Below, in pieces: positions 1 through 64,000 of a DNA stretch of 64,000 bases. Below the pieces are notes generated by a model. That model was not told the DNA's origin and searched no databases. It worked only from the letters and a program-made list of their open reading frames with translations. The stretch's first letter is position 1. Each line of letters starts with the position of its first letter. The translations under genes were made by a program, and so were the position numbers. Origin of the DNA: Streptomyces sp. P9-A2 (GTDB lineage: Bacteria > Actinomycetota > Actinomycetes > Streptomycetales > Streptomycetaceae); assembly GCF_036634175.1 (NCBI RefSeq), contig NZ_JAZIFX010000001.1, forward strand, positions 2,790,001 to 2,854,000, given 5' to 3'.

Positions 1-1062
1 GCCTGCCCGTGCGCCCTCGGGCTGGCCACCCCGACCGCGCTCATGGTCGGCACCGGGCGCGGCGCGCAGCTCGGCATCCTCATCAAGGGCCCCGAGGTCC
101 TGGAGTCCACCCGCCGCGTCGACACCGTCGTCCTCGACAAGACCGGCACGGTCACCACCGGCCGGATGACCCTCCAGCGGGTCCACACCGCCGACGGCAC
201 CGACGAGAAGCGGCTGCTGCGGCTCGCCGGCGCCCTGGAGCACGCCTCCGAGCACCCGATCGCCCGTGCGATCGCCGCCGGCGCCGAGGAGCGGGTGGGG
301 GCACTGCCGTCGGCCGAGAGCTTCGAGAACGTCCCGGGGAGGGGCGTACGCGGGCGCGTGGACGGCCATGAGGTGGTCGTGGGGCGGCTCGGCGGGGGTC
401 CGGCGGGCGAGGAGACGGGCCCCGGGCTGCCGCCGGAGCTGGAGCGGGCCCGGGACGAGGCCGAGAAGGGCGGGCTCACGGCCGTCGTGGTCGGCTGGGA
501 CGGCACCGCGCGCGGGGTCCTCGCCGTCGCGGACGCGGTCAAGGAGACCAGCGCGGAGGCCGTCCGGGACCTGCGCGCCCTCGGGCTCACCCCCGTCCTG
601 CTCACCGGCGACAACCGCACCGTCGCCGAGGCGGTGGGCCGGGCCGTCGGCATCGACCGGGTGATCGCCGAGGTCCTGCCCGAGGACAAGGCCGCCGTCG
701 TCCGGCAGTTGCAGGAGGAGGGACGGTCCGTCGCCATGGTCGGTGACGGCGTCAACGACGCCGCCGCCCTCGCCACCGCCGATCTGGGCCTGGCCATGGG
801 CACCGGCACCGACGCGGCGATCGAGGCCGGCGACCTGACCCTCGTCCGTGGTGATCTGCGAGTGGCGGCGGACGCCATCCGGCTGTCCCGTCGCACCCTC
901 ACGACCATCAAGGGCAACCTCGTCTGGGCCTTCGGCTACAACGTCGCCGCGCTGCCGCTGGCCGCGGCCGGCTTGCTCAACCCGATGATCGCGGGAGCCG
1001 CCATGGCCTTCTCCTCGGTCTTCGTCGTCACCAACAGCCTGCGGCTGCGCTCGTTTCATTGA
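1..1062 (+). CDS. Heavy-metal (copper-type) P1B ATPase, C-terminal part
   Basis: The gene is cut by the left window edge. The visible 353 residues begin inside the metal-binding membrane helix with a CPC motif (residues 2-4 of the fragment), the signature of P1B pumps that export Cu(I) or similar soft metals. After it come the DKTGT phosphorylation motif (Asp about residue 46), a SEHP histidine-proline motif in the nucleotide domain, TGDN, and the [10 protein letters not shown] hinge, then two closing hydrophobic helices. The order and spacing are those of a complete catalytic core, so the gene is probably intact outside the window. The N-terminal metal-binding domains and actuator domain cannot be seen, so copper versus another metal is inferred from CPC only. 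Confidence 0.93.
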
Positions 1063-1504
1063 GGTCTCGACTGGGATGACCCCCTGGAGTCCGGTACGAC
1101 ATTTCACATAAGCTCTTCACAAGGCTCCCGCATCTTCCTTACTCTTGGGGCGCGTCGGTAATTCAGGACCTATGCGCACCTAGCGGACAAATGCAAGAGA
1201 CGCAGATCACAGTGATGTGAACGTAACCATCGAAGGGGTTCGAAGGTCTAAGTTGGCGATGTCAGGAAGCGTCTTGGGGGGCGCGACCTGGCATCTGGGG
1301 ATGTCTTGGGGGACTTTCCCGGAGTTGCGTTGCCGGGGCACGTACATCGGAGAGCTTTGAGCGGCCCTCTCGAGCGTGCGCGTCCCGGCAGACCGCACGA
1401 GGCGCGGTGAGTTCCGCTCATCGCGCTCAGAGACAGCGATTCAGGCGCTGATCTTCACAGACGCCCGGCCGGATCCCGTGGGGGGAATCCGCACCGGGAC
1501 ATGG
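1063..1504. other. Gene-free stretch between the P-ATPase gene and the gltA 3' region
   Basis: No convincing gene is present on either strand. The stretch is less GC-rich than its surroundings around 1090-1260. It contains two copies of GTCTTGGGGG (near 1271 and 1303) and runs into the strong terminator at 1505-1560. It probably carries the promoter and body of a short transcript ending at that terminator. The small open frames here show no family features. Confidence 0.4.
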
Positions 1505-1560
1505 GAAGGCGCCCTGACGTCGGCCCGTGGGGGGACCGGCGCAGGGCGCCTTCTTTTTTT
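1381..1560 (+). ncRNA. Candidate small RNA ending at an intrinsic terminator
   Basis: Two consecutive hairpin-capable segments each display a run of six G in the loop (about 1479-1486 and 1527-1534, both in a CCGTGGGGGGA context). The second is the terminator hairpin itself. There is no gene on the plus strand between the ATPase stop and this terminator, so an independent short transcript is the simplest reason for a T-tailed terminator here. On the opposite strand the same segments would show C6 loops, as in the 6C RNA class, but no T-tract follows them in that direction. The 5' end is a guess. Confidence 0.35.
1505..1560 (+). terminator. Rho-independent terminator with T7 tail
   Basis: A 12-bp perfect stem, 1505-1516 paired with 1542-1553, is followed by seven T (1554-1560). 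The orientation is plus. Such a canonical stem with a T-tract is uncommon in this GC-rich sequence and marks the end of whatever transcript crosses 1063-1504. Confidence 0.85.
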
Positions 1561-1611
1561 GGGGCTCGGTTCGCCTCGGGGAGCCGCCCGCCGACTCCTG
1601 CCTGCCTGTCT

Positions 1612-1710
1612 TCCTGCCGGTCCCTGCCGCACGAGACCGGCAGGGACCGGCAGGAGTCGGCAGGGACCGGCAGGAGTTGGCGAGGGACCGGCAGGAACCG
1701 GCGACGGGAC
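1612..1710. repeat. Inverted repeat with one arm tandemly repeated
   Basis: A 17-bp perfect inverted repeat (1613-1629 with 1638-1654) is followed by two further imperfect copies of its right arm, built on GGCAGGGACCGGCAGGA, up to about 1705. It lies between two terminators and is not coding. It may act as a back-up terminator or mRNA-end stabiliser, or may simply be an expanding repeat. Confidence 0.7.
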
Positions 1711-1747
1711 GACGGCACCCGCCTCCGAGGGGCCGTTGATCGAACGA

Positions 1748-1780
1748 CGAACGGCACGCCCCTCAGGGGCGTGCCGTTCG
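1748..1780 (-). terminator. gltA terminator hairpin
   Basis: A 15-bp perfect stem (1748-1762 with 1766-1780) with a 3-nt loop lies 27 bp past the citrate synthase stop codon on the minus strand. No T-tract follows, as is usual for Streptomyces terminators. Confidence 0.85.
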
Positions 1781-1806
1781 GTGGTCGCGTCGTGTGCCGC
1801 GTCCGG

Positions 1807-3096
1807 TCAGCGCTCCTCGACCGGGATGAAGTCGCGCTCCACCACGCCCGTGTAGATCTGGCGGGGGCGGCCGATGCGGGAACCCGGCTCCTTGATCATC
1901 TCGTGCCACTGGGCGATCCAGCCCGGCAGCCGGCCGATGGCGAACAGGACCGTGAACATCTCGGTCGGGAAGCCCATCGCCCGGTAGATCAGACCGGTGT
2001 AGAAGTCCACGTTCGGGTAGAGGCTGCGCGAGACGAAGTAGTCGTCGGAGAGCGCGTGCTCCTCCAGCTTGAGCGCGATGTCCAGCAGCTCGTCGGACTT
2101 GCCGAGGGCGGACAGCACGTCGTGCGCGGCGGCCTTGATGATCTTGGCGCGCGGGTCGAAGTTCTTGTAGACCCGGTGGCCGAAGCCCATCAGGCGGACG
2201 CCGTCCTCCTTGTTCTTCACCTTGCGGATGAAGGCGTCGACGTCGCCGCCGTCGGCCTGGATGCCCTCGAGCATCTCCAGCACCGACTGGTTGGCGCCAC
2301 CGTGCAGCGGGCCCCACAGGGCGGAGATGCCGGCGGAGATCGAGGCGAACATGTTCGCCTGCGAGGAGCCGACCAGACGCACCGTGGAGGTCGAGCAGTT
2401 CTGCTCGTGGTCCGCGTGCAGGATGAGCAGCTTGTCCAGGGCGGAGACGACGACCGGGTCGGGCTCGTACTCCTGGGCCGGGACGGAGAAGGTCATGCGC
2501 AGGAAGTTCTCGACGTAGCCGAGGTCGTTGCGCGGGTAGACGAACGGGTGGCCGATCGACTTCTTGTACGCGTAGGCCGCGATCGTCGGAAGCTTGGCGA
2601 GCAGCCGGATGGTGGAGAGGTGGCGCTGGCGCTCGTCGAACGGGTTGTGGCTGTCCTGGTAGAACGTCGACAGCGCCGAGACGACCGACGACAGCATCGC
2701 CATCGGGTGGGCGTCGCGCGGGAAGCCCGTGTAGAAGTTCTTGACGTCCTCGTGCAGCAGGGTGTGCTGCGTGATCTCGCCCCGGAACGCGGTGAGCTCG
2801 TCGACGGTCGGCAGCTCGCCGTGGATCAGCAGGTAGGCGACCTCCAGGAAGGAGGAGCGCTCGGCCAGCTGCTCGATGGGGTACCCGCGGTAACGGAGGA
2901 TGCCCCCCTCACCGTCCAGGTACGTGATCGCGGATTTGTATGCGGCGGTGTTGCCGTAACCGCTGTCCAGCGTCACCAGGCCGGTCTGGGAACGGAGCTT
3001 CCCGATGTCGAAGCCCTTGTCACCGACCGTACTGTCGATCACCGGGTAGGTGTACTCGCCGTCGCCGTACCGCAGTACTACAGAGTTGTCGCTCAC
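1807..3096 (-). CDS. gltA: Citrate synthase
   Basis: Condenses acetyl-CoA with oxaloacetate, the entry step of the TCA cycle, in the cytoplasm. The translated protein (429 residues from GTG at 3096) is collinear with hexameric type II citrate synthases. It has an N-terminal beta domain (LRYGDGEYTYPVIDSTVG), the HADHEQNCSTSTVR segment with an active-site His, the GPLHGGANQ segment with the second His, GFGHRVYKNFDPRA and the catalytic-Asp region near NVDFYTG. The GTG at 3096 is chosen because GAGGG lies about 6 nt upstream. An in-frame ATG at 3108 overlaps that ribosome-binding sequence. It is monocistronic, with its own terminator at 1748-1780 and a 243-bp upstream gap holding the promoter. 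Confidence 0.97.
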   Translation of the reverse strand: MSDNSVVLRYGDGEYTYPVIDSTVGDKGFDIGKLRSQTGLVTLDSGYGNTAAYKSAITYLDGEGGILRYRGYPIEQLAERSSFLEVAYLLIHGELPTVDELTAFRGEITQHTLLHEDVKNFYTGFPRDAHPMAMLSSVVSALSTFYQDSHNPFDERQRHLSTIRLLAKLPTIAAYAYKKSIGHPFVYPRNDLGYVENFLRMTFSVPAQEYEPDPVVVSALDKLLILHADHEQNCSTSTVRLVGSSQANMFASISAGISALWGPLHGGANQSVLEMLEGIQADGGDVDAFIRKVKNKEDGVRLMGFGHRVYKNFDPRAKIIKAAAHDVLSALGKSDELLDIALKLEEHALSDDYFVSRSLYPNVDFYTGLIYRAMGFPTEMFTVLFAIGRLPGWIAQWHEMIKEPGSRIGRPRQIYTGVVERDFIPVEER

Positions 3097-3339
3097 GTCA
3101 TCCCTCACCGACGTAGTGCCTCACCTTCGAGGTGCCCTGACTGTCTCTACCATCCCCCACTTGGCTCAGGAGAGTGCACTCGGGGTCGACCATCGGGCCT
3201 ATTGGCGGCACTCAGTGCCGCTAGCTTGCCCATCCTGCCTCCTGTGTCCCCCTTCCGGAAGACCTCTGTGACGTTCCCGACTCACTTGATCGATCATTTT
3301 TCTTCCGGGAACGGGACGAAGGACAGCAACAACGACGGT
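3097..3339. promoter_or_regulatory. gltA upstream region
   Basis: This is 243 bp between two minus-strand genes. It contains small dyads (GGCACTCAGTGCC near 3209 and TGATCGATCA near 3287) and a locally AT-rich patch at 3285-3305. No clear terminator for recD2 is visible. The gltA promoter must lie here or be shared by read-through. Confidence 0.4.
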
Positions 3340-5592
3340 TCAGGCGCCCGCGAGCCGGAAGTCGAGCGCCGTGCAGCGCCGGCCGGCCGAGACCGTGCGT
3401 ACCGCCTGTCCGATCGCCCTGCGGGAGCCGACGAGGACGACCAGCCGCTTGGCCCGGGTGACCGCCGTGTAGAGCAGGTTCCGCTGGAGCATCATCCAGG
3501 CGCCGGTGGTCACCGGGATCACGACGGCCGGGTACTCGCTGCCCTGGGAACGGTGGATGGTCACCGCGTAGGCGTGGGCGAGCTCGTCCAGTTCGTCGAA
3601 CTCGTACGGCACCTCCTCGTCCTCGTCCGTCAGCACCGTCAGCCGCTGGTCGACCGGGTCGAGCGAGGTGACCACGCCGACGGTTCCGTTGAAGACCCCG
3701 TTCTCACCCTTCTCGTAATTGTTACGGATCTGGGTGACCTTGTCGCCCACGCGGAAGACCCGGCCGCCGAACCGCTTCTCGGGCAGGTCGGGGCGGCCGG
3801 GGGTGACGGCCTGCTGGAGCAGCCCGTTCAGCGTGCCGGCGCCGGCCGGGCCCCGGTGCATGGGGGCCAGGACCTGCACGTCCCGGCGCGGATCGAGCCC
3901 GAACCTCGCCGGGATGCGGCGCGCGGCGACGTCCACGGTGAGCCGGCCCGCCTCCTCCGTGTCGTCCTCGACGAAGAGGAAGAAGTCCTTCATGCCGTCG
4001 GTGAGCGGATGCTGTCCGGCGTTGATCCGGTGCGCGTTGGTCACCACACCCGACTGCTGGGCCTGGCGGAAGACGCGGGTGAGGCGGACGGCGGGGACGG
4101 GACTGCCGTCGGCCAGCAGGTCCCGGAGCACCTCGCCCGCGCCGACGCTGGGCAGCTGGTCGACATCGCCGACGAAGAGCAGGTGGGCACCGGGAGCCAC
4201 GGCCTTGACCAGCTTGTTGGCCAGCAGCAGGTCGAGCATGGACGCCTCGTCGACCACCACCAGGTCGGCGTCCAGCGGCCGGTCCCGGTCGTAGGCGGCG
4301 TCACCGCCGGGCTTGAGCTCCAGCAGGCGGTGCACGGTGGAGGCCTCGGTGCCGGTCAGCTCCGCGAGCCGTTTGGCGGCGCGCCCGGTCGGGGCGGCGA
4401 GCACCACCTTGGCCTTCTTCGCGCGGGCCAGCTCCACGATGGACCGCACCGTGAAGGACTTGCCGCAGCCGGGGCCTCCGGTGAGGACGGCGACCTTCTC
4501 GGTGAGCGCCAGTTTGACGGCGGCCTCCTGCTCGGGGGCGAGGTCGGCGCCCGTACGGCCCTTCAGCCAGGTCAGCGCCTTGCCCCAGTCCACCCCGGCG
4601 AACCCCGGCATCCGGTCCTCACCGGTGCGCAGGAGGCGCAGCAACTGGGCGGAGAGGGCCAGTTCGGCGCGGTGGAAGGGCACCAGGTAGACGGCGGTGA
4701 CGGGGTCGCCGCCCTGCGGGTCGGGGACCTTCTCCCGTACGACTCCGGGGTCCTCGCCCTCCTCCGGCCCGGCGGCCAGTTCGGCGAGGCACTCGATGAC
4801 GAGCCCGGTGTCCACCTGGAGCAGTTTCACCGCGTCGGCGATCAGCTTCTCCTCGGGGAGATAGCAGTGGCCCTGGTCGGTGGCCTGCGACAGCGCGTAC
4901 TGCAGACCGGCCTTGACCCGGTCCGGGCTGTCGTGCGGGATGCCGACGGACTGGGCGATCTTGTCGGCGGTGAGGAAGCCGATGCCCCAGACGTCGGACG
5001 CCAGCCGATAGGGCTGGTTCTTCACGACGGAGATCGAGGCGTCCCCGTACTTCTTGTAGATCCGCACGGCGATCGACGTCGACACCTCGACGGTCTGGAG
5101 GAAGAGCATGACCTCCTTGATCGCCTTCTGCTCCTCCCAGGCGTCGGCGATCTTCTTCGTCCGCTTGGGCCCGAGGCCGGGGACCTCGATGAGCCGCTTG
5201 GGCTCCTCCTCGATGACGGTCAGGGTGTCCAGGCCGAAGTGCTGCGTGATGCGGTCGGCGAAGACCGGCCCGATGCCCTTGACCAGCCCGGAACCGAGGT
5301 AGCGCCGGATGCCCTGGACGGTGGCCGGCAGCAGCGTCGTGTAGTTCTCGACGTGGAACTGCTTTCCGTACTGCGGATGCGACCCCCACCGCCCCTCCAT
5401 CCGCAGCGACTCGCCCACCTGCGCCCCGAGCAGCGCCCCGACGACGGTGAGCAGGTCGTTGGCGCCCCTGCCGGTGTCGACGCGGGCGACCGTGTAGCCG
5501 TTCTCCTCATTGGAGTACGTGATGCGCTCGAGAACGCCTTCGAGGGTGGCGAGGCGCCGCTCACCGGGGGCCGCCGCAGACTGGTTGGACAT
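3340..5592 (-). CDS. recD2: RecD2-type ATP-dependent DNA helicase
   Basis: Superfamily 1B 5'-3' helicase acting on DNA ends and recombination intermediates, of the RecBC-independent RecD2 type. The 750 residues include an N-terminal OB-like domain, tandem helix-hairpin-helix segments (GIGPVFADRI, VPGLGPKRTKKI) that distinguish RecD2 from RecD, Walker A GGPGCGKSF, Walker B VVDEASM, and the C-terminal UvrD-like motif YAVTIHRSQGSEYPAVV followed by YTAVTRAKRLVVLVG. The ATG at 5592 starts MSNQSAAAPGERR; upstream in-frame sequence has no family resemblance. Oddity: a copy of this start region (12 codons plus upstream DNA) recurs at 8245-8304. Confidence 0.95.
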   Translation of the reverse strand: MSNQSAAAPGERRLATLEGVLERITYSNEENGYTVARVDTGRGANDLLTVVGALLGAQVGESLRMEGRWGSHPQYGKQFHVENYTTLLPATVQGIRRYLGSGLVKGIGPVFADRITQHFGLDTLTVIEEEPKRLIEVPGLGPKRTKKIADAWEEQKAIKEVMLFLQTVEVSTSIAVRIYKKYGDASISVVKNQPYRLASDVWGIGFLTADKIAQSVGIPHDSPDRVKAGLQYALSQATDQGHCYLPEEKLIADAVKLLQVDTGLVIECLAELAAGPEEGEDPGVVREKVPDPQGGDPVTAVYLVPFHRAELALSAQLLRLLRTGEDRMPGFAGVDWGKALTWLKGRTGADLAPEQEAAVKLALTEKVAVLTGGPGCGKSFTVRSIVELARAKKAKVVLAAPTGRAAKRLAELTGTEASTVHRLLELKPGGDAAYDRDRPLDADLVVVDEASMLDLLLANKLVKAVAPGAHLLFVGDVDQLPSVGAGEVLRDLLADGSPVPAVRLTRVFRQAQQSGVVTNAHRINAGQHPLTDGMKDFFLFVEDDTEEAGRLTVDVAARRIPARFGLDPRRDVQVLAPMHRGPAGAGTLNGLLQQAVTPGRPDLPEKRFGGRVFRVGDKVTQIRNNYEKGENGVFNGTVGVVTSLDPVDQRLTVLTDEDEEVPYEFDELDELAHAYAVTIHRSQGSEYPAVVIPVTTGAWMMLQRNLLYTAVTRAKRLVVLVGSRRAIGQAVRTVSAGRRCTALDFRLAGA

Positions 5593-5621
5593 GGGTCCGA
5601 CGGTACCGGTGGGGTGTGACA
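5561..5621. repeat. Direct repeat copy 1 (recD2 start region)
   Basis: This 61-bp segment covers the recD2 start codon, its first ten or so codons and about 29 bp upstream. It is matched at 8245-8304 in the same orientation with about five differences including one 1-nt indel. The two copies bracket the Uma2-darG-darT block. Confidence 0.85.
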
Positions 5622-5661
5622 GGGTGCGGCCCGGAAGGGCCCTTCTCCGTAGTCTTGGGGC

Positions 5662-6234
5662 ATGGACTACGCCAGGATGCGCGCCATCGCCGAAGACCTC
5701 GGGGCATACGCGGAGCGGCTCGAAGGGGCCTGGAGCGTCGAGATCGGGCCGTCCGGTCCGATACTGGCCATGATGCGCCCGTCCAAACGCCATGAGGGCA
5801 CCATCCGCCGCATCTGCAAGCAGTTGGACGCGCAACTCCTCAGTACCCACCCCGGTCACATCTGCGCGAGCGGCCCCGAGATCGAGCATCCGGCGATCGG
5901 CCGCATGCGCCGCCCCGACGCCGTTGTCATCCCCGAGGCCACCCTCGACGAAGAAGGCCTCGCCGTCGACGCGACGCAGGCGCTGGCCGTCGTCGAGATC
6001 GTCTCGCCGTCCAACCCGAGCAACGACTACGCCGAGAAACTGGCCGACTATCCGGCCATGGGCATCCCGTATTACATGATCGTCGACCCGCGCACCGGAA
6101 CGATCCAGGTGCACTCCGACCTGTGTAAGGGCCGCTACAGCAACAAGGAGCCGTACATCTTCGGCGACTCGGTGCCGTTCGGGCCGTGGACGGTGGAGAC
6201 GTCGGAGTTCCGGCGGTACGGCAGGGACGGTTAG
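5662..6234 (+). CDS. Uma2-family (DUF820) PD-(D/E)XK nuclease-like protein
   Basis: A 190-residue soluble protein. The core reads RPDAVVIPEA, then about 30 residues on ALAVVEIVSPSN, then KLADYPAMGIPYYMIVDP. This is the Uma2/DUF820 arrangement of a restriction-endonuclease-like fold (Asp, then Glu within a beta-strand). The true substrate of Streptomyces Uma2 paralogues is not known. The start ATG follows a 69-bp gap shared with the divergent recD2 start. It sits inside the block flanked by direct repeats. The last codons overlap a DUF397 remnant on the other strand. Confidence 0.85.
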   Translation: MDYARMRAIAEDLGAYAERLEGAWSVEIGPSGPILAMMRPSKRHEGTIRRICKQLDAQLLSTHPGHICASGPEIEHPAIGRMRRPDAVVIPEATLDEEGLAVDATQALAVVEIVSPSNPSNDYAEKLADYPAMGIPYYMIVDPRTGTIQVHSDLCKGRYSNKEPYIFGDSVPFGPWTVETSEFRRYGRDG

Positions 6235-6328
6235 GGGCAGCGGCGGGGGTTCGGCTCGAGGGCTTCGAGGAAGGGGGCGAAGGCGGCGGCGGGGAAGGTG
6301 AGGGTGGCGCGGACCGGGGCCTGTTCCC
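6231..6328 (-). pseudogene. DUF397 C-terminal remnant
   Basis: Only the C-terminal quarter of a DUF397 protein remains (VRATLTFPAAAFAPFLEAL and a short tail). It directly follows the darG stop and overlaps the end of the Uma2 gene. It matches the C-terminus of the full DUF397 gene at 8718-8915 in wording and nucleotide sequence. No start or N-terminal KSSYSG motif is present. It is a scar of rearrangement. Confidence 0.7.
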
Positions 6329-7417
6329 TCACACGGGTGAGCCAAGTTCCGGTGAGGGCAGGAGGCCCGCCTCGGAGAGGCGCTGCCACGCGGTGCGCAC
6401 ATGAGCCTGTGTGAACAGGCGCTGCTTACGCTTGTTCCACCCGCTGATGCACGCGACAACGGCATCGGGATTGGGGGGCGGCGTGACCAATTCTTCCGCA
6501 GCGAACAGAACGGTGCTCAGGAGTTCCATGCCGAAGGCGTCTTCGAAACCGGCAGTCAGTATGTGGAATCTGTCCGCGATCTCCTCGAACTCCGGGTGCT
6601 GCTCAAGAAGCCGCTCGGCTTCGTCCACGGAGCCCCTGTCAAGCTCCAGGATCGCCTGAGCTCCGCTGGTGCCGTCCCCATACCCCGTGATGAAGTGCCC
6701 CTCCATCGCCGATACCGCCCTGTCCAATGGCTGCGAGTACGGACCGTAGATCCCCTTTTCGAAGTGAAGACCCAGCGGCAGTCGCAACTTCTGCAGAAGA
6801 TATGCAATCTTGTGCGCTTCGAGCAGAGAAACGCGAGGCTCAAAGGCAAGCCCCCGCGAGATTCCACTACGGATATAGCGGTCGAGCGCAGCAAGGAAAG
6901 CGGCACGCTCGCGGTTCATGGGGGGCGCTTCGGTGGCGTTCGGCATGGAGCGGGCACTCGGCGCGCCAGACGGTTCCCACAGCCGGACCTCGACCCCGGG
7001 GATGGTGCCCAGCGCCTGGCGAATCATGGGCTCGACCTCACGCCAGGACAGACCTCCATTGCCGCACCCGAGCGGAGGGACCGCGATTGACCCGATTCCC
7101 CTCTCGACAATCTCGTCACGCAATGCGACAAGCCCCGAGGCGATGTCCTCGATTCGGGACGGCGCGCGCCAGTGACGCTTGGTCGGGAAGTTGATGACAA
7201 ATCTGGGGCCCGCCATCTGACCGACCTCATGCACGTGCATTCGGCCGACCGTCACATCCCCGCGATCACAGGACGCCTTGTAATCCTTGAAATTCTCTGG
7301 ATAGGCCCGCTTGAACTGCAAGGCGATGCCCTTGCCCATAACACCCACGGTGTTGACCGTGTTCACAAGGGCATCGACATCCGCCAGAAGCAGATTGCCG
7401 GTGCCGCGCGTAATCAT
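6329..7417 (-). CDS. darG: DarG-type antitoxin: macrodomain DNA ADP-ribosyl glycohydrolase
   Basis: Antitoxin of the DarTG pair. DarG macrodomains strip ADP-ribose from thymidine in DNA, and the C-terminal half binds DarT. Residues 1-150 form a macrodomain: GTGNLLLADVDALVNTVNTVGVMGKGIALQFK, the VPPLGCGNGGLSW loop, and VNFPTKRHWR. Residues about 170-360 are an alpha-helical region (FLAALDRYIRSG, FEKGIYGPYSQPL) typical of DarG. The ATG at 7417 has GGAAGGA 5 nt upstream. A GTG at 7483 would add 22 residues and overlap darT but has a poor ribosome site. It lies 40 bp downstream of darT in the same operon, so toxin comes before antitoxin. Confidence 0.92.
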   Translation of the reverse strand: MITRGTGNLLLADVDALVNTVNTVGVMGKGIALQFKRAYPENFKDYKASCDRGDVTVGRMHVHEVGQMAGPRFVINFPTKRHWRAPSRIEDIASGLVALRDEIVERGIGSIAVPPLGCGNGGLSWREVEPMIRQALGTIPGVEVRLWEPSGAPSARSMPNATEAPPMNRERAAFLAALDRYIRSGISRGLAFEPRVSLLEAHKIAYLLQKLRLPLGLHFEKGIYGPYSQPLDRAVSAMEGHFITGYGDGTSGAQAILELDRGSVDEAERLLEQHPEFEEIADRFHILTAGFEDAFGMELLSTVLFAAEELVTPPPNPDAVVACISGWNKRKQRLFTQAHVRTAWQRLSEAGLLPSPELGSPV

Positions 7418-7457
7418 CGCCGTCCTTCCCTCGGAGGGTCCGATCTCCTCCGCCAAC

Positions 7458-8123
7458 TCAGTAGTACCACTCACGTCTGACACTCAGCGGGAGCTCGGCC
7501 CCCGCCTCTCTGAGCAAGCGATGCGCTTGTTGAGCATGAGCATGATCATAGGCCCCGACCTCATGCAGGGCGGTGACCGGGAGGTGTTCGAGGACCAGAA
7601 GTTCAGCCATGCGGCGTCTCATCCGGTCACCGTCGTCAGCCGTGTTCGCCCAGTACCGAGCCGCCATGATCTCCCAGTCGACAACAGTGGGCATCTCACC
7701 CAGTGTCGTGAAGTGCTGGGTGATCTCGTTTGCGCAGTTGCCGTCGCTGAAGACGAAAGGCCTTCCGGACTCCACCACCGCACCCACGGACGTGACGAGG
7801 TAGACGAGGGGCGTCTGCCCCTCCCGGTACGTCGGCACGCCACCCCGGCTGATCACGTACAGCATGGGGGACCGTGGAGCGAAGTAGAACGGAACGTAGT
7901 CAGCCGGGCAACCGTACGGCGGAACGGTGATCCGTCGGGTGCGCCGTTCGGCCTTGACCTCTCTGTCCCCGCACTCCAGCAGCACCCCTCCCCTGCCCTG
8001 CATGACGGTGTCCGAGACCAACTGCTTCTCGGTAAGGATGTCGCGCAGGTTGCGTACGTGCGTGAAGTGGAAGAGTCGCCGTTCCCCAACGTTCGTCACG
8101 AGAGCCGAGTAGACCACACTCAT
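7458..8123 (-). CDS. darT: DarT-type toxin: DNA thymidine ADP-ribosyltransferase (DUF4433)
   Basis: Uses NAD+ to ADP-ribosylate thymidine on single-stranded DNA, blocking replication; used in TA modules and phage defence. The 221 residues show the family hallmarks: N-terminal FHFTHVRNLRDIL, VPFYFAPRSPMLYVI (the NAD-binding/ARTT-like part), FSDGN, and RRMAELLVLEHLP with the expected catalytic Glu at residue 174. The protein looks full length. The ATG at 8123 follows GGGAG. It is the first gene of the darT-darG operon. Just upstream is the second copy of the recD2 start region, suggesting the module arrived by insertion. Confidence 0.92.
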   Translation of the reverse strand: MSVVYSALVTNVGERRLFHFTHVRNLRDILTEKQLVSDTVMQGRGGVLLECGDREVKAERRTRRITVPPYGCPADYVPFYFAPRSPMLYVISRGGVPTYREGQTPLVYLVTSVGAVVESGRPFVFSDGNCANEITQHFTTLGEMPTVVDWEIMAARYWANTADDGDRMRRRMAELLVLEHLPVTALHEVGAYDHAHAQQAHRLLREAGAELPLSVRREWYY

Positions 8124-8244
8124 GCACTCCCAAGAACAGTAGTCACATCATCAACTAGCTTTGTTCGAACAATGGTTGGATGACGACAGCCGAGTCCGAC
8201 GGCGAGGCCGGCGCGGGAGGACACCACGGACGGCAAGCCACCGT

Positions 8245-8304
8245 TCACCGGGGGCCGCCGCGGACTGGTTGGACATGGTTCGACGGCACCGGTGGGTTGT
8301 GACA
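8245..8304. repeat. Direct repeat copy 2 (recD2 start duplicate)
   Basis: This is the second copy of 5561-5621. On the minus strand it still encodes MSNQSAAAPGER from an ATG at 8276, then departs from recD2 and soon meets a stop. It is therefore a dead 5' fragment of recD2, not an independent gene. Confidence 0.85.
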
Positions 8305-8379
8305 GCCCACGTCCTGCCCGAGAGGCCGGAATCGGTAGGCTCTCGCGAACCAACTCGAGCAGATGGCGAGCCGCACGTG

Positions 8380-8685
8380 ATGCGAGACCTCTACAACGTC
8401 CGGTTGCGTCCCACCGAGGCCGCTGCCGCACCGCTGACCGACGAGGAGGAGCAGCGCTTCCGGGCCGTGCTCTTCAGCGAACTCGGGAACGAGATCGCCG
8501 ACCACGGCTCTGCGCGTTTCCCGGCGTACACGCCGGAGGACCGCCGCCGGCTCGTCGATGTCGCACACCGCCTCACCGCGTACTGGGGGCAGCAGGTGTT
8601 CGTCGAGGCCGAGGACCTCACCCGCCTGAGGCTCCACCTCGCGGGCCACGAGGCACGTCCGCAGACGCTGCCGACGCCCTCCTGA
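8380..8685 (+). CDS. Hypothetical protein, 101 residues
   Basis: I do not recognise the family. The frame starts MRDLYNVRLRPTE and has clean GC-rich third-position bias to its stop. It is predicted soluble, acidic in the first half (DEEEQRF) and rich in Arg/His at the end. A GTG directly before the ATG is an alternative start. It is convergent with the DUF397 gene at 8718. Confidence 0.6.
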   Translation: MRDLYNVRLRPTEAAAAPLTDEEEQRFRAVLFSELGNEIADHGSARFPAYTPEDRRRLVDVAHRLTAYWGQQVFVEAEDLTRLRLHLAGHEARPQTLPTPS

Positions 8686-8717
8686 GGCCCCACGCCGGCA
8701 ACGGCTCCGCGTACGTG

Positions 8718-8915
8718 TCACAACTGCTTCGCCGACTCCTTGAGGGTTTCGAGGAAGGGGGTGAAGGCGGCGGTGGGGAAGGTGAGGGTGGCTCGGGTGG
8801 GGATCTTCGAGTTGCGTATGGCTATGCGGGTGGGACTGTGCGCGATCTCCACGCACGAGTCGCCATCGCCCGGACCGGAATAGGACGACTTCTTCCAGTT
8901 GCCTGAGGTTTCCAT
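8718..8915 (-). CDS. DUF397 protein
   Basis: A small protein (65 residues from ATG 8915) with the DUF397 pattern: NWKKSSYSG near the N-terminus, DSCVEIA in the middle and a TFPTAAFTPFLETL tail. DUF397 proteins are encoded beside XRE-DUF5753 regulators in Streptomyces and are thought to act with them, as in BldB-like pairs. GAGG lies 7 nt before the ATG. A GTG at 8927 overlapping the upstream stop (GTGA) is an alternative start. Confidence 0.85.
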   Translation of the reverse strand: METSGNWKKSSYSGPGDGDSCVEIAHSPTRIAIRNSKIPTRATLTFPTAAFTPFLETLKESAKQL

Positions 8916-8923
8916 GAAGCGCC

Positions 8924-9670
8924 TCACAGCTCCTTCGCCAACTTGTGAATGAAGTCGTGCGACTGCTCGGGGGAGAGCGACACATCCTCCACCCTATGAA
9001 AGAGCGTTCGAAAAGCGACGAGCTGGGCTTCCGAGTCGATGAAGGCCGCACCATGTGGGCCGTCGCGTACCACGGTGTCCAGCTTGGACACGGAACCTCC
9101 CGCGTACGTCATGGCGCTCGCGGCGCCGGCGAAGCCTTCCAGTTCGAAGGGGATGACACGGACAGTGGCATGCCCCCGTTCGGAAAACTCCAGAAGCCGA
9201 GCCAACTGGGCCCGTGATGTGCCCCGGTCGCCCACCATGATGCGCAACGCGGCCTCGTGGATGACCGCTTCGTACGGCGTCGGGGTGGACCCTTCAAGGA
9301 CATTCTTGCGCTGCATCCGGTGCCGGACCCGCGCCTCAAGCTCCTCCTGCGGAAGTTCGGGAATCCGGTAGGCGAAGACAGCGCGGGCGTAGTCCTCCGT
9401 CTGGAGCGGGCCAGGGACATACAGGAACTGGACCTCGCGCAGGAACGCGGCATGGCCCTCCAGTTCGGCCAAGTCCAGGAAGGACGTGGGCAGCAGACCC
9501 CGGTACTCCTCCCACCAGCCGCGTGTCCGATCGGTGGCCATGGCGACCAGGGCGCCGATGAACTCCGCGTCCGTGCAGGCGTAGTGGGACGCGAGGCGAC
9601 GCAGTCGCTGCTCACTCACTCCCACGAGGCCGGATTCGATCTGGCTGATCTGAACCCGGTTCGCTCCATT
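8924..9670 (-). pseudogene. XRE-DUF5753 regulator lacking its 5' end
   Basis: The DUF5753 part is intact (GWWEEYRGLLPTSFLDLAELE, VPGPLQTEDYARAVF, then about 170 residues to the stop). The helix-turn-helix begins only at its second half (GANRVQISQIESG). Upstream in the same frame there is no ATG/GTG/TTG and no first helix; the next in-frame start (GTG in ESGLVGVSEQ) would delete most of the DNA-binding domain. It is read as a truncated, probably non-DNA-binding regulator. It overlaps the DUF397 start. Confidence 0.65.
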
Positions 9671-9784
9671 GTCTGATGCCCCATTGTGATTCGCGGGTGT
9701 ACAACCCCGTGTGGATACCGGCTGTCTGTAAGGCGCTGGAGGGATGAGCCTTCGGTGCCCTTCCGTACGGAGATTGGGGATCAG

Positions 9785-10549
9785 GTGGGGAAGCAGGTCT
9801 GGAGAGTCGTCGTGGCCGGTGGTGCGGCGGCGGTGTTCACGGCCGTGGCCGCGGTGCCGGCCGGGGCGGCCGAGGGTGGGGTCTCGTTCACCCGTGTCCA
9901 GGTGAACGGCGGCAAGCCGATTGTGATCGGGGTGTCGAAGGAGGTCGCTGCGCCCGCCTCCTTCCGGATGGCGACCACTCACAAGTGGAAGTGGCCGGCG
10001 GTGTTCCTGTACCGCGGTGGTGCGGGTGATCGGCTGTGGCACGCCATCGAGACGAGCGACTGCATCAAGGTGAGATCGGGCGTCTGCGACTTCAACGAGA
10101 CGATGTACTTCGACCCGAGCGTGTGGGACATGCGCAACAGCGAGGCCGGGGCCTGGAAGGTCGGGGCCGAGGTGTACTTCAAGGGCGGCGGTGGTGACAC
10201 CGACGACAAGGGTCTGACGGTCCACGTCAAGCGCAACTCCCGCCTGACCGTCAACGCCTCGCCCGAACCGGTGTCCAAGGGCAGGACCATCACCGTGACC
10301 GGAAAGGTCACGCGGGCCAACTGGGAGACCAGGAAGTACGCCTCCTACGGAGGCCGCCTGGTGAGCCTGCAGTTCAAGCCTGCCGGCACCGCCTCCTACA
10401 CCACGGTGAAGAAGGTGTACGCGAACGGCTCGGGCAGTCTCAAGACGACCGTGAAGGCCTCCAAGACGGGTACGTGGCGCTGGGTGTACTACGGCAACAC
10501 CACCACCGGGCCGTCGACGTCGTCCGGGGACAAGGTCGTGGTGAAGTGA
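9785..10549 (+). CDS. Secreted protein with C-terminal Ig-like domain
   Basis: 254 residues from GTG 9785. The N-terminus is a Sec signal peptide (KQVWRVVVAGG, hydrophobic stretch, PAGAA cleavage site). The mature part has a beta-rich first half with one Cys pair (SDCIKVRSGVCDF) and a C-terminal segment of about 100 residues (SRLTVNASPEPVSKGRTITV onward) resembling the Ig-like/bacterial surface modules common in Streptomyces exported proteins. No catalytic motif is visible. An alternative GTG lies at 9755. The role is unknown. Confidence 0.75.
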   Translation: MGKQVWRVVVAGGAAAVFTAVAAVPAGAAEGGVSFTRVQVNGGKPIVIGVSKEVAAPASFRMATTHKWKWPAVFLYRGGAGDRLWHAIETSDCIKVRSGVCDFNETMYFDPSVWDMRNSEAGAWKVGAEVYFKGGGGDTDDKGLTVHVKRNSRLTVNASPEPVSKGRTITVTGKVTRANWETRKYASYGGRLVSLQFKPAGTASYTTVKKVYANGSGSLKTTVKASKTGTWRWVYYGNTTTGPSTSSGDKVVVK

Positions 10550-10729
10550 TGTCCGCGGTGCCGGCGGGCTGGTGGGGGCCGAGCCGGCGGTAACGGCTGC
10601 GACGGTCAAGGCGTCGGGTCCGCCGCGAGCGGCCGTGCACGGGCCTCAGTGCAATCGGCGGTGTCCGTCCATCTGGGACAAGTGAGGTCTGGTGCGTTCA
10701 GCTGCAAGGCGGAGGAGGGCGCCGACGCG

Positions 10730-10805
10730 ATGGGGGTCCCTCCCGCGCATGGGGGTCCCTCCCGCGCATGGGGGTCCCTCCCGCGCATGGGGGTCCCTCC
10801 CGCTC
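10730..10805. repeat. Tandem repeat, 4 x 19 bp
   Basis: Four consecutive units of ATGGGGGTCCCTCCCGCGC start at 10730, 10749, 10768 and 10787; the last is slightly diverged. Together with the next array this is an amplified version of a GC-rich dyad element of a kind common between Streptomyces genes. Confidence 0.95.
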
Positions 10806-10811
10806 GAGCGC

Positions 10812-10883
10812 AGCCGAGAGTGGGGGAGCAGCCGAGAGTGGGGGAGCAGCCGAGAGTGGGGGAGCAGCCGAGAGTGGGGGAGT
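10812..10883. repeat. Tandem repeat, 4 x 18 bp
   Basis: Four units of AGCCGAGAGTGGGGGAGC start at 10812, 10830, 10848 and 10866, immediately to the right of the 19-bp array. The GCTCGAGCGC between them looks like the centre of the original element. The whole 10550-11107 interval has no credible gene, and frames read through the repeats are artefacts. A further GGGGGTCCCCC/CTCGGGGGAG dyad lies at 10909-10940. Confidence 0.95.
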
Positions 10884-11107
10884 CGGCAACCGACGACAAC
10901 GCCGCTGGGGGTCCCCCTGCTCGAAGAGCTCGGGGGAGAGCGTGCCAGACCCCACGTCTCCGGCATGATCCGCCGGACAGGCCCTGGGGCTCTTCCGGAT
11001 GCGGGCGGCGGCCGGCCCGCTGGTCGAGGCGGTGGCGAGCGGTGCGTCCCGGCCGGATCCCGGCCTTGAAGATCCCGTTCACCCGCCCCGGGAACTCTTC
11101 ACGGGCT

Positions 11108-11983
11108 TCACGCCGGTGCTCCGGCGGCGGTCAGGAACCCGCGTATGTACCCGGCCACGGTGTCCAGGTGGCTTTCGAGCAGGAAGTGGCCGCCTCCGGG
11201 AACCAGGTGGATCTCGGCGTCCGGCAGGTCCCTCGCGAAGGCGCGTGCTCCGTCCGGGCCGAAGATCTCGTCGTTCGCGCCCCAGACCGCGAGGAGGGGA
11301 ACCCGGCGTTCCCGGAAGTAGGCGTGCACCTGGGGGTAGAGGGGCCGGTTGCCGGCGTAGTCGCGGAACAGGGCGAGCTGCACGAGGTCGTTGCCCGGCC
11401 GGTTGACCTCGCGGTGGTCGGCGGTCCAGGTGTCGGGGTCGACCAGTTCGGGCCGGTCCACTCCGTGCAGGTACTGCCAGCGGATGGCGTCGAGCGAGAG
11501 GGCGCCGCGGACGGCGGGTTCGGTCCGGGGGCCCGGATCCTCGCCGTACGCCCATACGGGCTTCCAGAAGTCCGGTACGAAGCCGTCCTCGTAGGCGTTG
11601 CCGTTCTGCGTGATCACCGCGGTGATCGCGTCCGGGGTGCGCAGGGCCAGCCGCCAGCCGATGGGCGCGCCGTAGTCCTGGACGTACACGGCGTAGCGGG
11701 TGACGCCGAGCTGGGCCAGGAGGGCTTCGGTGATGTCGGTCAGGGAGTCGAAGGTGTAGGTGAACGCGTCCACGGGCGGGGCGTCGGAGTTGCCGAAGCC
11801 GAGGTGGTCGGGGGCGATGACGTGGAATCGGTCGGCCAGCGCCGGAACGAGGTGACGGAACATACGTGAGCTGGAGGGGAATCCGTGCAGGAGCACGAGC
11901 GTGGGCGCCTCGCGGGGTCCCGCCTCGCGGTAGAAGACGCGATGTCCCCGCACCGTCGCGTACTGGTGGCGGATCTCAACCAT
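11108..11983 (-). CDS. Alpha/beta-hydrolase, haloalkane dehalogenase/epoxide hydrolase-like
   Basis: 291 residues from ATG 11983 (GAAGGGG upstream; a TTG at 11998 would add five residues). LLHGFPSSSRMFRHL carries the oxyanion HG, VYVQDYGAPIGWRLA places an Asp at the nucleophile elbow rather than Ser, GANDEIF gives the acid and GGGHFLLE the His. An Asp nucleophile argues for haloalkane dehalogenase or epoxide hydrolase chemistry. Two cap Trp/halide ligands cannot be confirmed by eye. It is divergent from a CGNR-type regulator that may control it. Confidence 0.85.
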   Translation of the reverse strand: MVEIRHQYATVRGHRVFYREAGPREAPTLVLLHGFPSSSRMFRHLVPALADRFHVIAPDHLGFGNSDAPPVDAFTYTFDSLTDITEALLAQLGVTRYAVYVQDYGAPIGWRLALRTPDAITAVITQNGNAYEDGFVPDFWKPVWAYGEDPGPRTEPAVRGALSLDAIRWQYLHGVDRPELVDPDTWTADHREVNRPGNDLVQLALFRDYAGNRPLYPQVHAYFRERRVPLLAVWGANDEIFGPDGARAFARDLPDAEIHLVPGGGHFLLESHLDTVAGYIRGFLTAAGAPA

Positions 11984-12064
11984 GACTAACCCCTTCAATG
12001 GATTTTGATGGTTATCGCTCGGCGTCCAGTAGACCGCCCTGGGAGTAACCTGTCAAGCGACTTG

Positions 12065-12598
12065 ATGGAGTTAGCCGGGAAGGTGAGGGCCGTGCTGGAC
12101 GACCAAGCCCTGATGCAGGCACTGAACAGCACCCCTGTCACGGAGGGCCGACGCCAGGACCTGTGGCGTGACGACCAGGAGATGGACGGGTGGGCGCGGG
12201 AGCACGGGGGCCTCGGCGGCGAGGAGGAGCGCGGGTGGCTGCGCACCGCCCGGGACGCGCTCCAGGCGGCGGAGTCGGGCACACCGGCGGAGCCCCGTCT
12301 GCGCCGAGTCCTCGCGGGCGTTCACAAAGTCCCGCAGCCCAGCGCGTCGGGCGTCGAGTGGCACCTGGAGGTGCCGCCGGAGCGCAGGCTCGCCGTGGAA
12401 CTCGTGCTCGCGTGGGCGGACGTCAAGGAACGCCTGCCCGGCCGTCTGCGGCCGTGCGGGAACCCCGAATGCCGCCTCTTCCTCCTGGATCGCAGTCGCG
12501 CCAACACCGCACGGTGGTGCTCGATGAAGACCTGCGGGAACCGGCTCAAGGCCCGCCGGCACCAGGCCCGGGCACGGGAGACCCCGCGCCCCGAGTAG
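12065..12598 (+). CDS. CGNR zinc-finger regulator (ABATE domain)
   Basis: About 177 residues. The C-terminus has the CGNR zinc finger: CGNPECRLFLLD, then ARWCSMKTCGNRLKARRHQAR, a stress-linked putative DNA-binding module. The N-terminal ABATE-like part includes LMQALNSTPVTEGRRQDLW. The start is uncertain (ATG 12065, GTG 12083, or TTG/ATG near 12005-12008) because no good ribosome site is visible. The divergent neighbour is the hydrolase, a common regulator-target arrangement. Confidence 0.82.
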   Translation: MELAGKVRAVLDDQALMQALNSTPVTEGRRQDLWRDDQEMDGWAREHGGLGGEEERGWLRTARDALQAAESGTPAEPRLRRVLAGVHKVPQPSASGVEWHLEVPPERRLAVELVLAWADVKERLPGRLRPCGNPECRLFLLDRSRANTARWCSMKTCGNRLKARRHQARARETPRPE

Positions 12599-12693
12599 AG
12601 CGCCGGCGAGTCGGCACCCGCACGCCGGCCGGGCGTTCGCGGCAGCCGGCGAATTCGCCTGGTGCTGTGTCCGCACGGGTTCGCCGGGTTGGG

Positions 12694-12915
12694 TCAGGTT
12701 GCGGTTTCGACGAGGCTTCCGCCCCAGGCACGGGCGGCACGGATGCGGTCCTCGGCCCGGGCCCGCAGCCGGTGACGGGGCTCGAGCTCGGCGATCGGCC
12801 GGCCTGAAGTGCTGGTGGCGAAACAGGTCAGCCGCATGCCCTTGGGCCGGCCGTCCAGGACATCGCCGGTGAGTTCGGCGACCCAGGCGCCGGCGCGGAT
12901 CTCGCCGTCCGCCTC
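12694..12915 (-). pseudogene. IS1380-type transposase C-terminal remnant
   Basis: The minus-strand reading from 12915 to a stop at 12694 gives EADGEIRAGAWVAELTGDVL, IAELEPRHRLRARAEDRIRAAR and a short tail. This resembles the region of IS1380-family transposases before their LAW-type C-terminus, but start, most of the catalytic core and the true C-terminus are missing. The right boundary coincides with the acetyltransferase fragment. Confidence 0.55.
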
Positions 12916-13090
12916 GGAGGACCACGCGTCCCGCCTCGGCTACAAGGTGCTGCACCTGTCGACGGGTGTGCTTCAGCCCGATGCCATCAGGTTCTACGAG
13001 CGCGAGGGCTACGCCCGCACCGAGGGCTACGGCCCCTACGTCGGCCATCCTCTCGCCGTGTGCTTCGCCCGCCGACTGGTCTGCGACTGA
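12916..13090 (+). pseudogene. GNAT acetyltransferase C-terminal remnant
   Basis: The last 57 codons of a GNAT-fold N-acetyltransferase: LGYKVLHLSTGVLQPDAIRF, YEREGYARTEGYGPY and a VCFARRL end. The acetyl-CoA P-loop and the whole N-terminal half are absent. The in-frame extension to the left is actually antisense to a transposase remnant, so the gene was disrupted by that element. Confidence 0.7.
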
Positions 13091-13138
13091 CGGCGATTGC
13101 GACCGGCGGCGGACAGTGGGTCGGGGCCGTGGCCCGCT

Positions 13139-13798
13139 TCAGGACACCAGGCCCTGACGGTAGGCGTAGACGACTGCCTGGACGCGGTCGCGGAGGCCGA
13201 GCTTCGTGAGGATGCGGGAGACGAAGGTCTTGACCGTCTCCCGGCTGATCACGAGGGCCGCGGCGATCTCGTTGTTGGAGAGGCCGTCCGCGATGAGGCG
13301 CAGGACCTCCAGTTCGCGGGGGGTCAGCGGGACGTCGGGCCCGTTGTCCTCGGTGGGGCGGATCCGGACGGCGTACCGGCCGACGAGCCGGCGTGTCACC
13401 TCGGGGTCCAGCAGTGCGGCGCCCGCCGCCACGGTCCGGATCCCGTGCAGCAGCTGGGCCGGTGGCGCGTCCTTGAGGAGGAAGCCGCTCGCGCCGGCGC
13501 GGAGCGCCTCGTAGACGTACTCGTCGAGGTTGAACGTCGTCACCACGAGCACCTTGACGGGGTGCGGTACGCCGGCGCCGGCCAGGAGGCGGGTGGCCGA
13601 TATGCCGTCGAGCACCGGCATGCGGATGTCCATCACCACGACGTCCGGGCGGAGTTGTCCGACGAGATCGACGGCGGTCTGCCCGTCCCCGCACTCGGCC
13701 GCGACCTCGAGATCGGGCTGGGCGTCGATGATCGTCGCCAGTCCGGTGCGGATCAGTACCTGGTCGTCGCAGATCAGGACGCGGATGGGCGCGGTCAC
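13139..13798 (-). CDS. NarL/LuxR-type response regulator
   Basis: 219 residues. The receiver domain has ICDDQ acidic residues, the phospho-acceptor Asp in VVMDIRMPVLDG, Thr in VVTTF and Lys in LLKDAPP. The C-terminal LuxR HTH reads LTPRELEVLRLIADGLSNNEIAAAL, then ETVKTFVSRILTKLGLRDRVQAV. The GTG start (13798) overlaps the kinase stop by 4 bp, so it is translationally coupled. It controls unknown targets, possibly the adjacent CPBP protease. Confidence 0.95.
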   Translation of the reverse strand: MTAPIRVLICDDQVLIRTGLATIIDAQPDLEVAAECGDGQTAVDLVGQLRPDVVVMDIRMPVLDGISATRLLAGAGVPHPVKVLVVTTFNLDEYVYEALRAGASGFLLKDAPPAQLLHGIRTVAAGAALLDPEVTRRLVGRYAVRIRPTEDNGPDVPLTPRELEVLRLIADGLSNNEIAAALVISRETVKTFVSRILTKLGLRDRVQAVVYAYRQGLVS

Positions 13799-14943
13799 GA
13801 CGGGCTCCCGGCGGGTATGTGGGCGCGGACGACGAAGCCGCCGTCCTTCTGTTGCTCCGCGCTGAAGTCGCCGCCGAGGACGTCGACCCGTTCACGGAGA
13901 CCGGCCAGGCCGCGCCCGCTCCCGGAGAGTCCGGGGGTCTTCGAGCCGGAGCCGTCCGTGCCGACCTCCACGGTGATCTCTCCCGAGCCGTGGCGCACCC
14001 GGACGGAAGTGCGGCTGCCATGGGCGTACTTGAGGGCGTTCGTCAGGGACTCCTGCACCACCCGGTAGGCCACGAGGTCGGCGCTGCCGGTCGACTCGGC
14101 CGGTGTGCCCTCTTCGGTGAACTCCACGGGCTGACCGGCCCGCCGTGTCTGTTCGACGAGGGTGAGGAGCCGGCCGGCGGGTGGGGTCCTGGGCTCGGTG
14201 CCGTGGTCGGGGTTGAGCAGGTCGAGCAGGTGCCGCAGATCCGTGATGGCACGGCGGCCGGTGTCGGTGACGGCGGTCAGGCTCTGGTCGAGGCGATCGG
14301 GGACGGCGGTCAGATAGCGGGCCGCCTCGGCCTGTACGACCATCGCCGTCACGTGGTGGGTCACCACGTCGTGGAGTTCGCGGGCGATGCGGGCGCGTTC
14401 GGCGGCGCGAGTGTCCTCGGCGACGCGGCGGCGGCTCTCGTCCTCCAGGGCCCGGGTGTGACGAACCCATGACCCGACGCCCCAGGCGAGTGCCACGGCC
14501 AGGTAGAACGTCACGAACTCGACGGGCGGTTCGCCGGGGCCGAGCCGGTGGAGCGCGACCGCCAGCGGGACGTATGCCACGGAGGCGGCGATCGCGGTTG
14601 CCCGCCTGTGGTGTTCCAGGTGGGAGGCCACGCTCAACAGCGTGATGGGCAGCGCGATGCCGGCGAGTGAGTGGTAGCCGCGGAGCTGGTCGAGGGCGAA
14701 GCCGATCGACACCACGGCGAAGCAGAGGACGGGCCACCGCCGGCGTCCGGCGAGCGGGAGGCACTGGAGGGCGATCGCCGCGACGGCCAGGGCGTCGAGG
14801 GGGCGGGTCGGCAGGCCGCCGAGCTCCGTGCCGTTGTCGTGGTAGACCAGCGAGGCGGCGAACAGGACCGCTGCGAGCGGGACGTACCAGACCGCGGCGC
14901 CCGACCGGCGCCACAGTTCCTGGATCCGCGGAAGTCCGGTCAC
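13795..14943 (-). CDS. Sensor histidine kinase (HisKA_3 type)
   Basis: 382 residues. Residues about 15-165 hold five or six hydrophobic membrane helices with little extracellular sequence, so the signal is probably sensed in the membrane. The dimerisation/phosphotransfer box is RIARELHDVVTHHVTAMVV. The ATPase domain has VVQESLTNALKYAHGS (N box) and GSGRGLAGLRERV (G box). The GTG start at 14943 overlaps the protease stop (GTGA). Confidence 0.95.
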   Translation of the reverse strand: MTGLPRIQELWRRSGAAVWYVPLAAVLFAASLVYHDNGTELGGLPTRPLDALAVAAIALQCLPLAGRRRWPVLCFAVVSIGFALDQLRGYHSLAGIALPITLLSVASHLEHHRRATAIAASVAYVPLAVALHRLGPGEPPVEFVTFYLAVALAWGVGSWVRHTRALEDESRRRVAEDTRAAERARIARELHDVVTHHVTAMVVQAEAARYLTAVPDRLDQSLTAVTDTGRRAITDLRHLLDLLNPDHGTEPRTPPAGRLLTLVEQTRRAGQPVEFTEEGTPAESTGSADLVAYRVVQESLTNALKYAHGSRTSVRVRHGSGEITVEVGTDGSGSKTPGLSGSGRGLAGLRERVDVLGGDFSAEQQKDGGFVVRAHIPAGSPS

Positions 14944-15776
14944 CGGGGCAGTGTAGTGGGGGTGGCGGCGATCCGGTCGGCGCGCCGACGGGGCACCAGG
15001 TTGCCGCGCTTGCGGGCCAGCCACATGAACCCGATCGTCACCAGTACGCCGAACAGCACCGCGTACACGCTGCCTTCCGGTCCGAAGTCGCCGCCGGTGA
15101 CCCATGTCGGACCCGACATCACGGTGTCCAGCAGTCCCTGCGGGGTGTCGTTGCCGGAGACCTCGGCGCTGAAGATGCCGGCCTGGACGAAGTTCCAGGC
15201 GAAGTGGAGGCCGATCGGCACCCACAGGGTGCGGGTCGCGGCGTAGGCGGCGGCGAGCATGCCGCCGGCCTCGATCGCGATGGCGAGGGCGCCCCACAGG
15301 TCGGCGTGGGGGTTCAGCAGGTGCGAGAGGCCGAACAGCAGCCCGGTCAGCGTCAGTGCGATCCAGGTGCCGGTGTACTCCTCGATGATCCTGAACAGCA
15401 CCCCCCGGAAGATCAGTTCCTCCGTCACGGCGGCGGCCGCCATGAAGCCGACCAGTCCCACGGTGCCGGACACCGAGCCCAGGCCGTTGATCTCGTAGTG
15501 CGCGTTGACGTAGATGTTGGTGAGCACGGCGCCGAACATCGCGACGCCGATCAGCATCCCCCGGCCGATCGCGGCCCCGGCACCCTTACGGGCCACTTCA
15601 ATGGCCGGGCGGTGCTCGGTCCTGCTGACCACCCGTCCGTAGACGAGTACGGCGAGCACGGAGACCAGGAGGCCCAGGACGAGCTGGAGCCAGGGGTCAT
15701 TCTCCACGGCGGCGACCACCTGATAGCCGATCATGGCGACCACCACGACCGCCGACAACTGCCAGACGAACCTCAT
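14940..15776 (-). CDS. CPBP-family intramembrane metalloprotease (CAAX/abortive-infection type)
   Basis: 278 residues with about eight membrane helices. Motifs of the family are EELIFRGVLF, FGLSHLLNPH and HFAWNF, supplying the Glu, Arg and His metal ligands. The first gene of a three-gene overlapping operon with the kinase and regulator; the tight coupling suggests the protease takes part in signalling, for example as a membrane sensor, but that is inference. ATG at 15776 with GGAGGAG just upstream. Confidence 0.92.
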   Translation of the reverse strand: MRFVWQLSAVVVVAMIGYQVVAAVENDPWLQLVLGLLVSVLAVLVYGRVVSRTEHRPAIEVARKGAGAAIGRGMLIGVAMFGAVLTNIYVNAHYEINGLGSVSGTVGLVGFMAAAAVTEELIFRGVLFRIIEEYTGTWIALTLTGLLFGLSHLLNPHADLWGALAIAIEAGGMLAAAYAATRTLWVPIGLHFAWNFVQAGIFSAEVSGNDTPQGLLDTVMSGPTWVTGGDFGPEGSVYAVLFGVLVTIGFMWLARKRGNLVPRRRADRIAATPTTLPR

Positions 15777-16008
15777 GAACGCTCCTCCTCCGGGTCCGCG
15801 GCCGGGGCGCCGCGACGCCTCGAACGCTACGGATCCGGCGTCCGCGAATCGTCACCTCACGGTGGACACCTGCGCGTAGCTCGCGTGGGGGACAGGCGCT
15901 CCGACGGGCCGTTCGATTCGGGTGTCGGCGCACCTGGCTGCCGGGAAGACCGCCCGCGTGTTCGCGCGTTCTCGCGCAGGAGGCACCGTCCGACGCCCCC
16001 CGAAGCGG
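15777..16008. other. Gene-free region upstream of the protease operon
   Basis: This holds the promoter of the protease-kinase-regulator operon on the minus strand. I see no further gene, repeat or terminator in it. Confidence 0.4.
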
Positions 16009-16269
16009 TCACCGGCCTGGGAGTGCCTCGACGGGTATGACGTCCCGGTCGCGCTGACGTCCGGCGGGGGCCCGGCGCCCGGGACCCGGGCTCCGGGCTC
16101 CGGGCTCCGAGAAGAGCCCGACCAGGACGATCACTACGAGCGGGTTGTAGACGAAGTACGCGAAGCACGCGACACCAGTCCAGACGGGGATCGGCAGGAG
16201 CGAGCCGCGCAGCACCGTCCAAAACCTGATCCGTTCCGGCCCCGACGCCCCCACACGTTCATGCCCCAC
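16009..16269 (-). CDS. Hypothetical small membrane protein
   Basis: 86 residues from a GTG at 16269. The central stretch IPVWTGVACFAYFVYNPLVVIVLVGLF is hydrophobic enough for one or two membrane helices; the tail is Pro/Arg-rich with a GCGGGCCCGGAG-type low-complexity part. No family recognised. Its upstream region was displaced by the IS element whose left end lies about 35 bp away, so expression may be altered or lost. Confidence 0.4.
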   Translation of the reverse strand: MGHERVGASGPERIRFWTVLRGSLLPIPVWTGVACFAYFVYNPLVVIVLVGLFSEPGARSPGPGRRAPAGRQRDRDVIPVEALPGR

Positions 16270-16301
16270 CTCAATGTGGTTCCTGGTCACCTGGTCTCTT
16301 G

Positions 16302-17830
16302 CGAGGAGGCCCCGGCGTTCACGCCGGGGAGGAATCGCATTCCATGACAGCGGCGCGGGACGTCGCGGCGTCCCGCCCCCTCTGAGCGTGGAGTGTCGCT
16401 GTGGCTTGCCGGGTGGGGCCGCGGGTGTGGGCGAACGTGCGTGCCCGTGTTCGCTGGTGGGGGTGGTCGGGGCGGGAGAGGGGTGCGGGTGTGCGGATCT
16501 CGTGCGTATGGTCGCCTCGCAGGGTCGGCGCGGCCGGAATGCGGACGGGGGTGAGGGCGTGGCGCACGCAGCAGGGGCCGACAGGGCGGGGCGTGCCCGG
16601 TACACCTACCGGCTGCGGGTGTCGTCGACCGCCCGCACCGCCCTGCTCGCCGAGTGGGACCGATGCCGCTGGGTGTGGAACGAATGCGTGGCCAAGTCCC
16701 GGCAGGTGCACGCCCGCAATCGCGCGCACCCGGACGACAGGCTGACGTGCGGCCCGGCCCGGCTCGACAAGATGCTGACCGAGGCCCGTGCCCGTACGCC
16801 ATGGCTCCGCGACGGCGCGAGCGTGCCGCAGCAGCAGACCGTCCGGGACTTCGCCACGGCGCGTTCCAAGGCGCTGAAGGACATCGACAAGCGTCTCCCG
16901 GTGAAGCGACGTGCGGGAATGCCGCGCCACAAGAAGAAGCGCGAGGCCGCCCCGAGCCTGAACTACACCACCCGGGGCTTCCGCCTGAAGGACGGCCGTC
17001 TGCACCTGGCAGGCGGGATCGCCCTGACGGTGGTGCGGTCGCGGGACCTGCCCTGCGCACCCTCGTCGGTGCGCGTGTACCGGGACAGCGTCGGCCACTG
17101 GTACGCGTCGTTCGTCGTCGCCATCGAAGTCCAGCCGCTCCCGGAGACGGGCGCTGTGATCGGCGTGGACTGGGGCGTCAAGCAGACTGCGACCACCACG
17201 TCCGACGCGCACGACCTGCCGCACGCCCGGCACGGGAAGAACGCCGCCCAGCGCCTCGCCCGCTATCAGCGGATGATGGCCCGCCGCAAGCCCGCACGCG
17301 GGCATGCTGCGTCCAAGGGCTACCGGCGGGCGCAGGCGCAGGCCGCGAAGCTGCACAAGAAGGTGGCCCGGCAGCGGCAGGACACCGCCCGCAAGTGGGC
17401 CAAACGCGTCGTGACCGACCACGACGCAATCGCCGTCGAGGACTTCCGGCCGAAGTTCCTCGCCCACACCACCATGGCCCGCAAGGCCGCCGACGCCGCG
17501 ATCGGCGCCACCAAACAGGCCCTGATCGAGATGGGCCGCAAGCACGGGCGGGACGTCCGCCTGGTGCACCCCGCGCACACCACCATGGACTGTGCGTCGT
17601 GCGGAGCGAGAACCAAGCACGCACTGCCACTGTCGGAACGTACCTACACCTGCACCGCCTGCCAGGCCGTCTCCCCCAGAGACAAGAACTCCGCACGCGT
17701 GATGCTCGTCCGGGCTGGTCTCAACCCGGCTGGTGCTGAGGGCGTAAGACCCCCGGGAGCGCTGCTCCCGGCGGCAGCCTGAGCCAGGAATCCCCCTCCT
17801 TCTCCAGGAGGGGGAGGATGTCAAACAATG
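16302..17830 (+). mobile_element. TnpB-only IS200/IS605-type element
   Basis: A single tnpB lies between two subterminal hairpins: left 16310-16318 with 16321-16329 (9-bp stem), right 17792-17800 with 17806-17814 (9-bp stem, TCTCC loop) followed by GGATGTCAA. There is no tnpA Y1 transposase, so movement would need one in trans. The exact ends are approximate because this family makes no target duplication. Confidence 0.7.
16559..17782 (+). CDS. tnpB: TnpB RNA-guided nuclease of an IS605-type element
   Basis: 407 residues from GTG 16559 (GGGGGTGAGG upstream; ATG 16508 is an alternative). The RuvC-like triad is visible: Asp in VIGVDWGVK (residue 204), Glu in IAVEDF (294), Asp in SPRDKNSARVML (375). 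Between the last two is a zinc ribbon, CASCG and CTAC. The N-terminal helix WDRCRWVWNECVAKS is standard. TnpB proteins cut DNA guided by an RNA from the element's right end, aiding element retention. All catalytic residues are present, so it may be active. Confidence 0.92.
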   Translation: MAHAAGADRAGRARYTYRLRVSSTARTALLAEWDRCRWVWNECVAKSRQVHARNRAHPDDRLTCGPARLDKMLTEARARTPWLRDGASVPQQQTVRDFATARSKALKDIDKRLPVKRRAGMPRHKKKREAAPSLNYTTRGFRLKDGRLHLAGGIALTVVRSRDLPCAPSSVRVYRDSVGHWYASFVVAIEVQPLPETGAVIGVDWGVKQTATTTSDAHDLPHARHGKNAAQRLARYQRMMARRKPARGHAASKGYRRAQAQAAKLHKKVARQRQDTARKWAKRVVTDHDAIAVEDFRPKFLAHTTMARKAADAAIGATKQALIEMGRKHGRDVRLVHPAHTTMDCASCGARTKHALPLSERTYTCTACQAVSPRDKNSARVMLVRAGLNPAGAEGVRPPGALLPAAA

Positions 17831-17898
17831 CTCAGGTCGTATGACGCCATCCCACCACCGACAGCCCGGAACTTGTGCGGTGATCCGCAAGAAACTGC

Positions 17899-18063
17899 CT
17901 AGCCCTCTTCGGAGCGGGTCCGCCCGCGTCGCCGCAGCGGGGCCGTCGCCCACATCGTCAGGCCGACCAGGGACAGGATCACCGCACCTCCGATGACGGT
18001 GGGGACTGCCACCATGAGGAAGAAGGTGAGCAGCAGCTCCACTCCCGCCGGCTCCTCGCCCAT
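17899..18063 (-). CDS. Hypothetical small membrane protein, 54 residues
   Basis: A short protein (ATG 18063 with GGGAG 5 nt upstream; another ATG at 18084) with a hydrophobic stretch VELLLTFFLMVAVPTVIGGA continuing into a second segment, ending in an Arg-rich cytoplasmic tail. No family recognised. It is divergent from rbsR. Confidence 0.5.
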   Translation of the reverse strand: MGEEPAGVELLLTFFLMVAVPTVIGGAVILSLVGLTMWATAPLRRRGRTRSEEG

Positions 18064-18203
18064 CGTGCTCCCGCCCCGCTCCATGAACACCACGACGCCG
18101 GCCGGGAGTGATCGGTTCCGGCCCGCCGAGGGAAGGCTCCGGCGGCACCCCGCACCCCGGTCACGATTTGGTTTCGGCCGTCTTCACCCCTTGTTTCCCC
18201 TCG

Positions 18204-18217
18204 TGTAATCGATTCCA
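18204..18217. promoter_or_regulatory. rbs operator-like box 1
   Basis: TGTAATCGATTCCA contains the dyad AATCGATT, the form expected for a LacI-family dimer site. An identical copy starts 33 bp further on, about three helical turns, so the two could be bound on the same DNA face. It lies 50 bp before rbsR. Confidence 0.7.
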
Positions 18218-18236
18218 ATCCTTGGTGCACAGCCGA

Positions 18237-18250
18237 TGTAATCGATTCCA
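18237..18250. promoter_or_regulatory. rbs operator-like box 2
   Basis: Exact second copy of TGTAATCGATTCCA, ending 16 bp before the rbsR start and abutting its ribosome-binding site (AAGGAGGTGGAG). It is likely the autoregulatory operator of RbsR, blocking initiation when ribose is absent. Confidence 0.7.
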
Positions 18251-18266
18251 CAAGGAGGTGGAGGCG

Positions 18267-19355
18267 ATGGTGGGCATCAAGGATGTCGCCGCCGAGGCGG
18301 GCGTGTCCGTCGCGACGGTCTCCCGTGTCCTGAACGACCACGCGTCGGTCAGCGCGGCCGCGCGCGAGCGGGTGCTGGCCGCCGTCGAGACGCTGGGCTA
18401 CCGTCCGAACGCCGTCGCCCGGTCGCTGCGCACCCACCAGACCCGCACCCTCGGCCTGGTGATCAGCGACGTCATGAATCCGTACTTCACCGAGCTGGCC
18501 CGCTCCGTCGAGGAGGAGGCCCGCGCGCTGGGCTACAGCGTGATCATCGGCAACGCCGACGAGCGGCCCGACCTCCAGGACCACCACGTCACGACCCTGC
18601 TGGACCGCCGGATCGACGGGCTGCTGGTCTCCCCCACCGACGGCGGTTCGCCGCGGATGCTGGACGCCGCCCGCGCGGGGACGCCGATGGTCTTCGTCGA
18701 CCGGTGGATCCCCGGCGTGGACGTGCCCGTGGTCCGGTCGGACGGGCGGACCGCCGTACGGGACCTGGTGGCGCACCTGCACAGGCTCGGTCACCGGCGG
18801 CTCGCGATCATCGCGGGGCCGGCCGCCACCACGACCGGACGTGAGCGCGTCGACGCCTTCCGCGAGGCGCTCCGCGCGTACGGGCTCCCCCTCCCCGACG
18901 GCTACATCGGCCAGGGCGACTTCCAGGCCGACAGCGGCCGCCGGGTCACCGAGGGCTTCCTCGACCTGGCCGAGCCGCCCGAGGTCGTCTTCGCCGCCGA
19001 CAACCTGATGGCACTCGGCGCGCTGGACGCCGTCCGCGCGCGCGGGCTGCGGGTTCCCGAGGACATCGGGCTCGCCGCGTTCGACGACATCCCCTGGTTC
19101 GTGCACACCGATCCGCCGGTCACCGCGATCGCCCAGCCCACGGGCGACCTCGGACGGGCCGCCGTACGCGCGCTGGTCGACCGGATCGAGGGGCGGCCCG
19201 GCGAGTCCGTCACCCTCCCCGCCCGGCTCGTCGTACGCCGCTCGTGCGGCGAACCGGCCCCACAGCTCCCGGCCCCACAGTTCCCGGTCCCACGGCCCCC
19301 GGCGTCCGAACCGCCGGCACCCACCCAGTCCCCCGTACAAAGGAGTACGTCGTGA
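18267..19355 (+). CDS. rbsR: LacI-family repressor of the ribose operon
   Basis: 362 residues. The N-terminal HTH and hinge helix are classical: IKDVAAEAGVSVATVSRVLND and LGYRPNAVARSLR. The periplasmic-binding-like effector domain follows (LGLVISDVMNPYFTELARSV onward, VFAADNLMALGAL). A Pro/Ala-rich tail of about 30 residues at the C-terminus is unusual. First gene of the operon; its stop overlaps the rbsA GTG by 4 bp. Ligand assignment to ribose comes from the downstream genes. Confidence 0.93.
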   Translation: MVGIKDVAAEAGVSVATVSRVLNDHASVSAAARERVLAAVETLGYRPNAVARSLRTHQTRTLGLVISDVMNPYFTELARSVEEEARALGYSVIIGNADERPDLQDHHVTTLLDRRIDGLLVSPTDGGSPRMLDAARAGTPMVFVDRWIPGVDVPVVRSDGRTAVRDLVAHLHRLGHRRLAIIAGPAATTTGRERVDAFREALRAYGLPLPDGYIGQGDFQADSGRRVTEGFLDLAEPPEVVFAADNLMALGALDAVRARGLRVPEDIGLAAFDDIPWFVHTDPPVTAIAQPTGDLGRAAVRALVDRIEGRPGESVTLPARLVVRRSCGEPAPQLPAPQFPVPRPPASEPPAPTQSPVQRSTS

Positions 19356-20920
19356 GCAACCCGGACGAGTTGCTGCGCATCGAGGGCATCCGCAAGACCT
19401 TCCCCGGCGTGGTCGCCCTCGACAGCGTGGACTTCGACCTGCGCCGCGGCGAAGTGCACGTGTTGCTCGGTGAGAACGGCGCGGGCAAGAGCACCCTCAT
19501 CAAGATGCTGTCCGGCGCCTACACGCCCGACGAGGGCCGCATCCTGGTCGGCGGCGAGGAGGTGCGCATCCACGGTGCGCAGGACTCCGAGCGCCTCGGG
19601 ATCGCCACCATCTACCAGGAGTTCAACCTCGTACCCGATCTGACGGTCGCCGAGAACATCTTCCTGGGGCGGCAGCCGCGCCGCTTCGGGATGATCGACC
19701 GCAAGAGGATGGAAGCCGACGCCGCCGTCCTCCTGGAGCGGGTCGGCGTCAAGGTGCCGCCCTCCGCGCGGGTCCGCGAACTCGGCATCGCGCGCCTGCA
19801 GATGGTCGAGATCGCCAAGGCCCTGAGCCTGGACACGCGCGTGCTGATCATGGACGAGCCGACCGCCGTGCTGACCTCCGAAGAGGTCGACAAGCTCTTC
19901 TCCATCGTGCGCAGGCTGCGCGAGGACGGCGTGGGCATCGTGTTCATCACGCACCACCTGGAGGAGATCGCCGCCCTCGGCGACCGGGTCACGGTCATCC
20001 GGGACGGCCGGAGCGTCGGCCAGGTCCCGGCCACCACCTCCGAGGACGAACTCGTCCGCCTCATGGTGGGCCGGTCCATCGAGCAGCAGTACCCGCGCCT
20101 GCGGCCCGAGGCCGGGGACACCCTGCTCCGGGTCGAGGGGCTCACCCGCGACGGCGTCTTCCACGACGTGAGCTTCAAGGTGCACGCCGGTGAGGTCGTC
20201 GGCATCGCCGGGCTGGTGGGCGCGGGCCGTACCGAGGTCGTCCGCGCGGTGTTCGGCGCCGACCCGTACGACAGCGGGACCGTGACGGTCTCGGGCAGCG
20301 CGCTGCGCGCGCACGACGTCAACGCGGCGATGACGGCCGGGATGGGACTCGTCCCCGAGGACCGCAAGGGCCAGGGCCTCGTCCTGGACGCCTCGGTGGA
20401 GGAGAACCTGGGCCTGGTGACGATGCGTTCGGCCACCCGCGCGGGCCTCGTCGACCTCAAGGGGCAGCACACCGCGGCGGCCCGGATCGCCGAGCAGCTC
20501 GGGGTGCGGATGGCGGGCCTCGGCCAGCACGTGCGCACCCTCTCCGGCGGCAACCAGCAGAAGGTCGTCATCGGCAAGTGGCTGCTCGCCGACACCAAGG
20601 TGCTGATCCTCGACGAGCCGACGCGCGGGATCGACGTCGGCGCCAAGGTCGAGATCTACCAGCTGATCAACGAACTCACCGCGGCCGGCGCCGCCGTACT
20701 GATGATCTCCAGTGATCTGCCCGAGGTGCTCGGCATGAGCGACCGGGTGCTGGTGATGGCCCAGGGCCGCATCGCGGGCGAACTCCCGGCCGAGGGCGCC
20801 ACGCAGGACACCGTGATGGCCCTCGCGGTCGGCACCGGCACGGACACCGGCGCGGACACCGGCAGCAAGAACGACGACACCACCGATCAGACCGACAAGG
20901 AGGGCCCCCGTGGCCACTGA
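19352..20920 (+). CDS. rbsA: Ribose ABC importer ATPase (double NBD)
   Basis: 522 residues, two ATPase domains in tandem as in RbsA/XylG/MglA. First domain: GENGAGKSTLIK Walker A, LSLDTRVLIMDEP Walker B. Second domain: VGIAGLVGAGRTEVV degenerate Walker A typical of this family, TLSGGNQQKVV signature and VLILDEPTRGIDVGAK. Powers sugar import with the RbsC-RbsB fusion next door. GTG start overlaps the rbsR stop; the end overlaps rbsCB by 11 bp. Confidence 0.96.
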   Translation: MSNPDELLRIEGIRKTFPGVVALDSVDFDLRRGEVHVLLGENGAGKSTLIKMLSGAYTPDEGRILVGGEEVRIHGAQDSERLGIATIYQEFNLVPDLTVAENIFLGRQPRRFGMIDRKRMEADAAVLLERVGVKVPPSARVRELGIARLQMVEIAKALSLDTRVLIMDEPTAVLTSEEVDKLFSIVRRLREDGVGIVFITHHLEEIAALGDRVTVIRDGRSVGQVPATTSEDELVRLMVGRSIEQQYPRLRPEAGDTLLRVEGLTRDGVFHDVSFKVHAGEVVGIAGLVGAGRTEVVRAVFGADPYDSGTVTVSGSALRAHDVNAAMTAGMGLVPEDRKGQGLVLDASVEENLGLVTMRSATRAGLVDLKGQHTAAARIAEQLGVRMAGLGQHVRTLSGGNQQKVVIGKWLLADTKVLILDEPTRGIDVGAKVEIYQLINELTAAGAAVLMISSDLPEVLGMSDRVLVMAQGRIAGELPAEGATQDTVMALAVGTGTDTGADTGSKNDDTTDQTDKEGPRGH

Positions 20921-22865
20921 CACGCTCAAGAGCACGGGGGGCAAGGGCTCCGCCTCGGGCGGCCTGCGCCGCCTCCTGCTCGACAACGGGGCGCTCACCG
21001 CGCTCATCGTCCTCGTCATCGCGATGTCGGCGCTGTCCGGCGACTTCCTGACCGCCGACAACCTGCTCAACATCGGCGTCCAGGCGGCGGTCGTCGCGAT
21101 CCTCGCCTTCGGCGTCACCTTCGTGATCGTCTCCGCGGGCATCGACCTGTCGGTGGGTTCGGTCGCCGCCCTGTCGGCCACCGTCCTCGCCTGGAGCGCC
21201 ACCTCCGAGGGCGTCCCGGTGCCCCTGGCGGTGCTGCTGGCCATCGCCACCGGCATCGCGTGCGGCCTGGTCAACGGCGTCCTGGTGTCGTACGGCAAGC
21301 TGCCGTCGTTCATCGCGACGCTCGCCATGCTGTCGGTGGCCCGCGGTCTGTCCCTGGTGATCTCCCAGGGCTCGCCGATCCCGTTCCCCGACTCCGTCTC
21401 GCACCTCGGCGACACCCTCGGCGGCTGGCTGCCGGTGCCGGTGCTCGTGATGATCGTCATGGGCCTCATCACGGCGTTCATCCTCGGCCGTACGTACATC
21501 GGCCGCTCCATGTACGCCATCGGCGGCAACGAGGAGGCGGCCCGGCTGTCCGGGCTGCGGGTGAAGAAGCAGAAGCTCGCCATCTACGCGCTGTCCGGCC
21601 TGTTCGCCGCCGCCGCGGGCATCGTGCTCGCCTCCCGGCTGTCCTCCGCGCAGCCGCAGGCCGCGCAGGGCTACGAACTCGACGCGATCGCCGCCGTCGT
21701 CATCGGCGGCGCCTCCCTCGCGGGCGGCACCGGCAAGGCGTCCGGGACACTGATCGGCGCGCTGATCCTGGCGGTGCTGCGCAACGGCCTCAACCTCCTC
21801 TCCGTGTCGGCGTTCTGGCAGCAGGTCGTGATCGGCGTGGTCATCGCGCTGGCCGTGCTCCTGGACACCCTGCGCCGCAAGGCGGGGGCGACCCCGACCG
21901 CGTCCGGTGCGCCGGGCGGGGGCGACCGGAAGAAGCAGGCGGCGACCTATCTGCTCGCCGCGGTGGTCGCGGCGGCGATCGTCGGCGCGCTGTCCTTCCT
22001 GCACAACGGCTCCTCGGAGGGGAAGGCGCAGAAGGTCGGCCTGTCCGTGTCGACCCTCAACAACCCCTTCTTCGTGCAGATCAGGGACGGTGCCCAGGCG
22101 GAGGCGAAGAAGCAGGGCCTCGACCTGACCGTCACCGACGCGCAGAACGACGCCTCCCAGCAGGCCAACCAGCTGCAGAACTTCACCAGCGGCAGCCTCG
22201 ACGCGATCATCGTCAACCCGGTGGACTCGGACGCGGCGGGACCCGCGGTGCGCTCCGCCAACGAGTCGGACATCCCGGTCGTCGCCGTGGACCGCGGGGT
22301 CAACAAGGCCGAGACGTCCGCGCTGGTCGCCTCCGACAACGTGGCCGGCGGCCGGCAGGGCGCCGAGGCGCTCGCCGAGAAGCTGGGCGGCAAGGGCACC
22401 ATCGTGATCCTCCAGGGCCAGGCCGGCACCTCCGCCAGCCGCGAGCGCGGCTCCGGCTTCGCCAAGGGCCTCAAGGACTACCCGGGCATCAAGGTCGTCG
22501 CCAAGCAGCCCGCGGACTTCGACCGCACCAAGGGCCTCGACGTGATGACCAACCTGCTCCAGGCCCACCCCGACATCGACGGTGTGTTCGCCGAGAACGA
22601 CGAGATGGCGCTCGGCGCGATCAAGGCACTCGGCTCCAAGGCCGGAAAGTCGGTCCAGGTCGTCGGCTTCGACGGCACGCCGGACGGCCTCAAGGCGGTC
22701 GAGCAGGGCACGCTGTACGCGTCCGTCGCGCAGCAGCCGCGCGAACTGGGCAGGATCGCGGTGGACAACGCGCTGCGCGCCGCCGAGGGCAAGAAGATCG
22801 ACGAGACGGTGATGGTTCCGGTGAAGGTGGTCACGAAGGAGAACGTGGCCGAGTTCAGCGGCTGA
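20910..22865 (+). CDS. Fused ribose permease and substrate-binding protein
   Basis: 651 residues joining two normally separate subunits. Residues about 1-320 are an RbsC-type permease (FGVTFVIVSAGIDLSVGSVAAL, about ten membrane helices). A short linker (residues about 330-345) and another membrane helix (LLAAVVAAAIVGALSFL) tether residues about 375-651, an RbsB-like binding protein (VGLSVSTLNNPFFVQI, DAIIVNPVDSDA, GVFAENDEMALGAI, VGFDGTPDG). It lacks a lipobox because the permease anchors it. A similar bifunctional protein is known from S. coelicolor. GTG at 20910 with AAGGAGGGC upstream. Confidence 0.95.
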   Translation: MATDTLKSTGGKGSASGGLRRLLLDNGALTALIVLVIAMSALSGDFLTADNLLNIGVQAAVVAILAFGVTFVIVSAGIDLSVGSVAALSATVLAWSATSEGVPVPLAVLLAIATGIACGLVNGVLVSYGKLPSFIATLAMLSVARGLSLVISQGSPIPFPDSVSHLGDTLGGWLPVPVLVMIVMGLITAFILGRTYIGRSMYAIGGNEEAARLSGLRVKKQKLAIYALSGLFAAAAGIVLASRLSSAQPQAAQGYELDAIAAVVIGGASLAGGTGKASGTLIGALILAVLRNGLNLLSVSAFWQQVVIGVVIALAVLLDTLRRKAGATPTASGAPGGGDRKKQAATYLLAAVVAAAIVGALSFLHNGSSEGKAQKVGLSVSTLNNPFFVQIRDGAQAEAKKQGLDLTVTDAQNDASQQANQLQNFTSGSLDAIIVNPVDSDAAGPAVRSANESDIPVVAVDRGVNKAETSALVASDNVAGGRQGAEALAEKLGGKGTIVILQGQAGTSASRERGSGFAKGLKDYPGIKVVAKQPADFDRTKGLDVMTNLLQAHPDIDGVFAENDEMALGAIKALGSKAGKSVQVVGFDGTPDGLKAVEQGTLYASVAQQPRELGRIAVDNALRAAEGKKIDETVMVPVKVVTKENVAEFSG

Positions 22866-22883
22866 CACCGACGAGCGATCAGG

Positions 22884-22922
22884 ACCGGGGGCGGTCGGTC
22901 ATCACGACCGGCCGCCCCCGGA
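22884..22922 (+). terminator. GC-rich hairpin between rbsCB and rbsK
   Basis: CCGGGGGCGGTCGG pairs with the later CCGGCCGCCCCCGG with one G-U or mismatch, separated by a short loop. It lies in the 117-bp gap between the transporter and kinase genes. It has no T-tract and could attenuate transcription or protect the upstream mRNA. Confidence 0.55.
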
Positions 22923-22982
22923 CGACCGTGTGACTGTGCGACGACCGTATGACGACATGACGACCATGTGGGGAGCCATTCC

Positions 22983-23885
22983 ATGTACGACTACGACCTG
23001 TTGGTCGTGGGGTCGGCCAACGCCGACCTGGTGATCGGCGTCGAGCGCCGGCCGGACGCCGGGGAGACGGTGCTCGGCTCCGACCTGGTCGTCCACCCGG
23101 GCGGCAAGGGCGCCAACCAGGCGGTCGCCGCCGCCCGGCTCGGCGCCCGGACGGCCCTGCTGGCCCGGGTCGGCGACGACGCTCACGGGCGGCTGCTGCT
23201 GGACTCGCAGCGGGAGGCCGGGGTCGACACGGTCGGCGTGCTGGTGGGCGGGGCGCCCACCGGCGTCGCGCTGATCACGGTGGACCCGTCCGGGGACAAC
23301 AGCATCGTCGTCTCGCCGGGCGCCAACGGCCGGCTGACGCCCGATGACGTACGGGCCGCCGGGAGCCTCTTCCACGCCGCCAAGGTGGTCTCCACCCAGC
23401 TGGAGATCCCGCTGGAGACGGTGGTGGAGGTGGCGCGTTCGCTGGCGCCGGACAGCAGGCTGGTGCTGAACCCGTCGCCGCCGCAGCCCCTGCCGGGCGA
23501 GGTGCTGGCGGCCTGCGACCCGCTGATCGTCAACGAACACGAGGCGAAGGTGATCCTCGGCGAGGCGTGCGTCAGCGAGGAGCCCGAGGACTGGGCGCGG
23601 CTGCTGCTCGCGAAGGGCCCCCGCTCGGTGGTGGTGACGCTGGGCGGCGAGGGCTCGCTGGTGGCCTCGGCCGACGGGATCTCCCGTATCCCCTCGGTGA
23701 AGGTGCGGGCCGTGGACACCACGGGGGCGGGCGACTCGTTCACCGCGGCGCTGGCCTGGCGGCTGGGCTTGGGCGAGTCCCTGGCCGACGCGGCGGCCTA
23801 CGCGGCCCGGGTGGGAGCGGTGACGGTCACCAGGGAGGGCGCGCAGGTGTCCTTCCCGACCGCCGAAGAGGTCGCGGCGCTGTGA
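22983..23885 (+). CDS. rbsK: Ribokinase
   Basis: Phosphorylates ribose to ribose-5-phosphate. 300 residues of the PfkB family: VVGSANADLVIGV, the HPGGKGANQAVAAARLG substrate motif, NEHEAKVILG, and the VDTTGAGDSFTAALA anion-hole motif with the catalytic Asp. ATG 22983 has GGGGAG 9 nt upstream. Its stop overlaps the rbsD GTG by 4 bp. Confidence 0.96.
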   Translation: MYDYDLLVVGSANADLVIGVERRPDAGETVLGSDLVVHPGGKGANQAVAAARLGARTALLARVGDDAHGRLLLDSQREAGVDTVGVLVGGAPTGVALITVDPSGDNSIVVSPGANGRLTPDDVRAAGSLFHAAKVVSTQLEIPLETVVEVARSLAPDSRLVLNPSPPQPLPGEVLAACDPLIVNEHEAKVILGEACVSEEPEDWARLLLAKGPRSVVVTLGGEGSLVASADGISRIPSVKVRAVDTTGAGDSFTAALAWRLGLGESLADAAAYAARVGAVTVTREGAQVSFPTAEEVAAL

Positions 23886-24271
23886 GGAAGGGCGGAATCC
23901 TGAACCGGCACCTGTGCGGCGCACTGGCCGAACTGGGCCACACGGACCGGGTGCTGGTGTGCGACGCGGGCATGCCGATCCCGGACGGGCCGCACGTGGT
24001 GGACCTGGCGTTCCGGGCCGGGGTGCCGTCCTTCGCGGAGGTACTGGAGGGGCTGCTGGCCGAGCTGGTGATCGAGGGCGCGACGGCCGCCACCGAGATC
24101 CGCCAGGCCAACCCGGCCGCCGCGGAGCTGCTGGCAGGCCACTTCCCCGACCTCGACCTGGTCCCGCACGAACGCCTCAAGGAACTGACCGCCGGCGCCC
24201 GGCTCGTCGTCCGCACCGGCGAGGCCCGCCCGTACGCGAACGTGCTGCTGCGGTGCGGGGTGTTCTTCTGA
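23882..24271 (+). CDS. rbsD: D-ribose pyranase
   Basis: Interconverts beta-pyranose and furanose forms of ribose so RbsK can use the imported sugar. 129 residues: KGGILNRHLCGALAELGHTD with the catalytic His, VCDAGMPIPDG, VIRTGEARPYANV-like end (here VVRTGEARPYANVLL). Full length. GTG start overlaps the rbsK stop. Confidence 0.95.
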   Translation: MRKGGILNRHLCGALAELGHTDRVLVCDAGMPIPDGPHVVDLAFRAGVPSFAEVLEGLLAELVIEGATAATEIRQANPAAAELLAGHFPDLDLVPHERLKELTAGARLVVRTGEARPYANVLLRCGVFF

Positions 24272-24286
24272 ACGTCCCGCACGCTT

Positions 24287-24320
24287 CGAGGGGGCCCGGT
24301 CCGTCGACCGGGCCCCCTCG
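24287..24320 (+). terminator. rbs operon terminator
   Basis: Perfect 14-bp stem (24287-24300 with 24307-24320) and a 6-nt loop, 15 bp after the rbsD stop. It isolates the ribose operon from the secretion locus. Confidence 0.88.
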
Positions 24321-24645
24321 GTTCCCTCCCCGTCAGAACCTCTCGGATCCCCCCCGGGTCCCCCCACAGAAGTCCTGACAGCAAGTACGACCCGCGGGGT
24401 GCGGGGAGAGTTGTACGGTCTTCGCGAAAAAAACTTTCCCGGCCTTCAGCCGGCTGCGGGTACGGGTGCGGGTGCGGTACCGGGGGCCCACGACACCGTC
24501 GTCGCGCCCGAGCCGTAGGACGTTGTCCCCCTACATGTCCGGATCACGTCACATCGTGCTCAACGACGTTGCATCCGCGACGGGTTGTGCGACAGCATGT
24601 TCGAACAGGTTTGTGATGCGTACGTGACGCACGGGGGTGACACAC
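24321..24645. promoter_or_regulatory. Upstream region of the secretion locus
   Basis: 325 bp without a gene. It has an A-run (24427-24433, AAAAAAA) next to a CCGGC/GCCGG hairpin and then a more AT-balanced stretch at 24530-24640. The promoter of the secretion operon should lie here; no confident -35/-10 pair could be assigned. Confidence 0.4.
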
Positions 24646-24978
24646 GTGAAGTTCGACATGGGGTCCACGACCCTGTCGGATCTGGGCAAGAACACGGTCG
24701 GTTCGAGCACCGACCTGGGCACGCTGATCCGCATGCTCATCCAGGCGGCCGAGCCGCTGGAGGGCAAGTTCAACGGTTCCGGAAAGGTCGCCTTCGACTC
24801 GTTCAAGACGCGCGCGGACGAGATCACCGCCGCCCTGAACGACTCGCTCGGCGCGATCCTCGAAGGCCAGGGCGGTATGGACACCGCGTTCGGCACCGGT
24901 GACGTGGAGCAGCAGGACAACGCCCAGAAGAACATGGGCGCGGCGAACTTCGACGCGGCCCGCTTCGGCGCGCGCTAG
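24646..24978 (+). CDS. Small WXG100-like secretion substrate candidate
   Basis: 110 residues from GTG 24646 (GGGGGTGA 5 nt upstream; GTG 24637 also possible). Two predicted helices flank GKFNGSGKVAFD, where a WXG turn would be expected; the Trp is replaced by Phe-Asn-Gly. Sequence is uncharged in the first third and ends in a flexible tail (NMGAANFDAARFGAR). Size, position at the head of the locus and pairing with the next gene point to an EsxB-like partner. Confidence 0.7.
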   Translation: MKFDMGSTTLSDLGKNTVGSSTDLGTLIRMLIQAAEPLEGKFNGSGKVAFDSFKTRADEITAALNDSLGAILEGQGGMDTAFGTGDVEQQDNAQKNMGAANFDAARFGAR

Positions 24979-25024
24979 ACCGCCGGCCGGGGCAGGGACC
25001 GACAACCACAGGGGGTTTGTGACG

Positions 25025-25336
25025 ATGGGTCAGAATCTGGACCGCCGCTCCTACGACACCGGTGCGTCGAGCGAGGTGCAGGGTGGTCTGCAGGGCATCG
25101 TCGGCCAGTTGGAGCGCGTGCTGGCCGACCGCGACAAGGCAGTGAAGGCCGCCATGGCCGACTTCCAGGCCGACGGGGTCTCCGAGGAGTACCACGGCAA
25201 GGAACTGCGCTGGAACCGCGCGGCCGACGAGGTGCGCAGCATCATCCAACTGGTCCGCACCACCCTCGAGGACAACGACGGGACGGCCCAGGCGACGATG
25301 GCGAAGGCGCGGGCCGCGGTCGACAACATCGGCTGA
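25025..25336 (+). CDS. ESAT-6-like small protein
   Basis: 103 residues. Two long amphipathic helices (EVQGGLQGIVGQLERVLADR and ELRWNRAADEVRSIIQLVRT) around a central GVSEEYHGKE turn, the expected shape of ESAT-6/WXG100 proteins although WXG itself is missing. It lies 46 bp after the first small gene, so the two probably form a heterodimer exported by EccC. Confidence 0.78.
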   Translation: MGQNLDRRSYDTGASSEVQGGLQGIVGQLERVLADRDKAVKAAMADFQADGVSEEYHGKELRWNRAADEVRSIIQLVRTTLEDNDGTAQATMAKARAAVDNIG

Positions 25337-25382
25337 CGCCGACGCGTCGGCGTGTCGGCACGCCGGTGGGACGACGCCACAC

Positions 25383-25419
25383 GGGGATACGGGGATACGG
25401 GGATACGGGGATACGGGGA
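25383..25419. repeat. 8-bp tandem repeat (GGGGATAC)4 plus partial
   Basis: Four exact units of GGGGATAC (25383-25414) and a partial fifth lie in the gap before the DUF6507-like gene. The last GGGGA is 6 nt before its ATG and is probably the ribosome-binding site. Gain or loss of a unit would not change that spacing but could change mRNA leader structure. Confidence 0.9.
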
Positions 25420-25425
25420 ATCCAC

Positions 25426-25815
25426 ATGACGGGGTGGGACATCTCGCCGTCCGGCGTGCAGCGCGTTCTCACGCGGACGGCGGAGGCGGCCGAGGGCCTC
25501 TCGGACACCGGGAAGGCCCTGCAGGAGACACTGCCGAGCGCGGCGAAGTCCGCCGGCACGATCCAGCAGGGCGGCGTGGAGAGGAGCGGGGTCCAGGGCC
25601 CGGTCGCGGCGGCGCTGGGCGAGTTCTTCACCGCCTACCAGGAAAAGCTGATGTACGTCGCGGTGCGCACGTCGAACTCCCTCAACGGAGCGGCCACCGC
25701 GACCAACGAATACGTCAAGGGCGACCTGGACATGGCCGCGCAGGCCCAGGCGAACGCGCTGAAGGAACCGAAGATCGACCTGCCGGGGGCGGGCGGGCAG
25801 CAGGGGGGCACGTGA
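25426..25815 (+). CDS. DUF6507-like type VII-associated protein
   Basis: 129 residues, mostly helical (VQRVLTRTAEAAEGLSDTG, ALGEFFTAYQEKLMYVAVRT), with a Gly/Gln-rich end. It resembles the DUF6507 proteins found between ESAT-6-like and large toxin genes in Streptomyces. A chaperone or co-secreted partner of the toxin is a reasonable inference. Its stop overlaps the toxin GTG by 4 bp. Confidence 0.7.
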   Translation: MTGWDISPSGVQRVLTRTAEAAEGLSDTGKALQETLPSAAKSAGTIQQGGVERSGVQGPVAAALGEFFTAYQEKLMYVAVRTSNSLNGAATATNEYVKGDLDMAAQAQANALKEPKIDLPGAGGQQGGT

Positions 25816-28415
25816 GCGCGGACCTGATCGACCCGCAGAAAATCCCGCAGTTCACCGGCGACCTGGAGCAACTGGGCACGGACCACATGCTCCTGACCGG
25901 CGAGGCCCTCGTCTTCCGCCAGTCGGGATCCGACGTGCACACCCGCTTCCAGGGGCTGTCGGCGTGCTACACGGCACCGGAGGCGGAGCAGTTGTTCGCC
26001 ACGACCGCGCCGGTGGCGGCCAAGGCGGACGAGTTCGCCGACGATCTGGAGAAGGTCGCGGTGGCCCTCAGCGCGTACGAGACGGAGATCCAGCCGCTCG
26101 TGGCCAAGCTGAAGAGCCTCAAGCGGCGTGCGGAAACCTTCCGGCACCAGATCGCGGGGGACGACGACTGGCGCGAGGACGACGACAACGTCCAGCTCAA
26201 CAACGACCTGGTGTACGACGTCAACGCCACCGCGGAGGCCTTCTGGCTGGCGGAGATCGCCTGCCACAACGCGATCACCGCGCTGGTGGGCGGCTCGACG
26301 CTGATCCTCGAGGACGGCGCGGAGAAGCGCCTGGTGAAGCGCGGCACCAGCACCTACGGCTTCACCGCCGACCTGCTGAACCAGTCCGAGGAACTGCCCT
26401 GGGGCAGGACCGTGGAGAAGGAGCGGCACGGACTCGACTGGCTGGGCCACCAGGTGTGGGAGTTCGGCAAGGGATTCGTCGTCGACGGAGTGTGGGCCAC
26501 GATCCAGGGCCTCGGCACCCTCGTCGGCTTCGACGGCTTCGACGCGGCGGGCGAGGCCTGGAAAGGGCTCGGCAAGCTCGCCACCGGCGTGCTCGTCACC
26601 GCGGTGCCCGTCGTCGGCGTCGCCTACTGGGCGATGCCCGAGGACAAACTGCCCTCCTACCTGCGCGACTCCCGCAACGCGGTCAAGGAGACGGGCAAGG
26701 CGCTGGTCGCCTGGGACCAGTGGGGCGAGAACCCCGCACGCGCGAGCGGCGCGGTCACCTTCAACGTCCTGACCACGGTGTTCACCGGAGGCGCCGGAGC
26801 GGCGGCGAAGAGCGGCGCGGTGGCCCGCACGGTCGGCGCGCTCGGCAAGACGGCCCGGCTGGTCGACCCCATGACGTACCTCGGCAAGGCCGCGACGTTC
26901 GGCACGGTCAAGGTCGCCGACCTGTTCGCCGGCCTGCGGGGCGTGCACGCGGGCGCCTACACCGACATCCTCTCCGGCGCGGGGCGCGTCCAGCCCGACG
27001 GCAGCGTGGTCCGGATCGCCGACGACACGCCGGTCATCCGCGACAACGTCGTGGAGTGGCCCGACGGAACCCGGCTGAACCTGGACGACGGCTCGGTCGT
27101 CCGCGCGGACGGGACTGCGGCGCCGGCCAAGGTGGAACTCTCGGCGGCGGACCGGGAGTTGCTGGAGCGGAGCCTGCCGCACGAGGAGGGCGCGCTCGTC
27201 GGGGCGGGCGACCGGGCGGGCACGCACGCCGCCGGAACCACGGCGGCCCACGTCGGCGGCGACGCGACGGGGCGGGCCGGCGGCAACACGGCGGCGACCG
27301 CCCACGTCGGCGAGCACGCCGGGGCGCGCGGCACGGACACGGTGCCCGCACGCGACACCGGCGGGCATACGGCGGGCGGCGACCACGGGCACGCGGGCGG
27401 CGACGCGACCGACGGTGGCCGGGTTCCCGCCCAGCACGGCGGCACCGGGGGCGGCAATAGAGGCGCAGACGGCCCGGGCGGATCACCGTCCGGCAGCCGC
27501 GATCCACTGGATGTCGAACGCGAGATCATGCGCCGACAGGTCGAACGGGCCAACAACGACCCCGAGTGGTTCAAGGAGCACTACCGCAAGAACGGATACC
27601 GTTGCGACACGACCTCCGAGGGTGGATACAGCCAGGCCGTACCCCAGATCACGCTCAACCCGTTCGCGCCGCCCAAATGGATCGCGGCCAGTGACATGCC
27701 TCCGGCGATCAAGGAAAGCTATGTGCGTCCGGATCCCATCGAGGGCAAGCCGGCGGATCTCCCCGACGAGACTCGGGACTACCTGAACGAACAGGCCGCC
27801 AAGCGGGACACGGCCGTCAAAGCCGACAACGCGGCGGAGGACGCCCTCAAAGCCGCAGAGAGGGCCTACGCCGCCAACCCCACGGACGAGCTGGCCGCCG
27901 CGAGGGATCTCGCCGACAGGACACACTCACCGATCCATGGCGACGCGAACCGGCAGAGCGAACTGCTCGGCGAGCACGCCGCCGAGCGCCATGCGATACC
28001 CGAGCACTACAAGGGTGCGGTGCGTCTGGACGACGGGGCGTTCGGCAACAATCGGTTCGACCAGGTGTACCGGACGACGGACGGCCGGTACGTCGTCGTC
28101 GAGGCGAAGGGGTCGACGACGGCCTCCCTCGGAGTGCGCAAGGGGCACAGCAATCGACTGGTGACGCAGGGAACGAAGGAGTACTTTGAAACAATCCTGA
28201 AGGAAATGGAAAAGAGGGCTAAAAGAAACGAAAGAAAGGGAATGAAATCCGGAGATGGGGATCTGCTCAAATCAGCAGAGGCGGAACGCAAGCTAGCCGA
28301 CGACCTAGATAAGGCACTCAAAAAAGAACAAGTAGACTACGTCCTCGTAAAGGCTAAGCCCGACGGCGCCAAGTACGCTGGATATGAAATGCTGCAGTTC
28401 AATATAAAGAAATGA
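25812..28415 (+). CDS. Polymorphic toxin with C-terminal PD-(D/E)XK-type nuclease domain
   Basis: 867 residues. Residues 1-150 are a helical WXG-like leader (FQGLSACYTAPEAEQLF). Residues about 210-370 hold amphipathic and hydrophobic segments (GVWATIQGLGTLVGF, LVTAVPVVGVAYWAM). Residues about 460-555 are an Ala/Gly/His-rich linker. Residues about 690-867 are the effector tip: an acidic helix ending ELLGEHAAERHA, then FDQVY with Asp750, YVVVEAKG with Glu764 and Lys766, and a Lys-rich helical end. Asp-X13-Glu-X-Lys fits a restriction-endonuclease-like nuclease. The final 230 bp are visibly AT-rich with AGA/ATA/AAA codons unlike the rest, a sign that the tip was acquired. Immunity genes follow directly. 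Confidence 0.85.
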   Translation: MSADLIDPQKIPQFTGDLEQLGTDHMLLTGEALVFRQSGSDVHTRFQGLSACYTAPEAEQLFATTAPVAAKADEFADDLEKVAVALSAYETEIQPLVAKLKSLKRRAETFRHQIAGDDDWREDDDNVQLNNDLVYDVNATAEAFWLAEIACHNAITALVGGSTLILEDGAEKRLVKRGTSTYGFTADLLNQSEELPWGRTVEKERHGLDWLGHQVWEFGKGFVVDGVWATIQGLGTLVGFDGFDAAGEAWKGLGKLATGVLVTAVPVVGVAYWAMPEDKLPSYLRDSRNAVKETGKALVAWDQWGENPARASGAVTFNVLTTVFTGGAGAAAKSGAVARTVGALGKTARLVDPMTYLGKAATFGTVKVADLFAGLRGVHAGAYTDILSGAGRVQPDGSVVRIADDTPVIRDNVVEWPDGTRLNLDDGSVVRADGTAAPAKVELSAADRELLERSLPHEEGALVGAGDRAGTHAAGTTAAHVGGDATGRAGGNTAATAHVGEHAGARGTDTVPARDTGGHTAGGDHGHAGGDATDGGRVPAQHGGTGGGNRGADGPGGSPSGSRDPLDVEREIMRRQVERANNDPEWFKEHYRKNGYRCDTTSEGGYSQAVPQITLNPFAPPKWIAASDMPPAIKESYVRPDPIEGKPADLPDETRDYLNEQAAKRDTAVKADNAAEDALKAAERAYAANPTDELAAARDLADRTHSPIHGDANRQSELLGEHAAERHAIPEHYKGAVRLDDGAFGNNRFDQVYRTTDGRYVVVEAKGSTTASLGVRKGHSNRLVTQGTKEYFETILKEMEKRAKRNERKGMKSGDGDLLKSAEAERKLADDLDKALKKEQVDYVLVKAKPDGAKYAGYEMLQFNIKK

Positions 28416-28426
28416 GGCAATTGCAC

Positions 28427-29296
28427 GTGGTGACGAGTATTTCACGTCCCGAAATGGAGGGCAGCCACCCGATTCCGGACGCATTCCGCGAGAAACTGAA
28501 CACTCGCACGCTTGCGAAGATCGAAAACCTCGAGGAGTACCCGGATAGCTTCGGGTTGACCTTCAGCAGCGCACTGAGTACGGCTAAGCTGCAGACCCTC
28601 GATGATCCCACTGCCGACAAGTTGGAGACGTGGGAGGCCTGGGTGATGGCCATGCAGGTCGGGTCCGCGTTGTTCGCTTCGGCGACCGCTCCGGAGGGCT
28701 CCACCGTCGAGTGCATGATCGGCCATGAGGTGCGGACGATCCCCGCCGTGGGGATCACGCATTTCGTGGACGCCGGCACTTGGCTGGAAGCCTTCTGGCT
28801 GGCGCTCGTCTGCCGGGACCAGGCGCGGATGACGCAGCTGTGCCAGGTGCCGATCGAGACGCTGCGCGCCTCCGGCGCCGTGTTCGAGGAGTACATCTAC
28901 CACTGGGTCGACACCCTTCAGACGTACTGGCTGGAGCGGCCCGGCCTCGGGGACAAGCTCGTCGCCGCGTTCGACGGAACCGAACCGGACCGGCTGCGGT
29001 TCCTCGACCGCGAAACGATGCTCAAGGTCCTGTATCCGCCGATCAACCTGTTCTACCGCTTCATCGGACAGGACCCCGACCAGTTCAACGAGGCCCTGGT
29101 CCAGGCACTCCAACTGCACAAGGAATACTGGAACGCCGACCCCGACCGTGAGGAATCCGGCGAGGGCGACATCCCCCTCGAGATTCTCGCCCTCACCTGC
29201 CTCGCTCACGACGCCGGACGGCCCATCGAGGTCGAATCGGAGTACCTGCCCGAGCACCTGCTCAAGCGCAGCTGGCTGGGCGAATTCCCCACGTGA
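28427..29296 (+). CDS. Imm49-like immunity protein A
   Basis: 289 residues, all-helical. Conserved family words: LETWEAWVMAMQVGSALFA, TWLEAFWLALVCRDQARMTQLC, YIYHWVDTLQTYWL, LYPPINLFYRF and IEVESEYLPEHLLKRSWLGEFPT. Expected to bind and block the toxin just upstream. GTG 28427 is chosen because the third paralogue starts at the matching codon and GAGG precedes it; ATG 28412 overlapping the toxin stop lacks a ribosome site. Confidence 0.88.
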   Translation: MVTSISRPEMEGSHPIPDAFREKLNTRTLAKIENLEEYPDSFGLTFSSALSTAKLQTLDDPTADKLETWEAWVMAMQVGSALFASATAPEGSTVECMIGHEVRTIPAVGITHFVDAGTWLEAFWLALVCRDQARMTQLCQVPIETLRASGAVFEEYIYHWVDTLQTYWLERPGLGDKLVAAFDGTEPDRLRFLDRETMLKVLYPPINLFYRFIGQDPDQFNEALVQALQLHKEYWNADPDREESGEGDIPLEILALTCLAHDAGRPIEVESEYLPEHLLKRSWLGEFPT

Positions 29297-29420
29297 GACA
29301 GGTGACCGGCAGACCCCTCAGGACGGGTCTGCATAAAAGCCCGCCCTCTACCGGACGTACTACTCGTGATGTACCACTTGATGGTTCGCGCCAGTGATGC
29401 GCCAACACGCCTGCCCGTGA
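29222..29420. repeat. Long direct repeat, copy 1
   Basis: About 199 bp covering the last 25 codons of immunity gene A, the intergenic gap and the first 17 codons of the next gene. It is matched without net length change at 31232-31430 (offset 2010 bp), with moderate divergence. It is the footprint of a duplication of the two-gene unit. Confidence 0.8.
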
Positions 29421-30268
29421 TTCTCGCCGAAGTGTTCCATGTCGCATTGGAACAGACGGATGTGTCGGCAGAATCGGAGTGGGAGGACCGGAACTGGGAT
29501 GCTGTCGTCACGTGCGAATACGAGCGCCTGCAAGGCGACTTGAACTGGTCCCTGACCGTCTACGCAGCCAATGAGGTCGATTATCGACCGGCAGAGAAGG
29601 AGCTGGCCTCGTCGGTGGCCCAGCGCCTCTCCGCGTCGATTTTCACTTCTTGGGATGCCAGATTCCCGTGGGTCCGAAGGGCGGCCCTGCCGGACGGCAG
29701 TTTCACACTGGCACGGGTGCTGCAACCGGAGGACGACAGCCCCGCTTATGTGGTCGACGCCGCAGAATCGAGAATCCCGGATCTTCCGAATGTTCCCGTA
29801 GTAAAATTTCCGGAAGCAGTGCGCGCATACAAACTCCCCACCCCGATCACCGACTCGGTCGAAGAAGCGAAGCCCGGGAGGGAAACGTCCGATCTTGTCA
29901 GCCTCCTGGGAAATTGGGAGCTTCTGTGCTCACGGCTTCGTTCCGGCTGTCCCCCGCACGGATGGTTTCCGGCGGACCTGTATCACGAGGACCTGGAACA
30001 CCGAGACCGTCTCGGAGAAGCAGTGGACAGGCTCTCCCCGGAGATCATGGCGTGCACGGCCAGAGACGCCTTGGAGCAACTCGATGAGATGTACCGACGT
30101 TTCACCATTGATGACGGTGGGCTGGCACTTGCCTCAGCACTGGACGAGGGAATCACGGACTTGCCGCGCCTGTCGTGGTACTGGCGTCGTCGCCCTCTCG
30201 TCCTGCCTTGGTCCGAGAACGTCGGGCATCAGGCAGATCCGACCGATAACGAGACTCGCGCCCCATGA
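29369..30268 (+). CDS. Unrecognised companion protein of the immunity array
   Basis: 299 residues from ATG 29369. I do not recognise a family. It starts MYHLMVRASDAPTR, is acidic (SEWEDRNWDAVVTCEYERL), has no signal peptide or membrane segment, and ends with a charged helix. A degraded copy of its start lies after immunity gene B, so it belonged to the duplicated unit. Codon use is less GC-biased than the secretion core. Its place among immunity genes suggests a second immunity factor, possibly against a lost toxin tip. Confidence 0.7.
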   Translation: MYHLMVRASDAPTRLPVILAEVFHVALEQTDVSAESEWEDRNWDAVVTCEYERLQGDLNWSLTVYAANEVDYRPAEKELASSVAQRLSASIFTSWDARFPWVRRAALPDGSFTLARVLQPEDDSPAYVVDAAESRIPDLPNVPVVKFPEAVRAYKLPTPITDSVEEAKPGRETSDLVSLLGNWELLCSRLRSGCPPHGWFPADLYHEDLEHRDRLGEAVDRLSPEIMACTARDALEQLDEMYRRFTIDDGGLALASALDEGITDLPRLSWYWRRRPLVLPWSENVGHQADPTDNETRAP

Positions 30269-30442
30269 CAGTCATCAAGGCTCAGCCTCCTCCGGATTCG
30301 GGGAGCGACTGGCTCACCCGTCCGCTGGACCGCCGTGCGACCGGCGCAAGTGCGCAGGATCTACACACGAACGATGAGCTCGAAACCTTCATGCGTACCT
30401 ATCTTCATGCAGATACGGCTTACGACACCGCCGGACCCTTCC

Positions 30443-31306
30443 ATGACCATAGAAATCACCCGGCACAGCCTACCGGCAGGAAGTGATGCCGAGCAGTTCG
30501 CTGAGCAGTTGGCCTCCGATCTGACTGACGAGATCAATGACCTCGAGGACTCATCGGAGTTGATCGACTTCGCATTCAGCTCCGGAGTAATGAACCTGCG
30601 CGCCCATTGCGTGAGTGATCCTCAGGCCGAAGCAGTGGAGACCTGGGAAGCGACGGTCAACGCGATGCAGCTGGGTTCTGCCCTGTTCGCCGTCACGGCC
30701 AAGAGTGAGGGAACAGTCGAATGCCGCATCAACGGGAAAGTGCGCACCCTTCAGGCGACCGGCCCGCTCTCGACGGCCCGCGCGGGAACCTGGCTGAACG
30801 CGTTCTGGCTCGCCGTCATCTGCCGTGAGCCCGAGCGTATGACGCAATTGTGCGAGGTACCCCTGGAGCGGCTCCGGGCGCCGGAGGGGCAGTACGACGA
30901 GTACATCTACCACTGGGTCGACACCCTGCAGACGTACTGGCTGCGCCGGACGGGGCTGGTCGAGAAGCTGACCGCCGCACTGCAGATGTCGGATCCGGCG
31001 GTCGCCCGCATCGCTCCCCGAGACCTGCTGCAGGGCATCCTCTATCCGCCGATCAACCTCTTCTACCACTTCGTACGCAGGGACGCGGAAGGCTTCAACC
31101 CCGCACTGGAAGAAGCCCTGAAACTGCACCGCGCCTACTGGACCCTCACCGAGGAACGGCAGACGGACATCGACGGCGCCATCGCTCTTGGCCCCCTTGC
31201 CATCGCCTGCTGGGCGTACGACGGGCACCTGCCCATCGAGGTCGAGTCGGACTACCTGCCCCAACACCTCCTCCAGCACGACTGGCTGGGCGAATTCCCC
31301 ACGTGA
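30443..31306 (+). CDS. Imm49-like immunity protein B
   Basis: 287 residues, paralogue of protein A through its whole length: ETWEATVNAMQLGSALFA, GTWLNAFWLAVICREPERMTQLC, YIYHWVDTLQTYWL, LYPPINLFYHF and IEVESDYLPQHLLQHDWLGEFPT. The N-terminus is unrelated and the start is uncertain (ATG 30443 taken; ATG 30374 possible). Divergence from A suggests a shifted specificity. Confidence 0.87.
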   Translation: MTIEITRHSLPAGSDAEQFAEQLASDLTDEINDLEDSSELIDFAFSSGVMNLRAHCVSDPQAEAVETWEATVNAMQLGSALFAVTAKSEGTVECRINGKVRTLQATGPLSTARAGTWLNAFWLAVICREPERMTQLCEVPLERLRAPEGQYDEYIYHWVDTLQTYWLRRTGLVEKLTAALQMSDPAVARIAPRDLLQGILYPPINLFYHFVRRDAEGFNPALEEALKLHRAYWTLTEERQTDIDGAIALGPLAIACWAYDGHLPIEVESDYLPQHLLQHDWLGEFPT

Positions 31307-31430
31307 AACAGGTGACCGGAATGGCTGATCAGGACAGGTCTGTAAGGAGCCAGCCCTCTACTTGACGTATTACTCGGATGTACCACTTGATGGTTCGCAC
31401 CAGTGGTGCGCCAACGTGTCCAGCCGTATC
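31232..31430. repeat. Long direct repeat, copy 2
   Basis: Second copy of 29222-29420: end of immunity gene B, gap, and the start of a companion-protein remnant. After 31430 the similarity stops, giving the breakpoint where immunity gene C was joined. Confidence 0.8.
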
Positions 31431-31437
31431 GGTTAGG
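31378..31437 (+). pseudogene. 5' remnant of the companion gene
   Basis: ATG 31378 begins MYHLMVRTSGAPTCPAV, matching the start of the intact gene at 29369 (MYHLMVRASDAPTRLPV). The frame then runs into unrelated sequence and immunity gene C. Only about 17 codons survive. Confidence 0.8.
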
Positions 31438-31448
31438 GGAGGGGTTCA

Positions 31449-32327
31449 GTGGTCACGAGTGTTCCGCGCCATGACTTCCGCACGGACAACGCGGCCGAGG
31501 CCATGGCGCCGCTCGTCGATGGGACACGCCGAGTTCTCGACCGACTGGAAAGGTCGGAGATGTCCCGCCATCGGGCGCTGAGCAGCACCCTGACCATGGC
31601 GAAGTGGCGCTGCCTGACGGATCCCGAAGCAGCCAGACTTGAGACGTGGGAGGCCTGGGTCACCGCCATGCAGGTCGGCTGCGCCCTGTTCGACTCTGCC
31701 ACAGCCACCGAGGGGCCCGTACCGTGCCGCATCGGAAGCGCGGGCGAGGTGAAGAACCTGCCTGCGACGGGGCCGACGCCTTACACGCATGCGGGGGCGT
31801 GGCTCACATCGGTCTATCTGGCGACGATCTGCCGCGAGAACGATCGCCTCGATCGACTGATGCAGGTACCTGTTTCGTTCCTCCGTGCCTCTGTTCCCGA
31901 GGGCGCGGTTTTCGACGACCATGTCTACGACTGGGTCGAGGCTCTTCAGAGCTACTGGGCCGGTCGGGCAACGGAGATGTGGGACAAGCTGGTATCAGCG
32001 GTCAAAGGCACCGATCCCGAGCGGGAGGGCATCACTGACAAGGAAATGATGCTGAAGATCCTTTATCCGCCGCTCGAACTCTTCCATCGCTTCCAGCTGC
32101 GGGAAATTGATCAGTTCAACACTGCGCTGGTTGACGCCGTCACCGGGCACAAGCAGTACTGGGCCGGCGACGCGGCGCGCGCCCTGAGCGGTGACGGCCT
32201 GGTGACCCTCGCTCCCCTCGCGTTGGCCTGCATGGCTTACGACAACGAATTCCCGGTCGAGGTCGAGTCCGAGTACTTGCCCAAGCACCTGCTGAGGCGT
32301 TCATGGGTCGGCGAGTTCGAGACGTGA
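31449..32327 (+). CDS. Imm49-like immunity protein C
   Basis: 292 residues. Same framework as A and B (LETWEAWVTAMQVGCALF, GAWLTSVYLATICRENDRLDRL, YDWVEALQSYWAG, LYPPLELFHRF, VEVESEYLPKHLLRRSWVGEFET) but the most diverged. GTG 31449 with GGGGAGGGG upstream is a strong start. It is followed by a broken copy of the small membrane-protein gene, so it was once next to the secretion core. Confidence 0.87.
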   Translation: MVTSVPRHDFRTDNAAEAMAPLVDGTRRVLDRLERSEMSRHRALSSTLTMAKWRCLTDPEAARLETWEAWVTAMQVGCALFDSATATEGPVPCRIGSAGEVKNLPATGPTPYTHAGAWLTSVYLATICRENDRLDRLMQVPVSFLRASVPEGAVFDDHVYDWVEALQSYWAGRATEMWDKLVSAVKGTDPEREGITDKEMMLKILYPPLELFHRFQLREIDQFNTALVDAVTGHKQYWAGDAARALSGDGLVTLAPLALACMAYDNEFPVEVESEYLPKHLLRRSWVGEFET

Positions 32328-32361
32328 TCCGCGTTCCCCGCGAGGCAGGCGGCCGCAGATC

Positions 32362-32455
32362 GTGACAGCTCAGGATGACGACAGCCAGCTCCTCGATTCC
32401 GTAGCCATGCGTCGACGGCGGTTGCGGACACGTTGCTCTTCGGTGTGCAGCGGGA
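32362..32455 (+). pseudogene. Broken copy of the small secretion-locus membrane protein
   Basis: GTG 32362 begins MTAQDDDSQLLDSVAMRRRR, close to the intact protein at 34917 (MPAQDYDSQLLESVSVRRRR). A 1-nt deletion after GCGGTTGCGG shifts the frame, and the membrane segment is missing. It forms, with the end of immunity gene C, a direct repeat of 34820-35010. Confidence 0.8.
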
Positions 32456-32765
32456 GTACGTGCGCGTGCCCGGTGTGCGCGGCGGGCTGCCCGACCCGGT
32501 CGGCGCTGCGGTCCCGGTGACACGACTGGACGCGCACCATGTGGTCGAGCTCCGCGATGCACGGGCCACACGCGTACACGTCTCCCCTCGCGCCGGGCGT
32601 GGCCACGGAACCGACCCGCAGCACGGCCGCGCCCTCACGGCGGCAGTACAGCCAACACGCGCCCGTCACCCACGCGTTACCGTCGTCGGCCTGCGCGACC
32701 AGGGGCCACACTTCACGCCAGGGGTGCTCGGCGGACGGGGCGAACATCACGCCGTGCCCGTCCAT
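32370..32765 (-). CDS. Hypothetical protein with Cys-rich core
   Basis: 131 residues from ATG 32765. The first 80 residues look like a Streptomyces-specific small protein: HGVMFAPSAEHPWREVWPLVA, TGACWLYCRREGAAVLRVG, DVYACGPCIAELDHMV, with four Cys that could bind metal. The last 45 or so codons are antisense to the broken membrane-protein copy, so the natural C-terminus has probably been replaced at the duplication junction. Last gene of a minus-strand chain. Confidence 0.6.
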   Translation of the reverse strand: MDGHGVMFAPSAEHPWREVWPLVAQADDGNAWVTGACWLYCRREGAAVLRVGSVATPGARGDVYACGPCIAELDHMVRVQSCHRDRSADRVGQPAAHTGHAHVLPLHTEEQRVRNRRRRMATESRSWLSSS

Positions 32766-32845
32766 TCGTAGCCGTCCGGCCGACTCCGCCGGGGCTCCAT
32801 GACCGTGTGGTCGCCGAAGTCGCGACGGTAGCGCCGACGCCTCAC
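32747..32845 (-). CDS. Possible 32-residue basic peptide
   Basis: GTG 32845 overlaps the preceding stop (GTGA) and the frame MRRRRYRRDFGDHTVMEPRR ends after the start of the next gene. The overlaps on both sides suggest translational coupling, but the length is too short to support alone. It is very Arg-rich. Confidence 0.35.
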   Translation of the reverse strand: MRRRRYRRDFGDHTVMEPRRSRPDGYEWTGTA

Positions 32846-33072
32846 CGTGCCGCCCCCTGATCGGGCCGGAGCGCGGAGGCGAGCGCACGGGCCGTGGCCA
32901 CGTTGCAGCGCCCCAGGTCGATCAGCGCGAGCGGAGCGGACCCGGCGTACGAAGCGGCATCGAGCCCGAGGGACGGCAATGTCACCCCCGCCGCCTTGAG
33001 CGCGTCGCGCAGGTCCTCACACGCCTGTTCTGCGTCTCCCACCTCAGAGAACCTCCCCTCTGCTACGGGCAT
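32842..33072 (-). CDS. Hypothetical small protein, 76 residues
   Basis: MPVAEGRFSEVGDAEQACED start, one helical domain with VTLPSLGLDAASYAGSAPLA and an ADLGRCNVATARALA-like end (here IDLGRCNVATARALASAL). I know similar small proteins beside XRE/DUF397 genes in Streptomyces but no function. Overlaps the gene upstream by about 29 bp. Confidence 0.65.
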   Translation of the reverse strand: MPVAEGRFSEVGDAEQACEDLRDALKAAGVTLPSLGLDAASYAGSAPLALIDLGRCNVATARALASALRPDQGAAR

Positions 33073-33370
33073 TGGCCCTGGCCACCCGCGTCCACATCAG
33101 TTCCTCGGCCCGTTCACGGACGTTCAACAGCTGCACGTCGCCGGGCAGCGCCGTCCACTCCGTGCCGCCGCCCTCCGGGCGCAGCCATACGAACCCGTCC
33201 TGGTGGTCCATGACGATCCCGCGCCTCTCCTGCCTTAGGTCATGGGCGAGTTCACCGACCGGGAGCCGACTCGCCTCCGGTTCGGGGCGGCCGGGGCGGG
33301 GCGTCGTGTCGGTCGTCTTACGTCCGCGGGAGGGCAAGGGTGCAGCCTCCTGCTGCTTCTCACTGTTCAC
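33044..33370 (-). CDS. Hypothetical protein upstream of the XRE module
   Basis: 108 residues from GTG 33370; frames extend to 33481 but that part looks non-coding. Flexible polar N-terminus, then LPVGELAHDLRQERRGIVMD and FVWLRPEGGGTEWTALPGD, a small beta-rich domain. First gene of the minus-strand chain divergent from the XRE regulator. Function unknown; start uncertain. Confidence 0.6.
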   Translation of the reverse strand: MNSEKQQEAAPLPSRGRKTTDTTPRPGRPEPEASRLPVGELAHDLRQERRGIVMDHQDGFVWLRPEGGGTEWTALPGDVQLLNVRERAEELMWTRVARANARSRGEVL

Positions 33371-33481
33371 GCTCTCAGCGTCACGGCGGGCAAGGGGGCC
33401 CGCCAGGGTGACGATGTTCCGAAGCGGGTTCCGGGACGGCTGCCACCTGGGCACTCTCACTGTTCGCACCCATGCTGTCAC

Positions 33482-33571
33482 CGCAAGCGACTAGCGTTGG
33501 CGGATGCCCCGTTCCCTCGGGAACACGGGACGGCATGCCGACACAGCACACGGCAAGGGAGCCCGACCACC
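33482..33571. promoter_or_regulatory. Divergent promoter of the XRE module
   Basis: Gap before the XRE regulator, with the dyad GTTCC-CTCG-GGAAC at 33511-33524, a possible operator for the XRE protein. The minus-strand chain starts on the other side. Confidence 0.35.
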
Positions 33572-34420
33572 ATGACCCAGCCCTCCCGGGACCTCGAACC
33601 CGTTCACTCCGCCCGCGACCTGTACGGCGTCGAGCTGCGCCGGCAGCGCCAGCTCATCGGGCTGTCGCTGGACCGGATGTCGGACATCGTCAACTACAGC
33701 AAGACACACCTGCACGGAGTGGAGACGAGGGAACGGCTCCCCCTGCCGCCCCTCTCGGAGAAGCTGGACGCGGCTTTCGGGACAGGGGAGTTGTTCCAGG
33801 GGTTGTGGGGGGCGGTGAAGCGGGAGTACATGCCGAGGCGGTTCGATCATTGTCTGGAGCTGGAGGCCCGGGCAGTGCGGATTCAGGAGTTCTGTGCAGG
33901 CATCGTCCCCGGTCTGCTCCAGACATCGGCATACATGCGTGCGCTGTTCACCGAGGGAAACCCCCAGATGAGCTCCGAGGAGATCGACCCCTTGGTCGCC
34001 GCACGCCTGGGCCGTCAGGAAGTCCTGCGCCGTGACAGCCCTCCGCACTTCTGGTGGATCCTCGGCGAAGCAGCCCTACGGCAGGCAGTGGGTGGACCGG
34101 AGGTGATGTACGGGCAACTCGCGGCACTGCTTCCCCTGGTGCAATCGCGCTGCACGACGATTCAGATCGTCCCGTTCGCGGCGGGCTCATGCACCTTGAT
34201 GAACGGCACACTCATCTTGCTTACGCTCCCGGACAACTCCACCACCGTGTACCAGGAAGGCCCCAGGAACGGCGAGATCTTCGACGACCGCGAGACCGTC
34301 ACACAGTGCGTGCGAGAGTACGATCTGATGAAGGCCAGCGCCCTCCCGCCAAGGGATTCAGCAGCGTTGATCGAAGCGACGATGGAGATGTACGAGCCAT
34401 GCGAGTCACCCCAGACGTGA
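33572..34420 (+). CDS. XRE-DUF5753 transcriptional regulator
   Basis: 282 residues. HTH at residues about 18-70 (GVELRRQRQLIGLSLDRMSD, YSKTHLHGVETRERLP), then DUF5753 (RIQEFCAGIVPGLLQTSAYMRALF, WWILGEAALRQAVGG, IQIVPFAAG, TVYQEGPRNGEIFDD). Intact, unlike the copy at 8924. The ATG follows AAGGGAG. It overlaps the DUF397 partner by 22 bp. Confidence 0.92.
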   Translation: MTQPSRDLEPVHSARDLYGVELRRQRQLIGLSLDRMSDIVNYSKTHLHGVETRERLPLPPLSEKLDAAFGTGELFQGLWGAVKREYMPRRFDHCLELEARAVRIQEFCAGIVPGLLQTSAYMRALFTEGNPQMSSEEIDPLVAARLGRQEVLRRDSPPHFWWILGEAALRQAVGGPEVMYGQLAALLPLVQSRCTTIQIVPFAAGSCTLMNGTLILLTLPDNSTTVYQEGPRNGEIFDDRETVTQCVREYDLMKASALPPRDSAALIEATMEMYEPCESPQT

Positions 34421-34608
34421 GCACCGCCCGCTGGCGTAAGTCCTCCTACAGCGGAAACCAGCAGGGGGATGCCTGCGTCGAAGTCTGCGACGACTTCGCC
34501 GACGCGGTCCCCGTCCGCGACAGCAAGAACCTGACCGGCCCTGTGATGATGCTGGACGGGGAGGCCTGGCGATCCTTCGTCGACAGCGTCAAGGACGGCT
34601 CCCTGTAG
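34399..34608 (+). CDS. DUF397 protein
   Basis: 69 residues: ARWRKSSYSGNQQGDACVEV, then AVPVRDSKN and a FVDSVKDG tail. Complete DUF397 pattern, translationally coupled to the XRE regulator. Part of a self-contained module embedded between duplicated pieces of the secretion locus. Confidence 0.92.
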   Translation: MRVTPDVSTARWRKSSYSGNQQGDACVEVCDDFADAVPVRDSKNLTGPVMMLDGEAWRSFVDSVKDGSL

Positions 34609-34635
34609 AGCGGTTACGCGGAACGAGCCCTGGTG

Positions 34636-34761
34636 ATGTTCCAGGACCCGTTCCGGAACAAGGACTACGGCGGTCTCACGGTCCAAGAGGAATACCGGTG
34701 GGACGAGGACGGCCGACCGACGAGAAGCCGGCGTCTCGACGACCACTCGCAGGCGCCCTGA
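34636..34761 (+). pseudogene. Orphan C-terminal gene fragment
   Basis: A 41-codon frame reads MFQDPFRNKDYGGLTVQEEY and ends RRLDDHSQAP. Composition looks protein-like but the frame is preceded by the DUF397 stop and has no good ribosome site. It may be the tail of a lost toxin or other gene. I do not recognise it. Confidence 0.35.
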
Positions 34762-34817
34762 GCGGATTCCCGATCGCCGGGCCGCGGCCGCGATGCGTCT
34801 TGGGAAGTGGCTCCAGG

Positions 34818-34892
34818 ATGATCGAGGTCGAGTCGGAGTACCTGCCCGTGAATCTGCTCAAGTACAGCCGGCTCGGCGAATTCCCCACCTGA
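34818..34892 (+). pseudogene. Imm49 C-terminal remnant
   Basis: The last 24 codons only: IEVESEYLPVNLLKYSRLGE and FPT, matching the C-termini of immunity proteins A-C. It directly precedes the intact small membrane protein, as the end of gene C precedes the broken copy. It marks an originally continuous immunity-secretion junction. Confidence 0.85.
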
Positions 34893-34916
34893 CCCGACAC
34901 GAGGTGAATGAGCAGC

Positions 34917-35183
34917 ATGCCCGCTCAGGACTACGACAGCCAGCTTCTCGAATCCGTTTCCGTGCGGCGGCGGCGGTTGCGGGACGCCCTGTTGTTCGGG
35001 GCGCAGCGGCAGCGGCGGGCCGTGGACGAGCGGGTGGGGAAGGTGATCGCCGGGATGGTGATCGCGGCCGTGCTGTGCGCGGGGTGTGTGGGGTGGTCGT
35101 TCGTTTCGAACCGGCTGATCGGGCAGAGCAGCCCGTATTCCCCCGGTGTTTCCACGCCCTCCAATAGTCCTACAAGCCGGTGA
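34917..35183 (+). CDS. Small single-pass membrane protein, possible mini-EccB
   Basis: 88 residues. Basic N-terminus (RRRRLRDALLFGAQRQRRAV), one membrane helix (VIAGMVIAAVLCAGCVGWSF), short Ser/Pro-rich outer tail. The basic-then-helix layout with CAGxVGW resembles the N-terminal anchor of EccB, but the large EccB extracytoplasmic domain is absent. ATG 34917 matches the start of the broken copy; ATG 34908 is possible. First gene of the secretion core. Confidence 0.7.
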   Translation: MPAQDYDSQLLESVSVRRRRLRDALLFGAQRQRRAVDERVGKVIAGMVIAAVLCAGCVGWSFVSNRLIGQSSPYSPGVSTPSNSPTSR

Positions 35184-35199
35184 TAGGTTCGCGAGTGTG

Positions 35200-36585
35200 A
35201 TGTCTCCGGGGGCCTTGAGCAGGGAAACGGCCGGTGGGCCGGCGGTGTTGAGCCGGGTCACGCTCATCGGTGAGCGGCGCCGCGTCGACCTCGTGCTTCC
35301 GGCGCGGGAGCCGGTCGGGCTGCTGCTGCCCGAGATCATGCGGTTGCTGGACGACCGCGTGGAGGGGCGGCCCGCTTCACGTCACCTCGTCACGGTGGAC
35401 GGCTCCGCGCTCGATCACGACAGCACCCTGGAGACGGCGGGCATCCGCGACGGTGCCGTCCTGCGTCTCGTCCGTGCGGAGGACGCCCCGCCCGCCCCCG
35501 TCGTGCACGACGTCACCGACGAGGTGGCGGAGGATCTCGGTCATCGGGCGTGGGTGTGGGGGCCGGCCGCGCGGCGGGTCACGGCGGGGGTCGCGAGCGT
35601 GGGTTGGGTGGTCGTCGCCGCGCTGTTCGCGCGTGCGCGGTACGACAGCTCGGTCGTCGCCGCCGCCCTGCTCGCCGCCGCCGGTGCGGCCGCGGTCGCG
35701 GGCGCGGTCCTGGGACGGGTGCGCAGGCACGGGCTCGCCGCCACCCTCCTGTGTTCCGGTGGCGCGCTCGGTGTGCTGGGCGTGTGGAGCCTTGTCGATG
35801 TCGTCGGCGGGTCGTCGGCGGGCGCTCTGCGGCTCGCCGGGGTGGCTGCTGTGAGTGTGCTGGTCCTCGCCCTGCTCGGGCTGTTCACGCCGCTGGGGCG
35901 GGGCGGGCTCGTGGGTGCCGGCGCCGTGGCCCTGACCGCCGTCGGCTGGGAGGCCGTCGTCGCCGTGCAGTCCGGCGCCGGGACGGCGGAGCAGCAGGCC
36001 CGTGTCGGGGCCGTTCTCGGCGTGGTCTCGGTGGTGGTGCTCGGCGTGCTGCCGCGGCTCGCGCTGATGGCGTCCGGGCTCTCGGGGCTCGACGACCGCC
36101 GGGCCGGGGGGATCTCCGTCAGCCGCCACCAGGTGTCCGTCGCCCTGGCCGCCGCCCACCGCGGGTTGGTGCTCGCCACGATCACCCTGGCGGGGTCGGC
36201 CGCCGTGGCCGCCGTACTGGCGCTGCGGGATCCCTCCGTGTGGACGGTGCCGCTCGCCGCGGTCGTCGCGGTGGTGCTGGCGCTGCGGGCCCGGGCGTTT
36301 CCGCTGGTGGCCGAGGTGGTCGTGCTGCTGGCCGCCGCGGCGGGCGTCGGCGTGCGGTTGCTGGCGGTGTGGGCGGAGCGGTCCTCGGCCGCGGCACCGC
36401 TGGCCGTCCTCGTGGTGCTGGCGGTCCTGCCGCTCGTCGTGCTCGCCGTGCAGCCGGCCGAGCACGTACGGGTCCGGCTGCGGCGGGCCGGTGACCTGCT
36501 CGAGTCGGTGGGGGTCATCGCGCTGCTTCCGCTGCTCGTCGGCGTGTTCGGTGTGTACGGGCGACTGCTCGGCACCTTCGCTTGA
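35200..36585 (+). CDS. eccD: EccD-like type VII secretion membrane channel protein
   Basis: 461 residues. Residues about 15-95 form a ubiquitin-like (YukD-type) domain: SRVTLIGERRRVDLVLPARE, LVTVDGSALDHDSTLETAGI, GAVLRLV. After an acidic linker come about 11 hydrophobic helices to the C-terminus. EccD forms the membrane vestibule with EccC. It lies 16 bp after the small membrane gene and 21 bp before the MinD-like gene. Confidence 0.9.
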   Translation: MSPGALSRETAGGPAVLSRVTLIGERRRVDLVLPAREPVGLLLPEIMRLLDDRVEGRPASRHLVTVDGSALDHDSTLETAGIRDGAVLRLVRAEDAPPAPVVHDVTDEVAEDLGHRAWVWGPAARRVTAGVASVGWVVVAALFARARYDSSVVAAALLAAAGAAAVAGAVLGRVRRHGLAATLLCSGGALGVLGVWSLVDVVGGSSAGALRLAGVAAVSVLVLALLGLFTPLGRGGLVGAGAVALTAVGWEAVVAVQSGAGTAEQQARVGAVLGVVSVVVLGVLPRLALMASGLSGLDDRRAGGISVSRHQVSVALAAAHRGLVLATITLAGSAAVAAVLALRDPSVWTVPLAAVVAVVLALRARAFPLVAEVVVLLAAAAGVGVRLLAVWAERSSAAAPLAVLVVLAVLPLVVLAVQPAEHVRVRLRRAGDLLESVGVIALLPLLVGVFGVYGRLLGTFA

Positions 36586-36606
36586 GGGCTTGAGGGGCGC
36601 GGCGGC

Positions 36607-37890
36607 ATGACGAGCGGGGAGCAGGGACGGGAGCAGCCGTCGGCACACGCCGGTGGCGGTGGCGGTGGCGGCGACTGGCAGCGGGACGTGCTGCGGGAGC
36701 TGGGCGGCGGGGTAAGCGGCCGTTCGGACGCGGGGACGCACATCGGTGCGGAAGCGGGGGCGGGCACGGAAGGTGGGGCGCCCGGCCCGCACGTCCCCGG
36801 TCCGGTGTCCCCGACCGCCTCCGCCTTCCCGACCGCGCCCGACGCTCCGGACAGCCCGGCGTCCCCCTCCCCCGTACCGGCCGGCCGGGCCGCCGACGAG
36901 CCGGCCCCGCACCGGCCCGCGGCGCCCGCCGCCCCCGTCCCCACCCGTGCCCCTCACCTCCCGGCGGCCCCCGCCCCCGAGTCCTCCCCCACCCTCGATC
37001 CCCGTCTCCTCCTCGCCCTGGGACGCCCCCTGCACGGCGACTCCGTGACCCGGCGTACGGGGCGGGCGCTGCGCAAGCTCACCTCGTCCGTGGCACAGGA
37101 CGTCGCCGAACAGACGCGGATCGCCCGGGAGTTGCAGCAGCCCGTCACCACGGGCCGGGTGGTGGCCGTCACCTCCATCCGTGGCGGTGTCGGCAAGTCC
37201 ACCGTCTCGGCGTTGCTCGGGCGCACCCTCAACCACTACCGGCACGACCCGGTGCTGACACTGGAGGCGGATGCCGCGCTGGGCACCCTGCCGGTGCGCA
37301 TGGGTGCGGAGGCGGTGCGCTGGACGTGCGCCGATCTCGCGCCGATCCTTCATCCGTCCATGCAACTGACGGACGTGACGGGCTACTTGGTGCCGGTGTC
37401 GGATGGTGGCTGGCTGCTGCCGGCGAGCCGGGGCCAGGTAGGTGCGCCGCTCGCCATGACGGCGTACCGCAAGGTGACGCTGGCGCTGCGCCGCTACTTC
37501 GCCGTGACCGTGGTCGACTGCGAGACGCTCCCCGGCGAGGTGGCGCGCACCGCCATGGACACCGCGCACGCCCGGGTGGTGGTCTCGCCGGCCACCGCGG
37601 AGGGGGTGAACGCCACCCGTCAGGTGCTGGACTGGCTGGCCCGGTTGCCGCACTCCGCCCTGGCCACGACGGTCGTGGCGCTGGTGTCGAGCACCCCCGA
37701 CACGCTCCTCGACGACGAGACGGCCGCCGGGCACCTCAAGGAGGCCGGTGTCACCGTCGTCTCCGTGCCGTACGACCGTCATCTGGCCGGTGGCGGCCCC
37801 ATCCGCACCGACCTCCTGGCGCACGACACGCGGCAGGCCGTCCTGCGGCTGACCGCCGAGGTGATGGGGCGCGCGGTGAGGGTGCGATGA
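36607..37890 (+). CDS. MinD/ParA-like ATPase of the secretion locus
   Basis: 427 residues. The first 165 are Gly/Ala/Pro-rich and disordered. Then an SRP/MinD-type P-loop: VVAVTSIRGGVGKSTVSALL (deviant Walker A with Lys), LTLEADAALGTLPVRMG, FAVTVVDCETL and a PYDRHLAGGGPI end. EspI-like ATPases with this layout occur in ESX loci and may regulate secretion. Soluble. Confidence 0.85.
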   Translation: MTSGEQGREQPSAHAGGGGGGGDWQRDVLRELGGGVSGRSDAGTHIGAEAGAGTEGGAPGPHVPGPVSPTASAFPTAPDAPDSPASPSPVPAGRAADEPAPHRPAAPAAPVPTRAPHLPAAPAPESSPTLDPRLLLALGRPLHGDSVTRRTGRALRKLTSSVAQDVAEQTRIARELQQPVTTGRVVAVTSIRGGVGKSTVSALLGRTLNHYRHDPVLTLEADAALGTLPVRMGAEAVRWTCADLAPILHPSMQLTDVTGYLVPVSDGGWLLPASRGQVGAPLAMTAYRKVTLALRRYFAVTVVDCETLPGEVARTAMDTAHARVVVSPATAEGVNATRQVLDWLARLPHSALATTVVALVSSTPDTLLDDETAAGHLKEAGVTVVSVPYDRHLAGGGPIRTDLLAHDTRQAVLRLTAEVMGRAVRVR

Positions 37891-38006
37891 GCATCCGGCC
37901 GGTGCGCCCCGGTCCGTACCCGTCCTGCCCGCTTTCCGCCGCGCCCTCCCTCACCCCCTCCCGCCCGCCTTCCGTCACGACCCGCTTCGGAGAAGTCCGC
38001 CCGTGA
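37887..38006 (+). CDS. Possible 39-residue coupling peptide
   Basis: ATG 37887 overlaps the MinD-like stop (ATGA) and its TGA (38004-38006) overlaps the eccC GTG (38003). MSIRPVRPGPYPSCPLSAAP is Pro/Ser/Arg-rich with no known family. It may only serve to pass ribosomes to eccC. Confidence 0.4.
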   Translation: MSIRPVRPGPYPSCPLSAAPSLTPSRPPSVTTRFGEVRP

Positions 38007-41000
38007 CCCTGCAGATCGTCCATCGACCCGCCCGCAGCACCCGTCCCCCGGAACCCGCCCGGCCCCGCACGATCGAACCCCCGCCGAACCTTCCCGAAGG
38101 GAAGATCGGCAACGCGGCCACCGCGCTGCTGCCGATGGCCGGCGTCATGGGCTCCGTGATCATGATGACCGTGATCCGCAACAGCCGGTTCGCGGTGGTG
38201 GGCGCGGTCGTGCTGGTCTTCGCGCTGCTGGGCGCGGTGGCGCTGTTCCTGTCGCAGCGGGGCAAGGCGCAGCGCACCCGGCGCACCCAGCGTGAGCGCT
38301 ACCTGGAGTACCTGGAGGAACTGCGGGAGGAACTCGGCGTCGCGGAGCGCCGCCTGCGGGATGCGGAGCGGGAGCTGAACCCGCCGCCGGAGGCGCTGTA
38401 CGACCTGGTGCGGGACCCCGCCCGGCTGTGGGAGCGGCGCCGCCGGGACGCCGACTTCCTGCGGGTACGGGTCGGTCTCGGTGACGTACCGGCCCAGGAG
38501 CCGGTGATCCAGCAGAGCGGCACCGGCGGGGTGCTGACGCCGCCGGATCCGTTCATGCTCAACGAGGCGCGCGCCCTGCAACGCCGGTTCGCGACGGCCG
38601 CCGACGTGCCCCTGACGGTGCCGTTGGACCGGGCGGGAAATGTCAGCGTCGTCGGCGACCGGGAGGACGTCCTGCGGGTCGTCCGGGCCCTGCTGGTGCA
38701 GACGGCGGTGACGCACGCCCCCGACGACGTCGCGCTCGCCCTGGCCGTGCCCGGCGAGCGGCTCGCCGCGTGGGAGTGGGCCAAGTGGCTGCCCCACGTG
38801 CTGGATCCGCAGGCGCACGACGGTCCGGTGGCCGCCCGCCGCATCGCGCCCGATGTCCGGCAGCTCGCCGAAGGGCTCCGGCACGAGCTGGGCCGGCGGT
38901 CCGCGTACGCGGCGGAGGTGCGGCGCGGGCTGGCCGACCGGAGCGCGCTGCGGCTGGCGGGCCGGCTGCTGGTGGTCGTCGACGCCCACGGTGAGCCGGC
39001 CGCCGAACTCCCCCGCCCGGACTCGGCGGTCGGGCTGGCGGACATGGGGGTCACCGTGGTGCACCTCCTCCAGGAGCAGGTGCACGAGCCGGACGAGGTG
39101 AGCGTGCGCATCACCGTCCGGGGCGAGCGGGTGGTCGTCGAGGACGTGCGTGCTTCCTCCGCCGCGGAGGACCTGCGCGGTTCCTCCGCCGCGGAGGGCG
39201 CCGTCGACCCGGTCACCGCGGCCGGGGCGGAGGGCGTCGCCCGGTTGCTGGCCCCGCTGCGGCTGTCGCCGGAGTCCGTCGCCGAGGGGAGCCCCGTCAC
39301 CGGACCGGTCGACTTCCCCGCGCTCCTCGGCATCGCCGACCCCGCCGACCTCGATCTGCCCACCCTGTGGAAGCCCCGCGGCGAACGCGACTTCCTCCGC
39401 GTACCCATCGGCCTCACGGACCGTCACGAGCCGGTTCTGCTGGACCTGAAGGAGTCCTCCCAGCTCGGCATGGGCCCGCACGGACTGTGCGTGGGCGCGA
39501 CCGGTTCGGGCAAGAGCGAGCTGCTGCGCACCCTCGTCCTCGCCCTGGCCGCCACCCACTCCCCGGAAGACCTGGCACTCGTCCTGGTCGACTACAAGGG
39601 CGGCGCCACGTTCGCCCCCTTCGCCGACCTCCCGCACACCGCCGGAATGATCACCAACCTGGAGAACCGGGCCGGGCTCGTCGAACGCGTCCACACCAGC
39701 CTCGCCGGTGAGGTCAAGCGCCGCCAGCAGGTCCTGAAGGACGCCGGCAACGTCGCCGACATCGGGCACTACGCCGTGCTGCGCGCGACGGAGCGGCCGG
39801 ACCTCGAACCGCTCCCGCACCTGTTCGTCGTCATCGACGAGTTCGGCGAACTCCTCACCGCCAAGCCTGACTTCATCGACCTGTTCCTGTCCATCGGCCG
39901 CATCGGCCGCTCCATCGGCGTCCACCTGCTGCTGTCCAGCCAGCGCATCGAGGGCGGCAGGCTCAAGGGCCTGGACACCTACCTGTCGTACCGGCTGGGG
40001 CTGCGCACCTTCTCCGCCGACGAATCCCGCACGGTCCTCGACACCACCGACGCCTTCCACCTGCCGCCCCTGCCCGGCTTCGGCTACCTGAAGGTCGACA
40101 CCTCCACCTACGAACGGTTCAAGGCCGGGTACGTCTCCGGCGCGCACCGCGGACCGGCGGCGCGCGAGCAGCGGGACGAGGAGCCGCTCGCCCTGCCCTA
40201 TCCGGCGTACAACACCGCGGGGCGCACGCAGGAGCCGGAGGAGGGACCCTCCGCCACCCGGCGGGAGACCGGCCCGACCGTCCTGTCCCTCATGGTCGGC
40301 GGGCTCGCCGGAGCCGCGCCCGCCGTGCGCCGTATCTGGCTGCCCCCGCTGCCGGACGCCGTCACCCTGGACGCGGCCGCGGGACCGGTCCGGGTCTCCG
40401 AGCACGGGCTGCACCTGGCGCGCGCCGCGGGCGGGATGCGGGTGCCGCTCGGTGTGCTCGACGACCCGGCCCGGCAGTGGCAGGGCCGGTGGGAGCTGGA
40501 CCTGACCACGGCCGGCGGTCACGTGGCCGTGATCGGCGGCCCCCAGTCCGGCAAGACCACGCTGCTGCGGACCCTCGTGCTGTCCCTGGCGGTCACCCAC
40601 ACACCCCGCGACGTCGCCGTGTACGGCCTGGACCTGGTCGGCGGCGGCCTCTCGGCCCTGGCCGCCCTGCCGCACGTCGGCGGGATCGCCGGACGGGCCG
40701 ACCGTGAGCGCGCGGCCCGTACGGTGGCCGAGGTGCGCGCCATGCTCGACGAGCGCGAGACGGTCTTCCGCGAGCACGGCATCGACTCCGTCGACCAGCT
40801 CCGCCGGCTCCGCGCCCAGGGCCGGCTGCCGCGGCTCGGCTCCACCGACGTCGTCCTCGTGGTCGACGGTTTCGGCGCGCTGCGCGACGACTTCGCCGAC
40901 CTCGACGAGCCGGTCGCCGACCTGCTGAAGCGGGGCGGCGGCTACGGCATCCACGTCGTGGCGGGCATGCTGCGCTGGAACGACGTCCGTATCGCCACCC

Positions 41001-42019
41001 AGTCGCTCTTCGGCACCCGCGTCGAACTGCGCCTGAACGACCCCGCCGACTCCTCCGTCGACCGCAAGCTCTCCGGGACCCTCTCGCCGGACGTGCCCGG
41101 CCGGGTGCTCACCGACGGCAAGCTGTTCGCGCAGGCCGCCCTGCCCCGCATCGACGGTTCGCCCACCACCGGCGACCTGGGCCCGGCCCTGGACGAGGCG
41201 GCCCGGACCGTCCGCGCCACCTGGCACGGCGAACCCGCCGCCCCGGTGCGAGTGCTGCCGGCCCGGCTGCCGGCGACCCGGCTGCCCCCACCGGCCGCCG
41301 AACCACGCCGGATACCCCTCGGCCTCGACCAGGACGCCCTCGCCCCCGTGCTGCTCGACCTCTTCGGCGGCGACCAGCACCTGCTGGTCCTCGGCGACAA
41401 CGAGTGCGGCAAGACGAACCTGCTGAAGCTGGTCGTCGCCGGGCTCGTCGAGCGGTACTCCGACGACGAGCTGGTCTTCGGCGTCTTCGACCCCCGCCGC
41501 GGCCTGCGCGGCGTCGTCCCGGAGCCGTACCGGGGCGGCTACGCCCACAACACCACGCTCGCCGGCACCCTCTCCACGGGCATCGCCGCCGAACTGCGGA
41601 AGCGGCTGCCGGAGACCGCCGATCCGGACGCACCCGAGACCGGCGAACCCGCTTTCCGGGGCCCGCGGATCGTCATCCTCGTCGACGACTACGACATCCT
41701 CACCACCGCCGGACAGCAGCCCCTCGCGCCCTTCCTGCCGTACGTCTCCTCCGCGCAGGACATCGGCCTGCACTTCGTCCTGGCGCGCCGCGTCGCGGGA
41801 GCCTCGCGCGCGCTGTACGAGCCGCTGCTGACCACCCTGCGGGAGACGGGCACCACCGCCCTGGTGATGACCGGCGACCGCACCGAGGGACAGCTCTTCC
41901 CCGGTCTGTACGCCTCCCAGCAGCCGCCCGGCCGCGGCACCCTGGTCCGCCGCGGCCGGCGCCACCAGCTCGTCCAGACCGCGCTGGCCGGAGCCGAGGA
42001 GAAGGGGGAGGAGTCGTGA
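38003..42019 (+). CDS. eccC: EccC-type FtsK/SpoIIIE secretion ATPase
   Basis: 1338 residues, EccCa and EccCb fused. An N-terminal pair of membrane helices (residues about 40-85) is followed by three FtsK-like ATPase domains with Walker A motifs GATGSGKSE (about 498), GGPQSGKTT (about 845) and GDNECGKTN (about 1130), and acidic Walker B strands LFVVIDEFGELL, VVLVVDGFGAL and IVILVDDYDIL. The first is canonical; the others lack the usual catalytic Glu, as in other EccC. It is the motor that recognises ESX substrates. Confidence 0.96.
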   Translation: MTLQIVHRPARSTRPPEPARPRTIEPPPNLPEGKIGNAATALLPMAGVMGSVIMMTVIRNSRFAVVGAVVLVFALLGAVALFLSQRGKAQRTRRTQRERYLEYLEELREELGVAERRLRDAERELNPPPEALYDLVRDPARLWERRRRDADFLRVRVGLGDVPAQEPVIQQSGTGGVLTPPDPFMLNEARALQRRFATAADVPLTVPLDRAGNVSVVGDREDVLRVVRALLVQTAVTHAPDDVALALAVPGERLAAWEWAKWLPHVLDPQAHDGPVAARRIAPDVRQLAEGLRHELGRRSAYAAEVRRGLADRSALRLAGRLLVVVDAHGEPAAELPRPDSAVGLADMGVTVVHLLQEQVHEPDEVSVRITVRGERVVVEDVRASSAAEDLRGSSAAEGAVDPVTAAGAEGVARLLAPLRLSPESVAEGSPVTGPVDFPALLGIADPADLDLPTLWKPRGERDFLRVPIGLTDRHEPVLLDLKESSQLGMGPHGLCVGATGSGKSELLRTLVLALAATHSPEDLALVLVDYKGGATFAPFADLPHTAGMITNLENRAGLVERVHTSLAGEVKRRQQVLKDAGNVADIGHYAVLRATERPDLEPLPHLFVVIDEFGELLTAKPDFIDLFLSIGRIGRSIGVHLLLSSQRIEGGRLKGLDTYLSYRLGLRTFSADESRTVLDTTDAFHLPPLPGFGYLKVDTSTYERFKAGYVSGAHRGPAAREQRDEEPLALPYPAYNTAGRTQEPEEGPSATRRETGPTVLSLMVGGLAGAAPAVRRIWLPPLPDAVTLDAAAGPVRVSEHGLHLARAAGGMRVPLGVLDDPARQWQGRWELDLTTAGGHVAVIGGPQSGKTTLLRTLVLSLAVTHTPRDVAVYGLDLVGGGLSALAALPHVGGIAGRADRERAARTVAEVRAMLDERETVFREHGIDSVDQLRRLRAQGRLPRLGSTDVVLVVDGFGALRDDFADLDEPVADLLKRGGGYGIHVVAGMLRWNDVRIATQSLFGTRVELRLNDPADSSVDRKLSGTLSPDVPGRVLTDGKLFAQAALPRIDGSPTTGDLGPALDEAARTVRATWHGEPAAPVRVLPARLPATRLPPPAAEPRRIPLGLDQDALAPVLLDLFGGDQHLLVLGDNECGKTNLLKLVVAGLVERYSDDELVFGVFDPRRGLRGVVPEPYRGGYAHNTTLAGTLSTGIAAELRKRLPETADPDAPETGEPAFRGPRIVILVDDYDILTTAGQQPLAPFLPYVSSAQDIGLHFVLARRVAGASRALYEPLLTTLRETGTTALVMTGDRTEGQLFPGLYASQQPPGRGTLVRRGRRHQLVQTALAGAEEKGEES

Positions 42020-43425
42020 CCAAGGACGTCATCGCCCTCACCCCGACGATGCCGGACACCTGGGCCCTGCTGGCCGGCCTGTACGCGGCCGGGCCCGAGG
42101 CGGGCGTGACCGCCGGGTCCGGGGGCGCCGTGCTGCGTCTGTGCGCCCCGGACGGCAGGCCCCTCGTGTCGGTGGAGGCCCCGCTGCTGGTCCAGGTTCC
42201 CGGGGAGGCCGAACGGCTGCTCGGGCGGGACGTGCCCGTGCCGTTCTGGTGGACCGAGGCCCGGGCCTCCGGCGCCGTGCCCGGGGCCGAGCGGCTGGCG
42301 GGATCGGTGTGCGGGCGGCTCGCCCTGCTGCTGGGCGGCAGCACCTGGCCCGAGCCGGCGGCGGGCACCGAGGTCGTGGACGTGCGCGCGGCCGTCGCGC
42401 CGGACGACGGGCAGCCGGTCGTGGACGTCCTCACCGACAGCACGTCCGTCGTCCTGGCCGACCGGCCCGTCCTGGCCCTGACCACCTGGCTGTCCGAGGT
42501 GCTGCGCGGCACCTCCGAGTCGGGCCGGGCCCTGCAGATCGTCACCCCGCCGCACGTCCGGCTCAGTGCCCCGGCCCGCGCCACCCTCCTCCAGGTGCCC
42601 AACCGCTGGGTCGTCCAGGACCCGGCACAGGGCTACTACGACGGGCTGTCCGGGGCGGTGCTGCGCTGGCAGGACGGGACGTTCGCGCCCGCGCTCGGGG
42701 CGGACGGCACAGCCTCGGTCGCCGAGGCGTTCGGCCGGACGTCCCCCTCGAGTGACCGGCAGCTCGTCGTGGCGTTCCGCACGACGCTCCCCGCGCACGA
42801 GGACGCCGCTCTGGGCGAAGCGCTCGAGACGGCCTGGCGCGCGCTCACCGGCTCGGCCCCGGCCGGCTGGGGCACCGCGGAACCCGTCAACCTGCCCTGG
42901 TCGCCGCGCCGGCTGACCGATCTGGCCCGCGACCGGGCCCCCGAGCCCACCCATCTGCTCGTGACGGGGCACCCCGGCCGGCCCGCGCTGGCGTGGATCC
43001 GGGTGACGCGGACGACCGCCGGGGTCGAGCAGGACGTGACACTCACCCTCGGGTACGGGGAGGGCGAGGAACCGCCCCTGGAGGCGATCGGGCCCCTCGC
43101 CGAGACCCTCGTCGTGGAGCACGGCCTGACGACGATGCTGGCCTCGGTGCGGCGGGCCTCCCGCGGCCTCACGACGGCGCCCGTGCTCCAGGCACCGACC
43201 GTCCCGGTCGCCTTCACCCTGGGTGCGCGCGACGTGCGGGGCATCGGGCTCACCCACGCCCGTCGCCCGCCCGTCGGGGTACGACCCGTCGTCCTGGGGC
43301 CCGCCTCCGAGCCGGCCCTGCACTATCCGCTGGGGGACGGGTCGGACGCCGGCGCCCTCGTCGAGCTGCACCGCCTGGCGGCGCATCTGCGGGCCGGTGT
43401 GCCGGGGGCGGAGGCGGAGGTCTGA
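42016..43425 (+). CDS. DUF6177-like type VII-associated protein
   Basis: 469 residues, soluble, alpha/beta. It begins TKDVIALTPTMPDTWALLAG, and contains VVDVLTDSTSVVLADRPVLALTTWLSEV in pieces, RWVVQDPAQGYYDGLSG and RPPVGVRPVVLGP. It resembles proteins named DUF6177 next to Streptomyces eccC. No enzyme motif seen. GTG overlaps the eccC stop. Last gene of the locus. Confidence 0.75.
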   Translation: MTKDVIALTPTMPDTWALLAGLYAAGPEAGVTAGSGGAVLRLCAPDGRPLVSVEAPLLVQVPGEAERLLGRDVPVPFWWTEARASGAVPGAERLAGSVCGRLALLLGGSTWPEPAAGTEVVDVRAAVAPDDGQPVVDVLTDSTSVVLADRPVLALTTWLSEVLRGTSESGRALQIVTPPHVRLSAPARATLLQVPNRWVVQDPAQGYYDGLSGAVLRWQDGTFAPALGADGTASVAEAFGRTSPSSDRQLVVAFRTTLPAHEDAALGEALETAWRALTGSAPAGWGTAEPVNLPWSPRRLTDLARDRAPEPTHLLVTGHPGRPALAWIRVTRTTAGVEQDVTLTLGYGEGEEPPLEAIGPLAETLVVEHGLTTMLASVRRASRGLTTAPVLQAPTVPVAFTLGARDVRGIGLTHARRPPVGVRPVVLGPASEPALHYPLGDGSDAGALVELHRLAAHLRAGVPGAEAEV

Positions 43426-43526
43426 CGGCGTGCTCCGCGCCTGCGGCACCATGGGCGGACGCGCCTCGCGCCCCGCGCCTCGGGACACGGAGCGCGGGAT
43501 CCGGGTCGCCGCTCACGGCTCACGGC

Positions 43527-44384
43527 TCACGGCCGGACGTTCTCCGTGAACCTCTGTGCCGTCTCCGCCAGGACCTCGCGGCCGTCCCGGGCCCACAGGA
43601 CGTCGTTGAACAGCTCGACCTCGATAGGACCGGTGTAGCCGGCCGCCTCCACGTAGCCCTGCCACTCCCGCATGTCGATGCTCCCGTCGCCGATCTGGCC
43701 GCGGCCGTTGAGGACGCCTTCGGGCAGCGGGGTGGTCCAGTCGGCGAGCTGGAAGGTGTGGATGCGGTCCTGGGCGCCGGCGCGGGCGATCTGCGCGGGC
43801 GCCGTGTCGTCCCACCAGATGTGGTACGTGTCGACGGTGACGCCGACCTGCCGGGCCGGGAACCGTTCGGCCAGGTCCAGGGCCTGGGCGAGGGTGGAGA
43901 CCACGCAGCGGTCCGAGGCGTACATGGGGTGCAGCGGCTCGATGGCCAGGCGCACCCCGTGCTCCTCGGCGTACGGGCCCAGCTCCGCCAGGGCGTCCGC
44001 GATGCGTTCGCGGGCGCCGCGCAGGTCCTTGGAACCGGCCGGGAGGCCGCCGGAGACCAGGACCAGGGTGTCGGTGCCCAGGGTGGCGGCCTCGTCGACG
44101 GCGCGGCGGTTGTCGGTCAGGGCCGCGGCCCGCTCGGCGGGATCGATCGCGGTGAGGAAACCGCCCCGGCACAGGGTCGTCACCGTCAGGCCCGCGTCGC
44201 GGACCAGCTTCGCCGCCGCCTCCACTCCGTAGGCCTGGACGGGCTCGCGCCACAGGCCGACGCCGGGGACGCCCAGGTCGCGGCAGGCGTCCACGAGTTC
44301 CGGCAGGGACAGCTGCCTGACCGTCATCTGGTTGATGCTGAACCGCGCGAGGTCACCCACGGGCTCGGTCACGGGGGCGGTCAC
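43527..44384 (-). CDS. Sugar phosphate isomerase/epimerase (xylose isomerase-like TIM barrel)
   Basis: 285 residues. TIM-barrel sugar isomerase pattern: VGLWREPVQAYG, LAIEPLHPMYASDRCV with Glu ligand, VGVTVDTYHIWWDD, IHTFQLADW and IEVELFND. GTG overlaps the DUF993 stop by 4 bp. Third gene of an operon with a Gfo-type dehydrogenase; together they could process a keto-sugar or inositol-like compound. Confidence 0.88.
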   Translation of the reverse strand: MTAPVTEPVGDLARFSINQMTVRQLSLPELVDACRDLGVPGVGLWREPVQAYGVEAAAKLVRDAGLTVTTLCRGGFLTAIDPAERAAALTDNRRAVDEAATLGTDTLVLVSGGLPAGSKDLRGARERIADALAELGPYAEEHGVRLAIEPLHPMYASDRCVVSTLAQALDLAERFPARQVGVTVDTYHIWWDDTAPAQIARAGAQDRIHTFQLADWTTPLPEGVLNGRGQIGDGSIDMREWQGYVEAAGYTGPIEVELFNDVLWARDGREVLAETAQRFTENVRP

Positions 44385-45547
44385 GGGGTCGCTCCGTACA
44401 GGTGCAGCAGGGTCCGCATGCGGTCCTCGGCGAGTTTCGGGTCGGGGAACAGGCCGAGGCCGTCGGCGAGTTCGTAGGCGCGGGCGAGGTGGGGCAGGGA
44501 GCGGGCCGACTGCAGGCCGCCGACCATGGCGAAGTGGTTCTGGTGGCCGGCCAGCCAGGCCAGGAACACCACGCCCGTCTTGTAGAAGCGGGTGGGTGCC
44601 TGGAAGAGGTGCCGGCTCAGCTCCACCGTCGGGTCGAGCAGGGCGCGGAAGCCCGCCGTGTCCCCGGTGTCCAGGACGCGGACCGCCTGGGCCGCCAGCG
44701 GGCCGAGCGGGTCGAAGATGCCGAGCAGGGCGTGGCTGAAGCCCTGTTCGTCGCCCGCGATCAGCTCGGGGTAGTGGAAGTCGTCGCCGGTGTAGCAGCG
44801 CACCCCGTGCGGCAGGCGGCGGCGCAGATCGATCTCGCGCTGCGCGTCCAGCAGCGAGACCTTGATGCCGTCGATCTTGTCGGGGTGGGCGGCGATGACC
44901 TCCAGGAAGGTGTCGGTGGCCGCGTCCAGGTCGGACGAGCCCCAGTAGCCCTCCAGGGCCGGGTCGAACATGGGGCCGAGCCAGTGCAGGATCACGGGTT
45001 CGGCACACTGGCGCAGCAGGTGCCCGTACACCTCGAGGTAGTCCTCGGGCGAGCGGGCGGCGGCGGCCAGGGCGCGGGAGGCCATCAGGATGGCCTGCGC
45101 GCCCGACTCCTCGACGAGCGCGAGCTGTTCCTCGTAGGCCGCCCGCACCTGGTCGAGGGTGCCGGAGGCGATCTGGCCGGAGGCGATCTGGTCGGTGCCG
45201 ACGCCGCAGGCGATGCGGCCGCCGACGGCCTTCGCCTCGGCGGCGGAGCGGCGGATCAGTTCGGCCGCGCCCGCCCAGTCCAGGCCCATGCCGCGCTGGG
45301 CGGTGTCCATCGCCTCGGCGACGCCCAGCCCGTGCGACCACAGGTGGCGGCGGAAGGCGAGGGTGGCGTCCCAGTCGACGGCGGCGGGCGAGTCGGGGGT
45401 CGTGTCGGCGTACGGGTCGGCGACGACGTGCGCCGCGGAGAAGACCGTACGGGAGGCGAAGGGGGCTCCGGCGACGGGCGCGAGGGGCTCGGTGCGGGGC
45501 TCGTAGGTCCGCAGTCGGCCCTGCGCGTCGGGCAGTTCGATGGTCAC
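44381..45547 (-). CDS. DUF993 family protein (dihydrodipicolinate synthase-like barrel)
   Basis: 388 residues. Contains WDATLAFRRHLWSHGLGVAEAMDTAQRGMGLDW, HPDKIDGIKVSLLD with the expected Schiff-base Lys region, CYTGDDFHYPELI and FYKTGVVFLAWLAGHQNHF in order, a layout shared with DUF993 aldolase-like enzymes. The reaction is unknown. Overlaps both operon neighbours by 4 bp. Confidence 0.85.
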   Translation of the reverse strand: MTIELPDAQGRLRTYEPRTEPLAPVAGAPFASRTVFSAAHVVADPYADTTPDSPAAVDWDATLAFRRHLWSHGLGVAEAMDTAQRGMGLDWAGAAELIRRSAAEAKAVGGRIACGVGTDQIASGQIASGTLDQVRAAYEEQLALVEESGAQAILMASRALAAAARSPEDYLEVYGHLLRQCAEPVILHWLGPMFDPALEGYWGSSDLDAATDTFLEVIAAHPDKIDGIKVSLLDAQREIDLRRRLPHGVRCYTGDDFHYPELIAGDEQGFSHALLGIFDPLGPLAAQAVRVLDTGDTAGFRALLDPTVELSRHLFQAPTRFYKTGVVFLAWLAGHQNHFAMVGGLQSARSLPHLARAYELADGLGLFPDPKLAEDRMRTLLHLYGATP

Positions 45548-46695
45548 AGGGAAATCTCCGGTACGTCCAGGCGGCGGCCCTCGGCCGACGACCTCAGGCC
45601 CAGTTCGGCGAGCTGGACGCCGCGGGCACCGGCCAGCAGGTCCCAGTGGTAGGGGGCGTCGGCGTAGACGTGCTTGAGGAACAGCTCCCACTGGGCCTTG
45701 AAGCCGTTGTCGAACTCGCCGTTGTCCGGGACCTCCTGCCACTGGTCGCGGAAGACCTCGGTGGCGGGGATGTCCGGGTTCCAGACGGGCTTGGGGGTCG
45801 CGGAGCGGTGCTGGACGCGGCAGTTGCGCAGACCGGCGACGGCGGAGCCCTCGGTGCCGTCGACCTGGAACTCGACGAGTTCGTCGCGGTTGACGCGGAC
45901 CGCCCAGGAGGAGTTGATCTGGGCGATCGTGCCGCCCTCGAGCTCGAAGACGCCGTAGGCGGCGTCGTCGGCGGTGGCGTCGTAGGGCTTGCCGCTCTCG
46001 TCCCAGCGCTGCGGGAGGTGGGTGGCGGTCAGGGCCTGGACGGAGCGCACCCGGCCGAACAGCTCGTGCAGCACGTACTCCCAGTGCGGGAACATGTCGA
46101 CGACGATGCCGCCGCCGTCCTCCGCGCGGTAGTTCCAGGACGGACGCTGCGCGTCCTGCCAGTCGCCCTCGAAGACCCAGTAGCCGAACTCGCCGCGCAC
46201 CGACAGGATCCGGCCGAAGAAGCCGCCGTCGATGAGCCGCTTCAGCTTGAGCAGGCCCGGAAGAAAGAGCTTGTCCTGCACCACGCCGTGCTTGATCCCG
46301 GCGGCGTTCGCCAGCCGGGCCAGCTCCAGGGCGCCGTCGAGGCCGGTGGCGGTCGGCTTCTCGGTGTAGATGTGCTTGCCGGCGGCGATCGCCTTGGTGA
46401 GGGCCTCCTCGCGGGCGGAGGTGACCTGGGCGTCGAAGTAGATGTCGACGCTGTCGTCGGCGAGCACCGCGTCCACGTCGGTGGAGATGTGTTCCAGGCC
46501 GTGCCGTTCGGCCAGCGCGCGCAGCGCGTGCTCGCGGCGGCCGACCAGGACCGGTTCCGGCCACAGCACGGTGCCGTCCCCGAGGTCGAGGCCGCCCTGC
46601 TCGCGCAGGGCAAGGATGGAGCGGACGAGGTGTTGCCGGTAGCCCATCCGCCCCGTCACACCGTTCATGGCGATACGCACCGTCTTGCGTGTCAC
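45544..46695 (-). CDS. Gfo/Idh/MocA family oxidoreductase
   Basis: 383 residues. N-terminal Rossmann fold (VRIAMNGVTGRMG) and HIYTEKPTA, the EKP motif that positions the catalytic Lys; C-terminal alpha/beta domain with GGGIVVDMFPHWEYVL (His acid/base region). NAD(P)-dependent oxidation of a sugar or polyol is expected. GTG 46695 with AAGGGAA upstream. First gene of the operon. Confidence 0.9.
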   Translation of the reverse strand: MTRKTVRIAMNGVTGRMGYRQHLVRSILALREQGGLDLGDGTVLWPEPVLVGRREHALRALAERHGLEHISTDVDAVLADDSVDIYFDAQVTSAREEALTKAIAAGKHIYTEKPTATGLDGALELARLANAAGIKHGVVQDKLFLPGLLKLKRLIDGGFFGRILSVRGEFGYWVFEGDWQDAQRPSWNYRAEDGGGIVVDMFPHWEYVLHELFGRVRSVQALTATHLPQRWDESGKPYDATADDAAYGVFELEGGTIAQINSSWAVRVNRDELVEFQVDGTEGSAVAGLRNCRVQHRSATPKPVWNPDIPATEVFRDQWQEVPDNGEFDNGFKAQWELFLKHVYADAPYHWDLLAGARGVQLAELGLRSSAEGRRLDVPEISL

Positions 46696-46798
46696 GTCGT
46701 TCCCTTCGTACGCGGTCCCCGCGCGCCGCACACGCCCCACCCGTCACGCACCGGCCGGCGATCGGCGGCCGGTGGCGCGAGGACTGGTGAACGTCACA

Positions 46799-46810
46799 GC
46801 AAGCGCTTTC
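46799..46810. promoter_or_regulatory. LacI-type operator in the divergent promoter
   Basis: GCAAGCGCTTTC has the dyad core AAGCGCTT typical of LacI-family sites. It lies 104 bp upstream of the dehydrogenase gene and 206 bp before the LacI gene, so that regulator probably binds it. The rest of 46696-47015 holds no gene. Confidence 0.6.
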
Positions 46811-47015
46811 TATGTATCTAGAAGCTAGCCTCTGAACGGCGGTCCGGACAAGACCACGGAGAACCCGACTTGTTCGAGGGGGCGAACAAGTGGGCGTGGG
46901 GCCATAGGGTCTGGTCGGGGGCGGGACATCGGGCCCGTACCCGGAACGCGCCCGGACGCGCCCGGACACGGCGGCCGGCGCCGATACGACGAGACGCGCG
47001 ACCGGAGGACTAGAG

Positions 47016-48062
47016 ATGACGGTGACCCTGGCGGACGTGGCGGCCCGCGCGCAGGTCTCCCCCGCGACGGTGTCGCGCGTGCTGAACGGGAACTATCCCG
47101 TGGCCGCTTCCACCCGCGAGCGGGTGCTGAAAGCGGTGGACGAACTCGACTACGTGCTCAACGGCCCCGCGAGCGCCCTGGCCGCCGCCACCTCCGACCT
47201 GGTGGGCATCCTGGTGAACGACATCGCCGACCCGTTCTTCGGGATCATGGCGAGCGCGATCCAGGGCGAGATCGGCGGTCCGGGCGGGCGGGCCGGCGGA
47301 GAGAGACTCGCGGTGGTGTGCAACACGGGCGGCTCCCCGGAACGTGAACTGACCTACCTCACGCTGCTCCAGCGCCAGCGGGCCGCCGCGGTGGTACTGA
47401 CCGGCGGCGCCGTCGAGGACGCCCCGCACAAGGCGGCGATGGACTCGAAACTGCGCAAGCTGGCGGACGCCGGGACCCGGGTGGTGCTGTGCGGCCGGCC
47501 GCCGGCACCGGACACCGGGGCGATCGCGCTGACCTTCGACAACCGCGGCGGCGGCCGGGAGCTCACCGAGCATCTGATCGGGCTCGGCCACCGCCGCCTC
47601 GGCTACGTCGCGGGCCCGCAGGAGCGCACCACCACCCGTCACCGCCTCGAGGGACACCGGGCCGCGCTGGCCGCGCACGGCATCGAGGAGGACCCCCGCT
47701 GGACCGTCCACGGCCGCTACGACCGCCGCTCCGGCTACGAGGCCGCCCTCGAACTCCTGCGCAGGGACCCCGCGCTGACCGCCGTGGTCGCCGCGAACGA
47801 CTCCGTCGCGCTGGGCTCGTGCGCGGCGCTGCGGGACTCCGGCCGGAAGATCCCCGACGACGTGTCGGTCGCCGGTTTCGACGACCTCCCGTTCAGCATC
47901 GACGCGGTGCCCGCCCTGACGACGGTACGGCTGCCGCTCGCCGAGGCCGGGGCGCGGGCCGGCCGCATCGCGATGGGCCGCGAGGAACCACCGCCCGGGG
48001 GGATCGCCTCCGTACGGGGCGAGTTGATGGTGCGGGGGTCCTCGGGGGCGCCGCGGGTGTGA
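47016..48062 (+). CDS. LacI-family regulator
   Basis: 348 residues. HTH and hinge: VTLADVAARAQVSPATVSRVLNG, LDYVLNGPASALAA. Effector domain includes VGILVNDIADPFFGIMASAI, AVVAANDSVALGSCAAL and GFDDLPFSIDAVPALTTV. ATG with GGAGG upstream. Divergent from the Gfo-DUF993-isomerase operon, its likely target. Confidence 0.92.
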   Translation: MTVTLADVAARAQVSPATVSRVLNGNYPVAASTRERVLKAVDELDYVLNGPASALAAATSDLVGILVNDIADPFFGIMASAIQGEIGGPGGRAGGERLAVVCNTGGSPERELTYLTLLQRQRAAAVVLTGGAVEDAPHKAAMDSKLRKLADAGTRVVLCGRPPAPDTGAIALTFDNRGGGRELTEHLIGLGHRRLGYVAGPQERTTTRHRLEGHRAALAAHGIEEDPRWTVHGRYDRRSGYEAALELLRRDPALTAVVAANDSVALGSCAALRDSGRKIPDDVSVAGFDDLPFSIDAVPALTTVRLPLAEAGARAGRIAMGREEPPPGGIASVRGELMVRGSSGAPRV

Positions 48063-48307
48063 ACGGGCGGACGGGGCATGTCCCGACGCCGGAAGCCGTG
48101 TCCGTGCCGGGGCCGGTGGCTGCCCCTGTGCCGGAGCCGGTCCGTGCCGGAAGCTGCCCCCGTCCCGAGGCCGGTGGCTGCCCCTCCCGGTCGGAGTATG
48201 CGGTTCCCGTACGTGTTTTTCGGCGGCGGCGATGAGTTCCGCCGCTACCGTCGGTCTCACTTCCGTCATCGCCTCAACGGACCAGCGGACCATCAGGAGC
48301 GGCAGCC

Positions 48308-48940
48308 ATGCGTATCGTGATCACCGAGTTCATCAGCCTCGACGGCGTCGTGCAGGCCCCCGGCGGTCCCCAGGAGGACACCGACGGCGGTTTCGCCCAT
48401 GGTGGCTGGTCGCACGCCTACTTCGACCCGGAGGTTCTCGGCGGCGCCTTCGACGCGGCGCTGGGCCGGGCCGGGGCGCTGCTGTACGGGCGCCGCACCT
48501 GGCAGACCATGGCCCAGGCGTGGCCCGGGCAGGCCGGGGACCCCTTCGCCGACCGGATCAACGGCCTGCCGAAGTACGTCGTCTCCGGCACTCTCGGCGA
48601 GTCCGACCTGACCTGGAACAACAGCCGGCTCATTCCCGCCGGGGAGGCGGTCGCCCGTATCCGGGAGCTGCGCGCGGCCGAGGGCGGTGACCTCGCGATG
48701 ATGGGCAGCCCCACACTCGCCCGCACCCTGCTGAGCGAGGACCTGGTGGACGAGCTCCAGCTCCTCGTCATGCCGGTGGTCCTGGGCGGCGGCAAGTCGA
48801 TCTTCCCGACGGACGGCGCGAAGCGCCCGTTCGAGCTGGTCTCGTCGACCGTCGCCAAGTCGGGCGCCCAGGTCTGCGTCTACCACCGCGCCGCGCAGAC
48901 ACCGGCCGGGGCGTCCTCCGACGTGCCCGTGGAAGCCTGA
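48308..48940 (+). CDS. Dihydrofolate reductase family (RibD C-terminal-like) protein
   Basis: 210 residues. RIVITEFISLDGVVQAPGG start, LLYGRRTWQTM, PKYVVSGTL, MGSPTLARTLL and DELQLLVMPVVLGGGKSIF, the standard DHFR-like/RibD-C layout with NADPH site. Substrate unknown. ATG follows AGGAGCGGC. Upstream 48063-48307 holds only imperfect CCGGTGGCTGCCCCT repeats. Confidence 0.88.
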   Translation: MRIVITEFISLDGVVQAPGGPQEDTDGGFAHGGWSHAYFDPEVLGGAFDAALGRAGALLYGRRTWQTMAQAWPGQAGDPFADRINGLPKYVVSGTLGESDLTWNNSRLIPAGEAVARIRELRAAEGGDLAMMGSPTLARTLLSEDLVDELQLLVMPVVLGGGKSIFPTDGAKRPFELVSSTVAKSGAQVCVYHRAAQTPAGASSDVPVEA

Positions 48941-49087
48941 CGCCGCCCTCTCACAGGGGTGCTGTCCGCCGGAACGGCCGGCACCCCCCGCCCCCGCCCC
49001 CGCTCCACCCGCCCGCCCCGGACCCGTGCGCGACACCGGAGCGACAAGGGGATTCAGCGCCACGAGTGCTGGGTAGTGTCGGTATTC

Positions 49088-49888
49088 ATGAAGCTGGCGT
49101 TCTCCACCCTCGGTGTCCCCGGCCTTCCGACGGCCGACGTACTGCGCCTCGCGACCGCGCACGGCTATCACGGCGTCGAACTGCGCGCCCACCCCGAGGA
49201 ACCGGTTCACACCGGTCTCACTCCCGCCGAACGGACCGATGTGGCCGCCGAGTTCAAGGCGGCCGGCGTCGAGATCCTGAGCGTCGCGGGCTACCCCAAG
49301 GTCGCCGCGCCGGGCGAGGACGAGGCCGTCATCGCCGAGATCCGTGCCCTTCTCGCTCTCGCCCGCGACCTCGGCGCCCCCTACATCAGGGTCTTCCCGG
49401 GCGGTTCACCCGACCAGACTCCCGAGGAGGCCGACGCGACGGCCGCCCGGCGGCTGGGTACGGCCGCCGAGCACGCGGCCGACGCCGGCGTGCGCATCCT
49501 GCTGGAGACCCACGACTCCCACCGCACCGGCGCCGACGCGATGCGGATCCTCGGCCTCGTGGGACACCGCCAGGTGGGCGCCCTCTGGGACGTGATGCAC
49601 ACCTGGCTGGGCGGGGAGCAGCCCGTGGAGAGCTACGCGGCCCTCTCCCCCCACCTAGGCTACGTCCAGGTCAAGGACATCGCCTCCGCCGAGGACACCA
49701 CCCCGCTCCCCCTCGGCGAGGGCATCCTCCCGCTAGCCGACTGCGTGGAGGTCCTCTCCCGCCACGGCTGGGACGGCTGGCTCTGCTGGGAGTACGAGAA
49801 GCGCTGGTACGAGAAGGCCGCCCCCCTCCCCGACCTCCTCGCTCCCGGCCGGGCCCACCTCTCCCACCTCCTCAACGACTCGGCGTGA
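49088..49888 (+). CDS. Sugar phosphate isomerase/epimerase
   Basis: 266 residues of the AP-endonuclease-2-like TIM barrel: KLAFSTLGVPGLPTADVLRL, GYHGVELRAHP, ILLETHDSHRTG (Glu and His ligands), GALWDVMHTWL, VQVKDIAS and WLCWEYEKRW. ATG 49088 lacks a clear ribosome site; TAGTGT ends 8 nt before it, so a very short or absent leader is possible. Not clustered with a transporter. Confidence 0.87.
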   Translation: MKLAFSTLGVPGLPTADVLRLATAHGYHGVELRAHPEEPVHTGLTPAERTDVAAEFKAAGVEILSVAGYPKVAAPGEDEAVIAEIRALLALARDLGAPYIRVFPGGSPDQTPEEADATAARRLGTAAEHAADAGVRILLETHDSHRTGADAMRILGLVGHRQVGALWDVMHTWLGGEQPVESYAALSPHLGYVQVKDIASAEDTTPLPLGEGILPLADCVEVLSRHGWDGWLCWEYEKRWYEKAAPLPDLLAPGRAHLSHLLNDSA

Positions 49889-50118
49889 GCGGCTGCCGCT
49901 GACCAGCGGGCCCGGCGCCCCGGCCGGCATGCCGGCGTGACCCACGCGTCGGCGGCCCGTCCGGCACCTCGCTCCGCCGGCGTGACCTCCGCGTCGGCGG
50001 CCCGTTCGCCCCGCGGCCGGCCCGCCGCTCCCGGGCACCTGACCGCCGGGCCCTTCCTCCCGGCCCGCCCGCCGGTCCCGCCCCTCAACGCATCGGCGTG
50101 ATCAACGATTCGGCGTGA
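49889..50118. other. Low-complexity intergenic DNA
   Basis: Convergent gap with imperfect direct repeats of GGCGTGACC-CGCGTCGGCGGCCCG (near 49935 and 49979). No gene or clear terminator. Confidence 0.4.
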
Positions 50119-51177
50119 TCACCGGCTCTGCACAACCGGCTCCCGCCCACCGGCCGGTCCGGCGCCCCGCCCCGTCGGCGCGGCTCCCCGGGCGCCGGAC
50201 CCGTGTGTGTCGTCGGACCCGTGTGTGTCGTCGGACCCGTTTGTGTCGTCGCCGGGCCCGTTCGTCTCTCCGCCGGCCCTCTCCGTCCCGGCCCCGGTCT
50301 CCTTCTTCCGGCCCTCCCGCCGGTCCCGCCCGCCGAACGAGGCGAGGGCCACCCCGCCCACCAGCAGCGCCGCCGCGCACCACCGCAGCGGGGACACCGG
50401 CTCACCCAGGAAGAGGGCGGCCGACGACATCCCGAAGACCGGTACCAGCAGGGAGAACGGCGCCACCGTCGACGCGGGGTGACGGCGCAGCAGCCATCCC
50501 CAGGCCCCGAAGCCGAACACGGTGGCGCCCCAGGCGACGTACAGCAGCGCTCCCGCCCCCGGCAGGTCCAGTGCGCCCAGCGCCTCCAGGTCCCGTGACG
50601 GGCCCTCCAGGAGCAGTGAGAGCACCAGCAGCGGCAGGACCGGCACCGTGCTCACCCACACCATGAAGTTCAGGGCGTCGTCGGGCGCGGCCCTGCGGGT
50701 CAGTACGTTCGACACGCCCCAGCAGGCGGCCGCGGCGATGACCAGGGCGAACGCGCCCAGGGGACCCGAGGCGCCCTCGTCGGCGGCGGCGACGCCGATC
50801 CCGGCCAGGGCCACCGCCATGCCCACCAGCCGGATACGCGCGGGCCGTTCACCCAGGAGCAGGAACGCGAACAGGGCCGTGAACACGGCCTGGATCTGGA
50901 GCACCAGGGAGGACAGCCCGGCCGGCATGCCCGCGTCCATGCCGACGAACAGCAGCCCGAACTTGGCCACCCCGAGCGCGAGGCCCACCCCCACGATCCA
51001 CTTCCACGCCACCTTCGGGCGCCCCACCAGGAAGACCGCGGGGACCGCCGCCGCGAGGAAGCGCAGCGCGGAGAACAGCAGCGGCGGGAAGTGGTCGAGA
51101 CCGATCTCGATGACGACGAAGTTCACGCCCCAGACGGCGGCGACGAGAACGGCGAGCAGGACGTGGGAAGGTCGCAT
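50119..51177 (-). CDS. EamA/DMT-family exporter
   Basis: 352 residues with ten hydrophobic helices in two EamA repeats (HVLLAVLVAAVWGVNFVVI, ALVIAAAACWGVSNVL). Moves small metabolites such as amino acids out of the cell. The last 60 residues are a Gly/Thr/Asp-rich cytoplasmic tail with GSDDTH repeats encoded by a 19-bp tandem repeat (about 50200-50250). ATG 51177 with GGGAAGG upstream. Divergent from a LysR regulator. Confidence 0.9.
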   Translation of the reverse strand: MRPSHVLLAVLVAAVWGVNFVVIEIGLDHFPPLLFSALRFLAAAVPAVFLVGRPKVAWKWIVGVGLALGVAKFGLLFVGMDAGMPAGLSSLVLQIQAVFTALFAFLLLGERPARIRLVGMAVALAGIGVAAADEGASGPLGAFALVIAAAACWGVSNVLTRRAAPDDALNFMVWVSTVPVLPLLVLSLLLEGPSRDLEALGALDLPGAGALLYVAWGATVFGFGAWGWLLRRHPASTVAPFSLLVPVFGMSSAALFLGEPVSPLRWCAAALLVGGVALASFGGRDRREGRKKETGAGTERAGGETNGPGDDTNGSDDTHGSDDTHGSGARGAAPTGRGAGPAGGREPVVQSR

Positions 51178-51268
51178 ACGTCGAGGATCACCGCCCCGAC
51201 CCTTCAGCACCAGCGACGATTCCTGCATGGTGGGGTGAAGCACCGCTTACCGATCGGGGAGCCGTCCC

Positions 51269-52270
51269 ATGCTCGACCTCCAGCGTCTGCGCGCCCTGCA
51301 CGCCGTGTCCGTGCACGGCACCGTCGGGGCCGCCGCCGCGGCGCTCGGCTACACCTCCTCCGCCGTCTCCCAGCAGATCGCCAAGCTGGAGCGGGAGACC
51401 AGGACCGTGCTGCTGGAGCGGGAGGGCCGGGGCGTGCGCCTGACCGACGCGGCGTACCATCTCGTCTCCACCGCGCAGGAGTTGCTGGCGATCGTGGAGC
51501 GGGCCGAGACCGAGCTGGAGGAGCGGCGCGGGGTGCCGTCCGGTCGGCTGACCATCGCCGCCTTCGCGTCGGCGGCCCGCGGGCTGATGCCGCCCGTACT
51601 GGCCGACCTGGCCCTGCGCCATCCCGCGCTCGACACCCGGCTGACCGAGATCGACCCGCACCTGTCCGTGGACCTGGTCGCCAAGGGCGCGGTCGATCTC
51701 GTCGTCGCGCACGACTGGGACATCGCGCCGCTGCCCGCCCCGGGGGGTGTGGAGCAGGCGGTCATCGGGGACGACCTGTGCGATCTGCTGGTGCCGCTCG
51801 GGCATCCCTTCGCGGAGCGCGGCACGGCGGTACGGCGCGAGGAGCTGGGCGGCGAGCGGTGGATCTGCCAGCCACCGGGGCGGGTCTGCCACGAGTGGCT
51901 GGTGCGCACCCTGCGGACCGCGGGGCACGAGCCGGACATCGTGCACCAGGCGGACGAGAACCCGACCCTGGTCGCCCTGGTCGCGGCCGGGCTCGGCATC
52001 GCCCTGATCCCGCGGCTCGGCCGGGGTCAGCTGCCCGACGGGGTGGTGGAGGTCCCGCTCGACCCGATGCCCGTACGGCATCTGTACGCGCTGTGGCGGG
52101 CCGGTGCGGCGCGCCGTCCGGCGATCGCGGAGACCGTGCGCACCCTGCGCGCCCACTGGCCCGCCGTCTCGGCACACCGGTCCCACGCACCGCAGTCACC
52201 CGGGCCGTCCCAGCCACCCGGGCCGTCCCAGTCGGCCGAACCGTCCCGGTCGGCCCGGTCCGCCCGGTAG
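51269..52270 (+). CDS. LysR-type transcriptional regulator
   Basis: 333 residues. Winged HTH at residues 1-60 (LQRLRALHAVSVHGTVGAAA, SSAVSQQIAKLER), then the LysR effector domain (GRLTIAAFASAARGLMPPVL, DLVVAHDWD, GLGIALIPRL). The final 40 residues are Ser/Pro/Arg repeats from a CCGTCCCAG-type repeat that continues past the stop. ATG follows GGGGAG. Probably controls the divergent EamA exporter. Confidence 0.9.
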   Translation: MLDLQRLRALHAVSVHGTVGAAAAALGYTSSAVSQQIAKLERETRTVLLEREGRGVRLTDAAYHLVSTAQELLAIVERAETELEERRGVPSGRLTIAAFASAARGLMPPVLADLALRHPALDTRLTEIDPHLSVDLVAKGAVDLVVAHDWDIAPLPAPGGVEQAVIGDDLCDLLVPLGHPFAERGTAVRREELGGERWICQPPGRVCHEWLVRTLRTAGHEPDIVHQADENPTLVALVAAGLGIALIPRLGRGQLPDGVVEVPLDPMPVRHLYALWRAGAARRPAIAETVRTLRAHWPAVSAHRSHAPQSPGPSQPPGPSQSAEPSRSARSAR

Positions 52271-52707
52271 CCCCAGGCACCCCGGCCTTCCCAAGCACCC
52301 CGGACATCCCAGCCACCCCAGCCACCCCAGTGGCCCCGGGCGTCCCGGGTCCGGGCGTCCCGGGTCCGGGCGTCCGCACCGATCCGGGATTTCCGCCCGC
52401 ACCGGGGAACCCCGGGCCGAGTCCTCCCGTCCAATGCCCGGACTGCCGGAGGAGTCTCCGCGGTGCGGTGTCGGCCACTCGCCACTGGCTGCGATCGCCG
52501 ACCCACCCTCTCCGCCGCGCCGCGGCCGGCAGCACCGCCGCCATCGGCGCGCCCCCTCCCGAAGCGCCGGTGGCGGCCCCGCCCGCGTCCCCGCCGGCCT
52601 CACCTCTCGCGCACTCCCTTGACTGGCAGAAACTTCCCGGATATTGGTGACCCCTTGGAAGTTTCCTTCAGCGGATCCCCCGTGGATCACCTCCCAAAGG
52701 AGCGCAC
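52271..52707. other. Pro-codon-rich repeats and GH3 upstream region
   Basis: 52271-52400 continues the low-complexity CCCCGG/CACCCC repeats of the lysR 3' end, including a 15-bp CGTCCCGGGTCCGGG direct repeat. 52400-52640 has no credible gene on either strand. A short AT-richer patch at 52635-52670 is the likely promoter of the GH3 gene. Confidence 0.45.
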
Positions 52708-54675
52708 GTGCCCGACAGCAGCACGGGAAGCACAGGAAACACGGAGACCCCGGAGACCCCGGAGACCCCGGAGACGGCGGAGCACACGGTGGACCCGGTG
52801 AACGCGGGAAGCACCGGGAGCGCCGCGCGTCCGTCCAGACGTGCGGTCCTCGCCGCGACGACGGCGGTCACCACCGTCCTCACCACCGTCCTCGCCGCCG
52901 GTGCCCCCGCCGGTGCCCCCGCGTACGCGGCCGGCGCCTCCGGCGCCACCTCGGCCCCCGCCTCCCCGGACGACCGGAAACTCCGCGCCCTCGTCTCCCG
53001 GATGACCCTGGAGGAGAAGGTCGGCCAGCTGTTCGTGATGCGGGTCTACGGCCACTCCGCCACCGAGCCCGACCAGGCGGACATCGACGCCAACCTCGAG
53101 GAGATCGGCGTGCGCACGGCCGCCGAACTGCTGGAGAAGTACCGGGTCGGCGGCATCATCTACTTCACCTGGGCGCACAACACCCGTGAGCCGCACCAGA
53201 TCGCGGCTCTCTCCAACGGCATCCAGAAGGCGTCCCTCGGCCTGCCGCGCGGGCTGCCGGTGCTCATCTCCACCGACCAGGAGCACGGCATCGTCGCCCG
53301 CGTCGGCGCGCCGGCGACCCTGTTCCCGGGCGCGATGGCCGTCGGGGCGGGGAGTTCCCGCTTCGACGCGCGCGACCTCGGCAGGATCGCGGGGCGCGAG
53401 CTGCGCGCCCTGGGCATCCGTCAGGACTACGCCCCGGTGGCCGACGTGAACGTCAACCCGGCCAACCCGGTCATCGGCGTACGGTCCTTCGGGTCCGAGC
53501 CGGAGGCGGTGGCTCGGCTGGTGGCCGCCGAGGTCGCCGGGTTCCAGCAGTCGGGGGTCGCGGCGACCGCCAAGCACTTCCCCGGGCACGGCGACACCGC
53601 CGTCGACAGCCACACCGGTTTCCCGGTGATCACCCACAGCCGGGAGCAGTGGGAGGAGCTGGACGCGCCGCCGTTCCGGGCGGCGATCGCCGCGGGCATC
53701 GACTCGATCATGACGGCCCATCTGATGGTCCCGGCGCTCGACGACTCCGACGACCCGGCCACCCTCTCCCGTCCGATCCTCACCGGCATCCTCCGCGAGG
53801 AGCTGGGCTACGACGGGGTCGTGGTCACCGACTCCCTCGGTATGGAGGGCGTGCGGACGAAGTACGGCGACGACCGGGTGCCGGTGCTGGCCCTGAAGGC
53901 GGGCGTGGACCAGTTGCTCAACCCGCCCTCCCTGGACGTGGCGTGGAACGCCGTCCTGAAGGCCGTCCAGGACGGCGAGCTGACCGAGGAACGGCTCGAC
54001 GAATCGATCCTGCGCGTCCTGCGCCTGAAGGCGAAACTGGGCCTGTTCAAGGACCCGTACGCCGCCCCGGACGGCGTGGACCGCAGGGTCGGCACGCGCG
54101 CGCACCGGGCGGCGGCCGACCGGATCGCCGACCGGACCACCACCCTGCTGGTCAACGAGGACCGCGTGCTGCCCCTGTCGCGGCGCCGACAGCCGAAGCT
54201 GCTGGTCGTGGGCGCCGACCCGGCCTCTCCGTCCGGCACGACGGGACCTCCGACCGGCGTGCTGGCGGGCGCGCTGAACGAACTGGGCTTCACCGCCACC
54301 GCCCTGCCCACCGGTACGACGCCGTCGGCGGCGGTGATCGACCGAGCCGTGACGGCCGCGCGGGAGGCGGACGCCGTGGTCGTCGGGACGTACAACGTGA
54401 CGGCGTCCTCCAGCCAGCGGACCCTGGTCGAGCGGCTCCTGGCGACCGGCAGGCCGGTGGTCGCGGTGGCGATCCGCAACCCGTACGACGTGGCCCACCT
54501 GCCCGCCGTGCGGGCCTTCCTGGCGACGTACTCCTGGACCGACGTCGAACTGCGGGCGGCGGCCCGGGTGATCGCGGGCCGGGTGGAGCCGCGCGGGACG
54601 CTGCCGGTGCCGGTGCAGCGGGCGGACGACCCGGCGGCGGTGCTGTACCCGGTCGGGCACGGGCTGAGCTACTGA
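52708..54675 (+). CDS. Secreted glycoside hydrolase family 3 (beta-N-acetylhexosaminidase type)
   Basis: 655 residues. The N-terminus has a PET repeat (9-bp tandem repeat at 52742-52775) followed by a twin-arginine signal SRRAVLAATTAVTTV. The barrel contains LEEKVGQLFVMRVYG, LISTDQEHGIVARVG, the NagZ-type KHFPGHGDTAVDSHTG loop carrying the acid/base His, and VVVTDSLGM with the nucleophile Asp. A second domain follows to YPVGHGLSY. Releases GlcNAc from chitin or peptidoglycan fragments outside the cell. GTG start with AAAGGAG. Confidence 0.93.
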   Translation: MPDSSTGSTGNTETPETPETPETAEHTVDPVNAGSTGSAARPSRRAVLAATTAVTTVLTTVLAAGAPAGAPAYAAGASGATSAPASPDDRKLRALVSRMTLEEKVGQLFVMRVYGHSATEPDQADIDANLEEIGVRTAAELLEKYRVGGIIYFTWAHNTREPHQIAALSNGIQKASLGLPRGLPVLISTDQEHGIVARVGAPATLFPGAMAVGAGSSRFDARDLGRIAGRELRALGIRQDYAPVADVNVNPANPVIGVRSFGSEPEAVARLVAAEVAGFQQSGVAATAKHFPGHGDTAVDSHTGFPVITHSREQWEELDAPPFRAAIAAGIDSIMTAHLMVPALDDSDDPATLSRPILTGILREELGYDGVVVTDSLGMEGVRTKYGDDRVPVLALKAGVDQLLNPPSLDVAWNAVLKAVQDGELTEERLDESILRVLRLKAKLGLFKDPYAAPDGVDRRVGTRAHRAAADRIADRTTTLLVNEDRVLPLSRRRQPKLLVVGADPASPSGTTGPPTGVLAGALNELGFTATALPTGTTPSAAVIDRAVTAAREADAVVVGTYNVTASSSQRTLVERLLATGRPVVAVAIRNPYDVAHLPAVRAFLATYSWTDVELRAAARVIAGRVEPRGTLPVPVQRADDPAAVLYPVGHGLSY

Positions 54676-54810
54676 CCACGGCATCCGGGGTTTCCCGCGC
54701 CCTGGTTTCCCGCGACCCGGTTTCACGCGCCCGGGTAGCCCGTCGGACGTAGCACCCGTACGTCACACAACCGACGCACCCCCACCAACATGCGCAAAGT
54801 GTGCCGTATG

Positions 54811-54844
54811 TCCAGCGTGACCCGCTGTGGCGGGTCACGCTGGA
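54811..54844. terminator. Perfect hairpin before the lipoprotein gene
   Basis: 15-bp perfect stem (54811-54825 with 54830-54844) with a TGTG loop. It lies 135 bp after the GH3 stop and 28 bp before the lipoprotein GTG. It may end the GH3 transcript or sequester the leader of the lipoprotein mRNA. No T-tract. Confidence 0.65.
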
Positions 54845-54872
54845 CGGGGGCGTTCGGGGGAGGGTGACGCAC

Positions 54873-55520
54873 GTGAGAAGTTCCCTGGGGGCGGTGTGCG
54901 CGCTCGCCGTGCTGGCCGCGGCCCTGTCGGCCGGCTGCCAGAGCGCGCCCGGCGGCGCCGACGAGAACGGCCGTCCGGCCGGACAGCGGACGGCGACGGT
55001 GTCACCGGCACCGGCACCGCTCCGGACCTCGGGCTACGGGGCGGTGTTCCTCGGGATCGACGAGTGCAGTTCGTTCGGCCGGACCAGTTTCACCGAGGTG
55101 CCGTGCGCCGGCGAACGGGCGGCGGCCCGGGTGGTCGCCCGCCACGACGGGACCGTCCGGGACGGGCCGCGCTGCCCCGCCACCACGGACTTCGTCCTGC
55201 ACATCAGCGAGCAGCTCCCCGCGTCCGACGAGGACGGCGACGGGGCGGTGCCGCGCGGCTACGCCTGTATGCGCAACCTCCAGCCCCCGCACCCGGGCGA
55301 TCCCGGCGGCGGGGGCGGGCCGCGCACCATCGTCGGCGACTGCGTGCGCGGGCTGGACGACGGTCAGGTCCGCGAGACGGCCTGTGACGGCGAGGGGGAG
55401 CAGCGGCCGGAGTACAAGGTGACCGAGGCCGTGGACGCCAGGTCCCGGTGCCCGGCGTCCACGACCCTCTATGTCCGGCTCGGTGGCGATTCACCGGTGG
55501 GCTGCGCCCGTCCGGTGTGA
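54873..55520 (+). CDS. Lipoprotein with Cys-rich duplicated domain
   Basis: 215 residues from GTG 54873 (GGGGGAGG upstream; GTG 54864 possible). Lipobox LSAGC after a hydrophobic signal. Outside the membrane, two similar halves of about 75 residues: FLGIDECSSFGRTSFTEVPC and later VGDCVRGLDDGQVRETACDG, each with paired Cys, as in septum-formation-like DUF4190/DUF4352-type surface modules. Function not known. Confidence 0.8.
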   Translation: MRSSLGAVCALAVLAAALSAGCQSAPGGADENGRPAGQRTATVSPAPAPLRTSGYGAVFLGIDECSSFGRTSFTEVPCAGERAAARVVARHDGTVRDGPRCPATTDFVLHISEQLPASDEDGDGAVPRGYACMRNLQPPHPGDPGGGGGPRTIVGDCVRGLDDGQVRETACDGEGEQRPEYKVTEAVDARSRCPASTTLYVRLGGDSPVGCARPV

Positions 55521-55548
55521 TCCCCGCCGCCGTCGCGGCCCGGTGTTC

Positions 55549-56991
55549 CTACCGGTGCAGCGCCGGCTCCCGCCGGATGTCCCGCACGTCCAGCGTGCGG
55601 TCGAACTTCGCCAGCGGCTTCGCCTCGGCCGGGTTCTCCTTGACCGCGTTCGGGGCGACGCCCGCCCAGTCGAGGATGCGGGCCGTGGCGAGCGCCTTCT
55701 CCTCATCGACCAGACCGGCCACGTTGGCACCGTGGTTCATGCCCGGGGCGGTCAGCACGTACGAGTCGCGCGCGCCCTTGCCGAGCCGGAAGGGCTCGGC
55801 ACCCCACGGGTCGTTCTCGCCGTAGACGAACAGCATCTGCCGGGCGTTGCCGCGCACCCAGGTGTCGATGTCGCGCATGGCCCGGGGTTCGAACGTCATC
55901 GGGATCGAGCGGGGCACGAAGTTGCGCGGCGGCTGGTAGCCGTGGCGGACGTACTTCTTCTCGATGTGCGGGAAGCGGATCGTCGGCGCGCCGAGCTGCG
56001 TACCGGCCTGGTAGTAGTACGGCGTGTACGGGCTGAGGCCCTGGTCCGTGTAGAACGAGAAGCCGGAGATGGTGTCGACCGAGGTCCAGATCTCGTCGTC
56101 GGTGGCGTTCCTGGCGTCGGCCGGGATCTGCTCGCAGTCCTGCACCGTGCCGTACTGCCAGAAGCCCCACACGTAGTCGAGGACGACGGCCTCGTACGCC
56201 CGGTCCGCGCTGCCGACGGTGTCGAAGGTGTAGCCGTTCTCGGCGGCGTACGCCTCGTACCTCTGCTTCAGCGGTGCCCGGCGGACCAGCGCCTCGCGCT
56301 GCACGCCGTTGAGCCGGTCGCGGCACTCCTTGGTGCCGACCTTCCTGAAGAAGCGGTCGTAGGCCGAGTCCTCGTGGTTCACCACGTCGTTGGGGGCGAC
56401 GTAGGCGACGACGCCGTCCATGTCACGCGGGTAGAAGCGCTCGTAGTACGTGGCGGTCATGCCACCCTTGGAACCGCCGGTGGAGATCCACTTCTCGGAG
56501 TAGATCCCCTTCAGTGCCTTGTGGATGCGGTGCTGGTCGCTGGCGGCCTGCCAGATGTCCAGCGTGGACCAGTCGGCCGGGTCGGGGCGGGACGGGGTGA
56601 AGAAGCGGTACTCCATGGAGACCTGGTTGCCGTCCACGATCTGGGTCGGCTCGCTGCGCCGCGGCGTCGTCGAGACGTTGTAGCCGCCGGTGAAGAAGAC
56701 GGTCGGCCGCGCGACGTCCTTGTGCAGCACGGTGATCCGCTGCTGGAAGGTGCCCTTGGCGGGCCTGCGGTGATCGACCGGCTGGGTGTAGTTCAGGACG
56801 AAGAAGCGGTATCCGGTGTAGGGCTTCTCCTCGACCAGGCTCATGCCCGGGACGGAGAGCAGCCTCTCCTTGATGTCGGTGCCGGCGGTGACGTCGGTCT
56901 CGGCGGCGGTGGCGGCGGTGGCCGCGCTCGCCGCACTCACCGTGCCGATCAGCATCGTGAGCGTCAGCAGCCATCTGAGCGCCTTGCGCAT
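55549..56991 (-). CDS. Secreted S37-family tripeptidyl aminopeptidase
   Basis: 480 residues. Signal peptide (RKALRWLLTLTMLIGTVSAASAA), then KPYTGYRFFVLNYTQPVDHR, the nucleophile motif STGGSKGGMTATYYERFYP, LDYVWGFWQYG, YGENDPWGAEP with the Asp and APGMNHGANV with the His. Matches the Streptomyces PS-10 (S37) peptidases, which remove N-terminal tripeptides from secreted proteins. Start ATG 56991. Confidence 0.92.
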   Translation of the reverse strand: MRKALRWLLTLTMLIGTVSAASAATAATAAETDVTAGTDIKERLLSVPGMSLVEEKPYTGYRFFVLNYTQPVDHRRPAKGTFQQRITVLHKDVARPTVFFTGGYNVSTTPRRSEPTQIVDGNQVSMEYRFFTPSRPDPADWSTLDIWQAASDQHRIHKALKGIYSEKWISTGGSKGGMTATYYERFYPRDMDGVVAYVAPNDVVNHEDSAYDRFFRKVGTKECRDRLNGVQREALVRRAPLKQRYEAYAAENGYTFDTVGSADRAYEAVVLDYVWGFWQYGTVQDCEQIPADARNATDDEIWTSVDTISGFSFYTDQGLSPYTPYYYQAGTQLGAPTIRFPHIEKKYVRHGYQPPRNFVPRSIPMTFEPRAMRDIDTWVRGNARQMLFVYGENDPWGAEPFRLGKGARDSYVLTAPGMNHGANVAGLVDEEKALATARILDWAGVAPNAVKENPAEAKPLAKFDRTLDVRDIRREPALHR

Positions 56992-57157
56992 GCACACTCC
57001 CCTGTGAGACAGATGTGGCCGGGAAACTAGCCGACCAACTCGCCCCAGCACCAGGGGACATGGGGATAGCCCTCGGTGCAGAGAGGGGCAAAGGCCTTAC
57101 CCGGGACGGAAATTCCAGCTCGGGTCCGGGTGCGCGTTCTCGGGTCCGGGCGCGCGT

Positions 57158-57544
57158 TCAGCACAGGATCCAGCCGGAGCTGACCGACCCGCCGGCCACC
57201 CTGCCCTTCACCCAGACGCAGCGGCGCCCGGCGTGCACGGTGACCGGGCCGGCGTGCCGCTTGTAGCGGCCCTCGTCGACCACCGGACGGCCGCCGCGCG
57301 CCCTGATGCTCACCGACATCTTCCGCTTGGTGCCGGGTTTCTTGGCGAGGGTGACGGCGCAGAGGTAGCCGCCGCGCTTGTAGACGACGACCGAGCCGGT
57401 GGAGAACGGCAGGGTGCGCATCTTGCGTCCGGGGCAGTGCGCCGCGGCCTGGGCGTCGCCCGGCGCGGCGACCACCAGCAGCCCCGCCGCGGTCAGCACC
57501 GCCAGGCCGAGCGCGAGTAACCGGCGTATCGCTCCGCTTCCCAC
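57158..57544 (-). CDS. Small secreted protein
   Basis: 128 residues from GTG 57544 (GGGGAGG upstream). Signal peptide (IRRLLALGLAVLTAAGLLVV, cleavage near AQAAA). The mature part is small, basic and beta-rich with three Cys (AAHCPGRK, YLCAVTL, RRCVWVKG) plus a terminal WILC, so likely disulfide-stabilised. No family recognised. Confidence 0.75.
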   Translation of the reverse strand: MGSGAIRRLLALGLAVLTAAGLLVVAAPGDAQAAAHCPGRKMRTLPFSTGSVVVYKRGGYLCAVTLAKKPGTKRKMSVSIRARGGRPVVDEGRYKRHAGPVTVHAGRRCVWVKGRVAGGSVSSGWILC

Positions 57545-57716
57545 TGCCGTTCCTCCCCGTACCGGATCGCACCGCATCGAAGCCCGCGTCGAAGCCCGTA
57601 CCGCACCTGCCGCGACCGAGGGCGTACAGGTGTACGGACGCATGGCGTACGCCGGATGGTTGCCCACCCGCATCCCCGGCCTCACGCGCGCCCTGCACCC
57701 GCACCCCGGCCCGGCT

Positions 57717-58005
57717 GGTCACACCCCGGGCCCACCCCCTCGGGCCCACCCCCTCGGGCTCACGCCCCGGGCCCCACACCCCCGGACTCACACCCCGGGC
57801 CCCACACCCTCGAACTCACGACCCAAGCCCACACCCCCGGACCCGCACCCCGGACCCCACACCCTCGAACTCACGACCCAAGCCCACACCCCCGGACCCA
57901 CACCCCCGGACCCGCACCCCGGACCCCACACCCTCGAACTCACGACCCAAGCCCACACCCCCGGACCCACACCCCCGGGCTCACGCCCAGGGCCCACATC
58001 CTCGG
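57717..58005. repeat. Imperfect minisatellite
   Basis: Degenerate CACCCCCGGACC-type units including three copies of CACACCCTCGAACTCACGAC (starts 57803, 57858, 57927) at 55- and 69-bp spacing. The unequal spacing comes from one extra 14-bp sub-unit. It fills the gap between two minus-strand genes; reading frames through it are repeat artefacts. Confidence 0.9.
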
Positions 58006-58007
58006 GC

Positions 58008-61000
58008 TCACCGCCCCGCGCCGACCGGTTCCTCCGGTTCGGCCTCTCCGACGAAGGTCCGCCACAGTGCGGCGTACCGTCCGTCGCGAGCCAGCAGTTC
58101 GTCGTGCGTGCCGTCCTCGGCGACCCGGCCGCGGTCCATGACGACGACCCGGTCGGCGCGGGCGGCGGTGGTCAGCCGGTGTGCGACCACCAGCGTGGTG
58201 CGCCGTCCCGCCAGCCGGTCCGTCGCCTGGTTGACCTGGGCCTCGGTGGCCAGGTCGAGGGCGGCGGTGGCCTCGTCGAGCAGCAGGATGTCGGGGTCGA
58301 CGAGTTCGGCGCGGGCCAGCGCGATCAGCTGACGCTGTCCGGCCGAGAGGTTCCGGCCGCGCTCGGCGACCTCGTGCAGGTAGCCGCCCTCCAGCGTGGC
58401 GATCATCTCGTGCGCGCCGACCGCGCGGGCCGCCGCCTCGACCTCGGCGTCGGAGGCGTCCGGGCGGCCGTAGGCGATGGCGTCGCGGATCGTGCCCGGG
58501 AAGAGGTAGGCCTCCTGCGGGACCACGCCGAGCCGGTGCCGGTAGGCGGTGATGTCGAGGTCCCTGAGGTCGGTGCCGTCGACGGTGACCCTGCCCCCGG
58601 TCGGATCGTAGAACCGGGCCACCAGCTTGACCAGGGTGGACTTCCCGGCACCGGTCTCGCCGACGAACGCGACGGTCTGCCCGGCGGGGATGCGCAGGTC
58701 GATGCCGCTGAGGGCCTCCTCCTCGTCCCCGTAGGCGAAGTCCACGTCCTCGAAGACGACCTGGCCGCGCAGGGAGGGCACGCCGAGGGGTTTCGCGGCG
58801 TCCTGGGTGGACGCCGGTTCCCGCAGCAGTTCCTGGATGCGGCCCAGGGAGACGGACGCCTGCTGGTAGCCGTCGAAGACTTGGGAGAGCTGCTGCACGG
58901 GGGCGAAGAACAGGTCGATGTAGAGCAGGTACGCGACCAGCGCACCCGTCGTCAGTGTCCCGTTGTCGACCCTGATCCCGCCCACGACGAGGACCGCCGC
59001 CGCGGCCGACGACGCCAGGAACTGCACGAACGGGAAGTAGACCGAGATCAGCCACTGGCCCCGGATACGGGCGGCCCGGTAGCCGTCGCTGCGCTCGGCG
59101 AACCGCCGGTTGCCCAGCCGCTCGCGCCCGAAGGCCTGCACGATGCGCAGCCCGGACACCGACTCCTGGAGGTCGGCGTTGACCGCCGAGATCCGCTCCC
59201 GGGCCAGTTCGTACGCCTTCACGCTGGCCCGGCGGAAGAAGTACGTGGCGATGATCAGCGGGGGCAGCGTGGTGAAGACGATCAGGGCGAGCTGTACGTC
59301 GATCACCAGCAGGACGCCCATGATGCCGAAGAAGGTGACCACCGAGACGAACGCGGTGACCAGGCCCGTCTGCAGGAACGTCGACAGCGCGTCCACGTCG
59401 GTGGTCATCCGGGTCATGATCCGGCCGGTCAGCTCGCGCTCGTAGTAGTCGAGGCCGAGCCGCTGGAGCTGGGCGAAGATCTTCAGCCGCAGTGAGTACA
59501 GCACGCGTTCGCCGGTGCGTCCGGTCATCCGGATCTCACCGGTCTGCGCCGCCCACTGCACGGTCACCGCGAGCAGGCCGAGCAGCGCGGACGCCCAGAC
59601 GGCGCCGAGGGCGGCCTGGGTGACGCCGGCGTCGATGCCGTGCCGGATCAGCACCGGCAGCAGCAGGCCCGCGCCGGCGTCCACGGCGACGAGCGCGAGG
59701 CTGATGAGCAGGGGCGTGCGGAAGCCGCGCAGGAGGCGGCGCAGTCCGTAGGATTCCTCCGGCTGCACGGCCCGGCGCTCGTCGATGTCGGGGACGTCGT
59801 CGGCCGGGGGCAGCGCCTCGACCTGGGCGAGCAGTTCGGGGGTGGCCGGGCTGCCGGCCAGGGCGGTGTCCTTGGGCTCGCGGTCGCCGGTCCACAGGCG
59901 GGGGGTGACTTCGCGCTCGGCGTCGAACTCGGCGTCCAGCTCCGCGCGGACCGTGGTGTCGGCGGTGTCGTCCTGGCGGAGGGCGGCGGCCGGGTGGTGG
60001 CCCGGGGAGACGCCGCCCAGTTCGTCGGGGTCGGTGAGCAGCCGGCGGTAGAGGGCGGAGCGCCGCTGGAGCTCGTCGTGGGTGCCGATGTCGGCGAGCC
60101 GGCCGCCGTCGAGGACGGCGATGCGGTCGGCGAGGTTGAGGGTGGAGCGGCGGTGCGCGATCAGCAGGGTGGTGCGACCGCGCATGACCTCGGCCAGCGC
60201 CTCGTGGATCTCGTGCTCGACGCGGGCGTCCACGGCGGAGGTGGCGTCGTCGAGCACCAGCAGGCGCGGGTCGGTGAGGAGGGCGCGGGCGAGCGCGACG
60301 CGCTGGCGCTGGCCACCGGAGAGGGTCAGTCCGTGCTCGCCGACGGTGGTGTCGTAGCCGTCGGGCAGTTCGGTGATGAACCGGTCGGCCTGGGCCGCCC
60401 GGGCGGCGGCCACGATCTGTTCCTCGGTCGCCTCCGGGCGGCCGTAGGCGATGTTGGCGCGCACGGTGTCGGAGAAGAGGAAGGAGTCCTCCGGGACCAG
60501 CCCGATCGCGGCCCGCAGCGACTCGGTGGTCAGCTCGCGCACGTCGTGCCCGCCGACGAGGACGGCGCCGCCGCCGACGTCGTAGAAGCGCGGCAGGAGC
60601 AGCGAGACGGTGGACTTGCCGGAGCCGGAGGCACCGACGACGGCGAGGGTCTCGCCGGGCCCGATCTCGAAGGACAGACCGTCGAGGACGGGGCGCTCCG
60701 GGTCGTAACCGAAGGAGACGTCGTCGAACTCGACGGTCGCGGGGGCGTCGGCGGGGAGCTCCTTGGTGCCGTCGGCGAGGGACGGCTCGGTGTCGATCAG
60801 TTCCAGGACGCGTTCGGTGCCGGCCCGCGCCTGCTGTCCGACGGTCAGTACGACGGCGAGCATCCTGACCGGGCCGACGAGCTGGGCGAGGTAGGTGGAG
60901 AAGGCGACGAAGGTGCCCAGCGTGATGTTGCCGCGTACGGCGAGCCAGCCGCCGAGCGCGAGCATCGCCACCTGGCCGAGGGCGGGGACGGCCTGGAGGG

Positions 61001-61739
61001 CCGGGGTGTACCGGGAGTTCAGCCGGATGGTCCGCAGCCGCCCGGCGAACAGCCGCCGGCCGACCTCGCGGAGCTTGCCCGTCTCCTGCTCCTCCTGCCC
61101 GAAGCCCTTCACCACGCGCACCCCGCTGACGGAGCCGTCGACCACTCCGGCGACGGCGGCCGCCTGGGCCTGCGCGTACCAGGTGGACGGGTGCAGCCGG
61201 GTGCGGCTGCGCTTGGCGATCCACCACAGGGCGGGGGCGACGGCGAGGGCGACGGCCGTGAGCGGCAGCGACAGGGACGCCATGATCACGAGGGAGATCA
61301 CGAACAGCAGGATGTTGCCGATGGTCATCGGCAGCATGAAGAGCAGGCCCTGGATCAGCTGGAGGTCGCTGGTGGCCCGCCCGACGACCTGCCCGGTGGA
61401 CAGCTCGTCCTGGCGGCGGCCGTCGAGCCGGGTGATCGTCCGGTACATCTCGGTCCGCAGGTCGTGCTGGACGTGCAGGGCGAGCCGGCCGCCGTAGTAG
61501 CGGCGGACGAAGGTGAGGGCGTAGACGACGGCCGCGGCGCCGATCAGGGCGCCCGCCCAGGGGGCCATGGCGCGGGTGTGGTCGCCGATCACGTCGTCGA
61601 TGATCACCTTGGTGACCAGCGGGACCAGCGCCATCACGGCCATGCCGCCGAGGGACGAGCCCAGGGCCAGCACGACGTCCCCCGGATGACGCCACGCGTA
61701 CGCGCCCAGTCGCCGTGCCCATCCCTGCTGCGGTGTCAC
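58008..61739 (-). CDS. Fused heterodimer-type ABC exporter
   Basis: 1243 residues with two complete TMD-NBD halves, equal to an entire heterodimeric exporter in one chain. Half 1: six membrane helices, Walker A VGASGSGKST (about 366), signature LSGGQRQ, Walker B LLVLDDATSAVD (about 490) where Asp replaces the catalytic Glu. Half 2: Walker A VGETGAGKST (about 1025), signature LSAGQRQ, Walker B ILLLDEATAALD with Glu. One degenerate and one consensus ATP site are typical of drug or lipid exporters. A linker of about 90 acidic residues joins the halves. GTG start. Confidence 0.95.
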   Translation of the reverse strand: MTPQQGWARRLGAYAWRHPGDVVLALGSSLGGMAVMALVPLVTKVIIDDVIGDHTRAMAPWAGALIGAAAVVYALTFVRRYYGGRLALHVQHDLRTEMYRTITRLDGRRQDELSTGQVVGRATSDLQLIQGLLFMLPMTIGNILLFVISLVIMASLSLPLTAVALAVAPALWWIAKRSRTRLHPSTWYAQAQAAAVAGVVDGSVSGVRVVKGFGQEEQETGKLREVGRRLFAGRLRTIRLNSRYTPALQAVPALGQVAMLALGGWLAVRGNITLGTFVAFSTYLAQLVGPVRMLAVVLTVGQQARAGTERVLELIDTEPSLADGTKELPADAPATVEFDDVSFGYDPERPVLDGLSFEIGPGETLAVVGASGSGKSTVSLLLPRFYDVGGGAVLVGGHDVRELTTESLRAAIGLVPEDSFLFSDTVRANIAYGRPEATEEQIVAAARAAQADRFITELPDGYDTTVGEHGLTLSGGQRQRVALARALLTDPRLLVLDDATSAVDARVEHEIHEALAEVMRGRTTLLIAHRRSTLNLADRIAVLDGGRLADIGTHDELQRRSALYRRLLTDPDELGGVSPGHHPAAALRQDDTADTTVRAELDAEFDAEREVTPRLWTGDREPKDTALAGSPATPELLAQVEALPPADDVPDIDERRAVQPEESYGLRRLLRGFRTPLLISLALVAVDAGAGLLLPVLIRHGIDAGVTQAALGAVWASALLGLLAVTVQWAAQTGEIRMTGRTGERVLYSLRLKIFAQLQRLGLDYYERELTGRIMTRMTTDVDALSTFLQTGLVTAFVSVVTFFGIMGVLLVIDVQLALIVFTTLPPLIIATYFFRRASVKAYELARERISAVNADLQESVSGLRIVQAFGRERLGNRRFAERSDGYRAARIRGQWLISVYFPFVQFLASSAAAAVLVVGGIRVDNGTLTTGALVAYLLYIDLFFAPVQQLSQVFDGYQQASVSLGRIQELLREPASTQDAAKPLGVPSLRGQVVFEDVDFAYGDEEEALSGIDLRIPAGQTVAFVGETGAGKSTLVKLVARFYDPTGGRVTVDGTDLRDLDITAYRHRLGVVPQEAYLFPGTIRDAIAYGRPDASDAEVEAAARAVGAHEMIATLEGGYLHEVAERGRNLSAGQRQLIALARAELVDPDILLLDEATAALDLATEAQVNQATDRLAGRRTTLVVAHRLTTAARADRVVVMDRGRVAEDGTHDELLARDGRYAALWRTFVGEAEPEEPVGAGR

Positions 61740-61972
61740 GCGGGTGCCCTCCGGTCGTGCCGATCCGATCGTCCTGATCTACCGGAAGGCACCAACACAC
61801 CCTGAAGCGGATTTCATCCCTCCGCAACGTTTGGGGAGGCCGGGGTCACTCCAGAGGGGCGCTCTCCGCAAGGACGTCACGTAATCGACACCGCATGTAC
61901 ATTCATACAACTTCATGCGCATGTCACGATGCGAAAACCCTCATTCAACTCGCGTAGACGGGACACCCCCAC
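61740..61972. promoter_or_regulatory. Divergent promoter region of the ABC exporter and endonuclease genes
   Basis: 233 bp, AT-richer around 61880-61960 (GTACATTCATACAACTTCATG). The exporter and nuclease promoters should both lie here. No clear operator seen. Confidence 0.4.
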
Positions 61973-62848
61973 ATGCTCGCGATACGCATGCGCACCCGGC
62001 ACCGCAGGGCGGTGGCGTTCGCCACCGCCGCCGCCCTCACCGCCCTCGCCGCTCCCGCCCTGACCGCGACCCCCGCCACGGCCACGACCGAGCCCCCGGT
62101 GACGGCGGCGGCCACAGTTACGGCTACGGCGACAGCGACAGCGACAGCGGCGAACTCGGACTACGACTCGACGTACTACAAGAACGCGATCGGCAAGACG
62201 GGGACAGCCCTCAAGTCCTCGCTGCACACGATCATCAGCAGCCAGACGAAGCTGTCCTACTCGGCGGTCTGGGACGCGCTGAAGGCCACCGACCAGGACC
62301 CGAACAACAGCAACAACGTGATCCTGCTGTACTCGGGGGTCTCCCGCGGCAAGTCCCTCAACGGCGGGAACACCGGCAACTGGAACCGCGAGCACGTGTG
62401 GGCCAAGTCCCACGGCGACTTCGGCACCTCCACCGGCCCCGGCACCGACATCCACCACCTGCGCCCGACGGACGTCCAGGTCAACAGCATCCGCGGCAAC
62501 AAGGACTTCGACAACGGCGGCAGCGCCGTAGCGAACGGCGGCGGCAGCCTCACCGACTCCGACTCCTTCGAACCCCGCAACGCCGTCAAGGGCGACGTGG
62601 CCCGCATGATCCTCTACATGGCGGTCCGCTACGAGGGCGGCGACGGCTGGGCCGACCTGGAGCCCAACAACAACGTCAACAACGGCAGCAACCCGTACAT
62701 GGGCAGGCTCTCCGTCCTGAAGGCGTGGAACGAGCAGGACCCGCCGGACGCCTTCGAGCAGCGCCGCAACCAGGTCATCCACGACTCCTACCAGCACAAC
62801 CGCAACCCGTTCATCGACCACCCGGAGTGGGTCGAGGCGATCTGGTAG
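61973..62848 (+). CDS. Secreted endonuclease I family nuclease
   Basis: 291 residues. Signal peptide (VAFATAAALTALAAPALTAT) and an Ala/Thr-repeat spacer (TATATATATA, from an ACAGCG repeat), then the endonuclease I/NucM core: YSAVWDALKATDQDP, NWNREHVWAKSHGDFG with the catalytic His, and DIHHLRPTDVQVNSIRGN. Non-specific degradation of extracellular DNA is expected. ATG 61973 or 61988; the ribosome site is weak. Confidence 0.93.
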   Translation: MLAIRMRTRHRRAVAFATAAALTALAAPALTATPATATTEPPVTAAATVTATATATATAANSDYDSTYYKNAIGKTGTALKSSLHTIISSQTKLSYSAVWDALKATDQDPNNSNNVILLYSGVSRGKSLNGGNTGNWNREHVWAKSHGDFGTSTGPGTDIHHLRPTDVQVNSIRGNKDFDNGGSAVANGGGSLTDSDSFEPRNAVKGDVARMILYMAVRYEGGDGWADLEPNNNVNNGSNPYMGRLSVLKAWNEQDPPDAFEQRRNQVIHDSYQHNRNPFIDHPEWVEAIW

Positions 62849-62858
62849 GCCTCACCGT

Positions 62859-62895
62859 GGCTGAACTCCTCTACTCAGAAAGGGGGAGTTCAGCC
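62859..62895. terminator. Bidirectional terminator between convergent genes
   Basis: 11-bp perfect stem GGCTGAACTCC (62859-62869) with GGAGTTCAGCC (62885-62895), placed between the convergent endonuclease and metalloprotease genes, able to stop both. Confidence 0.75.
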
Positions 62896-62899
62896 CGGC

Positions 62900-63679
62900 T
62901 TACCGGACGTCACCCATCCAGAGCCGCCGCCCCAGCTCGTCGAGGTCCGCGCGCCGCCCCTCGTACTCGGGCAGCGCGGTCCGCAGCAGCCGCCAGAAGT
63001 CCTCCCGGTGCCCGGACACCTTCACGTGGGCCAGTTCATGGGCGATGACGTAGTCGATCAGATGCATGGGCAGCTGGAAGAGCGGCCACCCGAGACTCAT
63101 CAGACCCTTGGCACCCGCCCCGGCCTGCGGCGGCCGGTATGAACCCCACCGGTCTCCCAGGTCCCGCACGTCGAGTTCCGGCTCGGTCACCCCCATGCGG
63201 GCCGCCCAGGGCTGAAGCCGCTGTCCCGTCCAGTTCCGGCCGGCCCGGCAGTACCAGTCGACCAGCGCCGCCCGACCCGCCTGGGGCTCCGCCGCCAGAT
63301 CCGGGCCCATGACGAGACGCCCCGCGATCAGCCGGACTCCTCCGGCCGCTCCCTCCTCACCGGACACGGCCAGCCGGTACGTCCTCCCCAGATAACGGAA
63401 GACCTCTCCGTCGACGAACTGTTTGACGGGGCTGAGCGGGCGTGTGCGCTCCCGCTCCCGCCGTTTGGTCACCAGCCAGTCCCGGTGTGCGCGGACGAAC
63501 TGTTCCGCCTCGGCCGTCGAGCGCCCGGCCGGCGTGTGCAGGGTGAGGGTCGCGTCGGTCTCGACGGTCAGCGCGAACCGTTTCCTTCGGGCGCTGGCAC
63601 GCACCCGCAGAGACAGCCCCTCCACGGTGAGGAGTGTTTCGGGGACGGGGTACGTCGAGGGATTGGCCGGCGCGGTCAC
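62900..63679 (-). CDS. YgjP/M48-type metallopeptidase
   Basis: 259 residues. LGDRWGSYRPP and IAHELAHVKVSGHREDFWRLL give the HExxH zinc site and the downstream His of the YgjP/WrpP group. These are often encoded with restriction or helicase genes. GTG 63679 starts 4 bp after the stop of the gene upstream, so the two form an operon. Confidence 0.9.
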   Translation of the reverse strand: MTAPANPSTYPVPETLLTVEGLSLRVRASARRKRFALTVETDATLTLHTPAGRSTAEAEQFVRAHRDWLVTKRRERERTRPLSPVKQFVDGEVFRYLGRTYRLAVSGEEGAAGGVRLIAGRLVMGPDLAAEPQAGRAALVDWYCRAGRNWTGQRLQPWAARMGVTEPELDVRDLGDRWGSYRPPQAGAGAKGLMSLGWPLFQLPMHLIDYVIAHELAHVKVSGHREDFWRLLRTALPEYEGRRADLDELGRRLWMGDVR

Positions 63680-63683
63680 GCGC

Positions 63684-64000
63684 CTATTCTCCCCTCGCCC
63701 TGTTCCGGAACTGCCGGAGGTTGTCCTGCGCGAAGGACGCCAGGCGCTCGGCCGCGTTCTCCAACGACACCCAGTCCCCCTTCACGGGCCGGACATGGCC
63801 ACTGAGCAGGACGTCCTGGAGGTCTCCGGCCAGCGCGCTGATGTCCTGGTGCTGCCCCTGGTACGACGCCCTGGCCATGGTCCGGGTGGCCATGGCGCAC
63901 ACCTTGTCCGTGAGCCGCCTGATGTCGCCGCCGTCGGCGAGGCTGATCCCGGGTGTGTCCTCCAGGATCTGCTCCACGAGCCGGTACGCCCGCTGTTCGA
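63684..64000 (-). CDS. Unidentified protein, C-terminal part
   Basis: The gene runs off the right edge. The visible 105 codons read EQRAYRLVEQILEDTPGISL, IRRLTDKVCAMATRTMARAS and NAAERLASFAQDNLRQFRNR: a helical, charged C-terminus without membrane segments. YgjP proteases are often downstream of type I restriction or helicase genes, but the visible part does not identify one. Confidence 0.6.
   Translation of the reverse strand, partial: EQRAYRLVEQILEDTPGISLADGGDIRRLTDKVCAMATRTMARASYQGQHQDISALAGDLQDVLLSGHVRPVKGDWVSLENAAERLASFAQDNLRQFRNRARGE

Follow-up and report, generated by a model that had tools for sequence, protein, structure and literature searches.

The 64-kb window analyzed here, a 64,000-nucleotide stretch of the Streptomyces sp. 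P9-A2 genome, carries a row of plus-strand genes (herein called the module) resembling those of type VII secretion systems (T7SSs). As the preliminary description of this DNA had stated, sugar genes lie on both flanks (PfkB kinase and RbsD genes on the left, xylose-isomerase-like and Gfo/Idh/MocA genes on the right), and profile matches agree with the positions it assigned to the EccD, MinD-like, EccC, DUF6177, and Imm49 proteins. The row begins with genes for two small ESX-type proteins (24637–24978 and 25025–25336), a third small partner protein (25426–25815), and a polymorphic toxin of 867 amino acids (25812–28415). An immunity array follows, wherein Imm49 proteins a (28412–29296), b (30335–31306, start uncertain), and c (31449–32327) match PF15575 with 253.5, 251.1, and 199.8 bits, respectively, and a 300-amino acid ORF between a and b (29366–30268) matches no Pfam or NCBIfam family. 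Downstream reside a degenerate 5′-end copy of the short eccB-like gene (32368–32456), a DUF5753/HTH regulator (33572–34420; PF19054, 170 bits on ORF 33242–34420, with the start picked by eye), an adjoining DUF397 protein (34390–34608; PF04149, 74.2 bits), and a 3′-end remnant of an Imm49 gene (34821–34892; repeat family D2, 88% to 29225–29296). The row is completed by the short EccB-like anchor (34908–35183), EccD (35197–36585), a MinD/ParA-like ATPase of the kind found in ESX loci (36607–37890), the EccC motor ATPase (38003–42019), and a DUF6177 protein (42016–43425; PF19674, 397 bits on ORF 41404–43425). The claim that the locus lacks full-length EccB, EccE, and MycP was borne out, since no locus ORF scanned by profile matched EccB over its cut-off, EccE, or MycP, and the EccB, EccE, and mycosin matches of the P9-A2 genome all fall outside the window.

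The EccC protein scores 783 bits with TIGR03924 (cut-off 509) and 758 bits with TIGR03925 (cut-off 347), which identifies it as a T7SS motor of the EccC/EssC ATPase type. It carries three Walker A motifs, and two or three are present in all 78 module EccC rows, some of which are duplicate retrievals of one gene. No FHA domain was found among the best 25 of 29 Pfam rows for this protein. In a quick tree with limited sampling of canonical EccCs, 22 module rows formed one group and 14 canonical rows another, both with SH-aLRT values of 100; by this measure, the module EccCs constitute a single clade that is sister to the sampled canonical EccCs and falls outside the canonical ESX clade. EccD matches PF19053 (67.8 bits) and TIGR03920 (126 bits), both above cut-off, and the N terminus of its ORF (35146–36585) holds a YukD domain (PF08817, 62.3 bits), the ubiquitin-like component of T7SSs. 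The MinD-like ATPase, whose N terminus is proline-rich by eye, aligns by hhalign (E = 1e-21, 30% identity) with a MinD/ParA gene that sits between espG and eccD on a Nocardia ESX plasmid, and we take the protein to be of the EspI type. A structure model of the DUF6177 protein has a pLDDT of 88.9, and its C-terminal part gave fold matches. When compared with one EspG, the DUF6177 protein showed no sequence similarity (hhalign E = 0.65), and the fold comparison listed other folds. We propose that it may serve as a substrate adaptor or chaperone.

Small protein 2 matches NCBIfam ESAT6_3 (NF035935) with 160.4 bits (cut-off 100) and is therefore of the WXG100/ESAT-6 type. Small protein 1, with 113 amino acids, matches no family in Pfam or NCBIfam, and its homolog in a related locus (L034, 54% identity) gave a WXG100 match of 17.6 bits, below cut-off. 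Neither protein contains a W-x-G motif; FNG is present instead at residue 45 of protein 1, where it is kept in 43 of 56 homologs, and FQA at residue 47 of protein 2. No Pfam or NCBIfam family gave a meaningful score for the third small protein (129 amino acids). In related loci its gene likewise lies between those for ESX protein 2 and the toxin, and the L034 gene at this place, a counterpart by position alone, matches DUF6507 with 40 bits. The toxin has no Pfam or NCBIfam match. Its residues from about 18 to 160 are helical in a structure model, and its C terminus bears a D...ExK nuclease-like motif, as judged by eye. The C termini of 32 untruncated toxins fell into 14 clusters, and Imm49 is encoded in the locus of each toxin (6/6) that belongs to the C-terminal cluster of the P9-A2 protein. 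These toxins are modular, with an N terminus that is common to strains and a C terminus that is swapped, the latter looking nuclease-like here.

The EccB-like protein of 88 residues proposed previously also withstood examination. Its ORF encodes 91 amino acids, or 88 counted from the ATG at 34917, and includes a conserved core that recurs across families. The protein is composed of a cytoplasmic helix, a membrane helix corresponding to a single hydrophobic stretch at residues 42–68, and a short tail. It aligns with the N terminus of EccB by hhalign (E = 1.2e-4, probability 55), and the Pfam EccB profile yields 11.4 bits on the ORF, below its cut-off, such that homology to EccB appears modest. 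The matching segment of EccB contacts EccC and EccD, according to the excerpts available of PMC6986878 and PMC8131196. Among 150 Streptomyces genomes examined, the anchor was present in all 50 that are DUF6177-positive and in two others, one with a broken copy. Relatives, 309 in number, occur in Streptomycetaceae, Nocardiopsidaceae, and several Micrococcales. The distance from core to stop is 82–165 residues in 74 of 80 loci representing several families, EccD adjoins the anchor in 77 of the 80, and the EccD start is less than 1000 bases away in 76. Nocardiopsidaceae anchors carry a TNT domain at the outer end. One candidate carrier, G087, was rejected because its DUF6177 match is below cut-off (20.4 bits) and its locus (L037) holds no module gene. 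The idea that plasmids carry the module was dropped, since of 375 PLSDB plasmid records with an EccC match, none reached 60% identity.

Because the same genes recur in the same order in many genomes, the locus is not a chance assembly. It might nevertheless be a decaying ESX locus in which eccB was truncated, eccE and mycP were lost, and secretion is gone. Local decay is indeed evident in the immunity array, which holds the Imm49 remnant and the broken partial anchor copy. The latter aligns locally with positions 34923–35012 with a score of 88, compared with 39 or less in 200 shuffles, and was probably left by duplication inside the array. Decay of the system as a whole is extremely improbable given that the same anchor, gene order, and intact motor are found across families and that the EccCs form a clade of their own.

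The preliminary description had explained the missing parts in two ways: they might be borrowed from a different locus, or the system might be a reduced one whose EccB-like anchor is very small. A search of the P9-A2 genome for eccB, eccE, and mycP located a complete ESX locus at approximately 5.965–5.990 Mb, from which a module that owns only its motor, EccD, and substrates might borrow EccB, EccE, and MycP. A second EccE candidate at 0.59 Mb belongs to the SCO6880 family (431.7 bits) and was dropped. EccB is likewise present in 47 of 50 module carriers, but it is equally common in genomes that lack the module (91 of 100; Fisher p = 0.75), and thus occurrence across genomes gave no support for borrowing from canonical ESX. 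Furthermore, the module owns an anchor for the same docking site. The three DUF6177-positive Streptomyces genomes that lack full-length EccB, which are G405 and G434 (single-contig) and G146, showed neither EccB nor EccE genome-wide and have exactly one EccC above cut-off, that of the module. G211 and G331, from other families, show the same combination, whereas none of nine Streptomyces that lack both EccB and the module has an EccC above cut-off. For 5 of 10 carriers, no EccE was detected anywhere in the genome, and tblastn with the P9-A2 EccB, EccE, and MycP proteins found no match in 80 related loci, many of which end at a contig edge. Because carriers exist in which neither EccB nor EccE was detected, borrowing is not the general rule and is quite unlikely to be the explanation, although it may occur in P9-A2 itself. 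The reduced system is favored by the conserved anchor and by these carriers, which suggest that the machine can run without EccB and EccE altogether.

A reduced core might instead be completed by a separate mycosin-like protease or by an unrecognized envelope protein encoded elsewhere. A mycosin above cut-off lies outside the module in all eight Streptomyces tested, including the three without EccB, and a distant subtilisin-type protease has been proposed for the Streptomyces scabies ESX system in section 3.4 of PMC8401907. In contrast, no subtilase of G211 exceeds the mycosin cut-off, the best one scoring 121 bits, and the only one in G331 falls below it (254 versus 278.75 bits). On balance this explanation is unlikely, although in Streptomyces a mycosin encoded far from the module may assist.

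The best explanation, to which we assign a probability of roughly two in three on comparative sequence evidence, is that the locus encodes an old 'chamberless' variant of T7SSa that is largely self-sufficient and serves polymorphic toxins. EccC would act as the motor and EccD as the membrane raft, and the anchor would retain only the EccB segment that, in ESX-3 and ESX-5, confines the pore and docks on both EccC and EccD. The extracytoplasmic EccB–MycP chamber and EccE are missing from the locus, and the MinD/ParA-like protein belongs to the same gene row. The substrate would be the polymorphic toxin, paired with the Imm49 array and probably passed to EccC by the small ESX-type proteins and the DUF6177 protein. 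In Table 1 of PMC10597459, ESX-5 secretion is reported to require each of EccB, EccC, EccD, EccE, and MycP, and for this reason a machine without EccB, EccE, and MycP would be surprising. Divergent replacements may stand in for the missing parts. A tentative proposal, which falls just short of even odds, is that the module represents a T7SS subtype of its own, with a minimal ESX-kind translocon composed of EccC, EccD, and a bare EccB docking and membrane helix.

The module resembles T7SSa/ESX-4-like systems in that its EccC has EccCa and EccCb halves, its EccD has a ubiquitin-like domain, its small proteins are of the ESX type, its membrane anchor is EccB-like, and its locus includes a MinD/ParA gene, a feature also seen in ESX plasmids. 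It differs in that its locus lacks the EccB periplasmic domain, EccE, and MycP, and in its sister-clade EccC, its DUF6177 protein, and its polymorphic toxin with an Imm49 array. EccE is reportedly also missing from some ESX-4 systems. A T7SSa/ESX-4-like system coexists in the P9-A2 genome. T7SSd, as described in the excerpts available of Garrett et al. 2024 (PMC11217815), is likewise found in actinobacteria and has few core genes, among them one for a small protein with a single membrane helix (TsdH), but it has an FHA-bearing ATPase, the kinase TsdD, the giant TsdI, and no ubiquitin-like part, whereas the module has a ubiquitin-like domain in EccD and an EccC that scores as the T7SSa type. 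With the T7SSb systems of Bacillota and their LXG toxins, the module shares a polymorphic toxin with a helical N terminus, small partners, and strings of immunity genes. In contrast, its membrane parts are EccD and an EccB-like anchor, and its EccC reaches 556 bits with the EssC profile, below the cut-off of 778.

The suggestion that such a system could be new holds in part. In the open-access PMC literature searched, neither the short anchor nor the status of this lineage as a T7SS subtype is described. The suggestion must be limited because the published ESX system of S. scabies 87.22 very probably belongs to the lineage, as judged from motifs and DUF6177. In place of WXG, EsxA and EsxB of S. 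scabies have FNG and FQA, the motifs of the two small proteins here, and a subtilisin-type protease is encoded away from its ESX cluster; section 3.4 of that description leaves the short anchor, the toxin and immunity genes, and the cross-family lineage unmentioned (PMC8401907). A DUF6177 protein of S. scabiei shares 62% identity with that of P9-A2. Mutants of S. scabies esxA and esxB, studied by Fyans and colleagues in 2013, reportedly have developmental phenotypes and eccC and eccD mutants do not; this would speak against the favored explanation, as it suggests that the small proteins act inside the cell.

The EccB–MycP chamber has been proposed as an exit conduit (PMC8131196, in the excerpts available). 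If the proposed subtype is real, then this chamber and EccE would be separable additions outside the channel proper. The anchor's outer end would then be available for other functions, and the TNT domain in Nocardiopsidaceae would be a translocon-tethered effector or plug. A naturally occurring system that lacks the chamber and EccE would permit a direct test of what the core channel needs, in an easily grown soil Streptomyces, and the S. scabies ESX system, so far an oddity in print, would gain a place in a wide polymorphic-toxin lineage.

The window covers positions 2790001–2854000 of contig C1 in the 8.39-Mb source genome (G000). Within it, the module is a plus-strand run of genes, flanked on the left by PfkB and RbsD genes and on the right by xylose-isomerase-like and Gfo/Idh/MocA genes. 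Its first part encodes three small proteins (one of which matches NCBIfam ESAT6_3), an 867-aa toxin, three Imm49 proteins, and an unknown ORF. The second part comprises a DUF5753/DUF397 pair, a 91-aa EccB-like anchor with a single hydrophobic stretch (34908–35183), EccD, a MinD-like ATPase, an EccC that retains three Walker A motifs, and a DUF6177 protein whose gene overlaps that of EccC by four bases. The enlarged Imm49 array (28412–34892) lies around the regulator pair; besides repeats, it contains a remnant of Imm49 and an incomplete, broken copy of the anchor gene. The unknown ORF (300 aa, 29366–30268) sits inside this array and matches no family in Pfam or NCBIfam.

The preliminary description had called for a genome-wide search for eccB, eccE, and mycP, and all three were indeed found in a second locus at ~5.965–5.990 Mb, which encodes EccB (264.9 bits), EccE, MycP, EccC, EccD, and two WXG100-type proteins (one above the cut-off). 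Therefore, the possibility that the module borrows these components had to be tested by genome comparison. The genome also encodes a 1582-aa EccC/FtsK-like ATPase (C1:4690181–4692205; fetched locus L090, 4382–9130, minus strand) that scores 362.8 bits, below the EccC cut-off, and carries a weak FHA-type match (Yop-YscD_cpl, 20.4 bits, below cut-off). Of the 23 same-genus genomes searched, 12 have full-length matches of this kind (~334–376 bits), and some of these lack EccB.

Among 150 Streptomyces genomes (the same genomes across searches as far as listed), DUF6177 was present in 50 and the short anchor in 52, namely all DUF6177 carriers plus genomes G423, whose anchor is interrupted by two stops, and G496 (Fisher p 7e-38 for co-occurrence). 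Full-length EccB was detected in 138 of the 150, with no dependence on the module evident (47/50 with it versus 91/100 without, p 0.75). The three carriers that lack EccB are G405 and G434 (one contig each) and G146 (130 contigs); EccE was likewise not found in them, and each has exactly one EccC above the cut-off, that of the module. No EccC above the cut-off was present in the nine Streptomyces genomes lacking both EccB and the module. Outside Streptomyces, draft assemblies G211 and G331 (60 and 20 contigs) have one EccC each, and neither EccB nor EccE was found in them; ~22 kb separates the DUF6177 gene from EccC in G331. The MycP picture across carriers is less clear. A mycosin above the MycP cut-off lies outside the module in all eight Streptomyces tested, and none above it was found in G211 (121 bits) or G331 (254 bits). 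In G000, such mycosins lie in the ESX locus and at 1.355 Mb, the latter a mycosin-like subtilase (C1:1354818–1355849, L091) outside both T7SS loci.

In a quick IQ-TREE analysis of 39 EccC rows, including EccC-like outgroups, the 22 module sequences formed one group and the 14 canonical sequences another (SH-aLRT 100 for each), the latter including two Streptomyces groups as well as loci on Nocardia and Mycolicibacterium plasmids. Because the two sets separate, the tree argues against recent decay of an ESX locus, on a topology with flagged long branches and few canonical rows. The MinD-like gene shares homology with a MinD/ParA gene carried on an ESX plasmid of Nocardia (E 1e-21). Its product lacks the Walker A lysine in G331 and G211, as in a pseudo-ATPase, with the gene still in place (L084, 7145–8020; L034, 8349–9269).

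The likeness of the anchor to the EccB N terminus is modest, but the two align in register over 51 columns (hhalign E 1.2e-4, probability 55), and the Pfam EccB profile scores 11.4 bits on the window anchor, below cut-off, over profile positions 16–63. An alignment of ten anchors from three families revealed invariant charged residues N-terminal to the membrane helix and A-V-x-C-A-G inside it. A scan of species genomes returned 309 relatives, and the best 80 of these include Streptomyces, Dermacoccus, Kocuria, Zhihengliuella, Cryobacterium, Nocardiopsis, Streptomonospora, and Marinactinospora. From core to stop, 74 of these 80 span 82–165 residues; the other six, all from Nocardiopsidaceae, span 318–371. 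All four long anchors scanned carry a TNT domain (PF14021, 59.9–79.9 bits) past the membrane helix (L101, 2047–3150; L113, 10007–10951; L122, 10007–10981; L172, 10007–10951), and L127 and L145 hold the further long ones. In 76 of the best 80 loci, no more than 1000 bases separate the start of EccD from that of the anchor, and a limit of 1500 bases brings the number to 77; the exceptions are L123 and L126, which both stop shortly after the anchor, and L147. Where at least 9 kb of downstream sequence is available (67 loci), the anchor is followed by EccD (66), the MinD-like gene (66), EccC (60), and DUF6177 (52); the seven that have no EccC in place are the six Nocardiopsidaceae loci and L147. 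The canonical EccB, EccE, and MycP of G000, used as tblastn queries, gave no matches in the 80 anchor loci, many of which run into contig ends.

The N-terminal part of the toxin is common to 33 related toxins chosen from fetched loci, whereas the final 150 residues sort into 14 clusters among the 32 that are not truncated (the window's included). Six toxins make up the cluster of the window toxin, and each has Imm49 in its locus. In Zhang et al. (2012; PMC3482391), Imm49 is listed alongside toxins of the restriction-endonuclease fold; by eye, the window toxin contains an ExK motif. The model of its N-terminal part (pLDDT 78.8) is helical and similar to EsxA and PPE-type chains, but BAR domains reach comparable scores. 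The C-terminal half of DUF6177 bears a weak fold likeness to BPSL2088 and immunity-type folds. Genome G239 (L025, L028, L035, L036) has five DUF6177 matches, and several of its extra copies adjoin toxin, Imm49, or small-partner genes; EccC was not found beside them in the 8–20 kb fetched, two of the stretches lying near contig ends. This arrangement favors a substrate-side role for DUF6177. The evidence on the toxin and on DUF6177 is suggestive as a whole.

Garrett et al. (2024; PMC11217815) name T7SSc–j, of which T7SSd is the only further actinobacterial type and differs from the module. ESX-4 is described as EccC, EccD, EccB, MycP, and WXG proteins (Newton-Foot et al., 2016; PMC4791881). Two small ESX-type proteins of the window carry FNG and FQA motifs; FNG is retained in 43 of 56 homologues, and the FQA position reads FAA in 19, FTA in 14, and FQA in 8 of 58. 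The same motifs stand in place of WXG in the Streptomyces scabies Esx proteins (PMC8401907, section 3.4), and the same source proposes that a subtilisin-type protease encoded away from the ESX cluster serves that system. Because of these shared motifs and the 62% identity between a S. scabiei DUF6177 protein and that of the window, the S. scabies ESX system very probably belongs to the module lineage. Work attributed to Fyans et al. in 2013 reportedly found that S. scabies deleted for eccC, eccD, esxA, or esxB kept its virulence, with developmental effects said to be confined to the esxA and esxB deletions. Our search of the open-access literature found no paper on DUF6177 and no description of the short anchor, the cross-family lineage, the carriers lacking EccB and EccE, or the module's toxin arrays.

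In ESX-3, the N-terminal tail, linker helix, and membrane helix of EccB contact EccC and EccD, and the EccB periplasmic domain is suggested to be essential for oligomerization (PMC6986878). In ESX-5, the chamber is built from MycP together with the periplasmic domains of EccB, whose membrane helices confine the pore (PMC8131196), and secretion depends on every one of EccB, EccC, EccD, EccE, and MycP (PMC10597459, Table 1). The module retains the docking and pore-confining segment of EccB and jointly lacks the chamber parts and EccE. We infer that it forms a chamberless translocon.
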